A DNA stretch of 64,000 nucleotides, taken from Agelas oroides (lineage: Eukaryota; Porifera; Demospongiae; Agelasida; Agelasidae). Each line of letters begins with the position of its first letter. Within the stretch, counting starts at the first letter, position 1. The notes under the pieces were generated by a model. The model was not told where the DNA came from. It was given only the letters and a program-made list of their open reading frames with translations, and ran no database searches. The translations under genes were made by a program, and so were the position numbers. The stretch spans positions 24,877,316 to 24,941,315 of the forward strand of contig OX422183.1 in the NCBI GenBank assembly GCA_949130485.1. Direction: 5' to 3'. Of this stretch, positions 1 through 64,000 are shown piece by piece.

Positions 1-28
1 TAAGGCTGCTGTAATAATTATTTTGCAG

Positions 29-107
29 TGAATCCAATTTAGTGGGTAGTTCCAACGGAAGCGGTAGTATACTACCAGCATTGTCTCTCAAACCACTGAT
101 TGACTAT
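29..107 (+). other. possible isolated coding exon (weak)
   Basis: A 79-nt open segment lies between a splice acceptor (ttttgcag, ending at 28) and a good donor (gtaagg, from 108). In the open frame it reads ...SGSILPALSLKPLIDY and ends in phase 0, which would fit the phase-0 start of the membrane-protein exon at 2795. It does not clearly resemble the missing first membrane segments of that protein, so it may be a chance open stretch or an exon of an unrelated gene. The rest of 108-824 shows nothing I can support. Confidence 0.22.
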
Positions 108-824
108 GTAAGGATTCACAACCTGTTGGTTTACAGTTAAGCATTTGAGTATGGCTTTACAGGGTTTTGCAAAACCAAGCACAAAGCATTGCTGTGTCTG
201 ATTGATAATTAAGTGGTTATGAACAATTATGTTACTTCCTACACATAATCAGATAAAGGATGAGTCACATTACATAACCATAGCCTCAGCAATTTGACTT
301 CCATATAAGAAACTGAATACCGTTTTTGTTTTATGAACTTTAAACAGCATTGCAAAATTCTGTAAAACCCTGTAGCTGTGGGAATTTAAAAGCTCAGTAC
401 CATAACGCAAACAAAAAAACTGCAGCTAAATCGTTGGCCAAGAACAGAAAGGCTGTTAGTGTGCCAGGAAGAATTCTTGCCAAAGCAACATTTGTGAAGT
501 CACTGGCAGAGTGCTTCATATTGTGATCGTGATGTGTTCTTATCACCTACACATTGCTGGGAAAGCCTAGCACTGTAACCACAACCTACAATGGCGTGAG
601 GAGGCCTCTGTAGGTGACTAGCTAGTGTGATAGATCTAATCTAGCAGAAGAGATTGGGTTCCTGGAATTTTTCATCGATATTAACGGAAGCCAGGTGTGA
701 AATATATTTAATTTCCTGTCATTCTGAAAAACAATGATGGTAGTAGGAAGATGTATGGGCAGTCAGTAATTTGTATTGGTGGTCAGTAATTGGCATGTGA
801 ATAGCATTGCATAATCTCTCCCAA

Positions 825-1192
825 GTTGACTGATGGTATGACTGGTTGACTGATGGTACGATTGGTTGTCTGGTCGACTGATGGTACGATTGGTCGACTG
901 GTTGACTGATGGTACGATTGATCGACTGGTCGACTGATGGTACGATTGGTCGACTGGTTGACTGATAGTACGATTGGTCGACTGATGGTACGACTGGTCG
1001 ACAGATGGTACGACTGGTCGACTGATGGTATGATTGGTCGACTGGTCAACTGACGGTACGACTGGTCAACTGGTTGACTGATGGTACGACTGGTCGACTG
1101 GTTGACTGACGGTACGACTGGTCGACTGGTTGACTGATGGTACGACTGGTCGACTGGTTGACTGATGGTACGACTGGTCGACTGGTTTGACT
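825..1192. repeat. minisatellite with about 28-bp unit
   Basis: A tandem array of a unit close to GGTTGACTGATGGTACGACT followed by GGTCGACT (28 nt), with shorter 16-20 nt variants at the left end. The array is rich in GTCGAC sites. Because 28 is not a multiple of three, the reading frame on the minus strand only looks protein-like (PVDQSYHQST-type repeats), and I treat that as an artefact. The right-hand copies are the most uniform, which suggests recent expansion at that end. Confidence 0.9.
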
Positions 1193-1430
1193 GAACCTCC
1201 TTTAAACAGGTAATAGTGCACACAAACACATAACCAATGCTTTTATGTTTGGTGCAAGAACCAAGTTCCCAAGTCATTCCTGGAGTAAGAAATGATGTTA
1301 CCAGTCATGCTGCACTCTGCTCTTACAAAACTATAGCCCCACTGGAGCCAAATGTCGGTTGTTTCTTGAATGCAGATGAGCTGTTAGTCACTGAATGCCC
1401 AATGATCTTCATACTGGCACTGTTAACTTA

Positions 1431-1646
1431 TATGTGAGGAGGCATAGGAAAAGGGACTTATGGAGTTCAAAGGTCATACTTAAATTATGATTGTTGTGAA
1501 CTAGAACTTGTAAATCTAAAAGCCAAATGTTTGCTAATTCATTTTCCATCATTGTATGGAAAATACATTTTCAGTTCAAAGGTCACCATGTACTTAATTG
1601 ACCTTTGAACTTCCTAAGTCCCTTTTCCCATTCCTCCTCACATAAC
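1431..1646. mobile_element. short palindromic (MITE-like) element
   Basis: The left arm (TATGTGAGGAGGCATAGGAA, then aagggacttatggagttcaa) and the right arm near 1590-1646 are imperfect inverted copies over about 50 nt. A second inverted pair around AGTTCAAAGGTCA lies inside. Total length is about 215 bp and no coding capacity is visible. This is the structure of a non-autonomous terminal-inverted-repeat element. The target duplication is not clear. Confidence 0.6.
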
Positions 1647-2194
1647 GCTGGGGAAGGAGATTCTTGTTATCTTCATAATCATCTTTTCTCAAATAGGATA
1701 CGTCACTGTAGCTATATACAAAGCAGATTGGTTGTCTTAACCACAAAATGGTTACGAGGGTTGGTGACATGTGTTGAAAACAGTTTTATGCAATAAACCT
1801 GCCTACTATTGCCACTCTCTCCAAGTAGCTACTGCACACAGGAAATTCTTGAATCCCCTCAATACCATGACAAGGGAAAGTCCTTAAAACATTGCAAGTG
1901 CTTCCAGCTTCTCCCTCTGTTTTGCTACAGACATCAATGTAGACTAGGGTTCAAAGTGTGTAAAATACTTGTTCTGTGTAAAATACTTGTTCTGCACTTT
2001 TAAACATGCTTTATATAGCAGCGTCTAAGTGAAACAAAGTAGCTAAAAGGAAATGTGAAAGACATGTGCCTCCATGTAGCATTTACAGTTTTAACAAAAT
2101 GGCAATGTTAGGTAGACATGAGGTGGTAATAATATTTTTGGTGGCTGATAACCCCCATATCAAAAAATAGTACCGGTATAGCTAACCCACTTAA

Positions 2195-2400
2195 CCGTCC
2201 AACCAATTCATTCGTAAGCTCCCCACAAAGCCATAAAGGCCCCACCTACTAAGTCAAAAGTGCCCCCACCAATTAACCATAAGTACCCCACCCACAAAGC
2301 CATAAATGCCCCACCAATTTAATTAACCATATGTGCCCCACCCATTAAACCATAACTACTCTACCCATTTAACTATAACTGCCCCACCCTGAAAACATTT
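2195..2400. repeat. degenerate C-rich tandem repeat
   Basis: About seven imperfect units of roughly 28-35 nt, each containing a CCCCACC core followed by (c/a)ATT(a)AACCATAA. The units drift in length, as expected of an old minisatellite. It lies upstream of the membrane-protein exons, probably in an intron of that gene. Between it and 2794 I see no supported exon. Confidence 0.6.
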
Positions 2401-2794
2401 TAGCTCCACATAAAATTGTGTGCAGAGGCACAGCATTGTGCTACCTGGTGTTAGTGCTCCCCACATGGTACAACAAATACAGAAACATCTCTAGTGATAA
2501 CAGTCATGCACCAAAACTGCGTTTCAAAAGGAGAAACAATGTAATAGCTACACTCCAACCCTGGTACCCTTCACATTGTAAAGTGGGGTTTAGATCTGAG
2601 GACTGAGGTTTTTGTGTTCAACATGGGCAGCTTACAAGATCGTATCCTTAGCTTCTTAGCTTCTTATCAGGCTGTCGTCAATAGATCTACGTAGCACCAT
2701 GCACATAAACACTGTCTCTGATGTAGGTCTGCAATCAGGATAGCCATGCATTAGACAGCAACTCAACTATAGAAATTGCTTTTTTTGCATGCAG

Positions 2795-4463
2795 GCATTG
2801 GAGTCCTTCTCCAAGTTCCAGAGATCTTTTGCGATACTGAGTGACAAGGAGAAGAAGACAGATTCACCTCCTCTGCCTCTCGAAGAGTACTGTGGCAGTG
2901 TTATTGACATTCATGAGCTGCATAAGGCAGTTTCTGTTGCCTCAAACTGCCCAGACTTCCGAATTTTGCGAACACGTGGATTCGAAACAAGTGAACTGTG
3001 TGAAATATTCTTCAACAAGTTTGGAAAGTACATCTACCTGATAACAGTGGTTGCATTTTGCTTCTTCATTTCCTTAGGTTTGGCTGTTGTTGTAAGTTCA
3101 GTTTGGGCCACCAATATACCCCTCAACTTTGGTCCTTTCAATCAGTGCTCACATGATGCGTTTCATAATGAAATGATCCCAGCGGAGGATGGGTGTCGAT
3201 ATACCTACTACTTCTGTTTGATGTTGTTTGGGTTGATTGTTATCCCACTCTCAATTATGAACTTGAAAGAGCAGGCTGTTATCCAGGCAATGTTTGGACT
3301 CCTGAGGTTCTTAATGATTGCCATGATTCTTGTTTACTGTATTGTGAAGTTATTTGAGGGAGGTGATATTTGTCAGGAGAAAATGCAATGCAATCAGCCC
3401 AATACAACTGAATCCAACCAGTCATGCAGCTTTGAAGAAACTGCACAAAATGTCATTGAGATGCGTGACATTATTGCACGATTTGATTGGAAATGGTGGC
3501 TGGTAGCCATTCCTGTGTTCACATATCCATTCATGCTACACCTTGGTATTCCTGGTCTTACACACCCTATTGGAAAGAAGAAATATCTGTGGCAGTTCAT
3601 TTTGTGCACCTACATCTTTCTTGGAGCGTGTTTCCTTTGTCTGGGTGTTGTTGTTCCCCTGTGGTTTAGGGCTGAAACTCAGGAAGCGGTTGTCCTTAAC
3701 TGGGTAAGTGTTGGCCATTATACTTTGTCTGTACATAAGTTGTTGGTCTTTGGTACACTTTAACTTGTCATTACCTATTTACCTACAGGTCAGCCTTGCA
3801 ACATCCCCCTGCCGCTCCACTCCACTGAGAGTGCTTTCCTACTTCATCGTGTTACTTCCTTCCGTGTACGTCATTTCGATTTATGCCATAAACATCCAGC
3901 CAATTGCCAACAACATCTACTCCGTTTTCTTCAAACAAGATACCAGAAAGCGAAGCAAAAGGTGTGATCAGCTGCTGAAAGTCTTGATAAGGCTGTTTGC
4001 TGCTATTACCCCATTATCAGTTGCATTTGGCGTCTCTAACTTGGTCACAGTGCTGCAATATAGTGGACTTCCAGGGTTTATCCTTTCCTTTGTCTTCCCA
4101 TTTGTTCTACAACTACAGTCAATCAGGGTTTGCAAGAAAATTTTCTGTGGTGTATGTACAGTACAAACATTTAGTTTCATGACTACAGACTCAACAGAGA
4201 AAGCAAAAAGTGATAGTATGGAACTGAATACGGGAGCTAACATAATTCATTCCCCACAAGAGAAGAAGGCACAGAATGAATCCTCCCTCTACATGACTCC
4301 GTACTCCACCCGGATTCTCAGCCACCCCATCACAGTGATCATCATAGGAGCCATAGGACAACTTCTCTTCCTTCTGACAATTGCCAGCTTAGTTGTCGGA
4401 TTTTTCTTTGAGCCAGAGAAACTTCCAACATGCTCTATAGGGGAATGCAACTTAGTCAGATAA
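2795..4463 (+). CDS. TMEM104-like multi-pass membrane protein, 3' part (two exons)
   Basis: Exons 2795-3703 and 3789-4463 (stop taa at 4461-4463) are joined in phase 0 across an 85-bp GT-AG intron and encode 527 residues. The first exon opens behind the acceptor tttgcatgcag, so the ATG just upstream at 2789 lies in the intron and is not the start. About nine hydrophobic segments are visible (near residues 78-103, 138-155, 166-185, 236-252, 267-289, 317-336, about 370-410 as two, and a last one near the C-terminus). The best family fit is TMEM104, a distant relative of the amino-acid/auxin permease superfamily: shared features are the FFNK(F/V)G entry to a membrane helix, a helix after LKEQ..., and a PSL/PGL(I/T)HP(I/V) loop. 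The first two membrane helices expected of the family must be encoded upstream, and I did not find them. Substrate is unknown. It is convergent with the TatD gene. Confidence 0.7.
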
Positions 4464-4958
4464 CTTTGGCTAGTCAAAGACTTTGGCACCTTGTTAGTTA
4501 GAAGGTTGGGACTTCCTTAACAATTAAACTGTTTCTACTCCTCCTTTTGTTCATGCAGAAGAGATTAACCTGCATGATCACTGCCATGCACATTATTAAC
4601 AAGTTTGAAGTAACATTACATATATTGTTGTAATTATTTCCCTTCTGTTTATTAGTGTATTTGAATTCATTCAGCTTACGTACTTGGAGTTTGCTGACTT
4701 TATGTAAACTAATGTCATATAACTAACCTGGGTTCTTGGTCTAGATCCAAGCATGATTTTATGATTTTAGTGAATTGTAACTTTGACCCCCTAAATATGT
4801 AGCAGTGAATTGTGATTTTTTTCCCCCTCAGATATGAGCTATTGCTATTGAATGCATGTTAATGTGAATGTTGAGTCCAATAAGTGTACACTTGAGCATA
4901 ATAGTGATCATTGATCATCCACCTCCTGCTCTTCAAAGCATAATTATGTAGTATGTAG

Positions 4959-5179
4959 TACCTTAAGGGCACTATTGTTTGCGGGTATTTAATTTAGCGG
5001 TTTTAGCGAATAGCCCATTTTTCGCTAAAAATTGTACTCGCTGATATTAAATTCATTGCTACAATTTTGAATAAATAGAAGATTAAAATGTCAAAATCGC
5101 TAAAATTAATACCAGCTGAATCCGCTATTTTCAAAAACCGCTAAAATTAGTACCTGTTAATAATAGTAACCCTAAGGTA
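4959..5179 (+). mobile_element. about 217-bp MITE with TA flanks (copy 1)
   Basis: The ends are inverted: CCTTAAGGGCACTATTGTTT on the left, and the complement of CCTTAGGGTTACTATTATTA on the right, followed in both arms by a (T/A)TTTAGCGG block. TA dinucleotides flank both ends, as in Tc1/mariner-type insertions. A second copy in the opposite orientation lies at 59982-60182. It sits in the 1.1-kb gap between the convergent membrane-protein and TatD genes; the rest of 4464-5602 shows no gene. Confidence 0.75.
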
Positions 5180-5602
5180 ACTGTTAAAGTGTGGTTAATT
5201 AAGTAAAATGGTAACTGATCCCCTGGTCGTGTTAGTGAGTGAGGACCATTGACCTGTGATTTTGAGAGAAGTTTAGTGTAGCTGTATGCAAGGAGATATT
5301 ACTTGGATACTTGACATAGCTATATGTTTGGACATTTAGTGTAGCTGCATGGTTTGGTTTCTACACCCACCATCTGGACAATATGACGTAGGCAGTCAGC
5401 AGTGAATATACTAAGCTGTCAAAACACAGCAGCAAAGAGGCAGGTTTTTGATAGAGCGTTCACTTGGCTAATGTACACTAGAACCTATATAGAATGGCTT
5501 CATGTTGATTGTACATCATATTGTCCAGATGGCAGGTGTAGAAACCATATGGGAGTTGCACACTCTTACTGTAACAGACTATTGATTGTTATAAACTGAA
5601 AA

Positions 5603-8600
5603 TTACAATTGAAACAATGCTGTAGCGTTTGCTGTGGATACAGCTGCAACTTCCTCCACAGAAAGACTATACAGTTCTCCAAGAGTCTTCACCACCAGAG
5701 GTAGTGTACAAGGCTCATTGTTTCTTGCATGAGGGTTCAATCCTCCATAATCCCTGGATGGCAGCGGAGGCATCATAAAGGGGGCATCGGTCTCAATTAC
5801 TAGGCGAGTCAATGGAACAGTCCTTTCCTTCAATAGCTTTCTGACAACCTTCCCCCTCTCTGCCTTGCAGATAAACCCTGTCACGCCTATGTAGCAGCCC
5901 ATTTCAATGTACATCTCTGCTTCAGACTCAGTTCCAGTGAAGCAGTGCACTATGACTGGGGGAAGTTGACCCTTGAACTTTTGCAGGACATCCACTAAGT
6001 CTCGGTGGGCATCTCTTTCATGGAGGAAGAGAGGTTTACCAGCCTTACAAGCAATCTCAACCTGCAGTGGACATGCCAAATCATCAATTGCTATTTCTTA
6101 ATTCCAATGCAAATATATATTCACAGTGACATCCAGCATGTTGGTATATATAGCTTAATCAGAACTAGTGTCTATACCAAAACGCACACTGTGTGCAAAT
6201 TGGAGAGCATGATATTATTTCTGTTAATACTATCGCATATCCAAAGTCAGGTATCTCCATCTGGCAGTGGTGAGTCCCCAGCCTAATCTGCTCTCATGTG
6301 CAGGCCTGCCCACATGAATACAATAATAGTACCGTAAGCTCCCAAAAATATGCTCCCTTCGAGCAAACACCCTCCCCTTCTTCAACCCAATTTCTTACAT
6401 AGGTATTTTTCCCTCATGTAAACATCCTGTAGTAAATGTATTTTAAATTTGGGCATGCTTTTAGCAAGCTTTTGTCTAGCTCTGTCGTCAACTGTGTTCG
6501 TGAACAGATACACACGAAATCACTATACCCTCGTTCGCTGGCTACTGACAAGGTTTTTCGTTGCTCGCAATACATGCTTACGCGAGGTCGTCTCCTGTCA
6601 CCACTGGTGATACAAGTTGCTTTGATGCCTCATGGATTAATATCAGCACAAGCACTGCTGATTTCATGTAGTACATGTTGCGAAGCTTCCATTCTTCCAG
6701 AAAGCCATGGCACTCATCATGATTGTCGACCTCATACGTAACATCGTAAGAAACTGGGTGGGGTAGGGGGCTTATGCACGAGACTAGTTGAATATTCGCG
6801 CAAATGCCCCTTCCACACTTTTGCTTCAAAGCTACCTGGTCTTTATTAGGTACACATATACATAACTGGTATTTATATTTCTGTTGTGTCAAGCTTTAAT
6901 TAGGAATTGACAAATGAACCGACTGGGAAATAGAAGAAACTGTTTAACCTTGTGTACAGCATAGTTTCAATGACACTTGCCTGTGCAGAGAAGGCTTCTA
7001 GCTGCTGTGCCTTTGGAGAGAACATGCGGTTGTAGTCCAGCCCTGTCTCCCCCACTGCCACCACTTCAGGGTTAGTCAGCAAACCTTCCAGCAGCTCCCC
7101 ACACGAAGGTTGCCAGTCCTATCAGCAAGCAGGGGAGGGTATACATGCTCAGAGTGTCCAATACTTGTTATTGCTTTGTTTGGTGCTAGAACCATAGTAA
7201 AATGAGAACTAGCCTCGTCCCCAGGCCCGTTCGAAAAATTGGAGAAAGGGGCCTGGTATCCACTGTTTGCGCATGCACTTAATTTCCCGACATTCCGGGA
7301 ATTCCGGATAATACCGTGTTACCTCCGCGTGCCGTGACGTCGGTACGTGTATTTTGCCGTATATTTAATCGTACACTGCTGATAATGGCTATTTCTGTGC
7401 AAGGCCTTGATTCTGCCGTGTTGTATGCCTTCCTGCGACTTCGAGGCGAAGCAACGGTGCTAAAACACGACAAGAAAGCATCTATGAAGCATTTATGCTT
7501 GTATCTTATGGGTTTTGGCAAGTTATAATTCGTGTTAGTGTGAAGATGGTACTGCGTCGACAGCGCAGTTCAAGCGATAAGCGCTGGGGTCAGAAGGCCT
7601 GGGCAAAGGGCTAGGAGAGCAGCGCTCGCCTCTTTGGCGTTATACTATAAAAGCCCTATGCCATATATGAACGTCATAGTTCATAACCACATGATGTTGG
7701 CCATCATTGACACATCCTTGCACAATTTCACGTGAGCTGTACGGACTAATTAAGCGCATGCGCGAACAGTGGATACCAGGCCCTCTTCTTCGATTTTTCG
7801 AAAGGGGCCTGGGGACGAGGCTAAATGAGAACATGCTCTGCATCAACAGACAGAAGTGTACTAATTACAGCCATGCCATAATAAATAGGCATAACAATTA
7901 CCACTCTATCTACCTATTCTGCTTCCTCCCACCCATGCATACACACTTTGGCATGATGTGGGTGAATCCCAGCTGTGGAGTAAAGCACTCCTGGAAGGCT
8001 CTTGGCAAGTAGCAAGGCTTCCTGCGATCCCTCCACACTGGTCCCTGTTACAACAATTTTGTGCACTCCTGCTGTTAGTGATCGCTCCAATACCTCCTCC
8101 AAGTGATCTTTGAATCTACATGAACAATAGGTAAAGTTAGTTGGTTTTACACAGTACTACAAGGACCGTTTCTGACTCCAGATATTGCATTAAATTCACT
8201 CCAGCAAACTACTTCTAAATATGCTTAGCAGAATTCACCTGAAATTTGTGAGATTTGCCCCTACATCCACAAGCAGAGGAGGTGACAGTTTCAAAGACTT
8301 TGAAGCCTGAGATGTTTCTCCATCCTTTGAGGCAGCTTCACTGCTCTGCTTGCTACCTACTTGTACACGCAGCTTCTGCAGTTTGTCCAAAACTTCCTGG
8401 GGGATTCCTATAAAATATGAAGTGGACAATACATAGCTTTGCAAGGAGATTATGGATTAGCTTATGAGGTATACAAATGCATAGGGAAGACGGTAACAAA
8501 GGGCACCAACAAATAAACATACAGCATAATGGCTTATTGTAATTAGTACCCCTTTGTATGGATATAATGAAAGCCCAAAGAGAATAAAGAGAATTTAGAT

Positions 8601-9142
8601 GGCGAAAATAGAGAAAAGTGAAAAGGCCAGCAGTCGCCAGGAGTCGAACCCAGGACGCTTGGCTTGTGCAACCAGTGGTCTGCCACTGAGCTACGACAGC
8701 CGGACAACCACCAGCCCTCACAATCCTCTATGCGTACTGCACAGGTGGGACTGAAACACCTCAGTCACATACCTGGTAGCCACTTAGTATGTGCCGTCAG
8801 AACCCTGTTAGGGGTTAACTGGAAAATTCTTTCCATCAGGAGAGAACCCATGCTGAGTGATTTTCTCAGTCTAAACCCTTAGCACTCTTGCCTCACGCTT
8901 AGAACTCTTGGTTGTCCAGGTGTCGTAGCTTAGTGGCAGAGTACTGGTTGCACAAGCCAGGTGCCCTGGGCTTGATTCCCGGCGGCTGCCGGCCTTTTTA
9001 CTTTTCTCTATTTTCGCCTCAAAACTTCTAAATTCTCTTTATTCCAATGTGAGGCAAGAGTTCTAAGCAAGTATCTTAGATCCTGCAGTGACTTAGCCTC
9101 ATTCACAGACTCACCCAATACATAAACCAAAGTTGGTAGAGC
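5603..9142 (-). CDS. TatD-family metal-dependent nuclease (5' end incomplete)
   Basis: Exons from 5' to 3': 9115-9142 (28-nt microexon, tentative), 8239-8407, 7947-8115, 6981-7118, 5603-6061, all phase-consistent, encoding about 320 residues with upstream exon(s) still missing. The last intron uses a GC donor (cag|gcaagt); the others are GT-AG. TatD proteins are TIM-barrel, Mg-dependent nucleases (3'-5' exonuclease and DNA-repair roles). Visible family motifs are VDVGANLT, TAGIHPHH, VAVGETGLDYNR (metal Glu), FLHERDAH, VHCFTGT, IETDAPF (catalytic Asp) and ARNNEP. The first motif lacks the HxH pair, as in E. coli TatD (GVNLT). The ...NEP spacing also matches bacterial TatD better than animal TATDN1/2/3 as I remember them. 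An N-terminal extension of at least 60 residues (SKQSSEAASKDGETS linker) precedes the barrel; its role is unknown. Confidence 0.88.
7201..7832. mobile_element. Mutator-like non-autonomous element with 9-bp target duplication
   Basis: The element spans 7210-7823 (614 bp) and begins TAGCCTCGTCCCCAGGCCC, ending with its complement. The inverted arms extend through the GGCCTGGTATCCACTGTT block and the GCGCATGC block, more than 60 bp. It is flanked by perfect 9-bp direct repeats AATGAGAAC at 7201-7209 and 7824-7832. Long arms with a 9-bp duplication are typical of Mutator-like elements. There is no transposase. It lies in the TatD intron between exons 6981-7118 and 7947-8115. Related ends occur at 22774, 28785, 36848 and 52404. 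Confidence 0.85.
8540..8890 (-). mobile_element. tRNA-derived SINE, copy A
   Basis: Read on the minus strand, it holds a polymerase III-type A box (TAGCTCAGTGGCAGA) and B box (GGTTCGACTCC) at tRNA-like spacing. These follow a conserved 5' leader (TCTCTCCTGATGGAAAGAAT ... CAGTACGCATAGAGGATT) and precede a tail with TTTTCACTTTTCTCTATTTT. The same modules recur at 8905, 24500 and 48740, so this is a dispersed family. It is not a functional tRNA gene, because acceptor-stem complementarity is not evident. It sits in a TatD intron. Confidence 0.8.
8905..9080 (+). mobile_element. tRNA-derived SINE, copy B (opposite orientation)
   Basis: A plus-strand copy of the same family: TCGTAGCTTAGTGGCAGA (A box), GCTTGATTCCC (B box), and the CTTTTTACTTTTCTCTATTT tail ending near GTGAGGCAAGAGTTCTAAGC. 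It stands back-to-back with copy A, and the ends of both carry versions of the GAGGCAAGAGT sequence. It lacks the long 5' leader of copies A and D, so it is 5'-truncated or represents the core. Confidence 0.75.
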
Positions 9143-9639
9143 CTGGAAAAGAGACTAGCAGTGATTACTTTCATTAGAAACTACATGAAACAGTTAAGAT
9201 TCTGTAGGGACCTGTGAAGAAATAAGTTCTTTTGCAGAAAAGAAAGGCCATAGAGTGTAGCCTAGTGTATTCAAAGGCTTATGCATTCTTCATTCACATT
9301 GACAAGAAAGTGGCAATAAGTTGGATCTAGTGGACTTATGGTGGATGTAGGAGTGGAGAGTGTGTGTGTCCCGGTCAAAAGTCCAACCCCTACCTCAATG
9401 CGGTGGCCAGGTGAATGGACACATGTCTACACATATGCGTCCGACTAATGCTATGCGTCCAACTAACGCTATGTCATCCCTGCCTGTGAGGGTTAATGAG
9501 AATTTGAGCACATGACAACAACCGATGTTGTCACTCTATTCTCACCTTACAGGCTCACCTGCGGAGGAATTGCACACCTCATAGGCTCATTCAAACTGTG
9601 CACATAGAACACAGCGAAGGCCAGGGTCTACAGTGTGGC

Positions 9640-11960
9640 ACCTGGCATCCTAGAATTTCAGGTCACTGTTAGATGTGGAAGGTTCTGTTAGAACTGCTAG
9701 ACAAGGAAGTGATGTGATGGATGCTGAGGACAGGTAGATAGATCAGGTAGTAAGTGAGTTGAGAAGATATGGTGTGGTTGTTGCTGCTCTACAATAATGT
9801 GGTGCTGACTGCTGGCAGACCAGTACCTGGGGATGGACAAGTGAAGAAGAGAGTTGAAGGTGTTGCCATTGTGCTTGCTGGACCAGCAATAAGAGCGGGG
9901 AAGGCAGGAGGAAGTGGGTGGAAAGCATGGAGCTCAAGGTTGATTACAGCTACTTTGATAACTGGAAGAGGCAGCTCTCGCCAGAGAAAGATGACTTACT
10001 CCAGCAAGCACTTTCTGCAATTCTATCAAAGAGAACTATGTGATATTGGGGGATTTCAATGCTCGGGTGGGTTCAAGATCAGTGGTGGCATGTGAGGGGC
10101 CCACATGGGTACGTATGGTGAGTTGAATGAGGCTGGAAGAGAATTACTGACCTTTCTCTCCATAAACAGAGCCACAGTGTGTTCAAGATGAGTGGTGGCA
10201 TGTGAGGGGCCCACATGGGTACGTATGGTGAGTTGAATGAGGCTGGAAGAGAATTACTGACCTTTCTCTCCAACATAAAGGGATGAGGCACAGAGAAGAA
10301 GACATGAAGGAAAGAAGTGCATCAGGGAATCCAGCGTGGGAGGAGGGGACTTGTCCCAGTGAGATCAGCAACTGTGAGGGATGAAGAGGGCGATCTTTGC
10401 AGCACCCGAGAGGTACAACAGCAGATGTGAGGAGACACTTCACAAAGATCCTGAACATTCAGAGCCAGTCTAGTGCAGCAGTGCTGGAGAGTAAATGCAG
10501 AGACCTCTGAGACCTCACATGGCCGACACACCATCAAGGGAATAGCTGGAAAAGGCTATTGAGAAGACAAAAAATGCAAAGGCTTGTGGCAACTCTGGTA
10601 TACGTCCTGAGATGGTGAAAGCAGCTATGTAGCTGTGAGGACGAGTTCCTTAATATGCTGCTGGAGCTGGTGCATAAGGTGTGGAGGGAGAGTTGTGTAC
10701 CCAAGGACTGGTCAGATGCTGTACTAGTTCTAATCCCAAAGAAGGGCGACCTTAGCTACTGTGACAATTGGAGGGGGATACCTTTGCTGGTTGTGGTGGG
10801 GAGATGGTTGTGAGAGTGCTGCAGGAGAGATTGCAAGAATTGGCTGAGGATGAGCTGTGGTTTCAGGAAGGAAAGGAGCTGTACAGATATGATAGTCACA
10901 CTGCGTCAGCTTGTAGAGAAGTCTTGGCAACATAGGGCAAAGCTGTTTGTGACCTTCATAGACCTAAAAAAAGCTTACAACTCTGTGCCTAGGAATGCAT
11001 TGTGGATGGCTTTAGGGAAGCTAGGCATGGCAGAGCAGACCATCCAGTTTATTCAATCAATTCATCAAGGCATGCAAGATAAGATCCACCTGGAAGGTAA
11101 TTTCCTAGAGGAGATGGATGTGGACAATGGCAAGGTTGCTGCATGGTACCTGTGCTATTGAACCTGTACACGTGCCTGATGATGGAATGCTGGCATGATA
11201 GGGTGGAGAGGGTTCCCGGTGTTGGTGTCAATCCCAAGTACAAGTGTGATGAGAAGTTGTTCAGGAGGTGCACCACAAATGCTATTGTGAAAAAGCTGAC
11301 GTAGTGTCTGTTTGGTGATGATGGTGCAATCCTTGCTTAAACAAGGTCAGGCACAGTAAGAACAGTATCGTCAGTTTGCAGGTACTTTGGGCGGTTTCCC
11401 TACTTTGGGTTCACCATAGCAGCATCTGGTGGAATGGATGCAGATTTAGAGAGGAAGATAGCACTGGCATTGAGAGGCTTTGGAGCACTGAGAAAAGTTG
11501 TCTTCCTGGACAGGAACCTGAGACTAGAAACAAACAGGAAGATATACTAAGCATGTGTCCTCTCTGTGCTGAATGTTGGACCCCACACCTAGGAGGTATG
11601 TGAGGTAGCTGAACCAATTCCACCACACATGTATCAGAGATACCCTACATGCCACTAACAGACAACAGTGGACACAGAATATCACAGTGTGAAGTCAGGA
11701 GATGATGGGGTGATCCTGAGACTATTGCAGAAATGATAACCAAGCACAGGTTAGAGTGGCTGGGACATCTAGCTTGCATGCTGACCACAGAATTCCCAAA
11801 TTGGCCCTGTTTGAACGGTTTGCCCAGCCTCATCCAAGGTGTGGTCCCAGGAGAAGGTGAAGAGATGTTATCAGGAAGGACATGAAGGAAGGACCTAAAG
11901 GAGATGGAGATGGACAAGTGCAAAGGCATGTAGAGCTAGACCAGAATGTAGGTCAATGTG
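9640..11960 (+). pseudogene. decayed non-LTR retrotransposon (endonuclease + reverse transcriptase remnants)
   Basis: Translated fragments in shifting frames follow the order of a LINE polyprotein. 9770-9960 gives endonuclease-like ...RVEGVAIVLAGPAIRAGKAG and WKAWSSRLITATL; 10040-10075 gives an LGDFNARVG-like site. 10735-11130 gives reverse-transcriptase blocks (PKKGDLSYCDNWRGI, GFRKERSCTDM, FVTFIDLKKAYNSVPR). 11310-11335 gives the catalytic-loop equivalent LFGDDGAILA. 11730-11900 gives the typical C-terminal HRLEWLGHL...RKDMKE tail. Stops and frameshifts separate all blocks, so it is dead. The RT and WLGH-type tail suggest an RTE/CR1-like clade, not firmly assigned. It lies 5' of the visible TatD exons, possibly inside that gene. 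9143-9640 holds no feature I can support. Confidence 0.85.
10073..10290 (+). repeat. 110-bp tandem duplication inside the dead LINE
   Basis: The segment containing GTGGTGGCATGTGAGGGGCC at 10083 recurs at 10193 with a period of 110 bp and near-perfect identity over about 100 bp. The duplication disrupts the endonuclease region of the retrotransposon. Its high identity shows that it arose late in the decay of that copy. Confidence 0.85.
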
Positions 11961-12124
11961 GGATTGGAGTGGCCTGTCAGTCCACAGGTGCAGACCACAA
12001 TCATGACATATTGGAGACTGAGCTTGAGCTTTGTTCCCCTAACGGGTTACCATAACGTAACCATTCAAATGACAGTGATTCAACAGGACATGACAAGGTA
12101 TGTGGAAGAGGGGGGGACAATACA

Positions 12125-12690
12125 TACCATAAATCGAGATAATAGGCACCCATAGAATATAAGCACCCTATGAATATAGGTACCCATTTTGATTACAATA
12201 ATCACACCGCGTTTTTATGAGCACCCATACATAAATAGGTACCCCACATGAAAAGGCACCCTTTATGCGCAAACGGAAGTGAATTTGCTGATTCTGGTTT
12301 TTGAACATGTGGCAGTGTCTATCTCCGATTGTAAGCAAGCTATTGACACAGGGTATAAGGCAAGGCCTCTTGACAAAACATATCAAGGAATTAGCAAATA
12401 AAACTCTCACGGAGTTGTTAGTTCCAAGTACTTCATGTTGGTGGGCATGGGTTGGCAACGATCGATCAAGTGCTGACTATATGTCTGGTTCTAGAAAAGC
12501 TACAAACATGGGACAGGAATAGCAGAAATAGAACCTCTAGGCCTAATATCACAACTAATCCATTCCCATACAACTGTGCGCTACCAGAATATTATACGCA
12601 TATATCAGCACCCAATGAAATAAGCACCCCACGGCTATAAGCACCCATTCTGGTTGCTAATTTTGAAAATAGGCACTGACGTTTAATATG
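12125..12690. repeat. region with recurrent TA(A/G)GCACCC motif
   Basis: About ten occurrences of (T)A(A/G)G(C/T)ACCC are spread over 12140-12265 and again over 12605-12680, with about 340 bp of unique-looking sequence between. This may be the two ends of one inserted element, whose subterminal repeats are direct, not inverted. No coding potential is visible. I cannot name the element. Confidence 0.4.
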
Positions 12691-12699
12691 GTATGCAAT

Positions 12700-14040
12700 C
12701 AACTTGGTAGTGAGTATCTTAGTGGTCAACCACAATAGCATAAGTCATTGATAGTTGCCCACTTAAGCTCACTAAGTTTATATATGTATTGTTCAGTGTA
12801 TTTTGATTGGACAAATTCTAATTAAACGTTCTGTTTCCTGTTAGCATCCTATACCTGAAATGAAGTTTCAGGCATGTAAAGAGCATCTTTGAAAAAACAA
12901 AGTAAACAGCATCCAATTGTCGCCCTTCTCTAGGTAATGTTGCCTCCAATGCATTTTTTGTGCAATTTATTGTTGCCATTGAGCTAACTATTTCGCTCAC
13001 TATTGAATCCTTGCCACCAACCCTCCCCAATAAACTTCTTCAGAGAATGGCCCTTTTTCTCACTAACAGTTTCTGGACAATTGCTATTACCTCCTTTTTG
13101 GTTTTACTATATCCTCTCCTGGATGCTTACTTTAGGGTAGTTCCTGGTCCTCCTATTCAGTCAGATAGGATAGAGGGCCAGATTTAGCCCAACGTTCTAC
13201 TTGACCAGATACGCGGTCTCTCAGCGTTACAAGAAATGTCACTCAGAACATGAGACATTTGTGTGTTTTTTTTTTTTGAGAGTATGGCAATGAGACTACT
13301 TTGGGAGTACACTTCGACAGATTGCACTGTACATGATTCAGTTTGCAATAGCAGTTTTCTCTGAAAATAGTCTATGTATGCTAGAGTTCAGCATTCTTGT
13401 TAAAATGTTGCACAACTTCTTTGGACACAATACAAACTATGTGATTTCTCTGGTGTTTTGTTTTGCTGCATGCCTTCCAGCAACTGTTCTGCATGACTTG
13501 CTAAGGGACAAGTTTCTTGGCACTCCAAAGTTCCTGATTCATATCCACCTTTTACAGCCTCATATACTCCAATCATCGACTAGTTCATCCACAGCTTTAG
13601 TTTTTGGGGTGCAGCTACCCACTACTGGAATAGTCTAGCTCTTCATTTCTCCCAACCTTCCCTTGCTGCATCAGCTTGCTTATGCTTCCCTGGAATGTCC
13701 AAACTTCTCAAACACTGTCCTCACAATTAATAGTACTACATTTTGTGGCACGTGGCGGGAACCGTGAACTAGAATGTTTACACTTAAGTCAGTGTTCCAT
13801 ACAATTGATGAATTCGGGGGGTCAGCAGTAGGTAGTGGGCGTAAATTGATGACTTACGCTACACAAAAGTGAAAGAGCAGTGAAATTAGTGAAGACGTTG
13901 GATCATTATTGGTGTGAGTGATGTCAAGTTGATGCACCTTGGACATGAGGACAATGAAGGGGAGGGGGTATATTAATAGTGTACTAAACATTTCCCAAGG
14001 CTTAATTGCTTGTCGTCATTACATAATCAAGACTACTCGA
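12700..14040. other. gene-poor stretch, possible LINE 3' remnant
   Basis: I see no supported gene here. On the plus strand near 13590-13720 the frames give ...WNSL and similar fragments, reminiscent of the C-terminal end of LINE ORF2 proteins, but they are too broken to call. A short poly-T tract lies near 13267. Confidence 0.25.
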
Positions 14041-14041
14041 C

Positions 14042-14683
14042 TTAAGGGTGGTCAGACATAACAACGGAAGTGATTACAAAGTATGCAATTAACAGTTATG
14101 ATTGCTTGCTTGGGTACTAACCGCAAAACCATTCAAGTTCACCACTGCACTGCAAGTCAGGGTGGGGCTGCTAGTGCATCAAAGCATGCGGTTCTCAAAA
14201 TTGCGCATACAAGTACGAGGAAATGAGAAAAGCGCATAACTCTGTAAAACTTGAAGTACGCTCATTGGAATGGGACGATACTTGCTGTGTGATATACGCA
14301 TGAGATACTCTTGACCGTAAAAGTTTTCTGAAATTAAACACTCCAAAATGTTAAAACTCATGCATAACTTGCGATGTCGCAGTAATTTCGCAAAAAGGGC
14401 TCTGTTATTGGATTCCTCTCGCCAAAATAGCCCTAGAAGGCCCTGTTTCACGAAGGTAGGTGACTTCATTGGAGACTTTTATCAACAAGTAAGTCGAAAT
14501 TTTGTCGCCTTGCCATGTCTCCTGTGGAAAAGGTAGACCTATCATTATTATGGAAGTATATCAGTCTGTGCACGTACACTGTAATGCAAAAAACTGCGTG
14601 TTCATAGCTGCTATACTTTCCGAGTTACATGCCCCATGGCAACCTGTGATGCAAGGTTATATAATAGGTCTGACCACCCTTAA
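14042..14683. mobile_element. piggyBac-like MITE flanked by TTAA
   Basis: The element spans 14046-14679 (634 bp) with inverted ends GGGTGGTCAGAC / GTCTGACCACCC. It is bounded on both sides by TTAA (14042-14045 and 14680-14683), the target duplication diagnostic of the piggyBac superfamily. No transposase is encoded, and short ORFs inside show no domain. 14684-15264 holds nothing supported. Confidence 0.85.
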
Positions 14684-15264
14684 CTTTTGCGTGCTGATCT
14701 AGGTAATGAGCTCTCTTTTATGTGGCATTTGGTTCACTAGTTAACAGGCTGCACTCTTGGGTTGCAAATGAGGATGGGTTGAGTAGTCTGCCTACCCATT
14801 CTTGCACAGGTGTATACTTGGTTATCGTATAATAACTATTGAAGGTACCAGCACACACAATGGGTCACACGGTATGCCCGCCATGTGGTGGATCATGAGA
14901 TCCTCCTTGCGGCAGAAATAATCACTCAGCCAGCAATAGCAAACTGCATAATGAGTTCTCCCTCCCTCCTCATTCCTAGCATCTCGTACAGGGAGGAACT
15001 GTGGTCATCACATAACCCAGCAACTGCATAATCCTTACCTGCTAATCAGCAGTTATATGTTTACTATAGCTAATGGGCGTGGCTTACTATACTGGTACAC
15101 CTCCTGCACATTGCACACCAATGATGGAATATTACATATTACTGTTGATGTGGCATCTCACTCACCAGCCACTTCAGCCGCTGTCCTATTTTACCCCACT
15201 ACCAGCAGTCAAAGTGTTTACCTGCCATTCGCTAGCTATCGCACCACAAGTGGCTGGCTGTCAC

Positions 15265-15525
15265 ATAATGCCTGCCAGTTGCTGGCAATTGCATTTGCAT
15301 CATCATGCCTGCCAGTAGCCCACTAGCCCATTTGCATCATCATACCAATTTGCGGCCATTGCATTAGCATCATTCCAGCCAGTTGCTGGCTATTGCATCG
15401 CATCATCACTTTGCCAGTTCCTGGCATTGCATCACCACCCAGCCAGTTCCTGGCACTGCGTCACCACCCAGCCAGTTGCTGGCTACGTTGCATTTGAATC
15501 ATCACACCACCCCACATGTTACTGG
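15265..15525. repeat. degenerate minisatellite (GCCAGTTGCTGGC unit)
   Basis: Five to seven imperfect units of about 35-40 bp, built around the palindrome-like GCCAGTTGCTGGC followed by (A/T)TTGCATCATCA. Units near the right end are C-rich (CATCACCACCCAGCCAGTTC). Nothing else is supported between 15526 and 16369. Confidence 0.65.
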
Positions 15526-16369
15526 CAGTAACATGAAGTAAGGCGCATAAGCTTGCTGGAGCATCAGGCCCAGTAACTGATCATAACTACTGGGTGTATA
15601 ACAATTGACAGTTAGCCACAACTCACACGAATAAGTTGGCACAAATCTGCCTGTTGCCTGCTAGTAAACGACTTGCTGGCCAGCCAGCTTGCAAACCCAA
15701 CCACAGGTCCATCCTTGCTTGGTCCCAAAATACTTTGCAAGTGTTAAGGCATTATAAACCCTCTAAAATGAGTGCTGTTAATGAGATAATGTTGTAGCAG
15801 AGCCAGAGGCAGCTTTTTTAGACTGGTACGGCCATGTACATGGTGATGATACATAAGCATGCACCATCTAGGGCCCCCCAGGGAAATGTTTAAAATTAGG
15901 TGCTCTGAGATCACTTCTGAGGCCATGTTTGGGCCAATGCTATACTCCTGTTAGTTACTGCAGCTACATAGGCACGTGAAGCCAAGCTGCCTAACATTTT
16001 TGTCTCAAATGTGAAGTGAGTTAGCTGAAAAACTTGATCTGGCCTCATTTTTGAAGGTTGCCATCATGCACAGGCCTGCAACCTTGAATTTTGTGCATGT
16101 TAGCTCTGCCCCCATTTCACACGCTGGTCTCGCGCCCGAATCATGTGAAAATCGAGAAAGCCTCATGTCCTCTCATCGCAATTTTGGACACTCGGAGCCT
16201 CGAAAACGTTCTGAGAAAGCTTTGTCATGCTTTGGCCGTTTGAAGCTATGTTGCTTCATACCCAGGTGAAGCTACTCACCGTAAAATCCGAGCGACACCA
16301 TTTTTTGTCCCTCAAAAACCTCATACCAGTGCCACTGGCTGTGTAGTAAGCATTTAGGCCAAGGCAAAC

Positions 16370-16934
16370 TACCGTACTCACTCGACATTATGCCCCCCCT
16401 TTTTGCCGATTAGATTTAGCTACAAGTATGGGGGGGGGCTTATAATTGAATAACGGTAATTAGTCTCGTTTATACGCCCCCTTTCCTCGCTGTGGAACGT
16501 GCGAGGGAAACAGTGATGGCAGAATTGTCCGTCACCGTCTCGTGCGGCTTGCAATGAAGCTCGTAGTGGCTCAGTTCTGCAGGGCAAAGGATCATGAAAT
16601 TATCAATGAAGGCGCAGAGTGTGTGCGGTCAGAAAATGCGATGCAGTTTTCGTACCACCACCAGCTACCTACGAGCCTGCCGCCGCGTAGCCAATCGCTT
16701 GGTCGGTGTATCGCTGGCCAGTAGGTAGCTAGACTTTATATAGGGTAGTACGGTGAGTTCTAACCTTCCTCTCATTCGTTGGAGTCGCAGAGTTCTTCCG
16801 TTCTTATTAAATTTTCCATGTATGGCCGAGGGGGGCTTAAATTGGAGATAAATATACCTCCACAGCAAATTTATGCAAATAGTAAGGGGGGGGCTTATAA
16901 TCGAAGGGGGCGTAATGTCGAGTGAGTACAGTAC
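16370..16934. mobile_element. about 560-bp TIR element
   Basis: The ends TAC(C)GTACTCACTCGACATTA on the left and the complement of TACTGTACTCACTCGACATTAC on the right are inverted. Each is followed by a C- or G-tract (ATGCCCCCCC / GGGGGCGTAAT). A second inner pair, GGGGGGGCTTATAAT(T/C)GA, occurs near 16430 and 16885 as direct copies. There is no transposase; it is a non-autonomous DNA element. Confidence 0.7.
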
Positions 16935-17343
16935 GTTTATTGTTTGCATCAGCCACTTACTTGATTTGCGTGCAGGCGGGCGGTCATTATTCATTATACA
17001 TTACTAGCAAATGCTATTTAAGGTGGCAGCGGAAGTCTCTCGGTGGAGGTTAACGAAAACATAAACTTGGGTTACAGTCAGGACCAGGGTTACTCCTAGT
17101 TTCAGGGTTAGGGTTTGCTTTAGGGTTTTAGTGGCTTATTAATATATTCATGACCCAAAATTGCCACTCGGTGGACGCATCTACATGCTCACTGTAGGTA
17201 GCGTCCTAACCACCAATGTATCTCAAATCAGTCTGTGCCAGCTTTTGTTCAGAGCTACTCTCAAAGTCAGGCTAGACTCATGTTTGTCACTACCCTTGGA
17301 ATGGACAACTTTGACTGCACCAAAGTGAATGCACATTTAAAAA

Positions 17344-18083
17344 AATTCACAGCCTGTCTACGGGAGTGGCTCATTCACAAGTGGAAGCAAGGAGGGACAA
17401 AAAATGGTGTCGCTCGGATTTTGGAAGCAAGCATTACTAGCCCCACCTCTCCCCCTTATGTCGCTGTTCCACACACAACCACTCTTCAGCTTTCTTGTCT
17501 ACTGCAGCATAGTACCAATGATATATTGCGCATTCTAGTTAAAGCCCAGCCCAGCACTCGAAGCACCGGGCCACGGTCACCTATTAGGCTTGGCATACAA
17601 TCGCAAGACCTGGGCCTACCCAATGAGTACAGTCTTGGCCACTGTGGCCTTTCTGCTGCTTCTAGACACAAGCTTGCTTTCACAAGCAGGCATTACGCAC
17701 TACTCACAGCTACTGACACTACAGCACTCTACTAAACTCCTTCTTCTTTTTTTTTGGGCATACAATCGCAAGACCTGGGCCTACCTAGACCTCGACCTAG
17801 TGTCAGTAGCTGTGAGTAGTGCGTAATGCCTGCTTGTGAAAGCAAGCTTGTGTCTGGCCACAGTGGCCAAGACTGAACTCATTGGGTAGGCCCAGGTCTT
17901 GCGATCGTATGCCAAGCCTAGTAGGTGACCGTGGCCAGGTGCTTCGAGTGCTGGGCTGGGAGAGTGATTGTGTGTGGAACAGAGCCGTGAGTTGTTTGTT
18001 TAACGACATAAGGGGGAGAGGTGGGGCTAGTAATGCTTGCTTCCACTCGTGAATGAGCCCCTCCCGTAGACAAGCTGTGAATT
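17344..18083. mobile_element. fold-back element with about 300-bp arms
   Basis: The arms 17346-17720 and about 17790-18081 are imperfect inverted copies (for example TTCACAGC(C/T)TGTCTACGGGAG, GCAAGCATTACTAGCCCCAC, and GCTTGCTTTCACAAGCAGGC with their complements). The loop is short, about 70 bp, and contains an extra direct copy of a 28-bp stretch (GCATACAATCGCAAGACCTG...) also found at 17590. A 31-bp inverted match to 16280-16311 links it to the sequence left of the 16370 element. The 166-residue plus-strand ORF across the left arm is mirrored by the right arm, and I do not call it a gene. Confidence 0.7.
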
Positions 18084-18203
18084 ATTTTAAAGTCGATTTA
18101 AGCTTATCTTCAAAGTTCCGACCACCACATGAGGGGTTCCGCTAGGCCACATCTTAACTAACTTAATTATAAACTGATTATTGGATGCCAATGCCAACAG
18201 GAA

Positions 18204-18383
18204 ATGGGGAAAATCCCCAATTTTATGGACAGTGAACGGATGAAGACTCCCAAAACTGACTGCCTGCTAAAGCTTAAGAAGGCAAAGAAGTCCATCAGTT
18301 TGGATTCCAGGTTTGTCGACCTTGAAAATGCAGGATTCCCTGTCACCTTAAGATCAGCGAATCTACAGCCCTATGGCTATTAA
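18204..18383 (+). other. 59-codon open frame, tail-to-tail with the RRM gene
   Basis: It starts at ATG 18204, six bases after an acceptor-like ccaacag, and reads MGKIPNFMDSERMKTPKTDC...; the stop overlaps the stop of the minus-strand RRM gene (18380-18382 versus 18381-18383). Its composition (Lys-rich, low in rare patterns) looks protein-like, but no family is recognised and no upstream partner exon was found. It could be a final exon, a fragment or chance. Confidence 0.2.
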
Positions 18384-21300
18384 GGGCGTGTCAATGTTTG
18401 GAAGGCGATAATGACAGTTAAGATGGCAGGTCTCAAATGAAGCAGGCGCTGATGCAAAACAATAAATCCAGTCTGCCTGGCCTTACTGGGAATAGAAAGT
18501 AATTCTAACACTTTGAGCCCACCTTTTTTTGGTCTGTTATACATGACAGACACAGAGGCACCCTTTGATGGATCCTTCTGCCACCTGCTTGGCTTGCTTT
18601 GGTCACTCTGCCTTGCTAGCGCCACTGCAGGGAAGTATGAAGGGAGAAATGTACCTAAAACCTTTGAAAAAGAAAGAATGGTCTAGTTGATTGACTATTA
18701 TTATAAATTAACTTGTGTGCAGTTGGGTTGTAACTTGCTAGACTAAGGAGAAAAGTAGCCAGGCATTGTATATACGTGGCTCTGTGTGTGTGTGTGTGTG
18801 CATGCGTGTGTGTGCGCATGCAGGTGTGTGTGTGTCTATGTTGTGTGTGTCTGTGTGTGTGCATGTATCGGTCTGTCTGTCTGTCTGAGTGAGCATGTGG
18901 GGAAGAAAGAATATGGGTCATTCCATGTCAAATCAGCACAAAAATTACCTGACCCTCACGGATTTGGACGAAACTTGGTTCTTACATAGTGCCTCTTGAG
19001 ACATTCACCCACAGTCAGTTATATGTTGTATGGCTTCAGAGTTAGAGCCAGCCAAAAAGTTGCCAAATTTCAGCTTACCCCTTGGTACTTACCAACCATA
19101 ACTTTGAGCATGGGTAACATTATAACCTACAATTTGAACCAATTGTAGCTCATAAACTTCTCTTTCATTTGGTATAATTACCATAAGGTTTGGGTCAAAG
19201 GTCATCCTAGTGTACTTTGACCTTTGCTCTCTCATAAACTGGTGTTTTGATTTGAATCTAAATGTTCTTTGGGGCCTTCTCTTTAAATCTAGTAAAATTG
19301 GTTTAGGGATTGCCATGGGATTCGGAGGTACTTGACAAAATGTAATGGCAGTTAGGGGAGATATGCAAGTATCAACCCCATACGTACCTGATACGGGTGC
19401 ATTTTGATCAGTATGACCTTTGTAAACACGACATGACAAAGTAGACATGATTACTCCTAAATTGATATAGCTGGTAGATCAATTTAGGAGTAATCATGCC
19501 TACTTTGTCATAAGTACCAAGGGGTAAGCCGAAGTTTGGTAACAAGTTGACTTTTCGGCTGGCTCTAACTCTGAAGCCATACAAATATAATGCTGAAACT
19601 GACTATGGGTGAATTTTTTAAGAGATGCTATGTAAGAACCAAGTTTCGTCCAAATCCGTGAGGATCAGGTAATTTTTGGGTTGATTTGACATGGAATGAT
19701 CCATATACACAGCCAACTCCTAACCTTTAATGTTTCTCCCTCCTAGGATGGCCCCATTGCACTGGAGCACTTCTTCCACACTGTCCACAGGCACATTCAC
19801 AAATGCAAACCCAAGCTTTCTTGCAGGGTTGTCCCTGGCTGTAGCCAGTTCAACAGTGGAATGCTCACTACTGAGACGAAGGAACTTGAGCACTTCGGCC
19901 ACTGTACATGAGTAGGGGAGGTTTCCTAAAAATAAAAAAAAGTAGAATTAAAATGAAACGTCGTCTATAATTATTAAACTGTTGTTGCGTGTACTTCATC
20001 AATTTAATTCTACATGATCATTTCATTCCATTTTGTATGGCTTTAAATGATGGATGAAGTGTGAAAAAATGGGTGCTGCATGGCCTCGTTCCTAGGGCCC
20101 CACCCACTTTTTCATAGTTTGCAGTATGGAAAGCAGTGAAAAGGGGGGACCTTTGTATTGCACATGATGTCGGACACCTAGACAGACAAGAGTTACTTTT
20201 GGACCCAGACTGTTCCATGCTTGTTATCAGTCCACGAGTCTCAAGCTATATAGTTCTTGCTTCTAACACCTTTCTAATCTAGAATATTGACTGATTCAGA
20301 GAGTATAATAAAATGCCAAGACTGTTGTAATAACCTACTACTAGAATGTGGGTTTGGTTGCAATCAATATAATATCTGGGTACAAGAACGAGACTTTAGA
20401 GAAACTGAGAGACTAGAGAGAGACTACAGAGAGACTGAGAGACTAGAGATAGACTACAGAGAGACTATATACAGAGGGACTGATAACCCAGACTTATAAA
20501 TACTCATGAATACATGCATACATAACTAAATATAGAACAGTGACAATAGAACAGTGACATCACTAGAACTGTTGCACTGAGAAATTACATATTAATGATG
20601 ATTGAAATTGTTGCAAAGTTTTTCAGATTGGTTGTCCGACAAAATATGAAATCTGCAAGTTGTGCGTTGCGACTTCAAGAGTTCCATCACAAACAGGTAC
20701 AATTTGCCCACTGATGCCTCACAGATGCTACACTTTGTGCGACTCAGAATCCACACCTCACGCAAATGAAACCGGCAATCTTGCGCATGCGTGAACAGAT
20801 TTCAAATTGTCTCGAACAACTGACCCAAAAACCTCTGTATAAGTGGGTTTTTTTCTTTTTACTACATATTTATTGTCGACACGTGCATGTGATAGGTCAC
20901 ATTTGACTTCACCAACTACGTATCTCTATCTTATCTCTATACCCCTACACAACACAAACGTCACCAGGGCTCCTGCTATTATTTGCACTGTAAGTAAAAG
21001 AAATGTGGTGGGAGAACCATAGTCAGACCCATACCTGACCTGTCCCCACTGCAAAATTATTGCAGCTTCAATCAGATTGCAGAAGAATGTGATTAGGATA
21101 TCCAGTTGATTATATCATGGCTTTGAGATTGAAGCACAAAGGCTGCAACTAGCCACTTTTTAGCTACTCTAATTAGAAACAAGAACAGTGAAAGATAGTA
21201 AAGTATGTTCCTACAAGAGCGTAATGGCATCGCTGTTCTTCCCACGGGCTAAGAGGAATGTCTCTTCTTTTCCATTGCATCAGCCCTGGAGTGCACATCC

Positions 21301-22749
21301 GAGATAAGAAGTAAATTGGCAGTCCTGCTTGTCATTCTCACATTTTACATGCACACACACAAAGCCTACTATGTTGATGCCTACATTATAATTACATTAA
21401 TAAAATCCTAGTAACCTTTTCAGGATGCACAGGTGGGGCATAGGTGTGAGGCAATCCATTGGTGTAAATTCAAATGTTCACTATTGCAGCAGAGATAGCA
21501 TTCCCCAATGCACGTGTTTATTACTATGTAACATCAGTGGAAGACGTACCAGACTGATTCACACAACTTGAGCTCAGCAGGTTTGAAATCAGTAGTCTTC
21601 ACCCAGATTAGACCAACTTTTGGGGCCACTGGCTATGCAGATACCATGAACTGTGACACTAATGCTATCATCTCCATCAACAACTAACAGATGAATTGCA
21701 ATTTGATTGACATTTTTTATGGATCTGTTTAGTCTAATTAGGTTGCAAATCAATAGATGGCTTCATGTGAATGCTTTGTAAACCACAGGGCCTCCTTATA
21801 AGGTCGCATTGGAATGTGCGATTTTGCTATTGCACGTAGTAGTAGTTGCTGTAGCAGTTAGACACTGTACGATTCGAGTGAAATGTGAAACTTAATTAAC
21901 ACATTCTCCAGTATGCACTGCTCCATGTCAACCCAGGTCACCAATCCATGTGACCCAGCATGCAGTCTTGTGTCTTGCTCACAATTCAGTGGGGTAAAGT
22001 AGGGGCTTACTGGATGATGCCCAGAGAACAATAATTGTGCTACCATGCAGGGCTACAGAGGTTTGTCATTTGATGTATGTAGTCTATACCTACACAGCAA
22101 AAACACTTGGGTTACTTCAACCACATTTTAGGTTGTCTGAGTTGCACCAGTGTGACCAAGGAATGCTACCAAATAGATTTTCTTGAAAATTCATTGAGGA
22201 GCTTTATTAGTTAGCCTCATCTTTCAGAAGACTTATTTGGCTACATTCCTGGCATTACTACCACAACCATGCAACCAAGGAACTATCAGGGCCAGGGGCA
22301 GCCGTGTGGGATCAAAGAAAGAAACAATAAACCTCACCAGAAATGCTGATTTATAGGCTTTCTGAAAGGAGATACAAAAGAGGGAAGCTTCTCGACTACA
22401 CTATCTCAAATTGTAAGCATTCCTTGAACTTTACGTGTCACACACACAAAAGGAATGCAACTGGGGTGACCAAAATATGGTTGAAGTAACCTAAACCTTT
22501 TTGCAGTGTAGTCCCGACTAATTGATGTTTCCATAGATACTAGAGTCTCCATAGATACTGGCAAGTTGTTGGCTTTAATGGCAATCCTGCCTTTTCAGAA
22601 CACGCCCCAATTTTCGAGCCTACTTCAGACACGTAAGCGTATGGTGCACCGTTTGATTCTCGGCCTTTGATACATGTGCAAACTATCCTTTTGTTAGCTA
22701 TAGTGGTATACTTACCCACGTATATTCTCTGAAGAGCGGAGCTAGACAT
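18380..22749 (-). CDS. small single-RRM RNA-binding protein (three exons, complete)
   Basis: Exons 22716-22749 (ATG, MSSSALQRIYVG), 19725-19925 and 18380-18624 join in phase to 480 nt, encoding 159 residues. The splice sites are good (gtg g|gtaagt; ttatttttag|ga; attaaag|gttagg; cctgcag|tgg). The protein is essentially one RNA-recognition motif at residues 9-80. RNP2 is IYVGNL, RNP1 is KLGFAFVNV, and the motif closes with LGGRNIKVALA on the fourth strand. A basic, Ser/Lys-rich tail follows (DQSKPSRWQKDPSKG). The start is fixed by the short first exon, whose ATG precedes RNP2 by eight codons, as is common in small RRM proteins. A possible extra donor (ccca|gtaagg) inside exon 3 could give another C-terminus. 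The exact RNA target is unknown. Introns of 2.8 and 1.1 kb are full of repeats. Confidence 0.8.
18786..18886. repeat. TG/TGTC microsatellite
   Basis: An interrupted (TG)n tract with CATG and GCATGCG interruptions, ending in a TCTG run. It lies in intron 2 of the RRM gene, just left of the fold-back element. Confidence 0.9.
18911..19706. mobile_element. long fold-back element in the RRM-gene intron
   Basis: The outer ends ATATGG(G/A)TCATTCCATGTC are inverted, and complementarity runs inward for about 200 bp on each side (GTCCAAATCCGTGAGG, GAACCAAGTTTCGTCC, CTGGCTCTAACTCTGAAGCC and their mates). Near the centre there is a second perfect-looking hairpin around TCAATTTAGGAGTAATCATG (19444-19499). 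Without the loop it could fold into a very long hairpin if transcribed. Its right end lies only 18 bp from the splice donor of RRM exon 2. Confidence 0.8.
20385..20472. repeat. short GAGACT-rich tandem repeat
   Basis: Alternating units of GAGACTGAGAGACTAGAGA and (T/G)AGACTACAGA, about 30 bp each, repeated twice to three times in RRM intron 1. The rest of that intron, outside 22091-22510, shows nothing supported. Confidence 0.7.
22091..22510. mobile_element. 420-bp MITE, TACAC(T/A)G(C/T)AAAAA family, copy 1
   Basis: The ends are inverted: TACACAGCAAAAACACTTGG on the left and the complement of TACACTGCAAAAAGGTTTAG on the right, each followed by GTTACTTCAACCA(C/T)ATTTT. Two relatives lie at 57124-57600 (full) and 56566-56624 (left end only), with recognisable internal similarity (AAGCTTCTCGACTACAC versus AAGCGTCTCAACTACAC). 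It lies in intron 1 of the RRM gene. Confidence 0.85.
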
Positions 22750-22773
22750 CCTAGTGGCTAGTCGGTTCCCTCC

Positions 22774-22822
22774 TAGCCTCGTCCCCAGGCCCCAATCAAA
22801 TTTGGGTGGGGCCTGGGTAACT
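22774..22822. mobile_element. terminal fragment of the TAGCCTCGTCCCCAGGCC family
   Basis: TAGCCTCGTCCCCAGGCCCC, a short spacer and GGGGCCTGGGTAACTGTTG match the end of the element at 7210 (including its GGTATCCACTGTT neighbourhood). Only one end is present. It lies 25 bp upstream of the RRM start codon, so it falls in the 5' UTR or promoter of that gene. Confidence 0.65.
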
Positions 22823-23640
22823 GTTGCACTTTGACCTCGAATGCAGGCCAACTAGTGTTTTACAACTCTGTATTTAGTAGAGATTTACATGTTTAAAATG
22901 CATCATAATTCAGTGTAAGCTGATGTAAGACATAATAGGAGTCCATACGGGTTACATGGCCACCTCTGTGTACTGTGCATATATCTACTGAAGTTCTTCA
23001 AACATTTTCTCTGAGGTGTCTGCATACACTGCACCGTCAGGTACTGTAGATATTGGCATGGCATTCTGAATTAATTTTAATAGGCCCCTGTGTTGGCAGC
23101 CTGGCTACACACTGTTTGCATGTACACGGTTATTTTTAGATTTCTTGAAATCAGTAAAATCTCCTCCATTTGAAAATTTTCTGAGCCAGTTGTTATTTCG
23201 AAAAGATCCCTGTCACATTAGTCTAATGTGGTTGTTTTTTTTTTTTTTAGTACAAGCACTCAACCCTGTGAGAAAAAGTTGACAAGGCAGTTTGCTCAGT
23301 GAAGAACACTGCAGCACCAACACAAAATGCAGTACAAAGACTAGCCTGCCACTGACCATGTTCTGTGCATATCGGACAGGATGAGGGACGAATTAATAAA
23401 TAAAACCAGAGCCTTCTATAGAAAGAAGGCTAGAGTCGTGACTGATGTGCATAAAATAGGCAATTTCTAAATAAACGGCGCTGTAAAACATACATGATGG
23501 CACATTGAAGGTTAAGTACTCGTAGAGGCACCACTTCATTCTTGGACTGACTTATTCTTTGACATACAATTGGAATCCAAGTACCAAGTGCAATAGTTGC
23601 TGCACTAGATCTACAGAGCAGCAAAGCATAATAGCACTGT

Positions 23641-24043
23641 AGTTAGGCTCTTCCACATTATGCTGGCATTGTTTTGAGCATAGTAGGTAACTTCTAGCAC
23701 TGAGGAATTATGCCAGAACAATCGGGAAACTAATTCACTTAAGGTCACGTGAGAGGTGACCTTTTAACCCCCCAAATAAACCCACAAGACCACGTGCAGA
23801 AATTATGGCTTTTAGTGATAGTAGTGAAGCTACATGTCTGAACAACTGGAAGACTATATTGAATCGTCCTTAATGCTCCAATACAACAAAAGAGACTAAT
23901 AATGTTGTTGTAATGTTTGATGAAATGAATTATAATTATTTTGATTTTAATAATGGGCAAGCATAATAGGCTACATTTGGTAGCATTGGAGAATGGCATA
24001 ATAGGTCATTTTTTTTAGCATAATGTGGAAGAGCCTAACTGTA
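23641..24043. mobile_element. about 400-bp MITE
   Basis: Perfect 24-bp inverted ends, AGTTAGGCTCTTCCACATTA(TGCT) on the left and AGCATAATGTGGAAGAGCCT(AACT) on the right. Weaker inner inverted matches contain ATTATGCC / GGCATAAT. No coding capacity. The remaining parts of 22823-24499 show nothing supported. Confidence 0.8.
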
Positions 24044-24439
24044 GTGCAGGGGTCTATTTCTCGGATCAACACAATCAAGTTTTGAACATGCAGTATACAT
24101 CATATTTGATTATTTGAACAATACTTTACATTTGCACATCCAACCACATTTGATTAAATTAAAAGATTTATGTACAACTCTTTTTTTTTTTGGCCACAAT
24201 GACAGTGGAAGTGCACCATTTGCTTCAATAGCCACATGACTAGACTCTTTTATGTATTGTTCATTATGTCCAACAACTCTTCTACAACACAATCTGCATG
24301 CTTCACAATAAACATCTATATATCTAGATAGGTAAGCATCGTGACCATCCATATAACTAGTACAGGCAGAAGGGTGTGCAAGGTCAAAATTGTGTATGTG
24401 TATAGAAGTCCTCTGATGCATTTGTACCTTATATAACAT

Positions 24440-24745
24440 ATACACTTGATCATGCTCAGAGCATCTTGCCTCACACTGGAAATAAAGGAACTTAGAGGCA
24501 AGGAAAGTGAGCAGCATGCACATACTGAGTGGCTGCCAGGTGTGCGACTGAGGCATTCAGTACCACCTGTGCAGTACATATAGAGGATTGCAAGGGTTGG
24601 TGGTTGTCCAGCTGTTGTGGCTCATCGATCAGTGGCAGAGCACTGGCAGCTCAAACCAGAGGTGTCCTGGGTTTGACTCCCGGCCTTTTCACTTTCCTCT
24701 ATTTCCTTATAACATCTTAATTCCTTTACACTTGGATCATGATCA
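24440..24745 (+). mobile_element. tRNA-derived SINE, copy C
   Basis: It shares the family leader (TGAGGCATTCAGTACCACCT, CAGTACATATAGAGGATTGC), A-box region (TCAGTGGCAGAGCAC), B box (GGTTTGACTCCC) and tail (TTTTCACTTTCCTCTATTTC). The A box carries a small insertion (TCATCGA). At its left edge, GCATCTTGCCTCACACTGGA is the inverted family 3' end, so a second fragment abuts it. Confidence 0.75.
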
Positions 24746-25011
24746 GATGCTATTCTCAGTATTTCATTATCATTTCAAGCATGCAGCCCAGCTAATATTT
24801 TGTACTCATGAGTTTTGTCATGGATATGTCCATGCTTTGTAGATATTGATATACCCGTATAAGCATAATGATTTCATCATCGTACAAGCAGCAACATTTC
24901 ATTTCCAAAAACACACACAACGTGCATAGTACAATATACTACAATACTATTATGCCTACCAAGCAGATATGCAAACAAGTAAATCTATAGTACTAATGTA
25001 AGTATGTAAAT

Positions 25012-26184
25012 TCATTGTTTATTCTGTATTAGTTTTCTTATGTTCTTCCGATGCATTCGGCTCTTAATACCGATCTCTATTAGCACTTGATCAGATGCTT
25101 CGCTCAACATTTCACCATCAATTTCATTTCTTTCAAGCAGCAGCTGATATTGTGCATCCATATCATGTGCCTTTAGCAAATTCACAACCTCTGCCACAGG
25201 ATACTTTTTAGCTAAATCACTGGGTCCTAAAACTTCTCTTCGGAATGCTATGCGGATCTTTAGCCGATCTAATGCACTCTGGATGCCTATGTCCTTGAGT
25301 ATTTCATCTGTAGCTCTAAGTAGCAGATCACCATCTATTCCATTCTCTTGGAAAAATAGTACATAGTGTTCCATATCCAGTGCCCTGCACAGAAACTCAG
25401 CCACTTCTGTTGTTGTGCTGCCTTGTGTATCTCTCACTCCAGCCTTGTACTTTTGTATCTGCATTATTATTTTCAAGCGGTCGAGAGCACTTTCAACCCC
25501 AATGCTCTGAAGGTCTTCGTCTGCAATCTCTTGTAGATTCCCTTCAGTTACCTCCTCATGAGCAAACAAGCTTAGATGCTTATGCAAGTTGATCTCCTTA
25601 AGAATTGTTGCCATAATATCGGTTGGTCCATCTACATTGATCAGAAATAAACAGTATTAGTGATTTGAGTAAACATAAATGCATGATATTGGTAGCAAGC
25701 TATATTACTAAAAGAGAGCTTAAAGTAGGATTTTTGTGCTTTTATGGTTTGATTATACAATTTGGTCATATGCTAACATGAAGAACTTTACAAGTACTTG
25801 TGTTACCAGCAGATAAAATTATTCATGGCCTGATGTGTATAGGCTCTTTGACCATTATACTGATCCTATTAACCACACTATTCACCTTCAACCCATTCAT
25901 CTGCACCAGAGTCCTCTTCTGAAGGATGCCAGCTAGTTTCTGCAGAAGAATCGTCTCCATGTGCAGAGTATTCATCCAGGTAAGTGTCATCTGTGCAGTA
26001 CCCTGAGTATTCCTTGGATATAACCTGTGTGTTCGCTTCTCCCCTAAAACTCCCTCCAGGCACTCTTTGGACATGTCCCATTCGTTTCTTCCACAGGTCT
26101 GTCACAAACTCCTCAAACTTTGTGAAGTGTTCCTCCTCTCTTCTCTGATTTGGTGACAAAAGTCTCTCAACTTCAAGTGTCAGC
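25012..26184 (-). CDS. RNF213-like gene, block 7: acidic linker and three SAM domains
   Basis: Exons 53-54: 25886-26184 and 25012-25631 (stop). Residues 4009-4313. Exon 53 ends the RNF213-type helical part (LTLEVERLLSPNQRREEEHF) and continues as an Asp/Glu/Ser-rich linker (DDTYLDEYSAHGDDSSAETS...). Exon 54 encodes three sterile-alpha-motif repeats of about 60 residues. SAM1 reads LKEINLHKHLSLFAHEEVTE...DEDLQSIGVESALDRLKI. SAM2 reads ALDMEHYVLFFQENGIDGD...DEILKDIGIQSALDRLKI. SAM3 reads AHDMDAQYQLLLERNEIDGE...DQVLIEIGIKSRMHRKNI. SAM domains form homo- and hetero-oligomers. RNF213 ends at its C-terminal domain, so this tail is an addition. Exons 52, 53 and 54 join in phase (AG|G and G|AT). Confidence 0.9.
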
Positions 26185-29100
26185 CTGTGAAGCACAGTGT
26201 GTCGTCACACATTTTCCATTCAAACTTAAAAATCTAGCCAGCCCTGCAAGACCCAAGCTATAGGTCAGGCACATATTGCTATACCGTTCATTGACTGCAT
26301 TTGAAATGACAGTTGTACAGTAACCTGAGTACAACTAAGCCATAGAAATCCCATACACCAGTTAATGGACTAACCTCCTCAATGCAACTCGAAACGCAAC
26401 ATAGTGATGAACTTGTACTGAGTCAGGAATGAATGCCACCAGTGCACATTCGTCTCCTTTTTGTACACTCAAGTGGTTTGCAATCGGTTCCTATATATAA
26501 AATCAAACGACAAAGTTTCAAACTTCTATACAATGGTACTGTTGTCATTCCAAGGAATGACTAGCCATGGTGACATGAGCAACAGTGGTGGAGTTTGTAC
26601 CAACGTATAATAGGGTTGAGAAATGGTAGTAAAACAACAGTTGACATAAAAATATTGGGACTAAAAAGAGGGATAGCCAGTGTGAGACTTTGTAAGGTGT
26701 TAGGTGGCATCATAACCAATTGTGCTAGCAGAAACTGTGACCAGTTATGGTGAAACAATGCTTGGGATGTTTTTACAGACTCAAGCGGTAGGCATCCATT
26801 TGGAGCAACTATAGTAAGTAAACAGACCTGTATGTAGGCTAGCTATCTGATAGCATTTCACCTGCAATGTGTGAATGGGTCCAACACTCATAACATATCT
26901 TAATCATTAGCATGTTCTCTTTTTTTTTTGGGTAAATGACAGCACTTGGTATATGAACCATGGTCACTGTATTCTGTGTAAATGACCCTTGACTTTGATC
27001 AAGTTTATAGTTCTTGCTTTCATTGATCTTTTTGCAAGCTCTCGCCAACCTCAGTTGCAGGTCATATAGTCATATAGCTGCTTTAGTGCACCATATAGGC
27101 ACACAATACTTGCAGAGTTCAAGTACTGTGCCCTGAAGAAAACTATAGCATTGTAGTTGAAACATTGGCCTTTGATGATATTTTGATGTGAAATTTTGTG
27201 GTTGATAAAATACACAACTGCATGACCACCTACTGTAACAGCAGGAAGGCTCACTGCAATGCAGTTATTAAGTTACCTGAGGGTTGGTGCTGACTATTTT
27301 GACAATGTTAGGCTCAATGTGGTTCAACAAGACTGTGATATGTTTCAAGTCCCTTAGTAGTTCCATGGGAGTACCTAATACAAAGAATGGAAGTATTATT
27401 ATGGATTACAACAGTATGCCTACATAAAGTGTAAATGTGTGTGATTGTGCGTTTATACCATAGTCTTTAAGTTGCTGCAGCTTTTGCTCATCCTCTTCAC
27501 TTAAGTGGGATTTGGTTGCGTAGGGAAGAGATTGAAAATCATAGTAGCCATCTTCAATCCATTGCACAAATACTTGCAGTGCATGGTAGACATTCTGTAG
27601 CTTCATGTCCAAAAAACATGAGAGTTGATGTGCTGAAAGGCTAAACGAAGAAAGGTAAAGGGTTTTAAAAAGCATCCATGCAATGATAACATAATTGAAA
27701 GCTAGTCTTAAAATCACGTCATGTCATTGTACATCTCCACTTTACTGTTGGTATAATGTCACTTTTATCTATTCTGGTTAAACGTCTATATACAACAAAA
27801 GTGTAACAAAACCTTGTAAAGCCAGCCCTTTTGAAAGCATCACTGGGTTCTTCACTATGATAAACTTCACAAAAGAAATTCTTGAGGGTGTCCACTCTCA
27901 TGAGAACGTCATCACTTCTGTGAAGAAACTGCAATTGAACACATATACATAATTATGGATCAGTGTAGTACATGCAGATAGATGTGAAACATACATCAAT
28001 CAGGTATTGTGCGGATGTAGTCAAACCAGTCACAACTTCGTCATATGTCTCCAATGATTCATTGTGAAATCTATACTCAAGTGTTTTGAGATGTCCACCC
28101 AGTGGTTGCTGCATGGTGGAAATCGAAAATGATAAAGTAAAGATAATGAGTACCATGAAAATAGTGAATATGATTACCTTGTATTCTTGTGGAAGCTTAT
28201 GATTGATGTTAGCCAATTCTTGGGCAGCATTTCTACAAAATGTGGCGTAAGGAACCAGCAATAGTAAAATACCATATAGCCGGAAATGTTCATGGTAATT
28301 ATAATCCGTGATTTATAGTACAAAATGTTTGCAGATCTAAAGTTTGCAGTTTACTTACTATTTTCAGCGAATGCACAGAGATTTCGGGACCGATCCTTTC
28401 AGCAGTGCATAGATTCACTATAGAAGTAGTATGTTGCCTTGGTAAGCGCATGCTCAGATGCACACTGAGATCCTCTGCACAGTAGCTTTCATGATTTGAG
28501 AGTTTCGTTGCCAGGCCAGCCTGAGACTTGGTTATTGGGTTCGCTGAGGTTCCAGCTTCAGTAAAAGCACAGACTCAGAGAAAGGCAGGCTCAAAGTCAA
28601 AGTTAGGACGTATAGAGTGAACAGCTGTAAAACTTTAGTACCACATCAAAATCACATCCTGTTCTAACTTTCGCAACTGAACAAGTATAGCCTGTCAATA
28701 AAGCATGGGTGAGTTCATTTGTTTGCACACTTGTAGTAAGTTCTCTCTGTAATGCCTATGAGTTTCTCACGTGATAAATTTATACCTGGCTCTCCCCTTT
28801 TTTCAATTTTTCGTTTGTGCATGGGGAGAGCCTCGGAATGAGGCTAAGACAAGAGTATACCAAATCAAAATTGTAGGCTTGTAAACTTGTTTATATCTAC
28901 CAAGTTAGAGTAAGAAAAGGGCTGATTTCCCTGAGGTCAAGTCACTTACTCTGAGAGATGTGCCCTAGTACGGTTAGGAGGAACTCGAAAGCAGTATGGG
29001 ATGTGTTGAGTAGATGGGTTGTGTATTTGAGGTTTGCCACTTAGAAAGGTGGCAACAATATCTTGTAGCAGCCAGTGAAGATCAAACTGTGGTAAAGTAG

Positions 29101-32100
29101 CTGGAGTATGATCTTCCTCTCCAATATTGGGTACAATGCATCTCCTTCGTATTAACTGCAGATATTTGCTTTGCTGATAGATTCTGTGAGGGAAAGAAAG
29201 TTGAATGTGGCAATTAAAGAGATTTTGTTTCATGTGGCTATAGCTAGAAAAATGAGGTACTGGATTTCCCGTTGCCTGGCAAGCCCTTAAATTGGTTTGG
29301 CTACATCAATCTTCTCATTTATTTACCCTTACCCTTCTTCCCAAATGAAAACAACGAAATGATAAACGAATAGAGATTGATACATTCAGTAAACATCAAA
29401 GGCTAGTTCAAACTATGACCTATTTAGCTGTAAAAGTGGCCAAAAGTGGGTTTGCAATAATCACCAATTGTGTGGCAAATACTTCAAAATGTAATTCATC
29501 CATTATATATTATAGTCGCCTATCAAATGACAGTATTCATGTGCAAAAGGAATAGACTCTTCAATGCTGAGCAAAGTACATGATCATAAGAGTGCAGAAG
29601 GTAAGTAACTGTCTACACATGAAACAGACATTGGACACACACTGTGTGTTATGCGTTCATATCGGACCACATTGCCATTGTTGCACCAGGCGTCAATAGG
29701 AGAACAAAATATTGTTCTATTTGCTATAATACTGTGCTTACTTGCTAAAGTTTTCAACAGATGAAGTGTTCTCTGAGACCTCTGGCAGGTGAACTTTATT
29801 TGCGTTAGCAAAGACATGGCAGCACAGTGGTTCATGGGAACAGCTAGCAGCTACCTTAGACAACAACTCCATGATGTGGTTGTGTGTTTTTACCTGAAAT
29901 AAGATGTTTGATAAGAATTAGTTACACACAAAGAATGCAGTTTATATTAAAGAACATTCTCACGTAAGCGAGTGATAAATAGCTGACAGAATGCATTATT
30001 CATAAGAATCAAGCATATTTGAATAGTCTCACGGTTGTATTGTGCACAAGGAAAGTAACCTTTATAAGGTGTGTACAGACCTTTCCAAGTTGCTTGACAC
30101 AGTAGTGATATTAGAGTAACAGGTGTTTTCTGAATGCATATTAAAGGCCAATGCCCATTTACTATTGCCTATTCCCTATTTACCTATTTCTGCAGTCAAA
30201 CAAGTTGCAAAGGTCTGTAAAGTGGTGTGATATAAATGATTTAGTGCATTGCTAGGTGATTGCTAGGTGATTGCATCCTTGTTGTGACAATTTTATTAAA
30301 TTAAATGCTGATACTGTTATATGAATAAGGTAAATGCATGTCTAACTACTGTAAAAGAGAAAGTTATACAAAGCTAGATACGTTGTGTGTATAACACCAA
30401 CAGAAGTTCCATGTGCATATTTTATTCTTTGGCTGCATGGATGGCTGTGATTCTGCTTCAAGATGGACGGCTACAAGATCAGTAAAGACATGCTCTCCTT
30501 TGATGACATCTACTAGTAGATGTTGGTGTGTGGTTGACTGATAGCTGAGTTGAACTGTCAAAGAGGGTTTATCTCAAACAACATTAAATAGTAACTCTTT
30601 CCACTTTGTCAATTCCAACTTTGCCACTTCCTACTTGCTGTTGAGCACGAAGGTTAATGGTATCAATCTACTGACGGAAGAAGACACAGCAGCTTCAGCT
30701 TCTATCATTAGTGAAATCACCTACTCAAGAACATGGACAAACCCCCCTCCTGCATTACAGGATAGAGACAACAGACTTTGCACATGCACAGGGGAAAACA
30801 TCAACATCCTTGGCTCCATGCATGCAGCCTTGTGGAGCACAAGCACCAGGAAGAGCAGCTATGCCTACTACATGGTTGTTGCTGGCTCCATACTAAGCTT
30901 AATAGGATTAAGCTAGACTGGAGAAACTTGAAACATCTGCAAACAACACCACCAAGTGCCCTGCAGGAGGGTTTGGACAGGCATGCTGAGGTGATCAAAG
31001 GGTCAGTGAAGGGTCTTGTGACAAAGCTTTAGGTTCTGTGAGCATCACTGGATGTGGTTTAGACTTGTAAACCATGCATCCAAAGTTGACTGTGTGCACT
31101 TCTACATCGCACTTGCTGGTGCCTCTTGAGCTTGAGTAATGTACTGGCACTCCACTTTCTCAAGCATGCCCGTACTGTTGCATACAAGAGACTGTCTTTG
31201 CTGTTGTTGCATAGTTACATTGTTGGCACAGATGTTACACTCCAAGATGCATAACAAACAACTGATGTAGATAATACAGAGCCCAAAGAAATGGATATTC
31301 TTTAATGTCGTGGGTACTTACTCCATGCAGGAAGAAAATGTTTTTTCACCAGCAAGCATCCCTTCACCTGCTTATGTGATATCACACTTTCCGAATGCAT
31401 AAATAAAATCATTGCTATGTATAGTGAGCCTACCTCAGGTACATTAAGGCCTGACTGCAGTTGTTCTAAGGATTCATGTTTACACTAGCACAATGTATCA
31501 CTGGAGCGCAAACGATATTATGATGCTTCAGTTTACGTAGCATGCATTAGTGTTGCCCACGTGGCTGCTTCTGCTTTGTATGGTACACTAACTAACTGCT
31601 GGAATGTGCTCTAAGTAAACCATGATGTAATATTTGCTGTCGTGGCCGCATAATGGCCACTCGAAACGAAGGTCCTGACTACCTTGCGTTAGGTGGCTGA
31701 TTAGACTATCTCCGTTCCTCATGATTGTCACTAAAAACGAACCACCAAAGGTTTGTCTCACTTTGGCCTCTTGGACTTTTGCATGGTATGCATGAAACAG
31801 CAGCTTTAGGCTGAGTTGTGCTGCCTAGAAGGCATTATAAGCTGGAAAATGTACTTCTGCAAGCCATAACATTAGAATGCGGAGTACTCCGGCTTTTCCC
31901 AAAAGCTTTTTGTAATGATCCCTGTTACATCTAGTACCTGTGAAGCACAAAAGCAGTTAGACTAAGTGGAAGATGGCTGCCTCGACGAAAGTTTGTTGAA
32001 CGAGTGCGCGAGTTTGCTGGGCAATTTGTTTACCATAGTGACATCATTGGTGGGTGTGGTTGCAAACACAAATGAAGCAATGTCCATACTATCGAAAGTT

Positions 32101-35100
32101 TGAAGTAAAAAGCTTGAACAGTTTTTTAAATATGACCAAGAATATAACACTTAAATTCAGCTAAAATTCTGTGAGAATCCATATCAGTACTACAAGTTGC
32201 ACAAGAATGTGCCATGCCTGAGTGTTCAATAAAATCAAAGGTTTGTACGTATGATAAAATTATTGCCAAGTGGGAAGCGAGGCAAATAATCGTGCACTGT
32301 GGGGTCGAATCTCAGTTTCGTCTGGAATGCAATCTACAGCGGCGTGCATGTGTGATCACGAGGTAGAAACGGAGTCGGATGCAGAGAGGAGGAGATTAAC
32401 CGGGGTACTAGTGCAGCGACACCGTCGAGCAGAGGATGATTCCTGAAGGCAGCAACGAGAGGCTGACCGACGCCGATAGTATAGCAACAACTTCATTCGT
32501 GCCTACATTGGTCAGCCTCTAGTCATTGCTGCATGCCTCCGATGGTGTAGCTTCACTCATATCATGGTTAATCTACGAGTGCAGTGACACCGTTGAGCAG
32601 AGCATGATTCCTGGAGGCAGGAACGATGAGAGGCTGACCGAGGTAGACACACGTAACTGTTATATATGCAAAGCTCAATACCTCGCTTCCTGCAAGGCTC
32701 TCCTGCGCACATTCACGTATGCCCTAGTTATCACAATTCATTTGTTACCAGTTGCATTGTTACTCGTACTCAGTGTTGTTTCAGTTTAATGTTCGGACTA
32801 GTAGTTTAGTTTTAGTTTAATTAGGCTTCAGATTCAAACTGTTAGTTTAGTTTTAGTTTTAATTACTAAATCTGAAAAGGGTTAGTATCGGTAGTTTTAG
32901 TTTTGGTTAACTACAATTTTTGGGTGATTTCAAATTAGTTTAGTTGTAGTTTTTAATTAACGGACTAAGGCAGCATCGATTTTAGTTTTAGTTTAATTAC
33001 TAAAAGGTTTTATGCCTTACTAAAATGCATTTTAGTTTTGGTTTTAGTTAACTAAAACAACACTGCTCGTACTGCACACTCTAACAATACAGACGGCAAC
33101 AAACTCGTAGTATTATCGGTATAGCTTAGTACTATGGTAACAGTTATATGGTCTTAATTATTGCATCATCCACCTGAGTTACTGCACTAGCTGTGTCTAT
33201 ATCAGATATTGAACTCTCCATGTAAATACCTGGCTTGACACCAACAGCCTGGGTACAAGGTTAGTAAATACTATACTGTGGTTTCACAAAGTTGTAAATG
33301 AATTTTCCCAGCAACCACCTAGCAATGCATGTACTATAATCCTGTCTCCGTGCACAGTAGAACAGTAAACACTGCACTTACCAAGTCCATAATAACCTTG
33401 TAGAGTTGATCATTACTTTTCTGATCACTTTGCAACGGGACTGACAACAGCTGGATTACAAGTGTATTATCTTCAATCTTGAACACCCTTGGGTTTAGTA
33501 GAGCATTGTCATCATCTGGGATAACTCCAGTAGCGTGTGCATACTGGTTGAAGTGGTCTGCAGTTACAAGAGAGTACAAATCATAAATTAATAAGTACCA
33601 TACCATTTGCTGTCACTTATTGTAAGCATTTCACTGTCAGTTCTTGCTACAAAAAAACTGGCTAACCTTCCTGCTCCATTACACACTGAACATGCATGCT
33701 ACTAACCTTTCACAGAATGAAAGAGATGTAACTTTTTCAGTTTTTCATGATCATTCTGGTAGTACTTTTCCAAATGTGCCATTAGCTGCTTCACTGTTGT
33801 TTTTTGTGCAGTGTCCCTGGAAATCATGTGGGCTAAATCTGTGTGTAGCCACCAGTACAGGTCCACTAGTTCAGGGAGCAGGGAGTGTGCTAGTTCCAAG
33901 CGTGGGTACTCCAATGCAAATTGTAATAGTAGTTGAATACATGGATCCTGCTCATCAGCAAATCCCAAGACGTGCTGCAGGAACTCGTTTTCTGTTGGAA
34001 ACTTTGGGTAACGGATTGCCATTAGCCTGACAGAGATGAGCACAATTAGTTGCAACAAGTTCATAAATACACTGCAAAAACAAAGTTGTTATTTTAGCTA
34101 AGTATTTGGTTGTTACAATTCCATGACTATCCTAGTATGCAAATTAAATGAATGCAGTGCTGGAAAAGAATTCATGCAGTGGGAGCTGATACTTGAATAA
34201 ACTTTACTAGCCTCCCATGCACAAAATGTTTTACAAGCACTACATTCTTTGAATTAGTGTAGGAAGGACAGTCACACAATTGTAGTAACCAAACGATTAG
34301 CTAAAACTTTTGTTTTTACAGTGTATAGTCTACATTACAAATACAACTAACCTGATATCTTGGAAGCTTTTATGATTACAAAGACCAGAATGAACTAGAA
34401 ACTGTACAGAAAAGGGATCAAGAGATCTTAGTAAGACACTATTGTTGTACAAAAAATGAAACAGTTTCTACCTGATCATCCATTTCCTGCTTGCTTGGTG
34501 TAAAGATATGTGTATGCCACCAGTGTTCATAGACATTCAATTTGTCTTTAGTGTCAAATCTTCCATGAGGTGATCGTTTGATCACAAGGGATTTCTAAAC
34601 ATACAGAACACAAAAAGTGTATTTGACAAATGTCCTATTGAATTAATGGGGAATGTTAATACCTGAAGTAGTGAATTGGAGCATCTCTGTATCAAGAAAG
34701 CCAGTTCTTCATCCAGTGCAAGAAGGTTGTTTCTCATATATGACCACAGGGAGCGGACTTGTGAAATACAGTATGAACGAACTGGCAAGTCATCAGAGAG
34801 GAGCATTCTCAGTTGCTCTTCAGTATTTTGTTGTGTAATCAGACCAACACAAAATGCACTGAAGTTCATCCAGAGCAGAAGATACAAGGAATGTAAGCTA
34901 AGAGTGCCTCGTGTTGCATGCTTGTGGTAGCTATGCTTGGCATAGATTCCACCACTCTTTAGCTGGACTCCATAATTGTAGAAGGTACCCTTTTCTCTGG
35001 AGACTGGTGCATCAAACTGTACAATAGTAACATGTAAGGTAGGAAATTGGTTGACAGTTGGATATTGCAGTAAGCCTGGGCAAGCCTGGGCAAACTTCAC

Positions 35101-38100
35101 ACTAGCAAGACTGCATTGTGCATGTGTGGGTATGTTTGCTTGCTTCATTGCTTGAACTGGCCACTTATAAGGATTGAATGTCCACATGCACTTCCAACAT
35201 TGCTCAACTGAGAGAGTAAAAAGGTCACTGCACACTGCAGTGCAAGAGACCAAGAATGCGCGCACTTATTTCTTGTTTCCATATTAAAGCTACCTCAAGA
35301 ACAGACTGACAGATTGACAATGTAAGATGGTCACAAGTGAGAGGGTGTCGCATGCAGAGGTCTATTCAAGTAACAGTCATGCATGACAATAACAAGCTAC
35401 ATTGCTCACACTCAGAAGTGCTTGCTCATGGTTTGATTAGAGTGTGAAGCTTAGACCTAATGCACAGGCTATAAAACTCTTTGTAAGCAGCTACTTGCTC
35501 AGATTCACTCCATGATAATGAAGCATTAGTTCTTATGGTACACTAACCAAGAATCCAGTCATGTAGGTGTTGGCAAGAGCATCTGGAGAGAACAAATGCC
35601 ACCACAGATGTGTTGTCTTTTCAGGACTACCCAGCACAGCAGCTACCACATTTGCAATTGCGTGCCTAAGCTCAATGTCTGAAGAAACTGCAAAGGATAC
35701 AATTATTTACACAGTTCTCCATAACACATGCTGTAGAATTTCACAATACTAGTACTTTTCATTCAACATAAATACCAAAGGGAGCAACAATACAAAGACA
35801 TAAACGACTTACTCAGATGATCCGAATCGGATGTATGAAAAAGAGCATAAAGTGGGTCTTGCTCATGTCGTGAAACATGAGGAAGGTTCTTTGCAACATA
35901 TTCATGTCTTGCAACCATTAAATCAGGATTTAAGAAGCACTGGATCAGCTGAGCATACTGCTCTCCTCCAAGCAGCTCTACCATCTTCTTCTCCCGGATT
36001 GCTTTAGCTAAATCTTCTGACTTTACCTGGAGCAAGGTATAAAATTAATCTTATCCTTGTGAGCTGTATAAACAGGTTGCTAGAATTGCTTACATTCTTC
36101 TTGTAAAATTCATGATAAGTACATAACCACAGGAACAATCTTGTACAAGCTGCTTTTTCTGCCTTGATATGTGATGATGATGTTATTGGAAGATGATCAT
36201 GGCTGGAGAAATAGATAATTGAAGTATGTAATGTAGAAGTAGATCCATGCATTCGTTATGGTACATATGTATCTTACAGTTTCTTCTCAGTAAATCTGAG
36301 TAGTGCCTGGATCTTTGTTTTTGTTGAGGCACCACTACAGTAGTGTACATCACGCATACATTTGCATAGCTGCTGATACAAATTGGACAACGTTATGGTA
36401 TCTTGGGACTGCACCCCTTCTGGTAACATGAATGGGAAAAGATGACAACTGGGCAAATTCATCCTTTCAACCTAAAAGAATAGAAAAAAGACAGTAGTGC
36501 ATGGCTATAAATAGCAATGTTTGTTCGCACTTCTCAGTAGTGCATGGCTATAAATAGTAACGTTTGTTCGCACCTCTTCACTTTCGCCCTGATGACGACT
36601 GAAGCATTCAGTCGAAACGTCGGCAAGTTATTTTCCGAGCTCAAGTTGGTACCACATAACCTCTTCATGTTAAGGGTATCTGAGTATACTGTTAACGTCC
36701 CACACATCCTAGAGGCAACTACTGTAAGCTCACACTCTTTCAAGCAAGCACCCTCACGGTGAATGCCTTTGAGGTATGTCTTTAGTGAGCTTTAGTTCGG
36801 TCATCGAGTATTTTTGCATTAAAACACATATGTGCATGGAAGCACTAGCCTCGTTTGTGGGAACCCTTTATTCCCATGTTTTTGATAAAAATCTAAACGG
36901 GTCATCCCCTGCCACAACTTGATTATGATTCAAGTTATTTCGATGCAGACCATTCAGCTTAGTACCAATAGTTGCTCCAGATCTTGTGTAGTACACAACC
37001 ACAGTTGATGCCATGCATGCCCCTGGATGGCCATGTCAGTCATTGTAAATACTGTTGACCTTGTAATGACACTAATGTAATTGAAACGCCTCCTCTTTAA
37101 TTTAGAGTACAAAAAGAAGTATGTTTAGCACAAGCCTATCGTATGTATAAATATGCAGTAAGCCAAGATTCTTGGGTCACTGGATGCATCTTGGTGTGCA
37201 GTTTAGTCTTGTTACATGCATCGTTAGCATACCTCTGAACAAAGAAATGGTTTCAAGCAGTTGATATCCATCAGAATGTTTCCATCTGGTAGGCGAAGGA
37301 ACTTCTCAAAGCTTTTCATTTGCCACACAGTGTGCATGGCTAATGCAACTCCATGTCCAGAAGGTTTGCCATCAGCTCTGGAGCCTCCCATTTCTTCATC
37401 ATCAAATAGGCAATTAAGTTCATCTTTCAATACAACAATTGCCTGCAGTACAGACAATACCAGAGCGGTGAATGGACAAGTCAATACATATACAAATCCT
37501 GCATGGTAAATTGGGCCTGTAGACTGTGGACTCCCAGAATCGCAGACTCACACACTGAAAATATTCTACAAGTGGACTGCTTTGTTCTTTGTCAACACAG
37601 CATGTGCAAAAAGTTAGCAAATGAACTAGGAATGCATTCTATCTGAAGTTGGAGAAGAGTTATGGATACTAGTACGCTTTGTGAAGGACTTTCCTAGTTG
37701 TCCTAAAGCTACACCTATGAAGATGATGTTAGTCTAAAGATACTGGAAACAGTTTGCCTGTGAGATTGAACCATGCTCTATATAGTTGGTCTCACATAGT
37801 CAGATTTTGTGTCTTAGATTTTGTTCGCAGCTTTGGAGAAAACTCCACAATGGAAGCTGGTTTGAGGCTCCAGCCATGCTATCTGTTGAGAGTCTGGCTA
37901 CTTAGTTAGACTAATATACTCTAGCTTAGGCACACAGAGTCTGTGAGATTCATATGGCTAAGGGCTTTCCATCAAAAATCCCTTGTTCAATCTCCAGGGG
38001 AAGCATGTTTAAGCATTGGGAGTGGGACTGCCTACTTCAATAAATAAGCACTTGGTTTTCTTTTAATGTTTGCTTTCAAATGTTTCTTAGTCTTCTAGTC

Positions 38101-41100
38101 ACAAGTGTAACTTTTATCGTACAAGCTGCATGTGTTTATAAGGAGAGGCATCACAACATTTTCCTAATTAACAGAAACAACAAAAACTCACTTCTCTTCC
38201 TTTGCTGGTTGCTAATGCACGTGCACTTTCTCTGATGATAGCTTGCACCAGTGCTTGTTTCTCTATTAGGAGCATCACCCGCTCATGACCCTCTTCAGAA
38301 CCCTGGTATTCCTGACGGTGAATAAGGGTAGTTTCATGAGTATTGTGAGATCAGTAGCTGCGTATGGAATACTGGAATTAAGCAGTGCAGCAGAATAGGA
38401 ACTGTTTGTAAATTTGATGATTCTTCTGATCACTGTCAACCACACTAGAACCTAATACATATTTTGCCATTAACTTACTTGCTCAATTGCATCCACAAAT
38501 TCCAACATGCTACTAAGTTTCTTCTTGTGGAAGGAAGGCATGAGATATTCCAGTGTGGTGTAAAAATACAAGTGGGCCAGTGGCTGTTGCATTAGCACTT
38601 TCTGTAAGTTGCAAAATACTTAGATGATGTTTGCATCACACAATATTAATGTCAAAGCACATTAACATTCATGGTACATACCTGTTTACACTGAGTGTAA
38701 TAGTTTGCATAGAAGGCAGGAATGTATGAGCCAGGGGGATCAAAAGACTGATGAGCTGTAACCAATACTTCCCCAATTGTCAAACGAGCCTGTAAAATTA
38801 GTCAAAATCAAGATCTGCTACCGAAATATCTCTAAGATACAGAGCGTACCTCATTGTTCCAAGGAACAACAACAGAGTGCCGGAATGACACATCTTTGCC
38901 CTTAGATAGTATCCTTACTAGGTAAAACTTGAAAACATTGAGTGATATGCTCCCACTTGGGACATGTTCTTCAGAAATATTGGACTTCAATACATCCCAA
39001 AGGTTTCCTCTTGCAGTTGAATCCTTGCCATATATTTCTTTCCACCGTTGCTGATTTACTAGTTCCAGAAACCAATGGATATCTTTGGGGTGGTACTGCT
39101 TACGATACTCAGAAAAGCAGTGCTCCAAAAGGCCTTCTATAACATAAACAACGTGCTTGGTGTCTCTTTTGTGCACTAATGCCCCCAGAACAACATCTGC
39201 TAGCTGTTTCAGATGAGGACATTCTGTCCTGATCTACAGAATCCAGAATGTGACATTTAACATAAACTTTAAAAATAAGAAATTAAATTATTGCCTAATG
39301 GTTTACCTCATGTTTGTTTGGTTCAAAGTAGCGGTTGTACAAAGTGCCAAAAACTACATTGCCTATGTCCCTGCATTCCTCATCAGAAGGATCAAAACTG
39401 TATACCAAGTACATAGAATGCATAAGATTAAATTTTGCCTCAGTCTGTGATGACAGGTGCTCATATATCCACTTCTTGAATAGGGGAATAGATACCTGTG
39501 TTAGAGAAAATATAACAGTCAGACTCCACACAGTTCAGTTTCTACAATACAAGTATGCAATCAAAAACCCACACAAATGCAGAAAGGGGTAAAGTATATA
39601 CATGTATGTATGTCAATCCATTAACAAAAATTAATATCACTCAAACTAATCTGATATATCAACCACAATATGAATCATTGTGTCTTAGCGTATACTTTCA
39701 AGTACCTAATACCATTTCGCTTTGTGTGTGTTTCCAGCAATTTCACATGGAATTTTGATCATCCTGAATCCCTGGGTTGTCATATTGTGTAACAACAATG
39801 CAACTAAAATTGTCGTGTCCATCCAGTGTAGATTTATCTTTATTCGTAAGACTCCCGTAGCAACCAGTATTCATTGCCTGTAAGCATTGAGACTATGTAG
39901 GAGGGAAGTGGGGGGGGGGGGGGGGGGGGGGGGAGGGGGCATTTTCAAGAAAGCATGCAGGGTTTTACCAGGCTTCAACCAAACATATTTATGGTAGTTT
40001 ATCATGCACTCTATGAATTTGCTTCTAGCACCACTATCTTTATTACAATTCCTGTGTACCATATAATATACAAATCAGATATCATGAAGCTACAAAATAA
40101 TTCAGGAACTGGGTCCAGCTATTATGTGTGTGCTGCCTAAAATTCAAGTGTCTATTATTTCACTTTGGGTAAAGTCCGTAGGTTACTGCTAAAGGTGCAA
40201 AGTGGAAGTTCAAATGCCCAGTGGGTATGGCATATTTGCTGGTTCCAGTGCTTTTGAAAAAGATATCAATTATTCCAACACATATAAAGTTGGGCCAGAC
40301 AAAACAGAACATAATGTAAAATTCTGCTTGCATATCAAATTTAGTGCACTGAAATACCCCAAAGAAGGGGCTAGGTATGGCTAACCTATTGGTAGGCATG
40401 ACTGGGAATAACATCACAGTAAACATTAAGGGCAGAGCCACATGTTACAACAGTACAAAATTACTTCATGTTCACTTGGCATAAAGTTGATTCAAATTTT
40501 GTGATAATGTAGCATCAAAAGCCATTAACCCAAAATGATACATCTATAATCATCAACCCACAATATAAATTATATAACATAACAGTACCATCAAAGCATA
40601 CTCTGGAAAAAGGATTACAGAACGCTATCAGTAAGTTCTTAGACTAACAGAACTCAATCCAAAATTTCCCCTCTTGCCTAATACTCATTTTGAGGTCTAT
40701 GGTAAGGAGTCTTTGGAACTGAGCTACACAGTTAGACTGTAAGCCTATACAGATATATGCCTGTCTCTCATTCAATAACAGAAAATGATCTTGCCCATTC
40801 CTTGCGAGAAAGAGGGTCTGGTGACACAAGCACAAATTTTGGGGCTTTAGGGGGTGCTAAAGCCCTGCAATTGTAAGTGGTAAGATCACAAGTAGGTCTG
40901 TGGTGAAGAATGGATCTCATAACATCACTTTGAGTGGCATGACTGAAGTAATTGTTCTTAATTTTGCAATGACACTGCTATGCAATTTCATTGGTCACTC
41001 CAAGTTTCTGGAGCTAGTTCAAGGATCTAGGATTCAGTCATGAGATCCTTTCGCTCATGCGAGAGGGTAGAGTCTGGAGATGAGACTGGAACATGCATCT

Positions 41101-44100
41101 ACCATTTATCAAACCAGTCAATTATGAGTATGTTTGCCTAAGTTGCTATCTGTCTCTGCCTTTGAAATTAGCATTCTTCCATTCCAAGAATCTAGTACCG
41201 TATAGCCGGAAAATTTGGCGGGAGTTAAATTTGGCGGATTGGCCGAAACCAGCGTGAACAAAAATATTGGCTGATTTTAATTTGGCGGATGACCAAGCTC
41301 AACTAGGCACGCCCCCGCGCTTGGCGCTTGCGCACGCGCTCAGGCTAGCTCGATACAACGAGTACGAGCAAAATGGAGAGTGAACTAGCCGTGGACAGCT
41401 GCATTCGAGGGCATCACATTTTCAAGAACATTTGGACTCCAACCATGGGCAAGCAGTTATCCTGCAAGAGAGAAATTGGCAACAATAAGGAGCGGTACGC
41501 CGTGGGTAGCAGTACTTCGAGACCGCACCACGCTCAGTGATGGTACTCGCGTTTGCATGCCAGCTTTCGCGAAGAATCGATAGTCAGACATGTCATCCAC
41601 CTTCTGCGCAAGCACAAATTGCCGAGAACAGCTTCTACAACCCAGAGACCACACCCATGCAGTAACTTATATTGGCGGATTTTAATTTGGCGGTAGGCTG
41701 GTCGATCCGCCAAACCGCCAAATTTAATTCCCCGCCAAATTTTCCGGCTATACGGTATTGTGTAATGAGATCCTTTAATGTGAGAGGGTACAGTCTGGAC
41801 ATAAGACTGGAACATGCGTATACCATTTCTCAAACCATTTCATTATAAACATCCCATTATATTTAGGGTATACCGATCACTTACTATCATCTGATAGACA
41901 GCATTCCATGAACCTGCCAATGTTTTCAGAGCTTCCCCTGATGTCTGCCCAATGAGTGTCTGAACAAGTGGCTGAAAAAGTGAACTGACAACACACAGGC
42001 ATATATCTTCAGGCTTTTCAAATATAGATCCTTCTGGTTCCAATTGTGGAAATGTAAATGTTCCTTTGAAAGAAATTTGCTGTGCAATTTTTTCAAGATC
42101 GGCAATTGGTCTGAGGATGGAAATAACTTTAGAAAGATGCTGCACAGAGACATGAAGTGACACAAGTTTTGCTATGGTGCAATTTATCGCACCTTGTTTC
42201 GAAATTTGGTGTACTTTTTGCCGATGCCACCGACTGAGGCTCTTTATGATAGTAGTTGAAGTCTCACCTCCTACATGAAGTTTTTCCCGAGCAAAGTCAC
42301 TGAAGTATATGTCCCACAGTTCATGATTTTCAGCCAGTCTATTAATTGCAACTGCTAGACAAGAATTGTCTTTATCCTAAAAAAAAAAGAATGTAAGAGT
42401 GATTTATTCATCAAATATAATCCTACTCAAAAGCTATAAAACCAACCTCTGCTACTTGACAAATCCTCCTTCGAGCTTCATCAACCAGTTGAAACTCCAT
42501 GATATTGGCTTGTTTAGAAGGGTGATGAATCTCATCATTATCATCATCAGCTTTTGCAGGTTCAAACAGAGGACCGAGCTCTTTGCAATGATCAATTTCA
42601 TCATCGACTAGTTTAGACAACAGACCAAAAAAAGGAAACCTGTGTTCACAAAATACTGTTGAAGGAATACTTCCAAGCATGCTGTTAAGCTTCAGCTGAG
42701 ATAATTTAGGACATGGATAAGTAAGAATAATATCCACAAACAGCTTCATCATAGTGTCTGAGTGTTTTAGTTCAGTAAGGCTCAATATGTTGCAATCAGC
42801 ATGGATTTTTGACACCATGTAGACAAGATAGTCAAAAAACTTGGATTTGAACATTTTTTGGAGAGTGTCAGAAAGCCACAATGTTGAGTCACTTTTTTGT
42901 ATGGAATACGCTGCTTGGTGCAAGTATTCAGCTGTTGTTTGTGGTGTCCAATATCCAAGAAAACGTCTGCAAAGGGCCTTCCCAACATACGAGTCATCAT
43001 TAAACAGTAGCTTCCTTAGCACATTACTACTACTTCTTTCAGCAGTAGAAGCAGTGAATCCTACCCGTGATGTTAAAATGGGAAACAAATTGTTAACAAC
43101 CTCCAGCATGTTTTCTTCAGATGACAAAGAATTTCCTGGCTTTGGAAATATACTGTGGGTAAACCACTGCTTGGCATCAACTATATATTCTGGATGAGCA
43201 GAGGGAACGAAAGTGATGTAGTAGTGGCTCCAACCTCCTAAAAACAGTGATGGATAACTCGACCTTCCAAACACTACATCTGAAAAATGAAGCAGTAGAA
43301 CAAACAGTTTCTTTTTGCCTAATGAAAGTGTTTCCGCTTCATCTATCAATACTCTGAGGTGATTAATGGCATTGTGGGATATTTCAAGGGTATTAACTGT
43401 GAGTAGCAGCACACGATCATGTAAAGAGAGTGAAAATTTCTTGAGAATTTCACGTATGCTTCTTTGTGAAGTTGACACAGATAATTTCATGACAACTAGC
43501 CGATTCACATCGCCGAATACTGCTTTCTCAAGAAAGGATGCCATATTCACATCAGTATTAGTTTCTTTTGAATAAAAGTGGGGGAATTTAGGTGTTGAAC
43601 GACTGAAGCAGAGAACTTTATTTACGACACAGGTGTCAGTTCTGTTGGCACAAAGAACAATATCATGACAAATTTTGCCATAGGTAATCATTATGTACCT
43701 TACCTTCCACTAGTTTCTTGCAGCTCACAGTAGTGAGATAGTAGGCATTTGAGACTAAAGTGTTCCTGAACAACAAGATAGCTCCAGGAGTATGGATCAG
43801 GGATCCGTTTATGAAGAAGTGCAAGTGCTTCTGGGGTCATCAACTGCATAAGTGACTTACATAGATAGTGAATGAACCACTGCACTAGCAGCCTAATGAT
43901 AAGACCAATGTCATCAGTGAATTGGATATCACCTTGGGCTACAGAAGAATCAGGAATACTTCTGAGGATCTCGAAGGTTTCGATGACAGTAGAAGCAGAA
44001 ATGTTAACTTCCTCCAGGCTGCTATCCTGAATTTCTGATTGCACAAGAGCAAACAGATATTCCGCATCATATTGTAGTTCCTGGTCAGATATCTGAATGA

Positions 44101-47100
44101 AATAATCGGATGACAACTAGGATAATCATACTCCAGTACTAACAATCTAAGAGCAAGTAGTGTAATACCTGGGGAATGTGAAACCCAAAGCTCAGCCTTA
44201 GGTTGTACAGAATGGTATCCAGTATTGACACTTGAGTGCTCACTGGAACAACAGGTGTACATTGTTGTAGAGGTTGGATCACATACTGTGGGGGAGGTAG
44301 AAGCTTCAAAAGCAAGGATGGTATTGTGTCCTTTCTATATCCATAAAGACTATGGGTAGCTTCAATGACTTGCACAAACTCGTTGACCTGTAGAAACAAG
44401 CCAAAATATTGGCAACAGCATAATACTGCCACTGACAAACCATAAACATTCTACCTGCAGTATGTGTTACCTTGTCCACAGCTGTTTCCAAGACGATTCT
44501 CATGGAAGGTGGTAGGTTGGCCATACATTCTCTTATAAGACTGTCATAGGTGATGCAATACTTTTCAAAACGATTAAGAAATGGAGCTGGGGTAGCACTG
44601 AGCTCAGATTCTTTGAGAAGCACTATACACTGGAAGTTTGGGTTTACTCTGGATGGCTTTGAATGTGCTCCAATTGCAACATTTGCATAGTATCGGTGTT
44701 CATCTGTAACTGGGTTCTTGATACAGCGAAATCTTTGGTTGAACAAGTCATAAAAGCTTTCCTGGATGCTATCAATCTGACTAAGTATGACAGTGTGGCC
44801 TACAACTGCTGAGTGGCGGATTGCTGCTATTGTATTAATCTGGGTAGAGAAAAGCAACATTATACAACAGTCAAACTAGCCAGCTTAATAGTGTACACAA
44901 AGCACTTCATAAATTAAATCATAACACATCAATATGGAGATACATTAACCTATATCAAAGGTTTCCCAATTTTGCAGTATGATGTTTGAGAATATAGCTA
45001 TACACCAATAATAATAAATCATCCACACACCTTCTCCAAGTGACTGTCACCAAGATTACTGCACATGTGAACACGTGTATTTTCCATTTTCAAAATTCCA
45101 AACGTGAACATGTATCTGATTAGTGAATTGTCTTCACTGGGATCAATAATCAGCTTGTACCTAACTTCTCCATGACCACTAATGTTAACAGGAGTTTCCA
45201 ACAGGCTGTCTCTCAGTATTTCTGTGACACTTCTAAACTCAGGCTGGCTTTCTTCTTGATCACGAAAGGTTGCCTACAAATGAAATAGAAGAAATGATAG
45301 GTCTTACAATTTCAACTGGAAATTAGTAAGTAATTTAAAAACTGAAGATTTAAACTAAACACTACTGTTACTCTTCATGGGGCTCCACATCCTCCACCCC
45401 AAAAATTACAATTGTACAAGTATAACCCACAACTTGTCTATGTAAATCAAGTTTGTCTCGAGATCTGGATATTGAATACTTACTTTGAGGAACTTCCTGC
45501 ATATGTAATGAAAGTCTTCAGAATCTGTACCATTGAAGTTCCTCTCTAATCCTTCCAAGAGAAGTGCACTTGTTAGTTTCGGAGATCGTACACTCTTGAG
45601 ACCCTGAAGCAATTTACGGCGTAGATAACCGAGGAAATATATAAAGTCCCGGAGCCCAAAAAACTTGTGAAACGGATATCGAAGTTCTTGTTCAGCACCA
45701 CTTAATTTCATTAGCTCAAAGTAGCCTTGACAACAATGTTCAATTAGTTCATTGGCTGACAGTCTTGCATAATCAACAGCTTCTGGGCTAAGTAGTGGAG
45801 ATATTTGCCCTTGAGACTCCATAGGATCAGATACCATACTCTGTGCTGCAGGGGTAGCCTGTGGTAAACTTGCTTCTGCATTATACATATCGCAAAAGCA
45901 ATCTTTGGCTAATTTGACAAGGTCTTCTTTTGAAGGCTCAGGAACAACAAGGCTAACTGCTCGGTTGCTTTTGGAAGCATCCAGTATGTGGTTAGTAATA
46001 GCTACGAATGAAACATCTTGTTGATCTAGATGATAATGCAGTGCTTTTAAAGATTCCAGGCTTTCTTCAGGTAAGCCAGCTTCATCCATAAGTACAACAC
46101 ACTTTATTGGCAGAGCAAAACCTCCATATGTTGACTGTCGATTGATGGCACGTGTAAAAACAGTATTAATTTCATTGGAAGTAGTTTGCCTTGAGCACTG
46201 ATAAAAAAGAGGATCAATTGCTGAGAATATCTCAGTTTTTTGAAACTCTTTAACGTCAGATTCTTTGCCTCGAAGATTCTCTGCCACCAAGTAGAAAGAA
46301 AGGGTCTTAGAAGAGCCAGGTGCACCAACTAGTATTAAAGGAGTGTGGGTCATTGTGCAAGTAACAATGGCAAACAAATTTTCCTTTAGTGCTTGTGTCC
46401 TGGCAATACCAGTAGGCAGACGAATTTTACTGATCAACCACTCAAGTTCATATTGATAAACTTCTTCAAAACACATGTTCACTTTCATATCTGCTGCCAT
46501 TTCTTCTTCCATTTCATGTTTGTACATTCCCCTGTATTTGGAATTTAGTCTCATATAGTACACAAGTGAAAGAGCAACTAACATAGCTCTAGTTTTTTGT
46601 TCTTTTTCTTCATGGCGATGTAGTGTGCCATACATCTTCAGAAACCACTGGTAGAATGTGAAAAATCGCTGAATATCTCTCTGACTAACAGTACTTTTAG
46701 AAGCTGCTTCTGCATCTGAAGCTGGCAAATTGCACTCTAAAAGTTGTTCCTGTGCATATTTACGCATTAAATCTTGACTTCGAACAATAGGGTTAGTTAG
46801 AGCATCAACTTTAATGTTAGGTAGATCGTTGTGCAGAAGCTTGATTTTGGCTTCAATATACCTTCTTTCCTGCAACTCATCAAGGGCCCCATAATCCCAC
46901 ATTAGATATCGAAGGGTGGGATGTAGCCGGTGGACATAATAGGAACCACGTACCCATGTCTCATCAGGGCTGGTTGGTGCTAAACTGTTTCCTCTATGAG
47001 GATTGCAAGCAGCAATAATGAAAACGTTCAATGGAATTTTCTGAGGAAGTGGAATAGCAAAGGAAAAGTTGTCATCATAAAACAATTGCAGAAATAGAAT

Positions 47101-50100
47101 CAGGTCAAGGTACCTTGCTATTCATTGTTCTGTCCACTATGATTTCCTTGAAGATACCACCACATGTTGAAGTGTTCAGCTCATCAAGGAAGACCTGCAA
47201 AGGATTGTTTGTACCAATGTGCTTGCATGTATGTACTATATTCAGCATACATACTACATCAGGAAAAAGTTAAACAATGTCATATTTGTAACAGTTATAT
47301 TTCAGCTAATGCACATTCTTTAATATGATACCATACAATAAACACCCTACATTTGTTACACTCAGGGCATGTGTATGTACAGTGATCATTGTTATTGCAG
47401 TTGAGGTATAAAAATTCCATTATGATACAACTGCCACGAATGAAAGCTAACATACCAAGTGTAATATAAGAACTTGATTATTTATCAGTGATGGTTATCC
47501 CTGTAGAACTCCCCGGTAAAGATTTGACATTTTACTGCAACTGTTAATGGCAATTTTGTGCACTTACAGTCACAATGGGTGCTCCTGAGGAACGTTGACC
47601 TTCATCTGACGTGTTTGTTGAGCATACTTTCTGCAGGTTTTCAGCTTGTAAAATGACACCATCAAAAAATCCCCATATATCTTTCGGTTGTAGAGCTGCC
47701 ACAAAATAAATAAAGCATTAAGCATTCTACCAAGTAACACTTGATGACAAGCAAGCAAGTTCAAATATCAGAGAGTGAACACAGCAGTTGAGCATTTATA
47801 GTGATATGTATTATAGACATATAGACATCAAAATCCTTTCTCGAGTCCCTGTGAGGTGTAGCTGGTGAAGAAAACATCTGTTGCTACAGTTACACTGTCT
47901 CCAGAGCCTTGATATACCTGCATGTACTTGAAGCTTGTAGAATGTCTTCTTCAATTCTGCTGTGAGAAGTGCATATAGCAACTCCAGAGTTGTCTAAAGG
48001 TGAAATGATGAAAAGTGGTCCCAAGTGGTTGTTGAAAGAATACAGTGAGATCCAGCCATGATCTTATCTGGGTTTTCTGACGAACAAGTCAGATGATTGT
48101 AAAATTTAGTCAGCCTCTATTTATTGTACATTAAAAAAATTGGATAAGGGTTAGGCTGCAACTGATATTGGTTTTCACTGTCCGGTTATGCGAGCCTTAA
48201 TACATAAAAATATTCACTGGATATATTTAATTGATTACATAACACACTACAACATGCACACAAAAAGGGCAGTGAGACTCTCATGGTATGCATATCCCAG
48301 GCTACAAACTCAATGATCTTGGCAGCATCATGATAGAGAGAGTTGGAGAAAACTTTGAAAATAAGCTCGTCAACAAACTTTGCTTAGTATCTCTCAAGCG
48401 ATTAGCACGTTGTTTGTGCTTTACACTGCATGGAAGATTCAGCAGGTTATTTGTCTCGCCATCATCAGCGAGGTGTTGGCACACACCTCGCTGGGCAATC
48501 TAGGTACATCATTTTCGCCCTACAAAACAACTGTTAGCAGTTCAAAAAAATTCCCTATATGGCTAGTTCACTTTCTCATGCGGAAAGGCAGAGTTAAGTT
48601 TTGCGCATGGACAAAAAACCAATATCTGCTAGGCACTGAAAGCAACCAGACACTATTGTCTGAGACGCAAAGCTAAGATGTTGGTTTCAGCCCTAATAAG
48701 AAGATATGAAGCAAAAATAGAGGAAACTTCCAGCATGGGGAATAATGTTCTGAGATGTAAGTCTTTAGAATGAGAAACCACTCAGCATGAATTCTCTCCT
48801 GACAGAGAGAATTTTCCGGTCAACCCTGATAGGCCAGGTATACAACTGAGGCATTCAGTGCCACGTTTGCATTACATACAGAGAGCTTGTAGTTTACTGG
48901 TTGTCATAGCTCAGTGGCAGACCACTAACAGCACAAGCTTGGTGTCTTGAGTTTGAATCCTGGGTACTGCTAATTTTCAGTCTCCTGATCAGAAACTCTT
49001 TATTTTCAGTGTAGTGCAAGATGTTCTAAGCAGGGTATGAAGAGCCTCTGCTTCCACTGGCTGGATACCTTCAACATTACTTCAAACAGACTTTTTTGAG
49101 ATACAGCAACAGGCAGGTAGGTGTTTGACGTTGAAACAAAACCTGACCTAGACATTTGTATAGCTCAACATAGTAAGGTCAATGTAAAATGCATACAATA
49201 CCGAAGTCAGAGCTCAATGGAGAGAACATCTGACTACCTAAATCATGGCTGGATTTCAATCATCTGAAATTATTTATCAGTAGCACATGATTGTTACTGC
49301 TTTTACCTCCTTGCAGACTTCCCTGGACACAGACTCAAAGAGAGACTTCACTTCTTTGTGATTTCCTAAGGGTCTCAACATTTCTACAGGGCAAACACTT
49401 TGGATGTCTTTCAGTAAATAGTCACGAACAAGGTGGAAGACCTCAACCAGGGAACTCTTGGGATCTGGTAACTTCAAAATGTTATCTAGTACATCTTCCC
49501 TCACTTCCGTAGTTGTAATCATTTTAGTTAATTCCACTCTACATGCCTTGTAGGAGTCATTCTCACTTGCAGCAAGTTTTTCTCGATCTATGAAAGAGCA
49601 AAATAACTATTGCAACAATAACTCAAATGTCTCCACATGCATAATGATTTAGCTTACATGATAACCGAGATACCATTTCACAGACACAGTATTCATTCAC
49701 TGATGGTGGTCACTATGTTTCTTTTGCCTTCCAAACCCACCTTTGAATTACATCCGGACGAGAAACAAATTGGAAGGCAGAGAGTTCAGGAAACTATAAT
49801 TCTACTGTGTTGATTTCAAGCTAGGTAGTTCACAAGGTAATGGATCAGTGCAAATAAATCAAGTAAAAAAAAGACTATAACTGATACTAGATGGGAGTTT
49901 GTGTCTAATGTACTTTAAGACAATGCATGCCAGTGGGTTGGCTGTTAAGAGGCCTATTTAAGAAGCCTTACTTTTATTTCAGGATTATCTGCAATATACA
50001 GTGAACCTGCGGTGCATACTTAGAGTTATAGGTAACAAGCATACAGTTAAAGCCTGTAATACAGTATGTAATGACAGGCAACCAACCTTGAAGAGTATTA

Positions 50101-53100
50101 CATAGAAATGTAAGTATGTCATCTTTATTCTTCCTCAGCACATTACTCCATGAATAATTCCACAACTTTGAAAGCATTTCAACTAAAGCAGTCTTTCCAA
50201 CACCTGTCTCTCCTTCAATTATCACTGGCATTCGACATTCACGACGTTCATGTATGCTCAGCATCTTGATTGTGTAATCCAGAGTAAGCACATAACCAGA
50301 TTCATCAATGAGAGGAAGACGTTCTTGACCATCTTCTTGCTTCTCCAAAGGAAGATTTAAAGCTCTAGATAAACATTCATCTAAGTATTTCCGAGAGTGG
50401 AGTTCTCTGCATGTGGAAAGTCATTGCAATTATGAAGTGTTACATGTAGCCAATTTTACTAATTAAGACCATAAGCTTGCAGTGCAAAAATTGCATTTAC
50501 AGTATTTAAGGCAAATTGTGTCTCCACTAATTGCAGTTTGCTCTGGTTTTCCATTTTTTGGCCACTCCCACACAATAGGCTTGTAGAATTTTGCAAACCG
50601 TTTAAAAAAATAGAAGTCAAGAGCACTTTTGGCATTGTGTACCAATCAGAGAGCATTGTGTGATGCCATTACATATAAGATGTATTGTGACCTCTCATGT
50701 CGGAGAGCAGTTTTGTTGAAGAGTAAGGTGAGCAATGATAATGATCCAAGCACTGTAGCAATTGTGAAAGACAGCATTGCTGTTGGCCACCTACCACAGC
50801 AGACAGTCAAAACTGCGTGGGTTATTTAAGTATGAGCATATTATGAGATTGTGGACATAGAAGTGTGTTGCATTTACAGTTTGTATTTTTGTTGTTGTTG
50901 TTGTTGTTTCTTTTATTAACCCTTTAACCACCGTTGACACTATTTCGCACCGTTGACACTATTTCGCGTCGTCTGACTTTGGCCGCATGTTATCAGTTGG
51001 CACAATCCATTTTGAAGGTAGGTTTTGAGCTAGCAAAAAAGGTAGGATAGGGGGAGGTGGGTGGGCATATTCATGACATGCCGTGCACATGGCGGTTGTC
51101 TTGGCTGGGTGTAGAAAGGCCTTGGTCGGCACTGGCTGGACCATTTCTCACCCTTTTAGCACAAATGGTCGCAGAAACCACTCCTCTCCCCTTGTAGGGG
51201 CACCATTTCCAGATCTGTGTGCAGTTTTTAGTCAGACAAGAGAGCGTTTGCTGGTCAAAGAGTCCTGACCATTGAAAGCTCGCTAATGAGTGGGTGTGGC
51301 TAAGGTCATGAATCCACAGAGAATGTGTCAATAAAGCTTTGACTCAAGTTTCCAGTGCATGTTAACGAAGCAGAAGAGGAAATACAGACCAAAGAAGGTA
51401 TCCATAGCCTAATAAAGACTTCCAGTAAATAGCCTACGGTTGCTAAAGAACGTGTTCCAATTTTGTTAACACTCACAACAAACTTGGAACTAGCAATTAC
51501 TAACAACTTACAATATAATTTGTTTAATTGGGCTATTTACATGTAAAGGTGCAATTTCACTAAACATCAGTAAGAAATTGCTATGTAACGACATGGCCAT
51601 GTTTCATAGGCCTGTTGGCATATAGCCAGTTGCTAGTATATTTGCTGATGGTGGACTCATTGCCAGAGGGAGGATTTCATTTTAGGATCAGGTATCTCTG
51701 AGGTTCACAGGAGGCAAAGGAAGAGCCTGCACATTCCCAGGTAGCAGGTATAGTTAAGTCATAATTTGATCTTGAAATCTAAGATATGAACACAAACTAT
51801 GGAAGCAAGAAGGTACTGGTCCTGGCAATAGCCAGTGAGGCAGGTGCCTAGACTTGGGTAGGCTGGTTTACTAGGAGAGACTGCATTAGAAATGAATGAA
51901 CATACAATCATCCACTGTCAACCTAATGCAACACTACTCACCAAAGACAAGCACCAACCACCTAAAGCACTGCTAACCCACTGAAACTCATGTTGTGACA
52001 CTGGTAATGTGAGGCTGATTATAGCAACTAATTTTGTAACTAGACCCAACAGCACCACGGTGTCAAGGCCATCTATACCCACAATAGGTGTCAAGCCATG
52101 CCAACTGACTTTCTTCCACTTTTTTTTCAGGGTGAACTACATCTGTGGTATTTAAGCATTTTTTCCAGCTGCAGTGATTTAACAGTTGGTCGTTGTTTCA
52201 CTATACTATAACAAGTACCTGCGCAATAAACCTGAGAGTAGGTTTAATACTGGTCAAGCGGAGTACTTGCGATCTTGTGAACGTCTGGGGTCTTGCCTAG
52301 CGACGGAGCGCTCGATGATGAAGTCTGGTACGTTATTTCATGAATTTGAATGCGGACCCCTACGTCCACCTCGTGTCCACCTGACGTCATTCATGTGATA
52401 AGTGTTCCCAGGCCTTCCCCGTTTTTCGTGCTCTTCTGCCTCCGTGTATTATACTGAACGCAAACCGAAGAACAAAAAACGGGGTAGGCCTGGGAACGAG
52501 GCTAGTTTCCCTACAAGATTTTGCTACATTTACCTGCAATGAATTTTTTCAGAGGATGAAAACCTATTCGCGCATTGCGTAGCAAAATGTTTTAACAGCT
52601 ACATAGCACACTCGATTTGCTTGCTTTACTGTTGCAATGACACTAATGTGATCAGTTGCAGAACATGTAGTTATATGTGTGCTTTTGTAGTATTCGAAGC
52701 TAATTCTATTCATAGTGCAGTCAATTGCAATGTAACTGATCTCCTATATACTGAGTTAAATACCTACTGCATTCATAGACTGTTGGAATTGTAATTAGTG
52801 CTGATCATGTAAGTACTTACGATTGGGTGGGTATTTGAACACCAATACGCTTCAGCTTGACGACATCATCTCTGAGAAGGTTTTCAGTGTTCAGTGCTAT
52901 ATATCCTATTGCACCACCTCCTCTGTAGTCATATATCAACTATACAAAAGAAATAGAGTATCTCATCTGACAGGATGAAACCATAGAAGTATTATCTAGT
53001 TGATAATTTTACAACGGTATTTTCCTATCCCCTTGCCATGCCATATCACATGATATTGCACTGTTGTTATTGCACGGGCCTGGGCCCTAAGGCTACATGA

Positions 53101-56100
53101 CATCCTAGCATCTATGATGTGTTTTAATTAGAATCAACACATTTGAACAGTGAGTTACTGAACTTTTTGTGAGAAGAGATACAATGCAAGGCCATCGGAA
53201 GCGGGGCGGCTGGGGCGGCCTGGGTTGCCCCACTTTTTCGTAAGCTTTTGAAATTTGAACTTTGAACCTTGAATAATTTTAACGGTACTGTTTCTTTTAT
53301 GCATTCATTTCTCTCTAACAGGGCTGGTGGAGCAGGTCTGGCAGACCCGGCAATCGCCGGACCAATGTTTTGACTGAGATGATGTTGCCGACCCTTGGCT
53401 TGTAGGCGAGAAACACGCATATCGCTAACACAGATTTGTGCCCGCACGAACTTCACGGTCCGAGCGTAAAAGAGAACTGCGGAGATCTGAGAACAAGCAG
53501 ATTGTGAGCGTGGTTGCACACATTCTTGACGGGCGTTGCTCGGAATAAGATCCAGGGTAACAAAATATTGACTGGCTTTCGTGCGCCGCTTCTTCGCCCG
53601 GTTCCATGGGTGTACCTAAAACCGCCGATGCCGATGGACACCAATCTCCATGCGTGTGGTCGTGAAGCGAATTCTGCTACCATGCCAAGACTAAAGCGAA
53701 GACCAAAAAAGGCCTCAGAAGCCATTTCAGAGAATCAAATTTTCAAAAATTTTCCTGGGAGAGAATGCCCCCAGACCCCCCTAGCCTAATTCTACGCATT
53801 CAGATACAAGTATCGGTACAAAAGCCAGACCAATGCAATTTTGCTTCCGCCGGGCCTGCGTTTTCGTGAGTATGCTCGATCAACACCACCATAGTTTCCA
53901 TGTACGTAGATGCGTGGTCATGTTTTCAGGGGGTATGCGCATGAAGCGCTGATAAATTTTTCAGCCGCTTCACGGCCAAACGCATGTTTTTTACTCGTAG
54001 CCACCCCAACCCCATCTCTAAAGGTCTTCCGACAGCCCTGCAATAGTAATGAACATTTATTGCACTCATTAGTGTGCATATCGCAAATGTTGCACTCATG
54101 AGCTCAGGCCCGCCAACCTATCCAGTCCAAAAACATTGATGGGATTGTCAGATGGGTGTGGTCCCAATGAATCACTCACAAGCCACACCCATGGCAGGAA
54201 GTTCCAGTCAGAAGCTGCCTCAATACTAGCAATGTCACCAATTTCCTTCACTTACACAACGTGCATATATACAGTTTAGTCTCAGGGCAAGTCTCATGCA
54301 CGGTCTCACAGCTACGCAAGCTAATCTCATGGGTAGTTCACTTTGCCGTGTGAATATCTACCAATGCCATTCTAATGGTGTGAGTATGCCGATTTGCTAA
54401 CTCCAGGAACGAAAAATGCAACCTGGTGCTGGGAATGGTTGCCGAATTTTGCTTAATGCAGAAGAGGGCTGCATGTTCTGACTGACATTGATGCCTTTTT
54501 CTCTCCAAGTGCCTGGTAACAAATACCACATGTGCCAATGTGCACTTTGTTTGATAGGTGTTCAGACAACTTATATTTTGTCCATAATCGAGAGCAGTGT
54601 ATCAAGGAAAAGGTTTTAGGCCAAATGCTAGCTGTTTTCTAAAGCTGCTGCAGAGCTTGTAACCAGTACTATTTGTATACAGGCAGATATTACAGACTTT
54701 TGTTCCAGTGGGAGCACATCATAAGCAGAGGGCACATCCTCATATTTAGGTTAGTGAGGATGGAGTGTTTGGTGTGAGTGGAATGACATAACCTTGAGAG
54801 AGTGAAGGGCACATAAATATTGTACAATACTACAACTGAAATTGTGAGACTCACGGTAAAACCGTGAAGGTTGGCAGGCCTGATAGCTACATTTTCACTC
54901 GCTTTTGGCTCAAAAAAAATACTGCCGCCCACTTGTGCAATAACTCACAATATTGCACACTAACACGTGTAATAAAGCTATCAACATATATACATGCATC
55001 GTGTATGTATGTGTACATATTCTGAGGTATCTAATCTTCACACTTGAAACGTTACAGCATCAACTTATGCCAACCCTCATATGAAAGGTACGTAAACAGG
55101 CCCGTAGGAAGCAAATTTGAAATGGTCCAGCCGTATTACAGCGCGAAGCGCGCGCACGTTCTGGGCCATGCCCCACCTCCCTTCCTCCCCACCCGGTATC
55201 CCACCCCTAGAAAATGTGTATTACTTGTTCTTCTCTCAAATTACTTTTTAGGCCGTTTTGAAGCTGTTGTCACTGAATCTTAGCAATTCGGTTGCAGCAG
55301 TTACGCTTGAGAACGAGGCATTACTGTCTGTTGTCTTCGGTGCCGTAATGGCACGCGTAATCACAATCTATTGTGAGCAATTCACATTAGCTTTCCCAAA
55401 CTTGGGCTTCGACGGGGATTTTTTTCAGGCGACAAAGCGTGCTTTCCTCCAGCTACCAACAGAAATCTCAGGACAACAGCTGTCTTCCGAGATCTCTAGA
55501 TCTGCTAGTGTACATGTACTCTTGGAGCAAGAATTGAACAACCTGCCGAGGATCATGCGGCATTTTCGCGCGGGTTGGTAGGCCGAATATTGGTCCGGCG
55601 GCCGCTGGACCTGCCGGACCTGTTCCTACAGCCCTGGTAAAGCATCTACACCACACAGATCGTCAAGTTGACACAGACATAAACTCTCCCTGCCTACAAC
55701 ATAACTCACTACTAAATAGAACTTAGCCAGTCCTTTACTTGCTAAATGGAGTAACATCACGCTAGCTTCATATTACACAATGAAATGCCCCTTGTGGAGG
55801 AATAATGATATATGTGTGTTAACAGTGTACACTAGGCAAATGTTTATTCTTGTGATGACTACTCTTCTATTCATTTTTTCCAACTATTCCTACTCCACAC
55901 CAAGTGCAGCTAGTTGCCGAGCACATTAGCGTCAGGCTCTGAATGAGGGATCTATTGTTAGGATGGGTGTATTTACGTACGTACATGTGTATGTACATAT
56001 GTGTTGGTCACATTTAGGAATGTCAATTTGCGGTCACGCTTAGGACTGTCAATTCGAGGTCATGCTCAGAATGTCAACTTGCGCTCATGCTCAGAATGTC

Positions 56101-59100
56101 AACTTGCGCTCATGCTCAGAAACTCAGGTATAACTGATTCACACATTACACGAGGACGTCGGGATGATATTTCTTTGCGATGGAGGACTGGGAGGACAGC
56201 ACGGCTGGGCTTTCGCAATGTACATATTTGGTGGAGTCAAGTGCAGAATACAGCCGATGGCGACTCTGTGAATAAAAAGCAAAGAAGTCAGTCCACCGTA
56301 GAAGCCATGAGAGCAAGAAGAGAACAAGAAAGAGTTCAAAAGTAGAAAGCACGTATTGGAGAGTCTTCACAAGCCAGGTATTAGGCTCACTCTTCACGTT
56401 TGGTACTATTTTTTGGGCTCCCACTAAACCAGCAACGCACAATTTCTGACACCTGCTCCACGCGCCCCACCCACTTGTGCAATGCGCATATATTATAAAT
56501 AGACACACTAGCACATGGCACAGCACGAGGCATCATACGCATGCGTACTCCTAGTTTAAAAGTACTACAGTGTAAAAACATTTGGGTTACTTCAACCATA
56601 TTTTGGTCATCTCAGTTGCACAATAGTGATGTCAACTTGCGCTCATGCTCAGAATGTCAACTTGCGCTCATGCTCAGAAACTCAGGTATAACTGATTCAC
56701 ACATTACACGAGGACGTCGGGATGATATTTCTTTGCGATGGAGGACTGGGAGGACAGCACGGCTGGGCTTTCGCAATGTACATATTTGGTGGAGTCAAGT
56801 GCAGAATACAGCCGATGGCGACTCTGTGAATAAAAAGCAAAGAAGTCAGTCCACCGTAGAAGCCATGAGAGCAAGAAGAGAACAAGAAAGAGTTCAAAAG
56901 TAGAAAGCACGTATTGGAGAGTCTTCACAAGCCAGGTATTAGGCTCACTCTTCACGTTTGGTACTATTTTTTGGGCTCCCACTAAACCAGCAACGCACAA
57001 TTTCTGACACCTGCTCCACGCGCCCCACCCACTTGTGCAATGCGCATATATTATAAATAGACACACTGGCACATGGCACAGCACGAGGCATCATACGCAT
57101 GCGTACTCCTAGTTTAAAAGTACTACACTGTAAAAACATTTGGGTTACTTCAACCATATTTTGGTCATCTCAGTTGCATACCTGCTGTGTAAGTGAAACA
57201 TTAGCTATGGACTTCATCAAGGGATGCTTACAATTTGAATCAAAGTGTAGTTGAGAAGCTTCTCCCTTTTGTTAAATTAGGATCATCTTGCAGAAAGCCT
57301 ATAAATCAGCATTTCTGGTAAGGTTTGGTGTTTCTTAGATCCTACACATCCACCCGTGGAGGAGTTCCTTGGTTGCATGGTTGCATGGTTATGGTAGAAA
57401 TGCCAGGAATGTAGCCAAATAGCTAGGATTTCTGCAAGAAGTTCCTAAGTTAACAAAAAGGAGAAGCGTCTCAACTACACTTAAGCTTTCAATCAAATTG
57501 GAAGCATCCCTTGAAGTTTGTAACGTGTCATGTACACAACAGGCATGCAGTTGAGATGACCATAATATGGTTGAAATAACCTAAATGTTTTTACAGTGTA
57601 CCACTCCCTCGATGACAATTGTCCACAGTAGCAGTTGTAGGTCTCAGTGTGAATGTGGTTATTCTAGCTCAAATGCCCTCACAAGAAAATGTAGTTGTAA
57701 AACCATGATGACATTCAAATGAAAAATTAATGGACTTGTTTCTTTCTCTGTGAACCAACAGGACAGTATGGCATAATTAAGATTAACAATAATTCTTCTC
57801 TAAGACCACTTTGGTTCACTAACCTGCTGATGAGGTTTGCAAGACCAGTTCTTCAGAATTTCAGGGTTGCAGAAGTCCGTTACCTCTTTAAGCATTGCTC
57901 TCATTAGAGTTGATCCCAGGTAAGATGTATCCTCAGCTCCTGGTACAGAACGACCCATGTTGTAGTTAAAGGCAGGACAATTGTCAAGAAATTTACACCT
58001 TCGATGCATGTACCTAAAATGAAAGTTATAAATGCATAATCTATGAAACATCTAAATGGGATGTCACTTCCAAGACTACAAAAATAGATACCCGTAACAA
58101 TAGTGATTAAATTTGCAATTACATAAAACACTACCATTGGAATCAAATGTTAGTAATAAAAATAAAAAAAAAGGACATAAAAAGCAATAAGCCATGGAGG
58201 TGACATTCTGATCACAATAACAAAGGGTTTCGTGAAGGAATTAAAACAATATTTCATAACAACCATAACTGCTAACATTACACCCAATGTAGATACCTGA
58301 TGTAGAGCTTCTGAATGATCTTGCTCTTCCTGATTTGTTTTGACATTTCATCCAGAAGAAGTTTGTTGCATTCTGGCTGTGGAATATCCTTTTCGGTGCT
58401 AAACTTAACAGGTTTGCCCTCTCTCTTTCTCATTATTCCTGCAGCTGGAATGATAACATTGGCAACAATTAGCCCATGTTACATACGTCTGCAATGCTAT
58501 AATACTATATACATGAGAGAAAATATTGCGAACTTGGAATGTGCAATCCTTAGGTTACTTAATTACTTTCTGGTCATACTTAGTGTTACCTATCATAGCT
58601 TTTCCTCAATCTTTGTGAACATGCTTAGTAAACATAATGGAATTTATTCTGTAAACTTTATTGTTTTTATACTACACAAGGCTGAAAACATTTATAACTG
58701 CTGGTTCTCCTGGAACAGGTATGTAGGAACTGTTCATTGGTTTGATGGCAATGTGTTACGTAGTTAACTGCACCTACCAAAAGTCATCCCTATTCAATGT
58801 CTAATTATTGTGATCACAATGCTATCAGCACTTGCAAAGTTTACTGAAGTAAAGTTCACACAATACAGTGCTATGATACAGATACCACTTAGAAAAGTGT
58901 GGCCAGAGAGTTTGCACAGTTAGAAGAGGAAACAAGGTGTGATTTATCAATGAATTTTGACATACAGAGTATACAATTTTGTGAACAAGTGGTTGGACTG
59001 TCACTTTCAAGCTGTTTGCAGATAAGTGTTAATTAAGTGGGCAAATTTTGAAGGTATGAAATCGCCAAGAATACAAGCTGTGTTGCGATGTTGAGGTTTG

Positions 59101-62100
59101 TAATGAAAGTCTAAAATTAAATGATGAATCAATTCCCCTGCAGACACAGTTTGGCCTGCTGTGATTAGAACTTGAAGGGTACATGGTTAAAAAGGTACTT
59201 TCGTCCATTAATTCCATGCAGATTTGTGATTCTCACTCATTACTAAGCTTTCAACAGTCATGGCTCTCAACCAGTGGACACCTGTCCAATTTTAAAATAA
59301 TTTAATGATTATTTTAATACATAACTAGTATTTACACTCTGTAAAATTTTAGCAGTATCATTTTCATCCAAACCACAGCCCCAAAATCTCAATCACTACA
59401 GTATAACCTCACTTTCAACATAAAGGCGGTTAATCCATAGGAGAGTTCGGTCATGGTATGCCCTCAAGTATTTACACACCAGCTGCACATCATTATCAGC
59501 AAAAAGATGTGCCTGGTGGTCAATCAAATGTGGAGTGCCAAGTAGTCTCAAGATAGGAATTTCTGATTGGAAATGGGATAATGATTTCTTTGAACTTGTA
59601 GTAGAGTCATCAGATATATCTTCAGGCCAGCAACTGCAAGGAACCTGGGATCAGAGACAGGTAATAAAGCAATAACTTAAGTGTTACCACACCTACACGG
59701 GGTGTATCATGTCATTACGTACTATGTATTTACTTAGTTAGTTTTGGTGTGTGGGTCAGCAGTAGAAGGAACTGCGAGGAAAAGTCAGCAGGACAGATTA
59801 GCAAAGGGCTGATGTTCAGTACTCAAGTCTGAACACAGCAAGGTCTGAAAAGACCATTTAACAAATTACACACACAAAGAATGATGGCTGGTGACCATTC
59901 TCTGGCATCCTGACTTCTGAGTAGCTGAGTCTGAGTTACAATCAAATACCTTACCATTTAGCATACTAAATTACCTTAGGGTTACTATTATTAACGGGTC
60001 CAAATTTTAGCGGTTTTGGAAAATAGCGGATTTAGCGGGTATTAATTTTAGTGATTTTGACATTTTAATCTAGATATTGGAATGAATGTAGCAATTAATT
60101 TAATACTGGCGAGTACAATTTTTAGTGAAAAATAGGCTATTTGCTAAAATTACTAAATTAAATACCCGCAATCCTTTAGGTATCAAAAGCATATTGGTCA
60201 TTTGGAAAGTACACGATTTTGTATTAACTGAAATTGAAAGGTGCTTTCTGTCCACTAGTTCAGTTTTAAAGTAAGCCTCACCTCCACATATATAGTCCAG
60301 GATAGATCTCCTGGCAAGCGAAAAGACAGCCCACTATCCCTGTCTTCCACATACCCAAGCACAAGCAAATCAAAGAAAAACCAAGATATGGAGTCTATCA
60401 GAATCTTGTACTTTTCTCTCTCTTTAGGTTCACAACCCTGCAAGAAGTGCAGAAGTCATCTCAATAGAACACCATGTAACAGCTGTTGTACAGGCATACA
60501 TACCTTATAATCAGATGGAAGCAACGTGAAAGTGAAATTGAAAAACACAATAGGCCTTTTTGCATCTTCTGGTAATGAAGTGAGCTCAAGTATTGTACCC
60601 GTGGTAGTGAATCCCTCATTAACAGTTATTGTAACAGAGGGGTATTCCACTCTATCTTGTAGCATTCTTCTCACAAAATGTGTTTTTCCATCCCCTATAG
60701 TGAAGAAGTACGTACAATATCAATCGCAGAGTACACACAGCTAGAGCTGAAGTATTCAGGAATACCTGGTCGTCCATAAACAAGATAAACAGCTTCAATA
60801 TCAGTAAAAGGCAGAAGTCTCTCTCTGCATATCCTTGTAGTATTTTCCACAGATACTAGAGGGTCCATGGTCTAATGTATAAAGTAAAATTTATGGGGAT
60901 CATTTGGAAGTGTAATATATACATGCATGCATGCATGAGTAATTAACAAGCTATGTATTTACACAGTAGTAGATATGTGGCTTATGTACGTACCTGGTGC
61001 TCCTTTAGTTGGATCCATGGAATCTCTCTGAGAGATGATGGCGACATTTCAATGCAATGTAAAGTAGACTCGAGTGAGGTTTGAGCCAGAGCCTGTTGGC
61101 TTTCAAAGTGTTGTACAAATACCTACAAGTGTCAAAGATGTGTTTGCTCTATATTTATACATATTGAACCCACTGTGATGCAAGCTAAACTGTTAGCTGT
61201 GAATAATCTAAGATATAAAACACACATAGAGTATCTGCAGCTGCCCAACAGCATTATGGCAATAGGCCTATAGGTTACATAATACCCATGTGTTCAGTTA
61301 TATCAGAGCTGTCTGACTAAAGGAAATCTAGATCATTTGTGCTCACCACCTTTTGGCACTGTAACTGGGTATCTACATGTACGTTGTCACTGGGTAACCT
61401 TCTCAGCTGTGATCACAAATAGAATTGTTAAGTAGCTGTTGTTGATTGTGATTGTAGTTGGTAGACAAAAGCAATGAATGTGTTTTGTTTGTTAAAGCAT
61501 GAGTTTGTGCATGAATTTATGTCACATGTATGGTAAAGTGGCAATAGACAGTGAACACAGACTTCTTATTTCACCATTTACTCCCATAGATTCATGGCAG
61601 TGACAAAGCACTCAAAGAACCTTTTGGCATAATGGAGAGGGCTTCCATCTCTTAAAGTAGGCGCTACATGTGTTCAAATCTCTTAGTTGTTCCTCTGAAT
61701 TAGGCACATGGCAACACTGTATATAAATATAAAAGTATTCTTGCTCCTTAATAATTATATAAATAACTTTAAACCCTAAATTTTTCCACTTGAGACTACT
61801 TTCAGCCTATGCATGGCGTTAACCCACCGTATTTCCATTTCTGTCCAAGGTCCGACTCCAAACTGAACCCAAGTCCACTTACAGCCTTAATAAGCAGACT
61901 TGTAAGCTTAGCCACGCCCACTCATCACTAGTCAGCATTCTCAGTTGGCAAACACCCACTTAGAGCCCAAGCCACCTTCCCTGCCAGATATGAACCCCCA
62001 AAGGGTGAGAGTAGCATTTTCTAGGCCTGTTTGTGCAACCAGGGCGGGAATTGGCGCACTCGGTGCCACCCATGGCTCTTTACAGCCAAGCCTAGCAGCT

Positions 62101-63657
62101 GCCATGTGCACAGCAGCCCATGGGTGACCCCACCCACCTCCCCCTGCGCAGTGTGATGTAACCAAGCTTACATCTTGCCAAGCTTACCTCTTGCAAATGA
62201 AGGGAAAGGTTGTTTACACCAAACATCATGTATGTCCTAGCATGTTTCCAGATCCGTTCTACAAATCGCTTAAGGTCCAGCTCGGTTGTATCTGAAGAGC
62301 AGCGAAAAAACTCAAAAGATTCAGGTACACCTTGGTAGATTCCAAAGATGATGCTCAGTAACTGAGTTTTGTCAAACCCAGGAGTGTAATGGAGCTCCAC
62401 TGATACAACAAATTGATGCGCAGATGACCACGAAGGAATAGAAGTTGGTGTATGTTGTACAGTACCCTTAAGATACCGTTTTGGAGTACAGAAGGTTGTC
62501 AACTCGACATCATTGAGAAGTGATTTCAAAAACTCTCCCACTTTTGGCATTGGCATGGGACAACTGGGCTGTTGTTTTTCCAGTACTTTCTGAAAGAGGA
62601 TAAACCAAAGATATATAATGAAACGTAACCAATATGAAAGGTATAGTGTAGTAGTGAAATAGGCTGTACACATGTTGGTCACAGTAGAACCTGACAAAGT
62701 GTTGTTGCCTGTAGGGATGCTAATGCTTTTGTAAATGTGTTTGATTTGTGAATATATATTCAAAGCTTTTCCTACCAAACATTACTGTAGACCACACATA
62801 ATACCTTAATAGAAGACCTCAGCTGATCCTGTGCTGGCTTGTCAGTACGAAAGAGAAATGCTATTTCCTTTGCAACACTGTATTCAACTACCTGTGGCCA
62901 CTTTAGCAGGCTTTCATGTACTTTTAACACCTTTGGCATAGTGAAGAAAAGCAAGTGAGGATATTGGTTGTTCCATTCTTCAATTTGATGTTTCCAGACA
63001 TTGAGACTATTCTGTGCTTCCTCAACCTGTCGGTAGTAATTTCAACATATTAATTGAAGTAAGTTTAGGGTGTATGCTAACTCTTCAAAAACGTAATCGT
63101 AACCATTACCTTCTTTTCCGCAACCTGGTCATCATCTGAACAAGCAAGGACTTTAGCTGGTGAAGTTGTATGCAGGTAATCAGGATGACCAAGCTCCTTC
63201 AGTGTTGTAAACAAACCAAGTAGCTTTTCAGCTATCTATATAAAGATAACAAGACACATTTTCCAGTACACAACTAAACATCAGCAACAGAAAGTAGACA
63301 CTTATATATACTTACTTCAATCAGACGCTGAAATCTTGTAATTTTTTCTGAACGATGAGTTTTATCCTGATCCAATAATCCAAGCATCTGCTCAAAGCTA
63401 CTAATTTCCTCACTGTCCCATGTCTTGGTATGGGTGGTGACACATGGCCTTTCTTTGGATACTTCCTGGACAACACTGGCTTCCTCTAATTGCACGTGAT
63501 CACTGCTTGCAAATTCTTTTGTTTTATGTGCAAATGGATTGTATTCTAAAACTAATCGAGGTGGTGTGTAAATACCACCATCGTCAACAAGAAACTTAAA
63601 GAAACCTGTCTGAAGAACATTTTCCAAGTCAGTTTTTGCATTCTCCAAAGTATCACC
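25012..63657 (-). CDS. giant RNF213-like AAA+ protein with C-terminal SAM domains (54 exons, N-terminus outside window)
   Basis: I joined 54 exons on GT-AG borders. Their 12,942 nt stay open to the stop at 25012, and every junction is phase-matched, encoding 4,313 residues. Exon positions are listed block by block in the next seven entries; residue numbers there count from the first visible codon. Domain order matches vertebrate RNF213 (a roughly 5,200-residue dynein-like AAA+ ring with an E3 module, linked to vascular disease, lipid droplets and intracellular immunity): AAA2, AAA3, AAA4, degenerate AAA5-6, shell and C-terminal domain. Unlike RNF213, no RING or RZ finger is visible, and the chain ends in an acidic linker and three SAM domains. 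Introns run from 62 bp to 4.9 kb and hold many transposons. Two tiny exons (35294-35361, 33230-33248) are inferred partly from phase. The gene continues beyond 64000. Confidence 0.9.
26375..35361 (-). CDS. RNF213-like gene, block 6: shell and C-terminal domain, RZ finger not recognised
   Basis: Exons 37-52: 35294-35361 (tentative, chosen by phase), 34663-35227, 34472-34594, 34352-34401, 33707-34026, 33382-33557, 33230-33248 (19-nt microexon), 30382-30554, 29742-29893, 28950-29183, 28178-28232, 27995-28108, 27813-27928, 27459-27640, 27277-27374, 26375-26490. Residues 3155-4008. Exon 38 begins where RNF213 has the RZ finger (C.NGH...C...C..C), but shows EQCWKCMWTFNPYKWP with no matching Cys/His set. 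It then rejoins the family at RGTLSLHSLYLLLWMNFSAF. Later matches are ELAHSLLPELVDLYWWLHTDL, PQFDLHWLLQDIVATFLSGKP and the ETYDEVVTGLT helix. The intron between exons 43 and 44 is 2.7 kb and carries an antisense Gypsy remnant. Confidence 0.8.
28785..28845. mobile_element. hairpin fragment ending GAGGCTA
   Basis: CCTGGCTCTCCCC and GGGGAGAGCCTCGGAATGAG are inverted around a short AT-rich loop and end in GAGGCTA, like the ends of the 7210 element. It lies in the intron 5' of exon 28178-28232. About 500 bp to its left, at 28266, TACCATATAGCCGGAAA resembles the end of the 41196 element. Confidence 0.45.
30630..31035 (+). pseudogene. Gypsy-type retrotransposon fragment (protease region), antisense in intron
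   Basis: The plus-strand frame KVNGINLLTEEDTAASASII and SEITYSRTW, followed by NILGSM, aligns in pattern with the aspartic-protease region of Ty3/Gypsy polyproteins (E-x-DTGA-x-x-S-x-IS, then a YTGE...LG block). The usual DTGA is DTAA here. After a short gap, LDWRNLKHLQ...ALQEGLDRHAEVIKGSVKGL fits the linker before reverse transcriptase. Frames are broken and no LTRs or reverse transcriptase are seen nearby. It lies inside the 30555-33229 intron, opposite to the giant gene. Confidence 0.6.
32407..32646 (+). repeat. direct repeat of about 65 bp in intron
   Basis: (C/G)AGTGCAG(C/T)GACACCGT(C/T)GAGCAGAG(G/C)ATGATTCCTG is followed in both copies by GAGGCTGACCGA. The copies start near 32410 and 32580. 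There is no coding role. Immediately right (32790-33060) lies an AT-rich stretch with many TTTTAGTTT(A)ATTACTA-type repeats. Confidence 0.6.
35548..39495 (-). CDS. RNF213-like gene, block 5: E3-module equivalent without a RING
   Basis: Exons 27-36: 39307-39495, 38850-39233, 38682-38789, 38479-38601, 38192-38311, 37233-37442, 36278-36471, 36094-36202, 35813-36026, 35548-35687. Residues 2558-3154. In RNF213 this stretch holds the RING finger between the last AAA unit and a helical YLVRKLS block. Here exon 28 passes without break from a helical part (LVNQQRWKEIYGKDSTARGN) to FKFYLVRILSKGKDVSF, with no C-x2-C...C-x-H-x2-C...C-x2-C series. Only scattered Cys are present (for example LCKCMRDVHYC). 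Exon 36 (HAIANVVAAVLGSPEKTTHL, FSPDALANTYMTGFL) matches the RNF213 block just before its RZ finger. The call of 'no RING' is from reading, not a profile search. Confidence 0.8.
36492..36577. repeat. 43-bp tandem duplication in intron
   Basis: Two adjacent copies of CAGTAGTGCATGGCTATAAA continuing to TTTGTTCGCAC(T/C)TCT, 43 bp each, with three differences. They directly precede the ribozyme-like motif at 36588. Confidence 0.85.
36588..36626 (+). ncRNA. hammerhead-ribozyme-like core (degenerate, retroelement-associated)
   Basis: The plus strand reads CTGATGA, then C, a 5-bp stem GACTG/CAGTC with loop AAGCATT, then GAAAC. This is the arrangement of a hammerhead core (CUGANGA, helix II, GAAA). 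Eukaryotic Penelope-like retroelements are known to carry minimal hammerheads of this form. One extra C sits between CUGAUGA and helix II. Helices I and III are not convincing from the flanks (GAAACGTCGGCAAGTTA allows only a minimal helix III). It is probably a relic of a retroelement in the intron 5' of exon 36278-36471; activity is doubtful. Confidence 0.4.
39910..39940. repeat. long poly-G tract
   Basis: About 24 consecutive G, then GAGGGGGC on the plus strand (poly-C in the giant gene's pre-mRNA), in the 2.4-kb intron between exons 39307-39495 and 41885-42171. The length may be affected by sequencing or assembly. Apart from this tract and the 41194 element, that intron shows nothing supported. 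Confidence 0.85.
41194..41759. mobile_element. 562-bp MITE with perfect terminal inverted repeats
   Basis: The ends TACCGTATAGCCGGAAAATT(TGGCGGG) on both sides are perfectly inverted over 27 bp and continue imperfectly to about 45 bp with further TTAAATTTGGCGG blocks. The ends themselves start with TA, so a TA target duplication is likely. No transposase. It lies in an intron of the giant gene, and a decayed end-like sequence occurs at 28266. Confidence 0.85.
41885..45273 (-). CDS. RNF213-like gene, block 4: degenerate AAA5-AAA6 region
   Basis: Exons 20-26: 45031-45273, 44471-44839, 44169-44387, 43704-44092, 42447-43641, 42268-42376, 41885-42171. Residues 1621-2557. Family hallmarks are HTVILSQIDSIQESFYDLFN, VNPNFQCIVLLKESEL followed by PAPFLNRFEKY (RNF213: VHPNFRLIV...P.PLINRLEKH), LLLHFSDVVFGRSSYPSLFLGG and ENHELWDIYFSDFAREKL. 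No Walker A is visible, as in the inactive AAA5/6 of RNF213. Intron 23 is only 62 bp (43642-43703), the shortest in the gene. Its acceptor (gccaacag) was chosen because it alone keeps the frame (AG|A). Confidence 0.88.
45484..47040 (-). CDS. RNF213-like gene, block 3: exon 19, AAA3 C-part and AAA4
   Basis: A single 1,557-nt exon, residues 1102-1620. It opens with the AAA3 sensor strand FIIAACNPHRG and the HRLHPTLRYLMWDYGAL block (RNF213: IIAACNP..., VHALPPSL..L.WDFG). AAA4 follows: QALKENLFAIV, Walker A VGAPGSSKTLSF (about residue 1340), FYQCSRQTT, Walker B CVVLMDEAGLPEESLESLK (about 1415), sensor FVAITNHILDASKSNRA and FFGLRDF...LERNFNGTD. The GxPGSSK(S/T) and FFGLRD signatures are characteristic of RNF213, so this exon alone identifies the family. 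All nucleotide-binding residues are present, so AAA4 should be active. Confidence 0.95.
47114..52939 (-). CDS. RNF213-like gene, block 2: AAA3
   Basis: Exons 13-18: 52821-52939, 50087-50406, 49307-49587, 47918-47993, 47568-47695, 47114-47194. Residues 767-1101. Exon 14 carries a classic Walker A, VIIEGETGVGKTALVEML (about residues 861-880), preceded by YVLTLDYTIKMLSIHERRECR. This closely follows RNF213 AAA3 (SDY..KMLSIH.R...PVI..GETG.GKT). Exon 18 carries Walker B, VFLDELNTSTCGGIFKEII, equivalent to the FFDEANTT..I.CIKE of RNF213. Both motifs are intact, so AAA3 should be an active ATPase. In human RNF213, AAA3 and AAA4 are the main catalytic units. The introns on either side of exon 13 (2.4 and 4.9 kb) hold most of the local transposons. 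Confidence 0.88.
47195..47567 (-). other. intron of the giant gene, no feature
   Basis: AT-rich intron sequence between exons 47568-47695 and 47114-47194. I see no repeat structure or additional exon in it. Confidence 0.6.
48740..49045 (+). mobile_element. tRNA-derived SINE, copy D
   Basis: A near-complete family member. It has the leader CACTCAGCATGAATTCTCTC and ACTGAGGCATTCAGTGCCAC, A box TAGCTCAGTGGCAGA, B box GTTTGAATCC, a diverged tail, and the 3' end GTGTAGTGCAAGATGTTCTA(AGC). It sits in the intron between exons 49307-49587 and 47918-47993. Comparison with copy A defines a consensus of about 300-350 bp. Confidence 0.75.
52404..52506. mobile_element. 103-bp inverted-repeat fragment of the GAGGCTA-ended family
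   Basis: GTTCCCAGGCCTTCCCCGTT and AACGGGGTAGGCCTGGGAAC are inverted over 20-25 bp around a roughly 45-bp spacer, and the right end continues CGAGGCTAG. It resembles the ends at 7210 and 22774. It lies in the intron between exons 52821-52939 and 50087-50406, about 310 bp from the former. Confidence 0.6.
53319..55636. mobile_element. possible hAT-like DNA element, about 2.3 kb
   Basis: The left end, CAGGGCTGGTGGAGCAGGTC...GCCGGACCAAT, and the right end are inverted over about 48 bp. A CAGGGCTG terminus is common among hAT elements. No 8-bp duplication is visible (ctctctaa versus gtaaagca), and a third CAGCCCTG at 54036 suggests nested or partial copies. ORFs inside (53514-53789, 55258-55581, both plus) have no domain I recognise. 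It lies in the largest intron of the giant gene, between exons 57824-58013 and 52821-52939. Confidence 0.45.
56068..57182. repeat. 558-bp tandem duplication
   Basis: Sequence from about 56068-56624 recurs at about 56626-57182 with an offset of 558 bp and only a few substitutions (for example tagcacatggc versus tggcacatggc; ctacagtg versus ctacactg). The unit starts in a 25-bp minisatellite (ATGTCAACTTGCGCTCATGC TCAGA) and ends inside the left part of a MITE. The full MITE follows only the second copy. Very high identity shows a recent event, or possibly an assembly artefact. Confidence 0.9.
57124..57600. mobile_element. 477-bp MITE, TACACTGTAAAAA family, copy 2
   Basis: Inverted ends TACACTGTAAAAACATTTGG / complement of TACACTGTAAAAACATTTAG, each followed by GTTA(C/T)TTCAACCATATT(T/A)TGGTCATCTCA. 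Same family as 22091-22510. Its left 60 bp are also present as a solo piece at 56566-56624, captured by the tandem duplication. It ends 223 bp from exon 57824-58013. Confidence 0.85.
57824..63657 (-). CDS. RNF213-like gene, block 1: N-terminal arm side and AAA2
   Basis: Exons 1-12: 63316-63657, 63110-63235, 62805-63026, 62188-62589, 61347-61406, 60994-61122, 60766-60871, 60504-60694, 60282-60437, 59413-59644, 58297-58438 (or 58444; two tandem acceptors 6 nt apart), 57824-58013. Residues 1-766. A strong Walker A, VYGRPGDGKTHF, is assembled across exons 7 and 8 (about residue 460). The following strand reads RPIVFFNF where Walker B would have two acidic residues, so this AAA2 unit may bind but not hydrolyse ATP. 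The helical stretches before and after it (FGIYQGVPESFEFFRC, IPWIQLKEH, VQLVCKYLRAYHD, KFLDNCPAF) follow the RNF213 pattern. The donor at 59411 (aaa|gtgagg) is preferred over one 5 nt later because only it keeps phase. Confidence 0.82.
58445..59412 (-). other. intron of the giant gene, no feature
   Basis: About 970 bp of AT-rich intron between exons 59413-59644 and 58297-58438. A 150-residue plus-strand ORF here (58315-58767) overlaps the exon in antisense and has no recognisable family, so I do not call it. Confidence 0.6.
59982..60182 (-). mobile_element. about 197-bp MITE (copy 2, inverted relative to 4959)
   Basis: Begins CCTTAGGGTTACTATTATTA and ends ...CCCGCAATCCTTTAGG. Each part matches the complement of the 4959-5179 element, and TA flanks are present. 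It lies in the intron between exons 60282-60437 and 59413-59644 of the giant gene. Confidence 0.75.
61407..62187 (-). other. intron of the giant gene, no feature
   Basis: About 780 bp between exons 62188-62589 and 61347-61406. It is C-rich on the plus strand near 61850-62130, but I found no exon with matching splice sites and no repeat. The flanking exons join in phase 0 without it. Confidence 0.6.
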
Positions 63658-64000
63658 CTGCAGGCATAAAAGTCAACATATTGATGTACTGCAGCAAAAA
63701 CATAAAACAATTTCAATATGCTGGTATATATAAGCAAGTGAGATTATTTAAACATTCAGCTTTTCAACTGTCTACAAACCACCGAAAAAGACTACTAAAT
63801 ATACATTACCAAAAATGGCATTTATCCACACAGTAGCAAATGATTTACTCTAGTTATCAACTTTTTCTATGCTAAGGCCATTCCAATTAAACTAGATGTT
63901 TAACGGATTTTCTGAACAATGGAATGCAGTCAGTAGGTTGGCATTTATTTCCGTATACTATGCCCCATTTTCTTAGGAAATTACTCTGGAAACTTTGCCT
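63658..64000 (-). other. intron of the giant gene up to window edge
   Basis: Sequence upstream of the first visible exon acceptor (atgcctgcag, exon from 63657). I see no further exon here, so the 5' part of the gene, promoter and start codon lie beyond the window. Confidence 0.7.

Follow-up and report, generated by a model that had tools for sequence, protein, structure and literature searches.

Can a giant ATPase of the RNF213 type do without its E3 zinc modules and end in SAM domains instead? The question is raised by a gene on the minus strand of a 64,000-nucleotide stretch of the Agelas oroides genome (C1:24877316-24941315, hereafter the window), which the initial annotation presented as an RNF213-type AAA+ protein with its E3 zinc modules swapped for a SAM tail. 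RNF213 (mysterin) is an E3 ligase with a dynein-like AAA core, and the vertebrate protein has been reported to form coats on pathogens via cooperative recruitment (PMC11549300). In the parts of that report cited here, the ATPase was required for the coats on all three pathogens studied, and the activity of the RZ finger was required on bacteria and dispensable on the Toxoplasma vacuole. The reason for this difference and the manner in which RNF213 grows its coats are posed there as an open question, and oligomerization with molecules already in the coat was considered by the authors.

Gene Model and Extent

The window gene (W) was modelled with a small GT-AG gene finder whose training set consisted of the window stretches conserved in four paralogous loci (P2, P3, P4, and P7); W and these four are referred to below as the five models. 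Repeat-like stretches near 24.0-24.7, 48.8-49.0, 50.9-51.5, and 52.3-52.4 kb were masked before modelling and received no conservation bonus. Within the window, 49 exons with 4,319 codons were predicted on the minus strand at 25012-63657. The single minus-strand coding model proposed initially was thereby recovered, with these figures in place of 54 exons and 4,313 codons. The features of W, given as window positions, are as follows.

25012-63657 (-): RNF213-related, SAM-tailed gene W, the in-window part, continuing upstream beyond 64000 (gene model; tblastn conservation with the four paralogs)
60504-60871 (-): two exons (60766-60871 and 60504-60694) that together encode the Walker A-like VYGRPGDGKT, probably AAA2 from its place in the chain (translation by eye)
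50087-50406 (-): AAA3 exon with Walker A IIEGETGVGKT (phmmer to RNF213 in the PDB; GETGVGKT in all five models)
47114-47253 (-): exon with the AAA3 Walker B VFLDELNTS (PDB RNF213 match; comparison of the five models)
45484-47040 (-): 519-aa exon with the end of AAA3 and with AAA4, including Walker A VGAPGSSKT, Walker B VVLMDEAGL, the sensor and NR stretch, and FFGLRD (PDB RNF213 match)
41885-45273 (-): exons after AAA4, by position AAA5-AAA6 (gene model)
34721-39495 (-): post-AAA region, at the place expected for the E3-back/shell (free of RING and RZ motifs; conserved in the paralogs)
27424-34720 (-): equivalent of the E3-core and CTD, aligned block ~27995-34720 (hhalign to the canonical RNF213 profile; CTD also alone)
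25886-26490 (-): two exons (26375-26490 and 25886-26184), of which the second encodes an acidic linker from the CTD to the SAM domains (splice sites; aligned with the paralogs)
25012-25631 (-): terminal exon, preceded by a phase-1 intron, with SAM3 (25024-25197), SAM2 (25252-25419), SAM1 (25444-25605), and the stop (Pfam SAM_1; splice signals; AF2 model)

Independently of the gene finder, frames of the window were matched by tblastn to P2, P3, P4, and P7 from the exon at 63316-63657 through to the SAM exon. The matches are mostly collinear and on one strand, with some exons unmatched in some paralogs; the noncollinear ones near 48.8, 51, and 24.5 kb resemble dispersed repeats. Conserved frames also extend upstream past the window edge (64000), and the gene start once placed at 63657 was abandoned. 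A 381-aa exon at 64911-66054 is 34-36% identical to its counterparts in P2, P4, and P7 (tblastn E 1.4e-62 to 5.7e-60), and it is followed by conserved frames at 66466-67058 and then by weaker ones (the upstream conserved stretch is L043:911-3608). With 8 kb added upstream, the model of W came to ~5,100 aa, with unreliable outermost exons and an approximate start; mouse RNF213 has 5,148 residues (PMC7311170). The in-window first exon of four codons at 63810-63821 was rejected as an artefact of a forced start codon and is gone from the extended model. Ten single exons of W, at least four of them from the N-terminal half, matched no Pfam family over its cut-off.

Two near-identical copies with a 558-bp step lie at 56142-57169, within a long intron of the W model (ORF translations). 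At 5606-6097 (-) there is an unrelated neighbour gene with a TatD-type DNase domain (Pfam E 8.7e-36).

Family in the Genome

W is not a lone gene with three SAM domains. The search of this one 259-Mb genome found at least 14 loci with an AAA match of the W type, the window included: seven on C1, three on C3, two on C4, and one each on C5 and C23. At all 14, post-AAA and SAM matches lie downstream in the same order and on the same strand, with ~14-66 kb between them and the AAA match, and nine have two SAM_1 matches.

Several other arrangements were noticed. The P5 locus (C1:25365529-25365987 and 25369241-25369690, minus strand) has two SAM-pair exons ~3.7 kb apart and perhaps four SAM domains. 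A fifteenth place, C3:12602634-12615471 (-), has post-AAA matches and SAM matches interrupted by in-frame stops, with no AAA match, and is perhaps a decayed copy. A cluster of similar SAM matches at C2:2438654-3001894 (+), where L005 and L006 score equally, has no AAA or post-AAA matches; these may be partners or another family. At C5:7594841-7595419 (+), a 547-aa frame has an AAA4-like match with 35% identity; there is no RZ match on C5, the nearest SAM_1 match on that contig is ~248 kb away, and the locus is perhaps a third type.

ATPase Core

The 571-aa frame carrying AAA4 matched nine PDB sequences, all of them RNF213 (best E 2.9e-24). A spliced AAA3-AAA4 query matched PDB RNF213 at E 3.3e-34 by phmmer, with the Walker A and Walker B motifs of AAA3 in register. 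The AAA3 and AAA4 Walker A and B motifs, the AAA3 sensor stretch, the AAA4 sensor and NR stretch, and FFGLRD are conserved in all five models. The RNF213 signatures first noticed in W (GETGVGKT, VGAPGSSKT, and FFGLRD) are therefore kept in the four paralogs as well, where the sole change noted in the AAA3/AAA4 motifs is an S-to-T substitution that P4 has in its AAA4 Walker A. At the AAA2 position, where RNF213 binds nucleotide but lacks hydrolysis motifs, the Walker A-like sequence reads GRPGDGKT in W (by eye), GAAGVGKT in P4, and GVAGVGKT in P7; the models of P2 and P3 are uncertain there. No RNF213 match in the PDB was obtained for the AAA5-AAA6 region (after AAA4 up to AAA6). The sequence comparisons support an AAA core of W that is related to RNF213, with intact AAA3 and AAA4 motifs.

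E3-Core and C-Terminal Scaffold

The post-AAA region of W has diverged from RNF213 too far for phmmer and hmmsearch, which found no RNF213 in the PDB; their sole match, to a phosphofructokinase (E 0.093), was dismissed as chance. The RNF213-type C-terminal helices of the initial annotation thus went unseen in direct searches, and they are supported by profile-profile comparison with controls. The hhalign query was built from the five SAM-type models and the template from an RZ-bearing locus at C20:5.66 Mb together with human and mouse RNF213. The E3-core and CTD aligned over 334 collinear columns with a probability of 81, a score of 52.4, and an E value of 1.2e-5 (for one pair). None of 99 column-shuffled templates reached 52.4 (maximum 24.6), and the reversed template scored 16.1. 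The CTD alone gave a probability of 24, an E value of 0.00084, and a score of 33.0, compared with at most 21.1 among 199 shuffles and at most 19.9 among 21 further blocks from that alignment; with a longer query in a first run, the probability was 15 and E was 0.0018. As the positive control, the C20:5.66 Mb locus (L044, hand-joined) matched PDB RNF213 at E 4e-32 for the E3-core and 5.9e-31 for the CTD.

The E3 scaffold was not swapped out, since the E3-core and CTD can still be recognized as diverged homologues. With profiles as thin as these (three and five rows), the evidence that the scaffold has been kept while the zinc modules are gone is good but not overwhelming. We infer both the place of the RZ finger, which should fall near the downstream end of 34721-39495 and outside the aligned block, and what replaced it there.

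RING and RZ Modules

No RING and no RZ was found by Pfam in the spliced post-AAA regions of W, P3, and P7, a search that had been named in advance as one that could overturn the proposed architecture. The RING and RZ motif patterns were likewise absent from the five predicted proteins and from open frames of at least 15 codons in the three gene-strand frames of the five loci. A RING-like pattern at 36186-36392 (-) (CPIC ... CKIHMYHNEC, with C..H..H..C) reached only E 0.01 with Pfam zf-RING_Vps41, below the cut-off; its frame differs from that of the conserved coding exon at 36278-36471, the paralogs have no such cysteines, and it was set aside as coincidental. Downstream of AAA6, the five models share five invariant cysteine columns, which are scattered and form no zinc pattern.

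Across the genome, an exon-by-exon search, which a split RZ could escape, gave 11 RZ matches, none at the 14 SAM-type loci; RZ exons occur at nine other places. Two of the 11, at C23:333212-333349 and C19:4430863-4431003, each lie within one open frame, of 1,860 and 2,104 aa respectively, and are, at a guess, ZNFX1-like. ZNFX1 is named alongside RNF213 as an RZ-finger protein in PMC11549300; what the W family has in common with it is only the RZ history of RNF213, and no RZ is found in the W family. RNF213-like loci with RZ matches and weak AAA matches have also multiplied (C13:8.08-8.32, C8:4.58-4.65, C20:3.72-3.76, C20:5.67-5.68, and C1:21.28-21.30 Mb). There were no CBM_20 matches in the genome, RZ-bearing loci included, in a search with no working animal control.

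The RZ finger, which has a catalytic cysteine, has been reported as the carrier of RNF213 ligase activity, and this activity has been reported not to need the RING, a C4HC3 finger (PMC7311170, PMC11549300). The idea that E3 zinc modules gave way to a SAM tail stands insofar as RING and RZ go undetected and a SAM tail is present; because the RING is reportedly dispensable, the loss that matters is that of the RZ.

SAM Tail

The three SAM repeats announced for the C-terminal end of W were confirmed as three SAM_1 domains in a single 206-aa exon (Pfam E 8.4e-30). The AF2 model of the tail (pLDDT 84.5, pTM 0.76) has the SAM fold, in agreement with the Pfam match. SAM domains are common protein-protein docking and association domains. 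The nearest solved sequences are the tandem SAM domains of SARM1 (E 1.1e-7 for W and 3.7e-7 for P7), and the tail of P7 also matched liprin-beta-1 (E 2.8e-6). With the three-SAM model, Foldseek placed liprin complexes first, weakly (best E 1.7e-3; TM over the query 0.38-0.43 in the leading rows). For single SAM domains, the structure-nearest entries were tankyrase, BICC1, ANKS3/6, DGKdelta, and Shank, with Z differences that amount to ties and with SAM1 of W barely tested. The highest-Z matches are SAM domains known to polymerize; tankyrase SAM-PARP filaments are named in the titles of structure entries.

The case for SARM1, an NAD hydrolase with a similar tandem SAM pair, as the only model for the tail is weakened by the structure scores, which are much alike for liprin, caskin, and single SAM domains. 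SARM1 is an octamer, and the likeness of W to its SAM domains is one of sequence only. W differs in having an AAA core and in ending with its SAM domains, and none of the 17 TIR matches in the genome lies near the 14 loci. Ten TIR-domain matches are clustered on one strand at C8:9.00-9.64 Mb. Liprins resemble W in having three consecutive SAM domains (SAM123); they differ in that the structural match is weak and most of the 14 loci have two SAM_1 matches.

Probably One Gene, under Selection

Could the SAM exon be a separate neighbour gene that was duplicated together with an RNF213-like gene? A methionine lies 5 codons into the SAM exon of W and 23 codons into that of P7, the acceptor scores before this exon are middling in P2, P3, and P4, and the SAM matches on C2 stand apart from any AAA match, all of which would suit such an arrangement. 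Against it, the AAA and SAM matches are linked at 14 of 14 loci over five contigs, always in one order and on one strand. A phase-1 intron leads into the SAM exon in all five models, and the paralog linker exons are often phase 1 on both sides; this intron is short in four models (213-386 bp), against 2,026 bp in P7; and P2, P3, and P4 have no methionine in the SAM exon until within the second SAM domain. Because of this linkage, phase, intron length, and methionine placement, a separate SAM gene is quite improbable, and the SAM tail very probably belongs to the same gene as the ATPase core. That the loci are decaying or nonfunctional RNF213 copies is harder still to credit. The post-AAA region and linker do diverge fast, and the partial copy at C3:12.60 Mb has in-frame stops, but the ATPase motifs are intact, the exons are long and open, and 14 loci share one architecture. 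In addition, Nei-Gojobori dN/dS ratios for four pairs among P2, P3, P4, and P7 are below 1 in every part tested (0.08-0.24 for SAM, 0.17-0.21 for AAA3-4, 0.29-0.41 for the post-AAA region, and 0.42-0.60 for the linker); between W and P7, synonymous sites are saturated except in the linker. Judged by these ratios, the SAM tail is under strong purifying selection, with about the same degree of constraint as the ATPase core.

Proposed Function and Alternatives

The architecture, an ATPase core and an E3-core/CTD scaffold with the RZ missing and a SAM tail added, is on the sequence evidence very likely to be correct. By its features, W is an RNF213-derived, SAM-tailed variant and is not classed as an RNF213 ubiquitin ligase, because RZ and RING, two defining features, were not found.

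The W family keeps the ATPase, which RNF213 coats require everywhere, is without the RZ, which they require in part, and has added SAM domains. From this combination, and by analogy with vertebrate RNF213, we infer that it is most likely an ATP-driven, ubiquitin-independent assembly factor in which the SAM tail would supply the association. The SAM array would have been gained at the C-terminus, probably by the joining of phase-1 exons. ATP hydrolysis in AAA3/AAA4 would change the conformation of the scaffold and so expose or position the SAM array, and SAM-SAM contacts would then link the molecules into a coat, ring, or filament on a target, or a SAM partner would be recruited. Ubiquitin would no longer be needed for assembly. 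Oligomerization through the tail is putative, and we would give this assembly mechanism slightly less than an even chance. For the explanation as a whole, a lineage-expanded RNF213-derived AAA+ ATPase that lost its zinc modules, kept the scaffold, gained a SAM array, and assembles through it, the chances seem evenly balanced.

A tail that serves as an adaptor for a different partner, in the manner of SARM1, liprin, or caskin, would make the protein an ATP-driven scaffold that brings a SAM partner to a target without self-assembly. The leading place of liprin complexes in the Foldseek search, weak as it is, is consistent with this reading, and the SAM pairs on C2 could be such partners; the highest-Z single-domain matches to SAMs known to polymerize point the other way, yet with the ties and the thin test of SAM1 noted above. 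We consider an adaptor of this kind unlikely, though a more serious contender than a W that is still a ubiquitin ligase. The latter would transfer ubiquitin via another cysteine of the E3-core/CTD scaffold or recruit an E3, with the SAM domains as a targeting module. The detectable scaffold, the five invariant cysteine columns, and the reported independence of RNF213 ligase activity from the RING (PMC7311170) could accommodate a retained ligase; it is made improbable by the missing RZ, the reported carrier of that activity (PMC11549300), and by the scattered placement of the cysteines.

For the preferred reading, assembly by the SAM tail, the most likely role would be cell-autonomous defence through assembly instead of ubiquitylation, because vertebrate RNF213 builds ATPase-dependent cooperative coats on intracellular pathogens. 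By this analogy, W is probably an assembly factor in defence.

Conclusions

The genome carries a giant RNF213-like ATPase gene family with a C-terminal SAM tail in which the zinc modules were not found. Among the matches listed from open-licence PMC papers, an RNF213 protein bearing SAM domains is described in no title and in no opening lines of an abstract. A bolder reading, somewhat less likely than not, is a natural separation-of-function RNF213 clade, a 14-locus defence repertoire in which SAM-driven polymerization would replace ubiquitin-driven coat growth and an ATP-fuelled giant ring would assemble on intracellular targets without ubiquitin. A family with the ATPase, the scaffold, and a SAM array, and without the RZ, would allow the assembly step to be studied separately from ubiquitin transfer.
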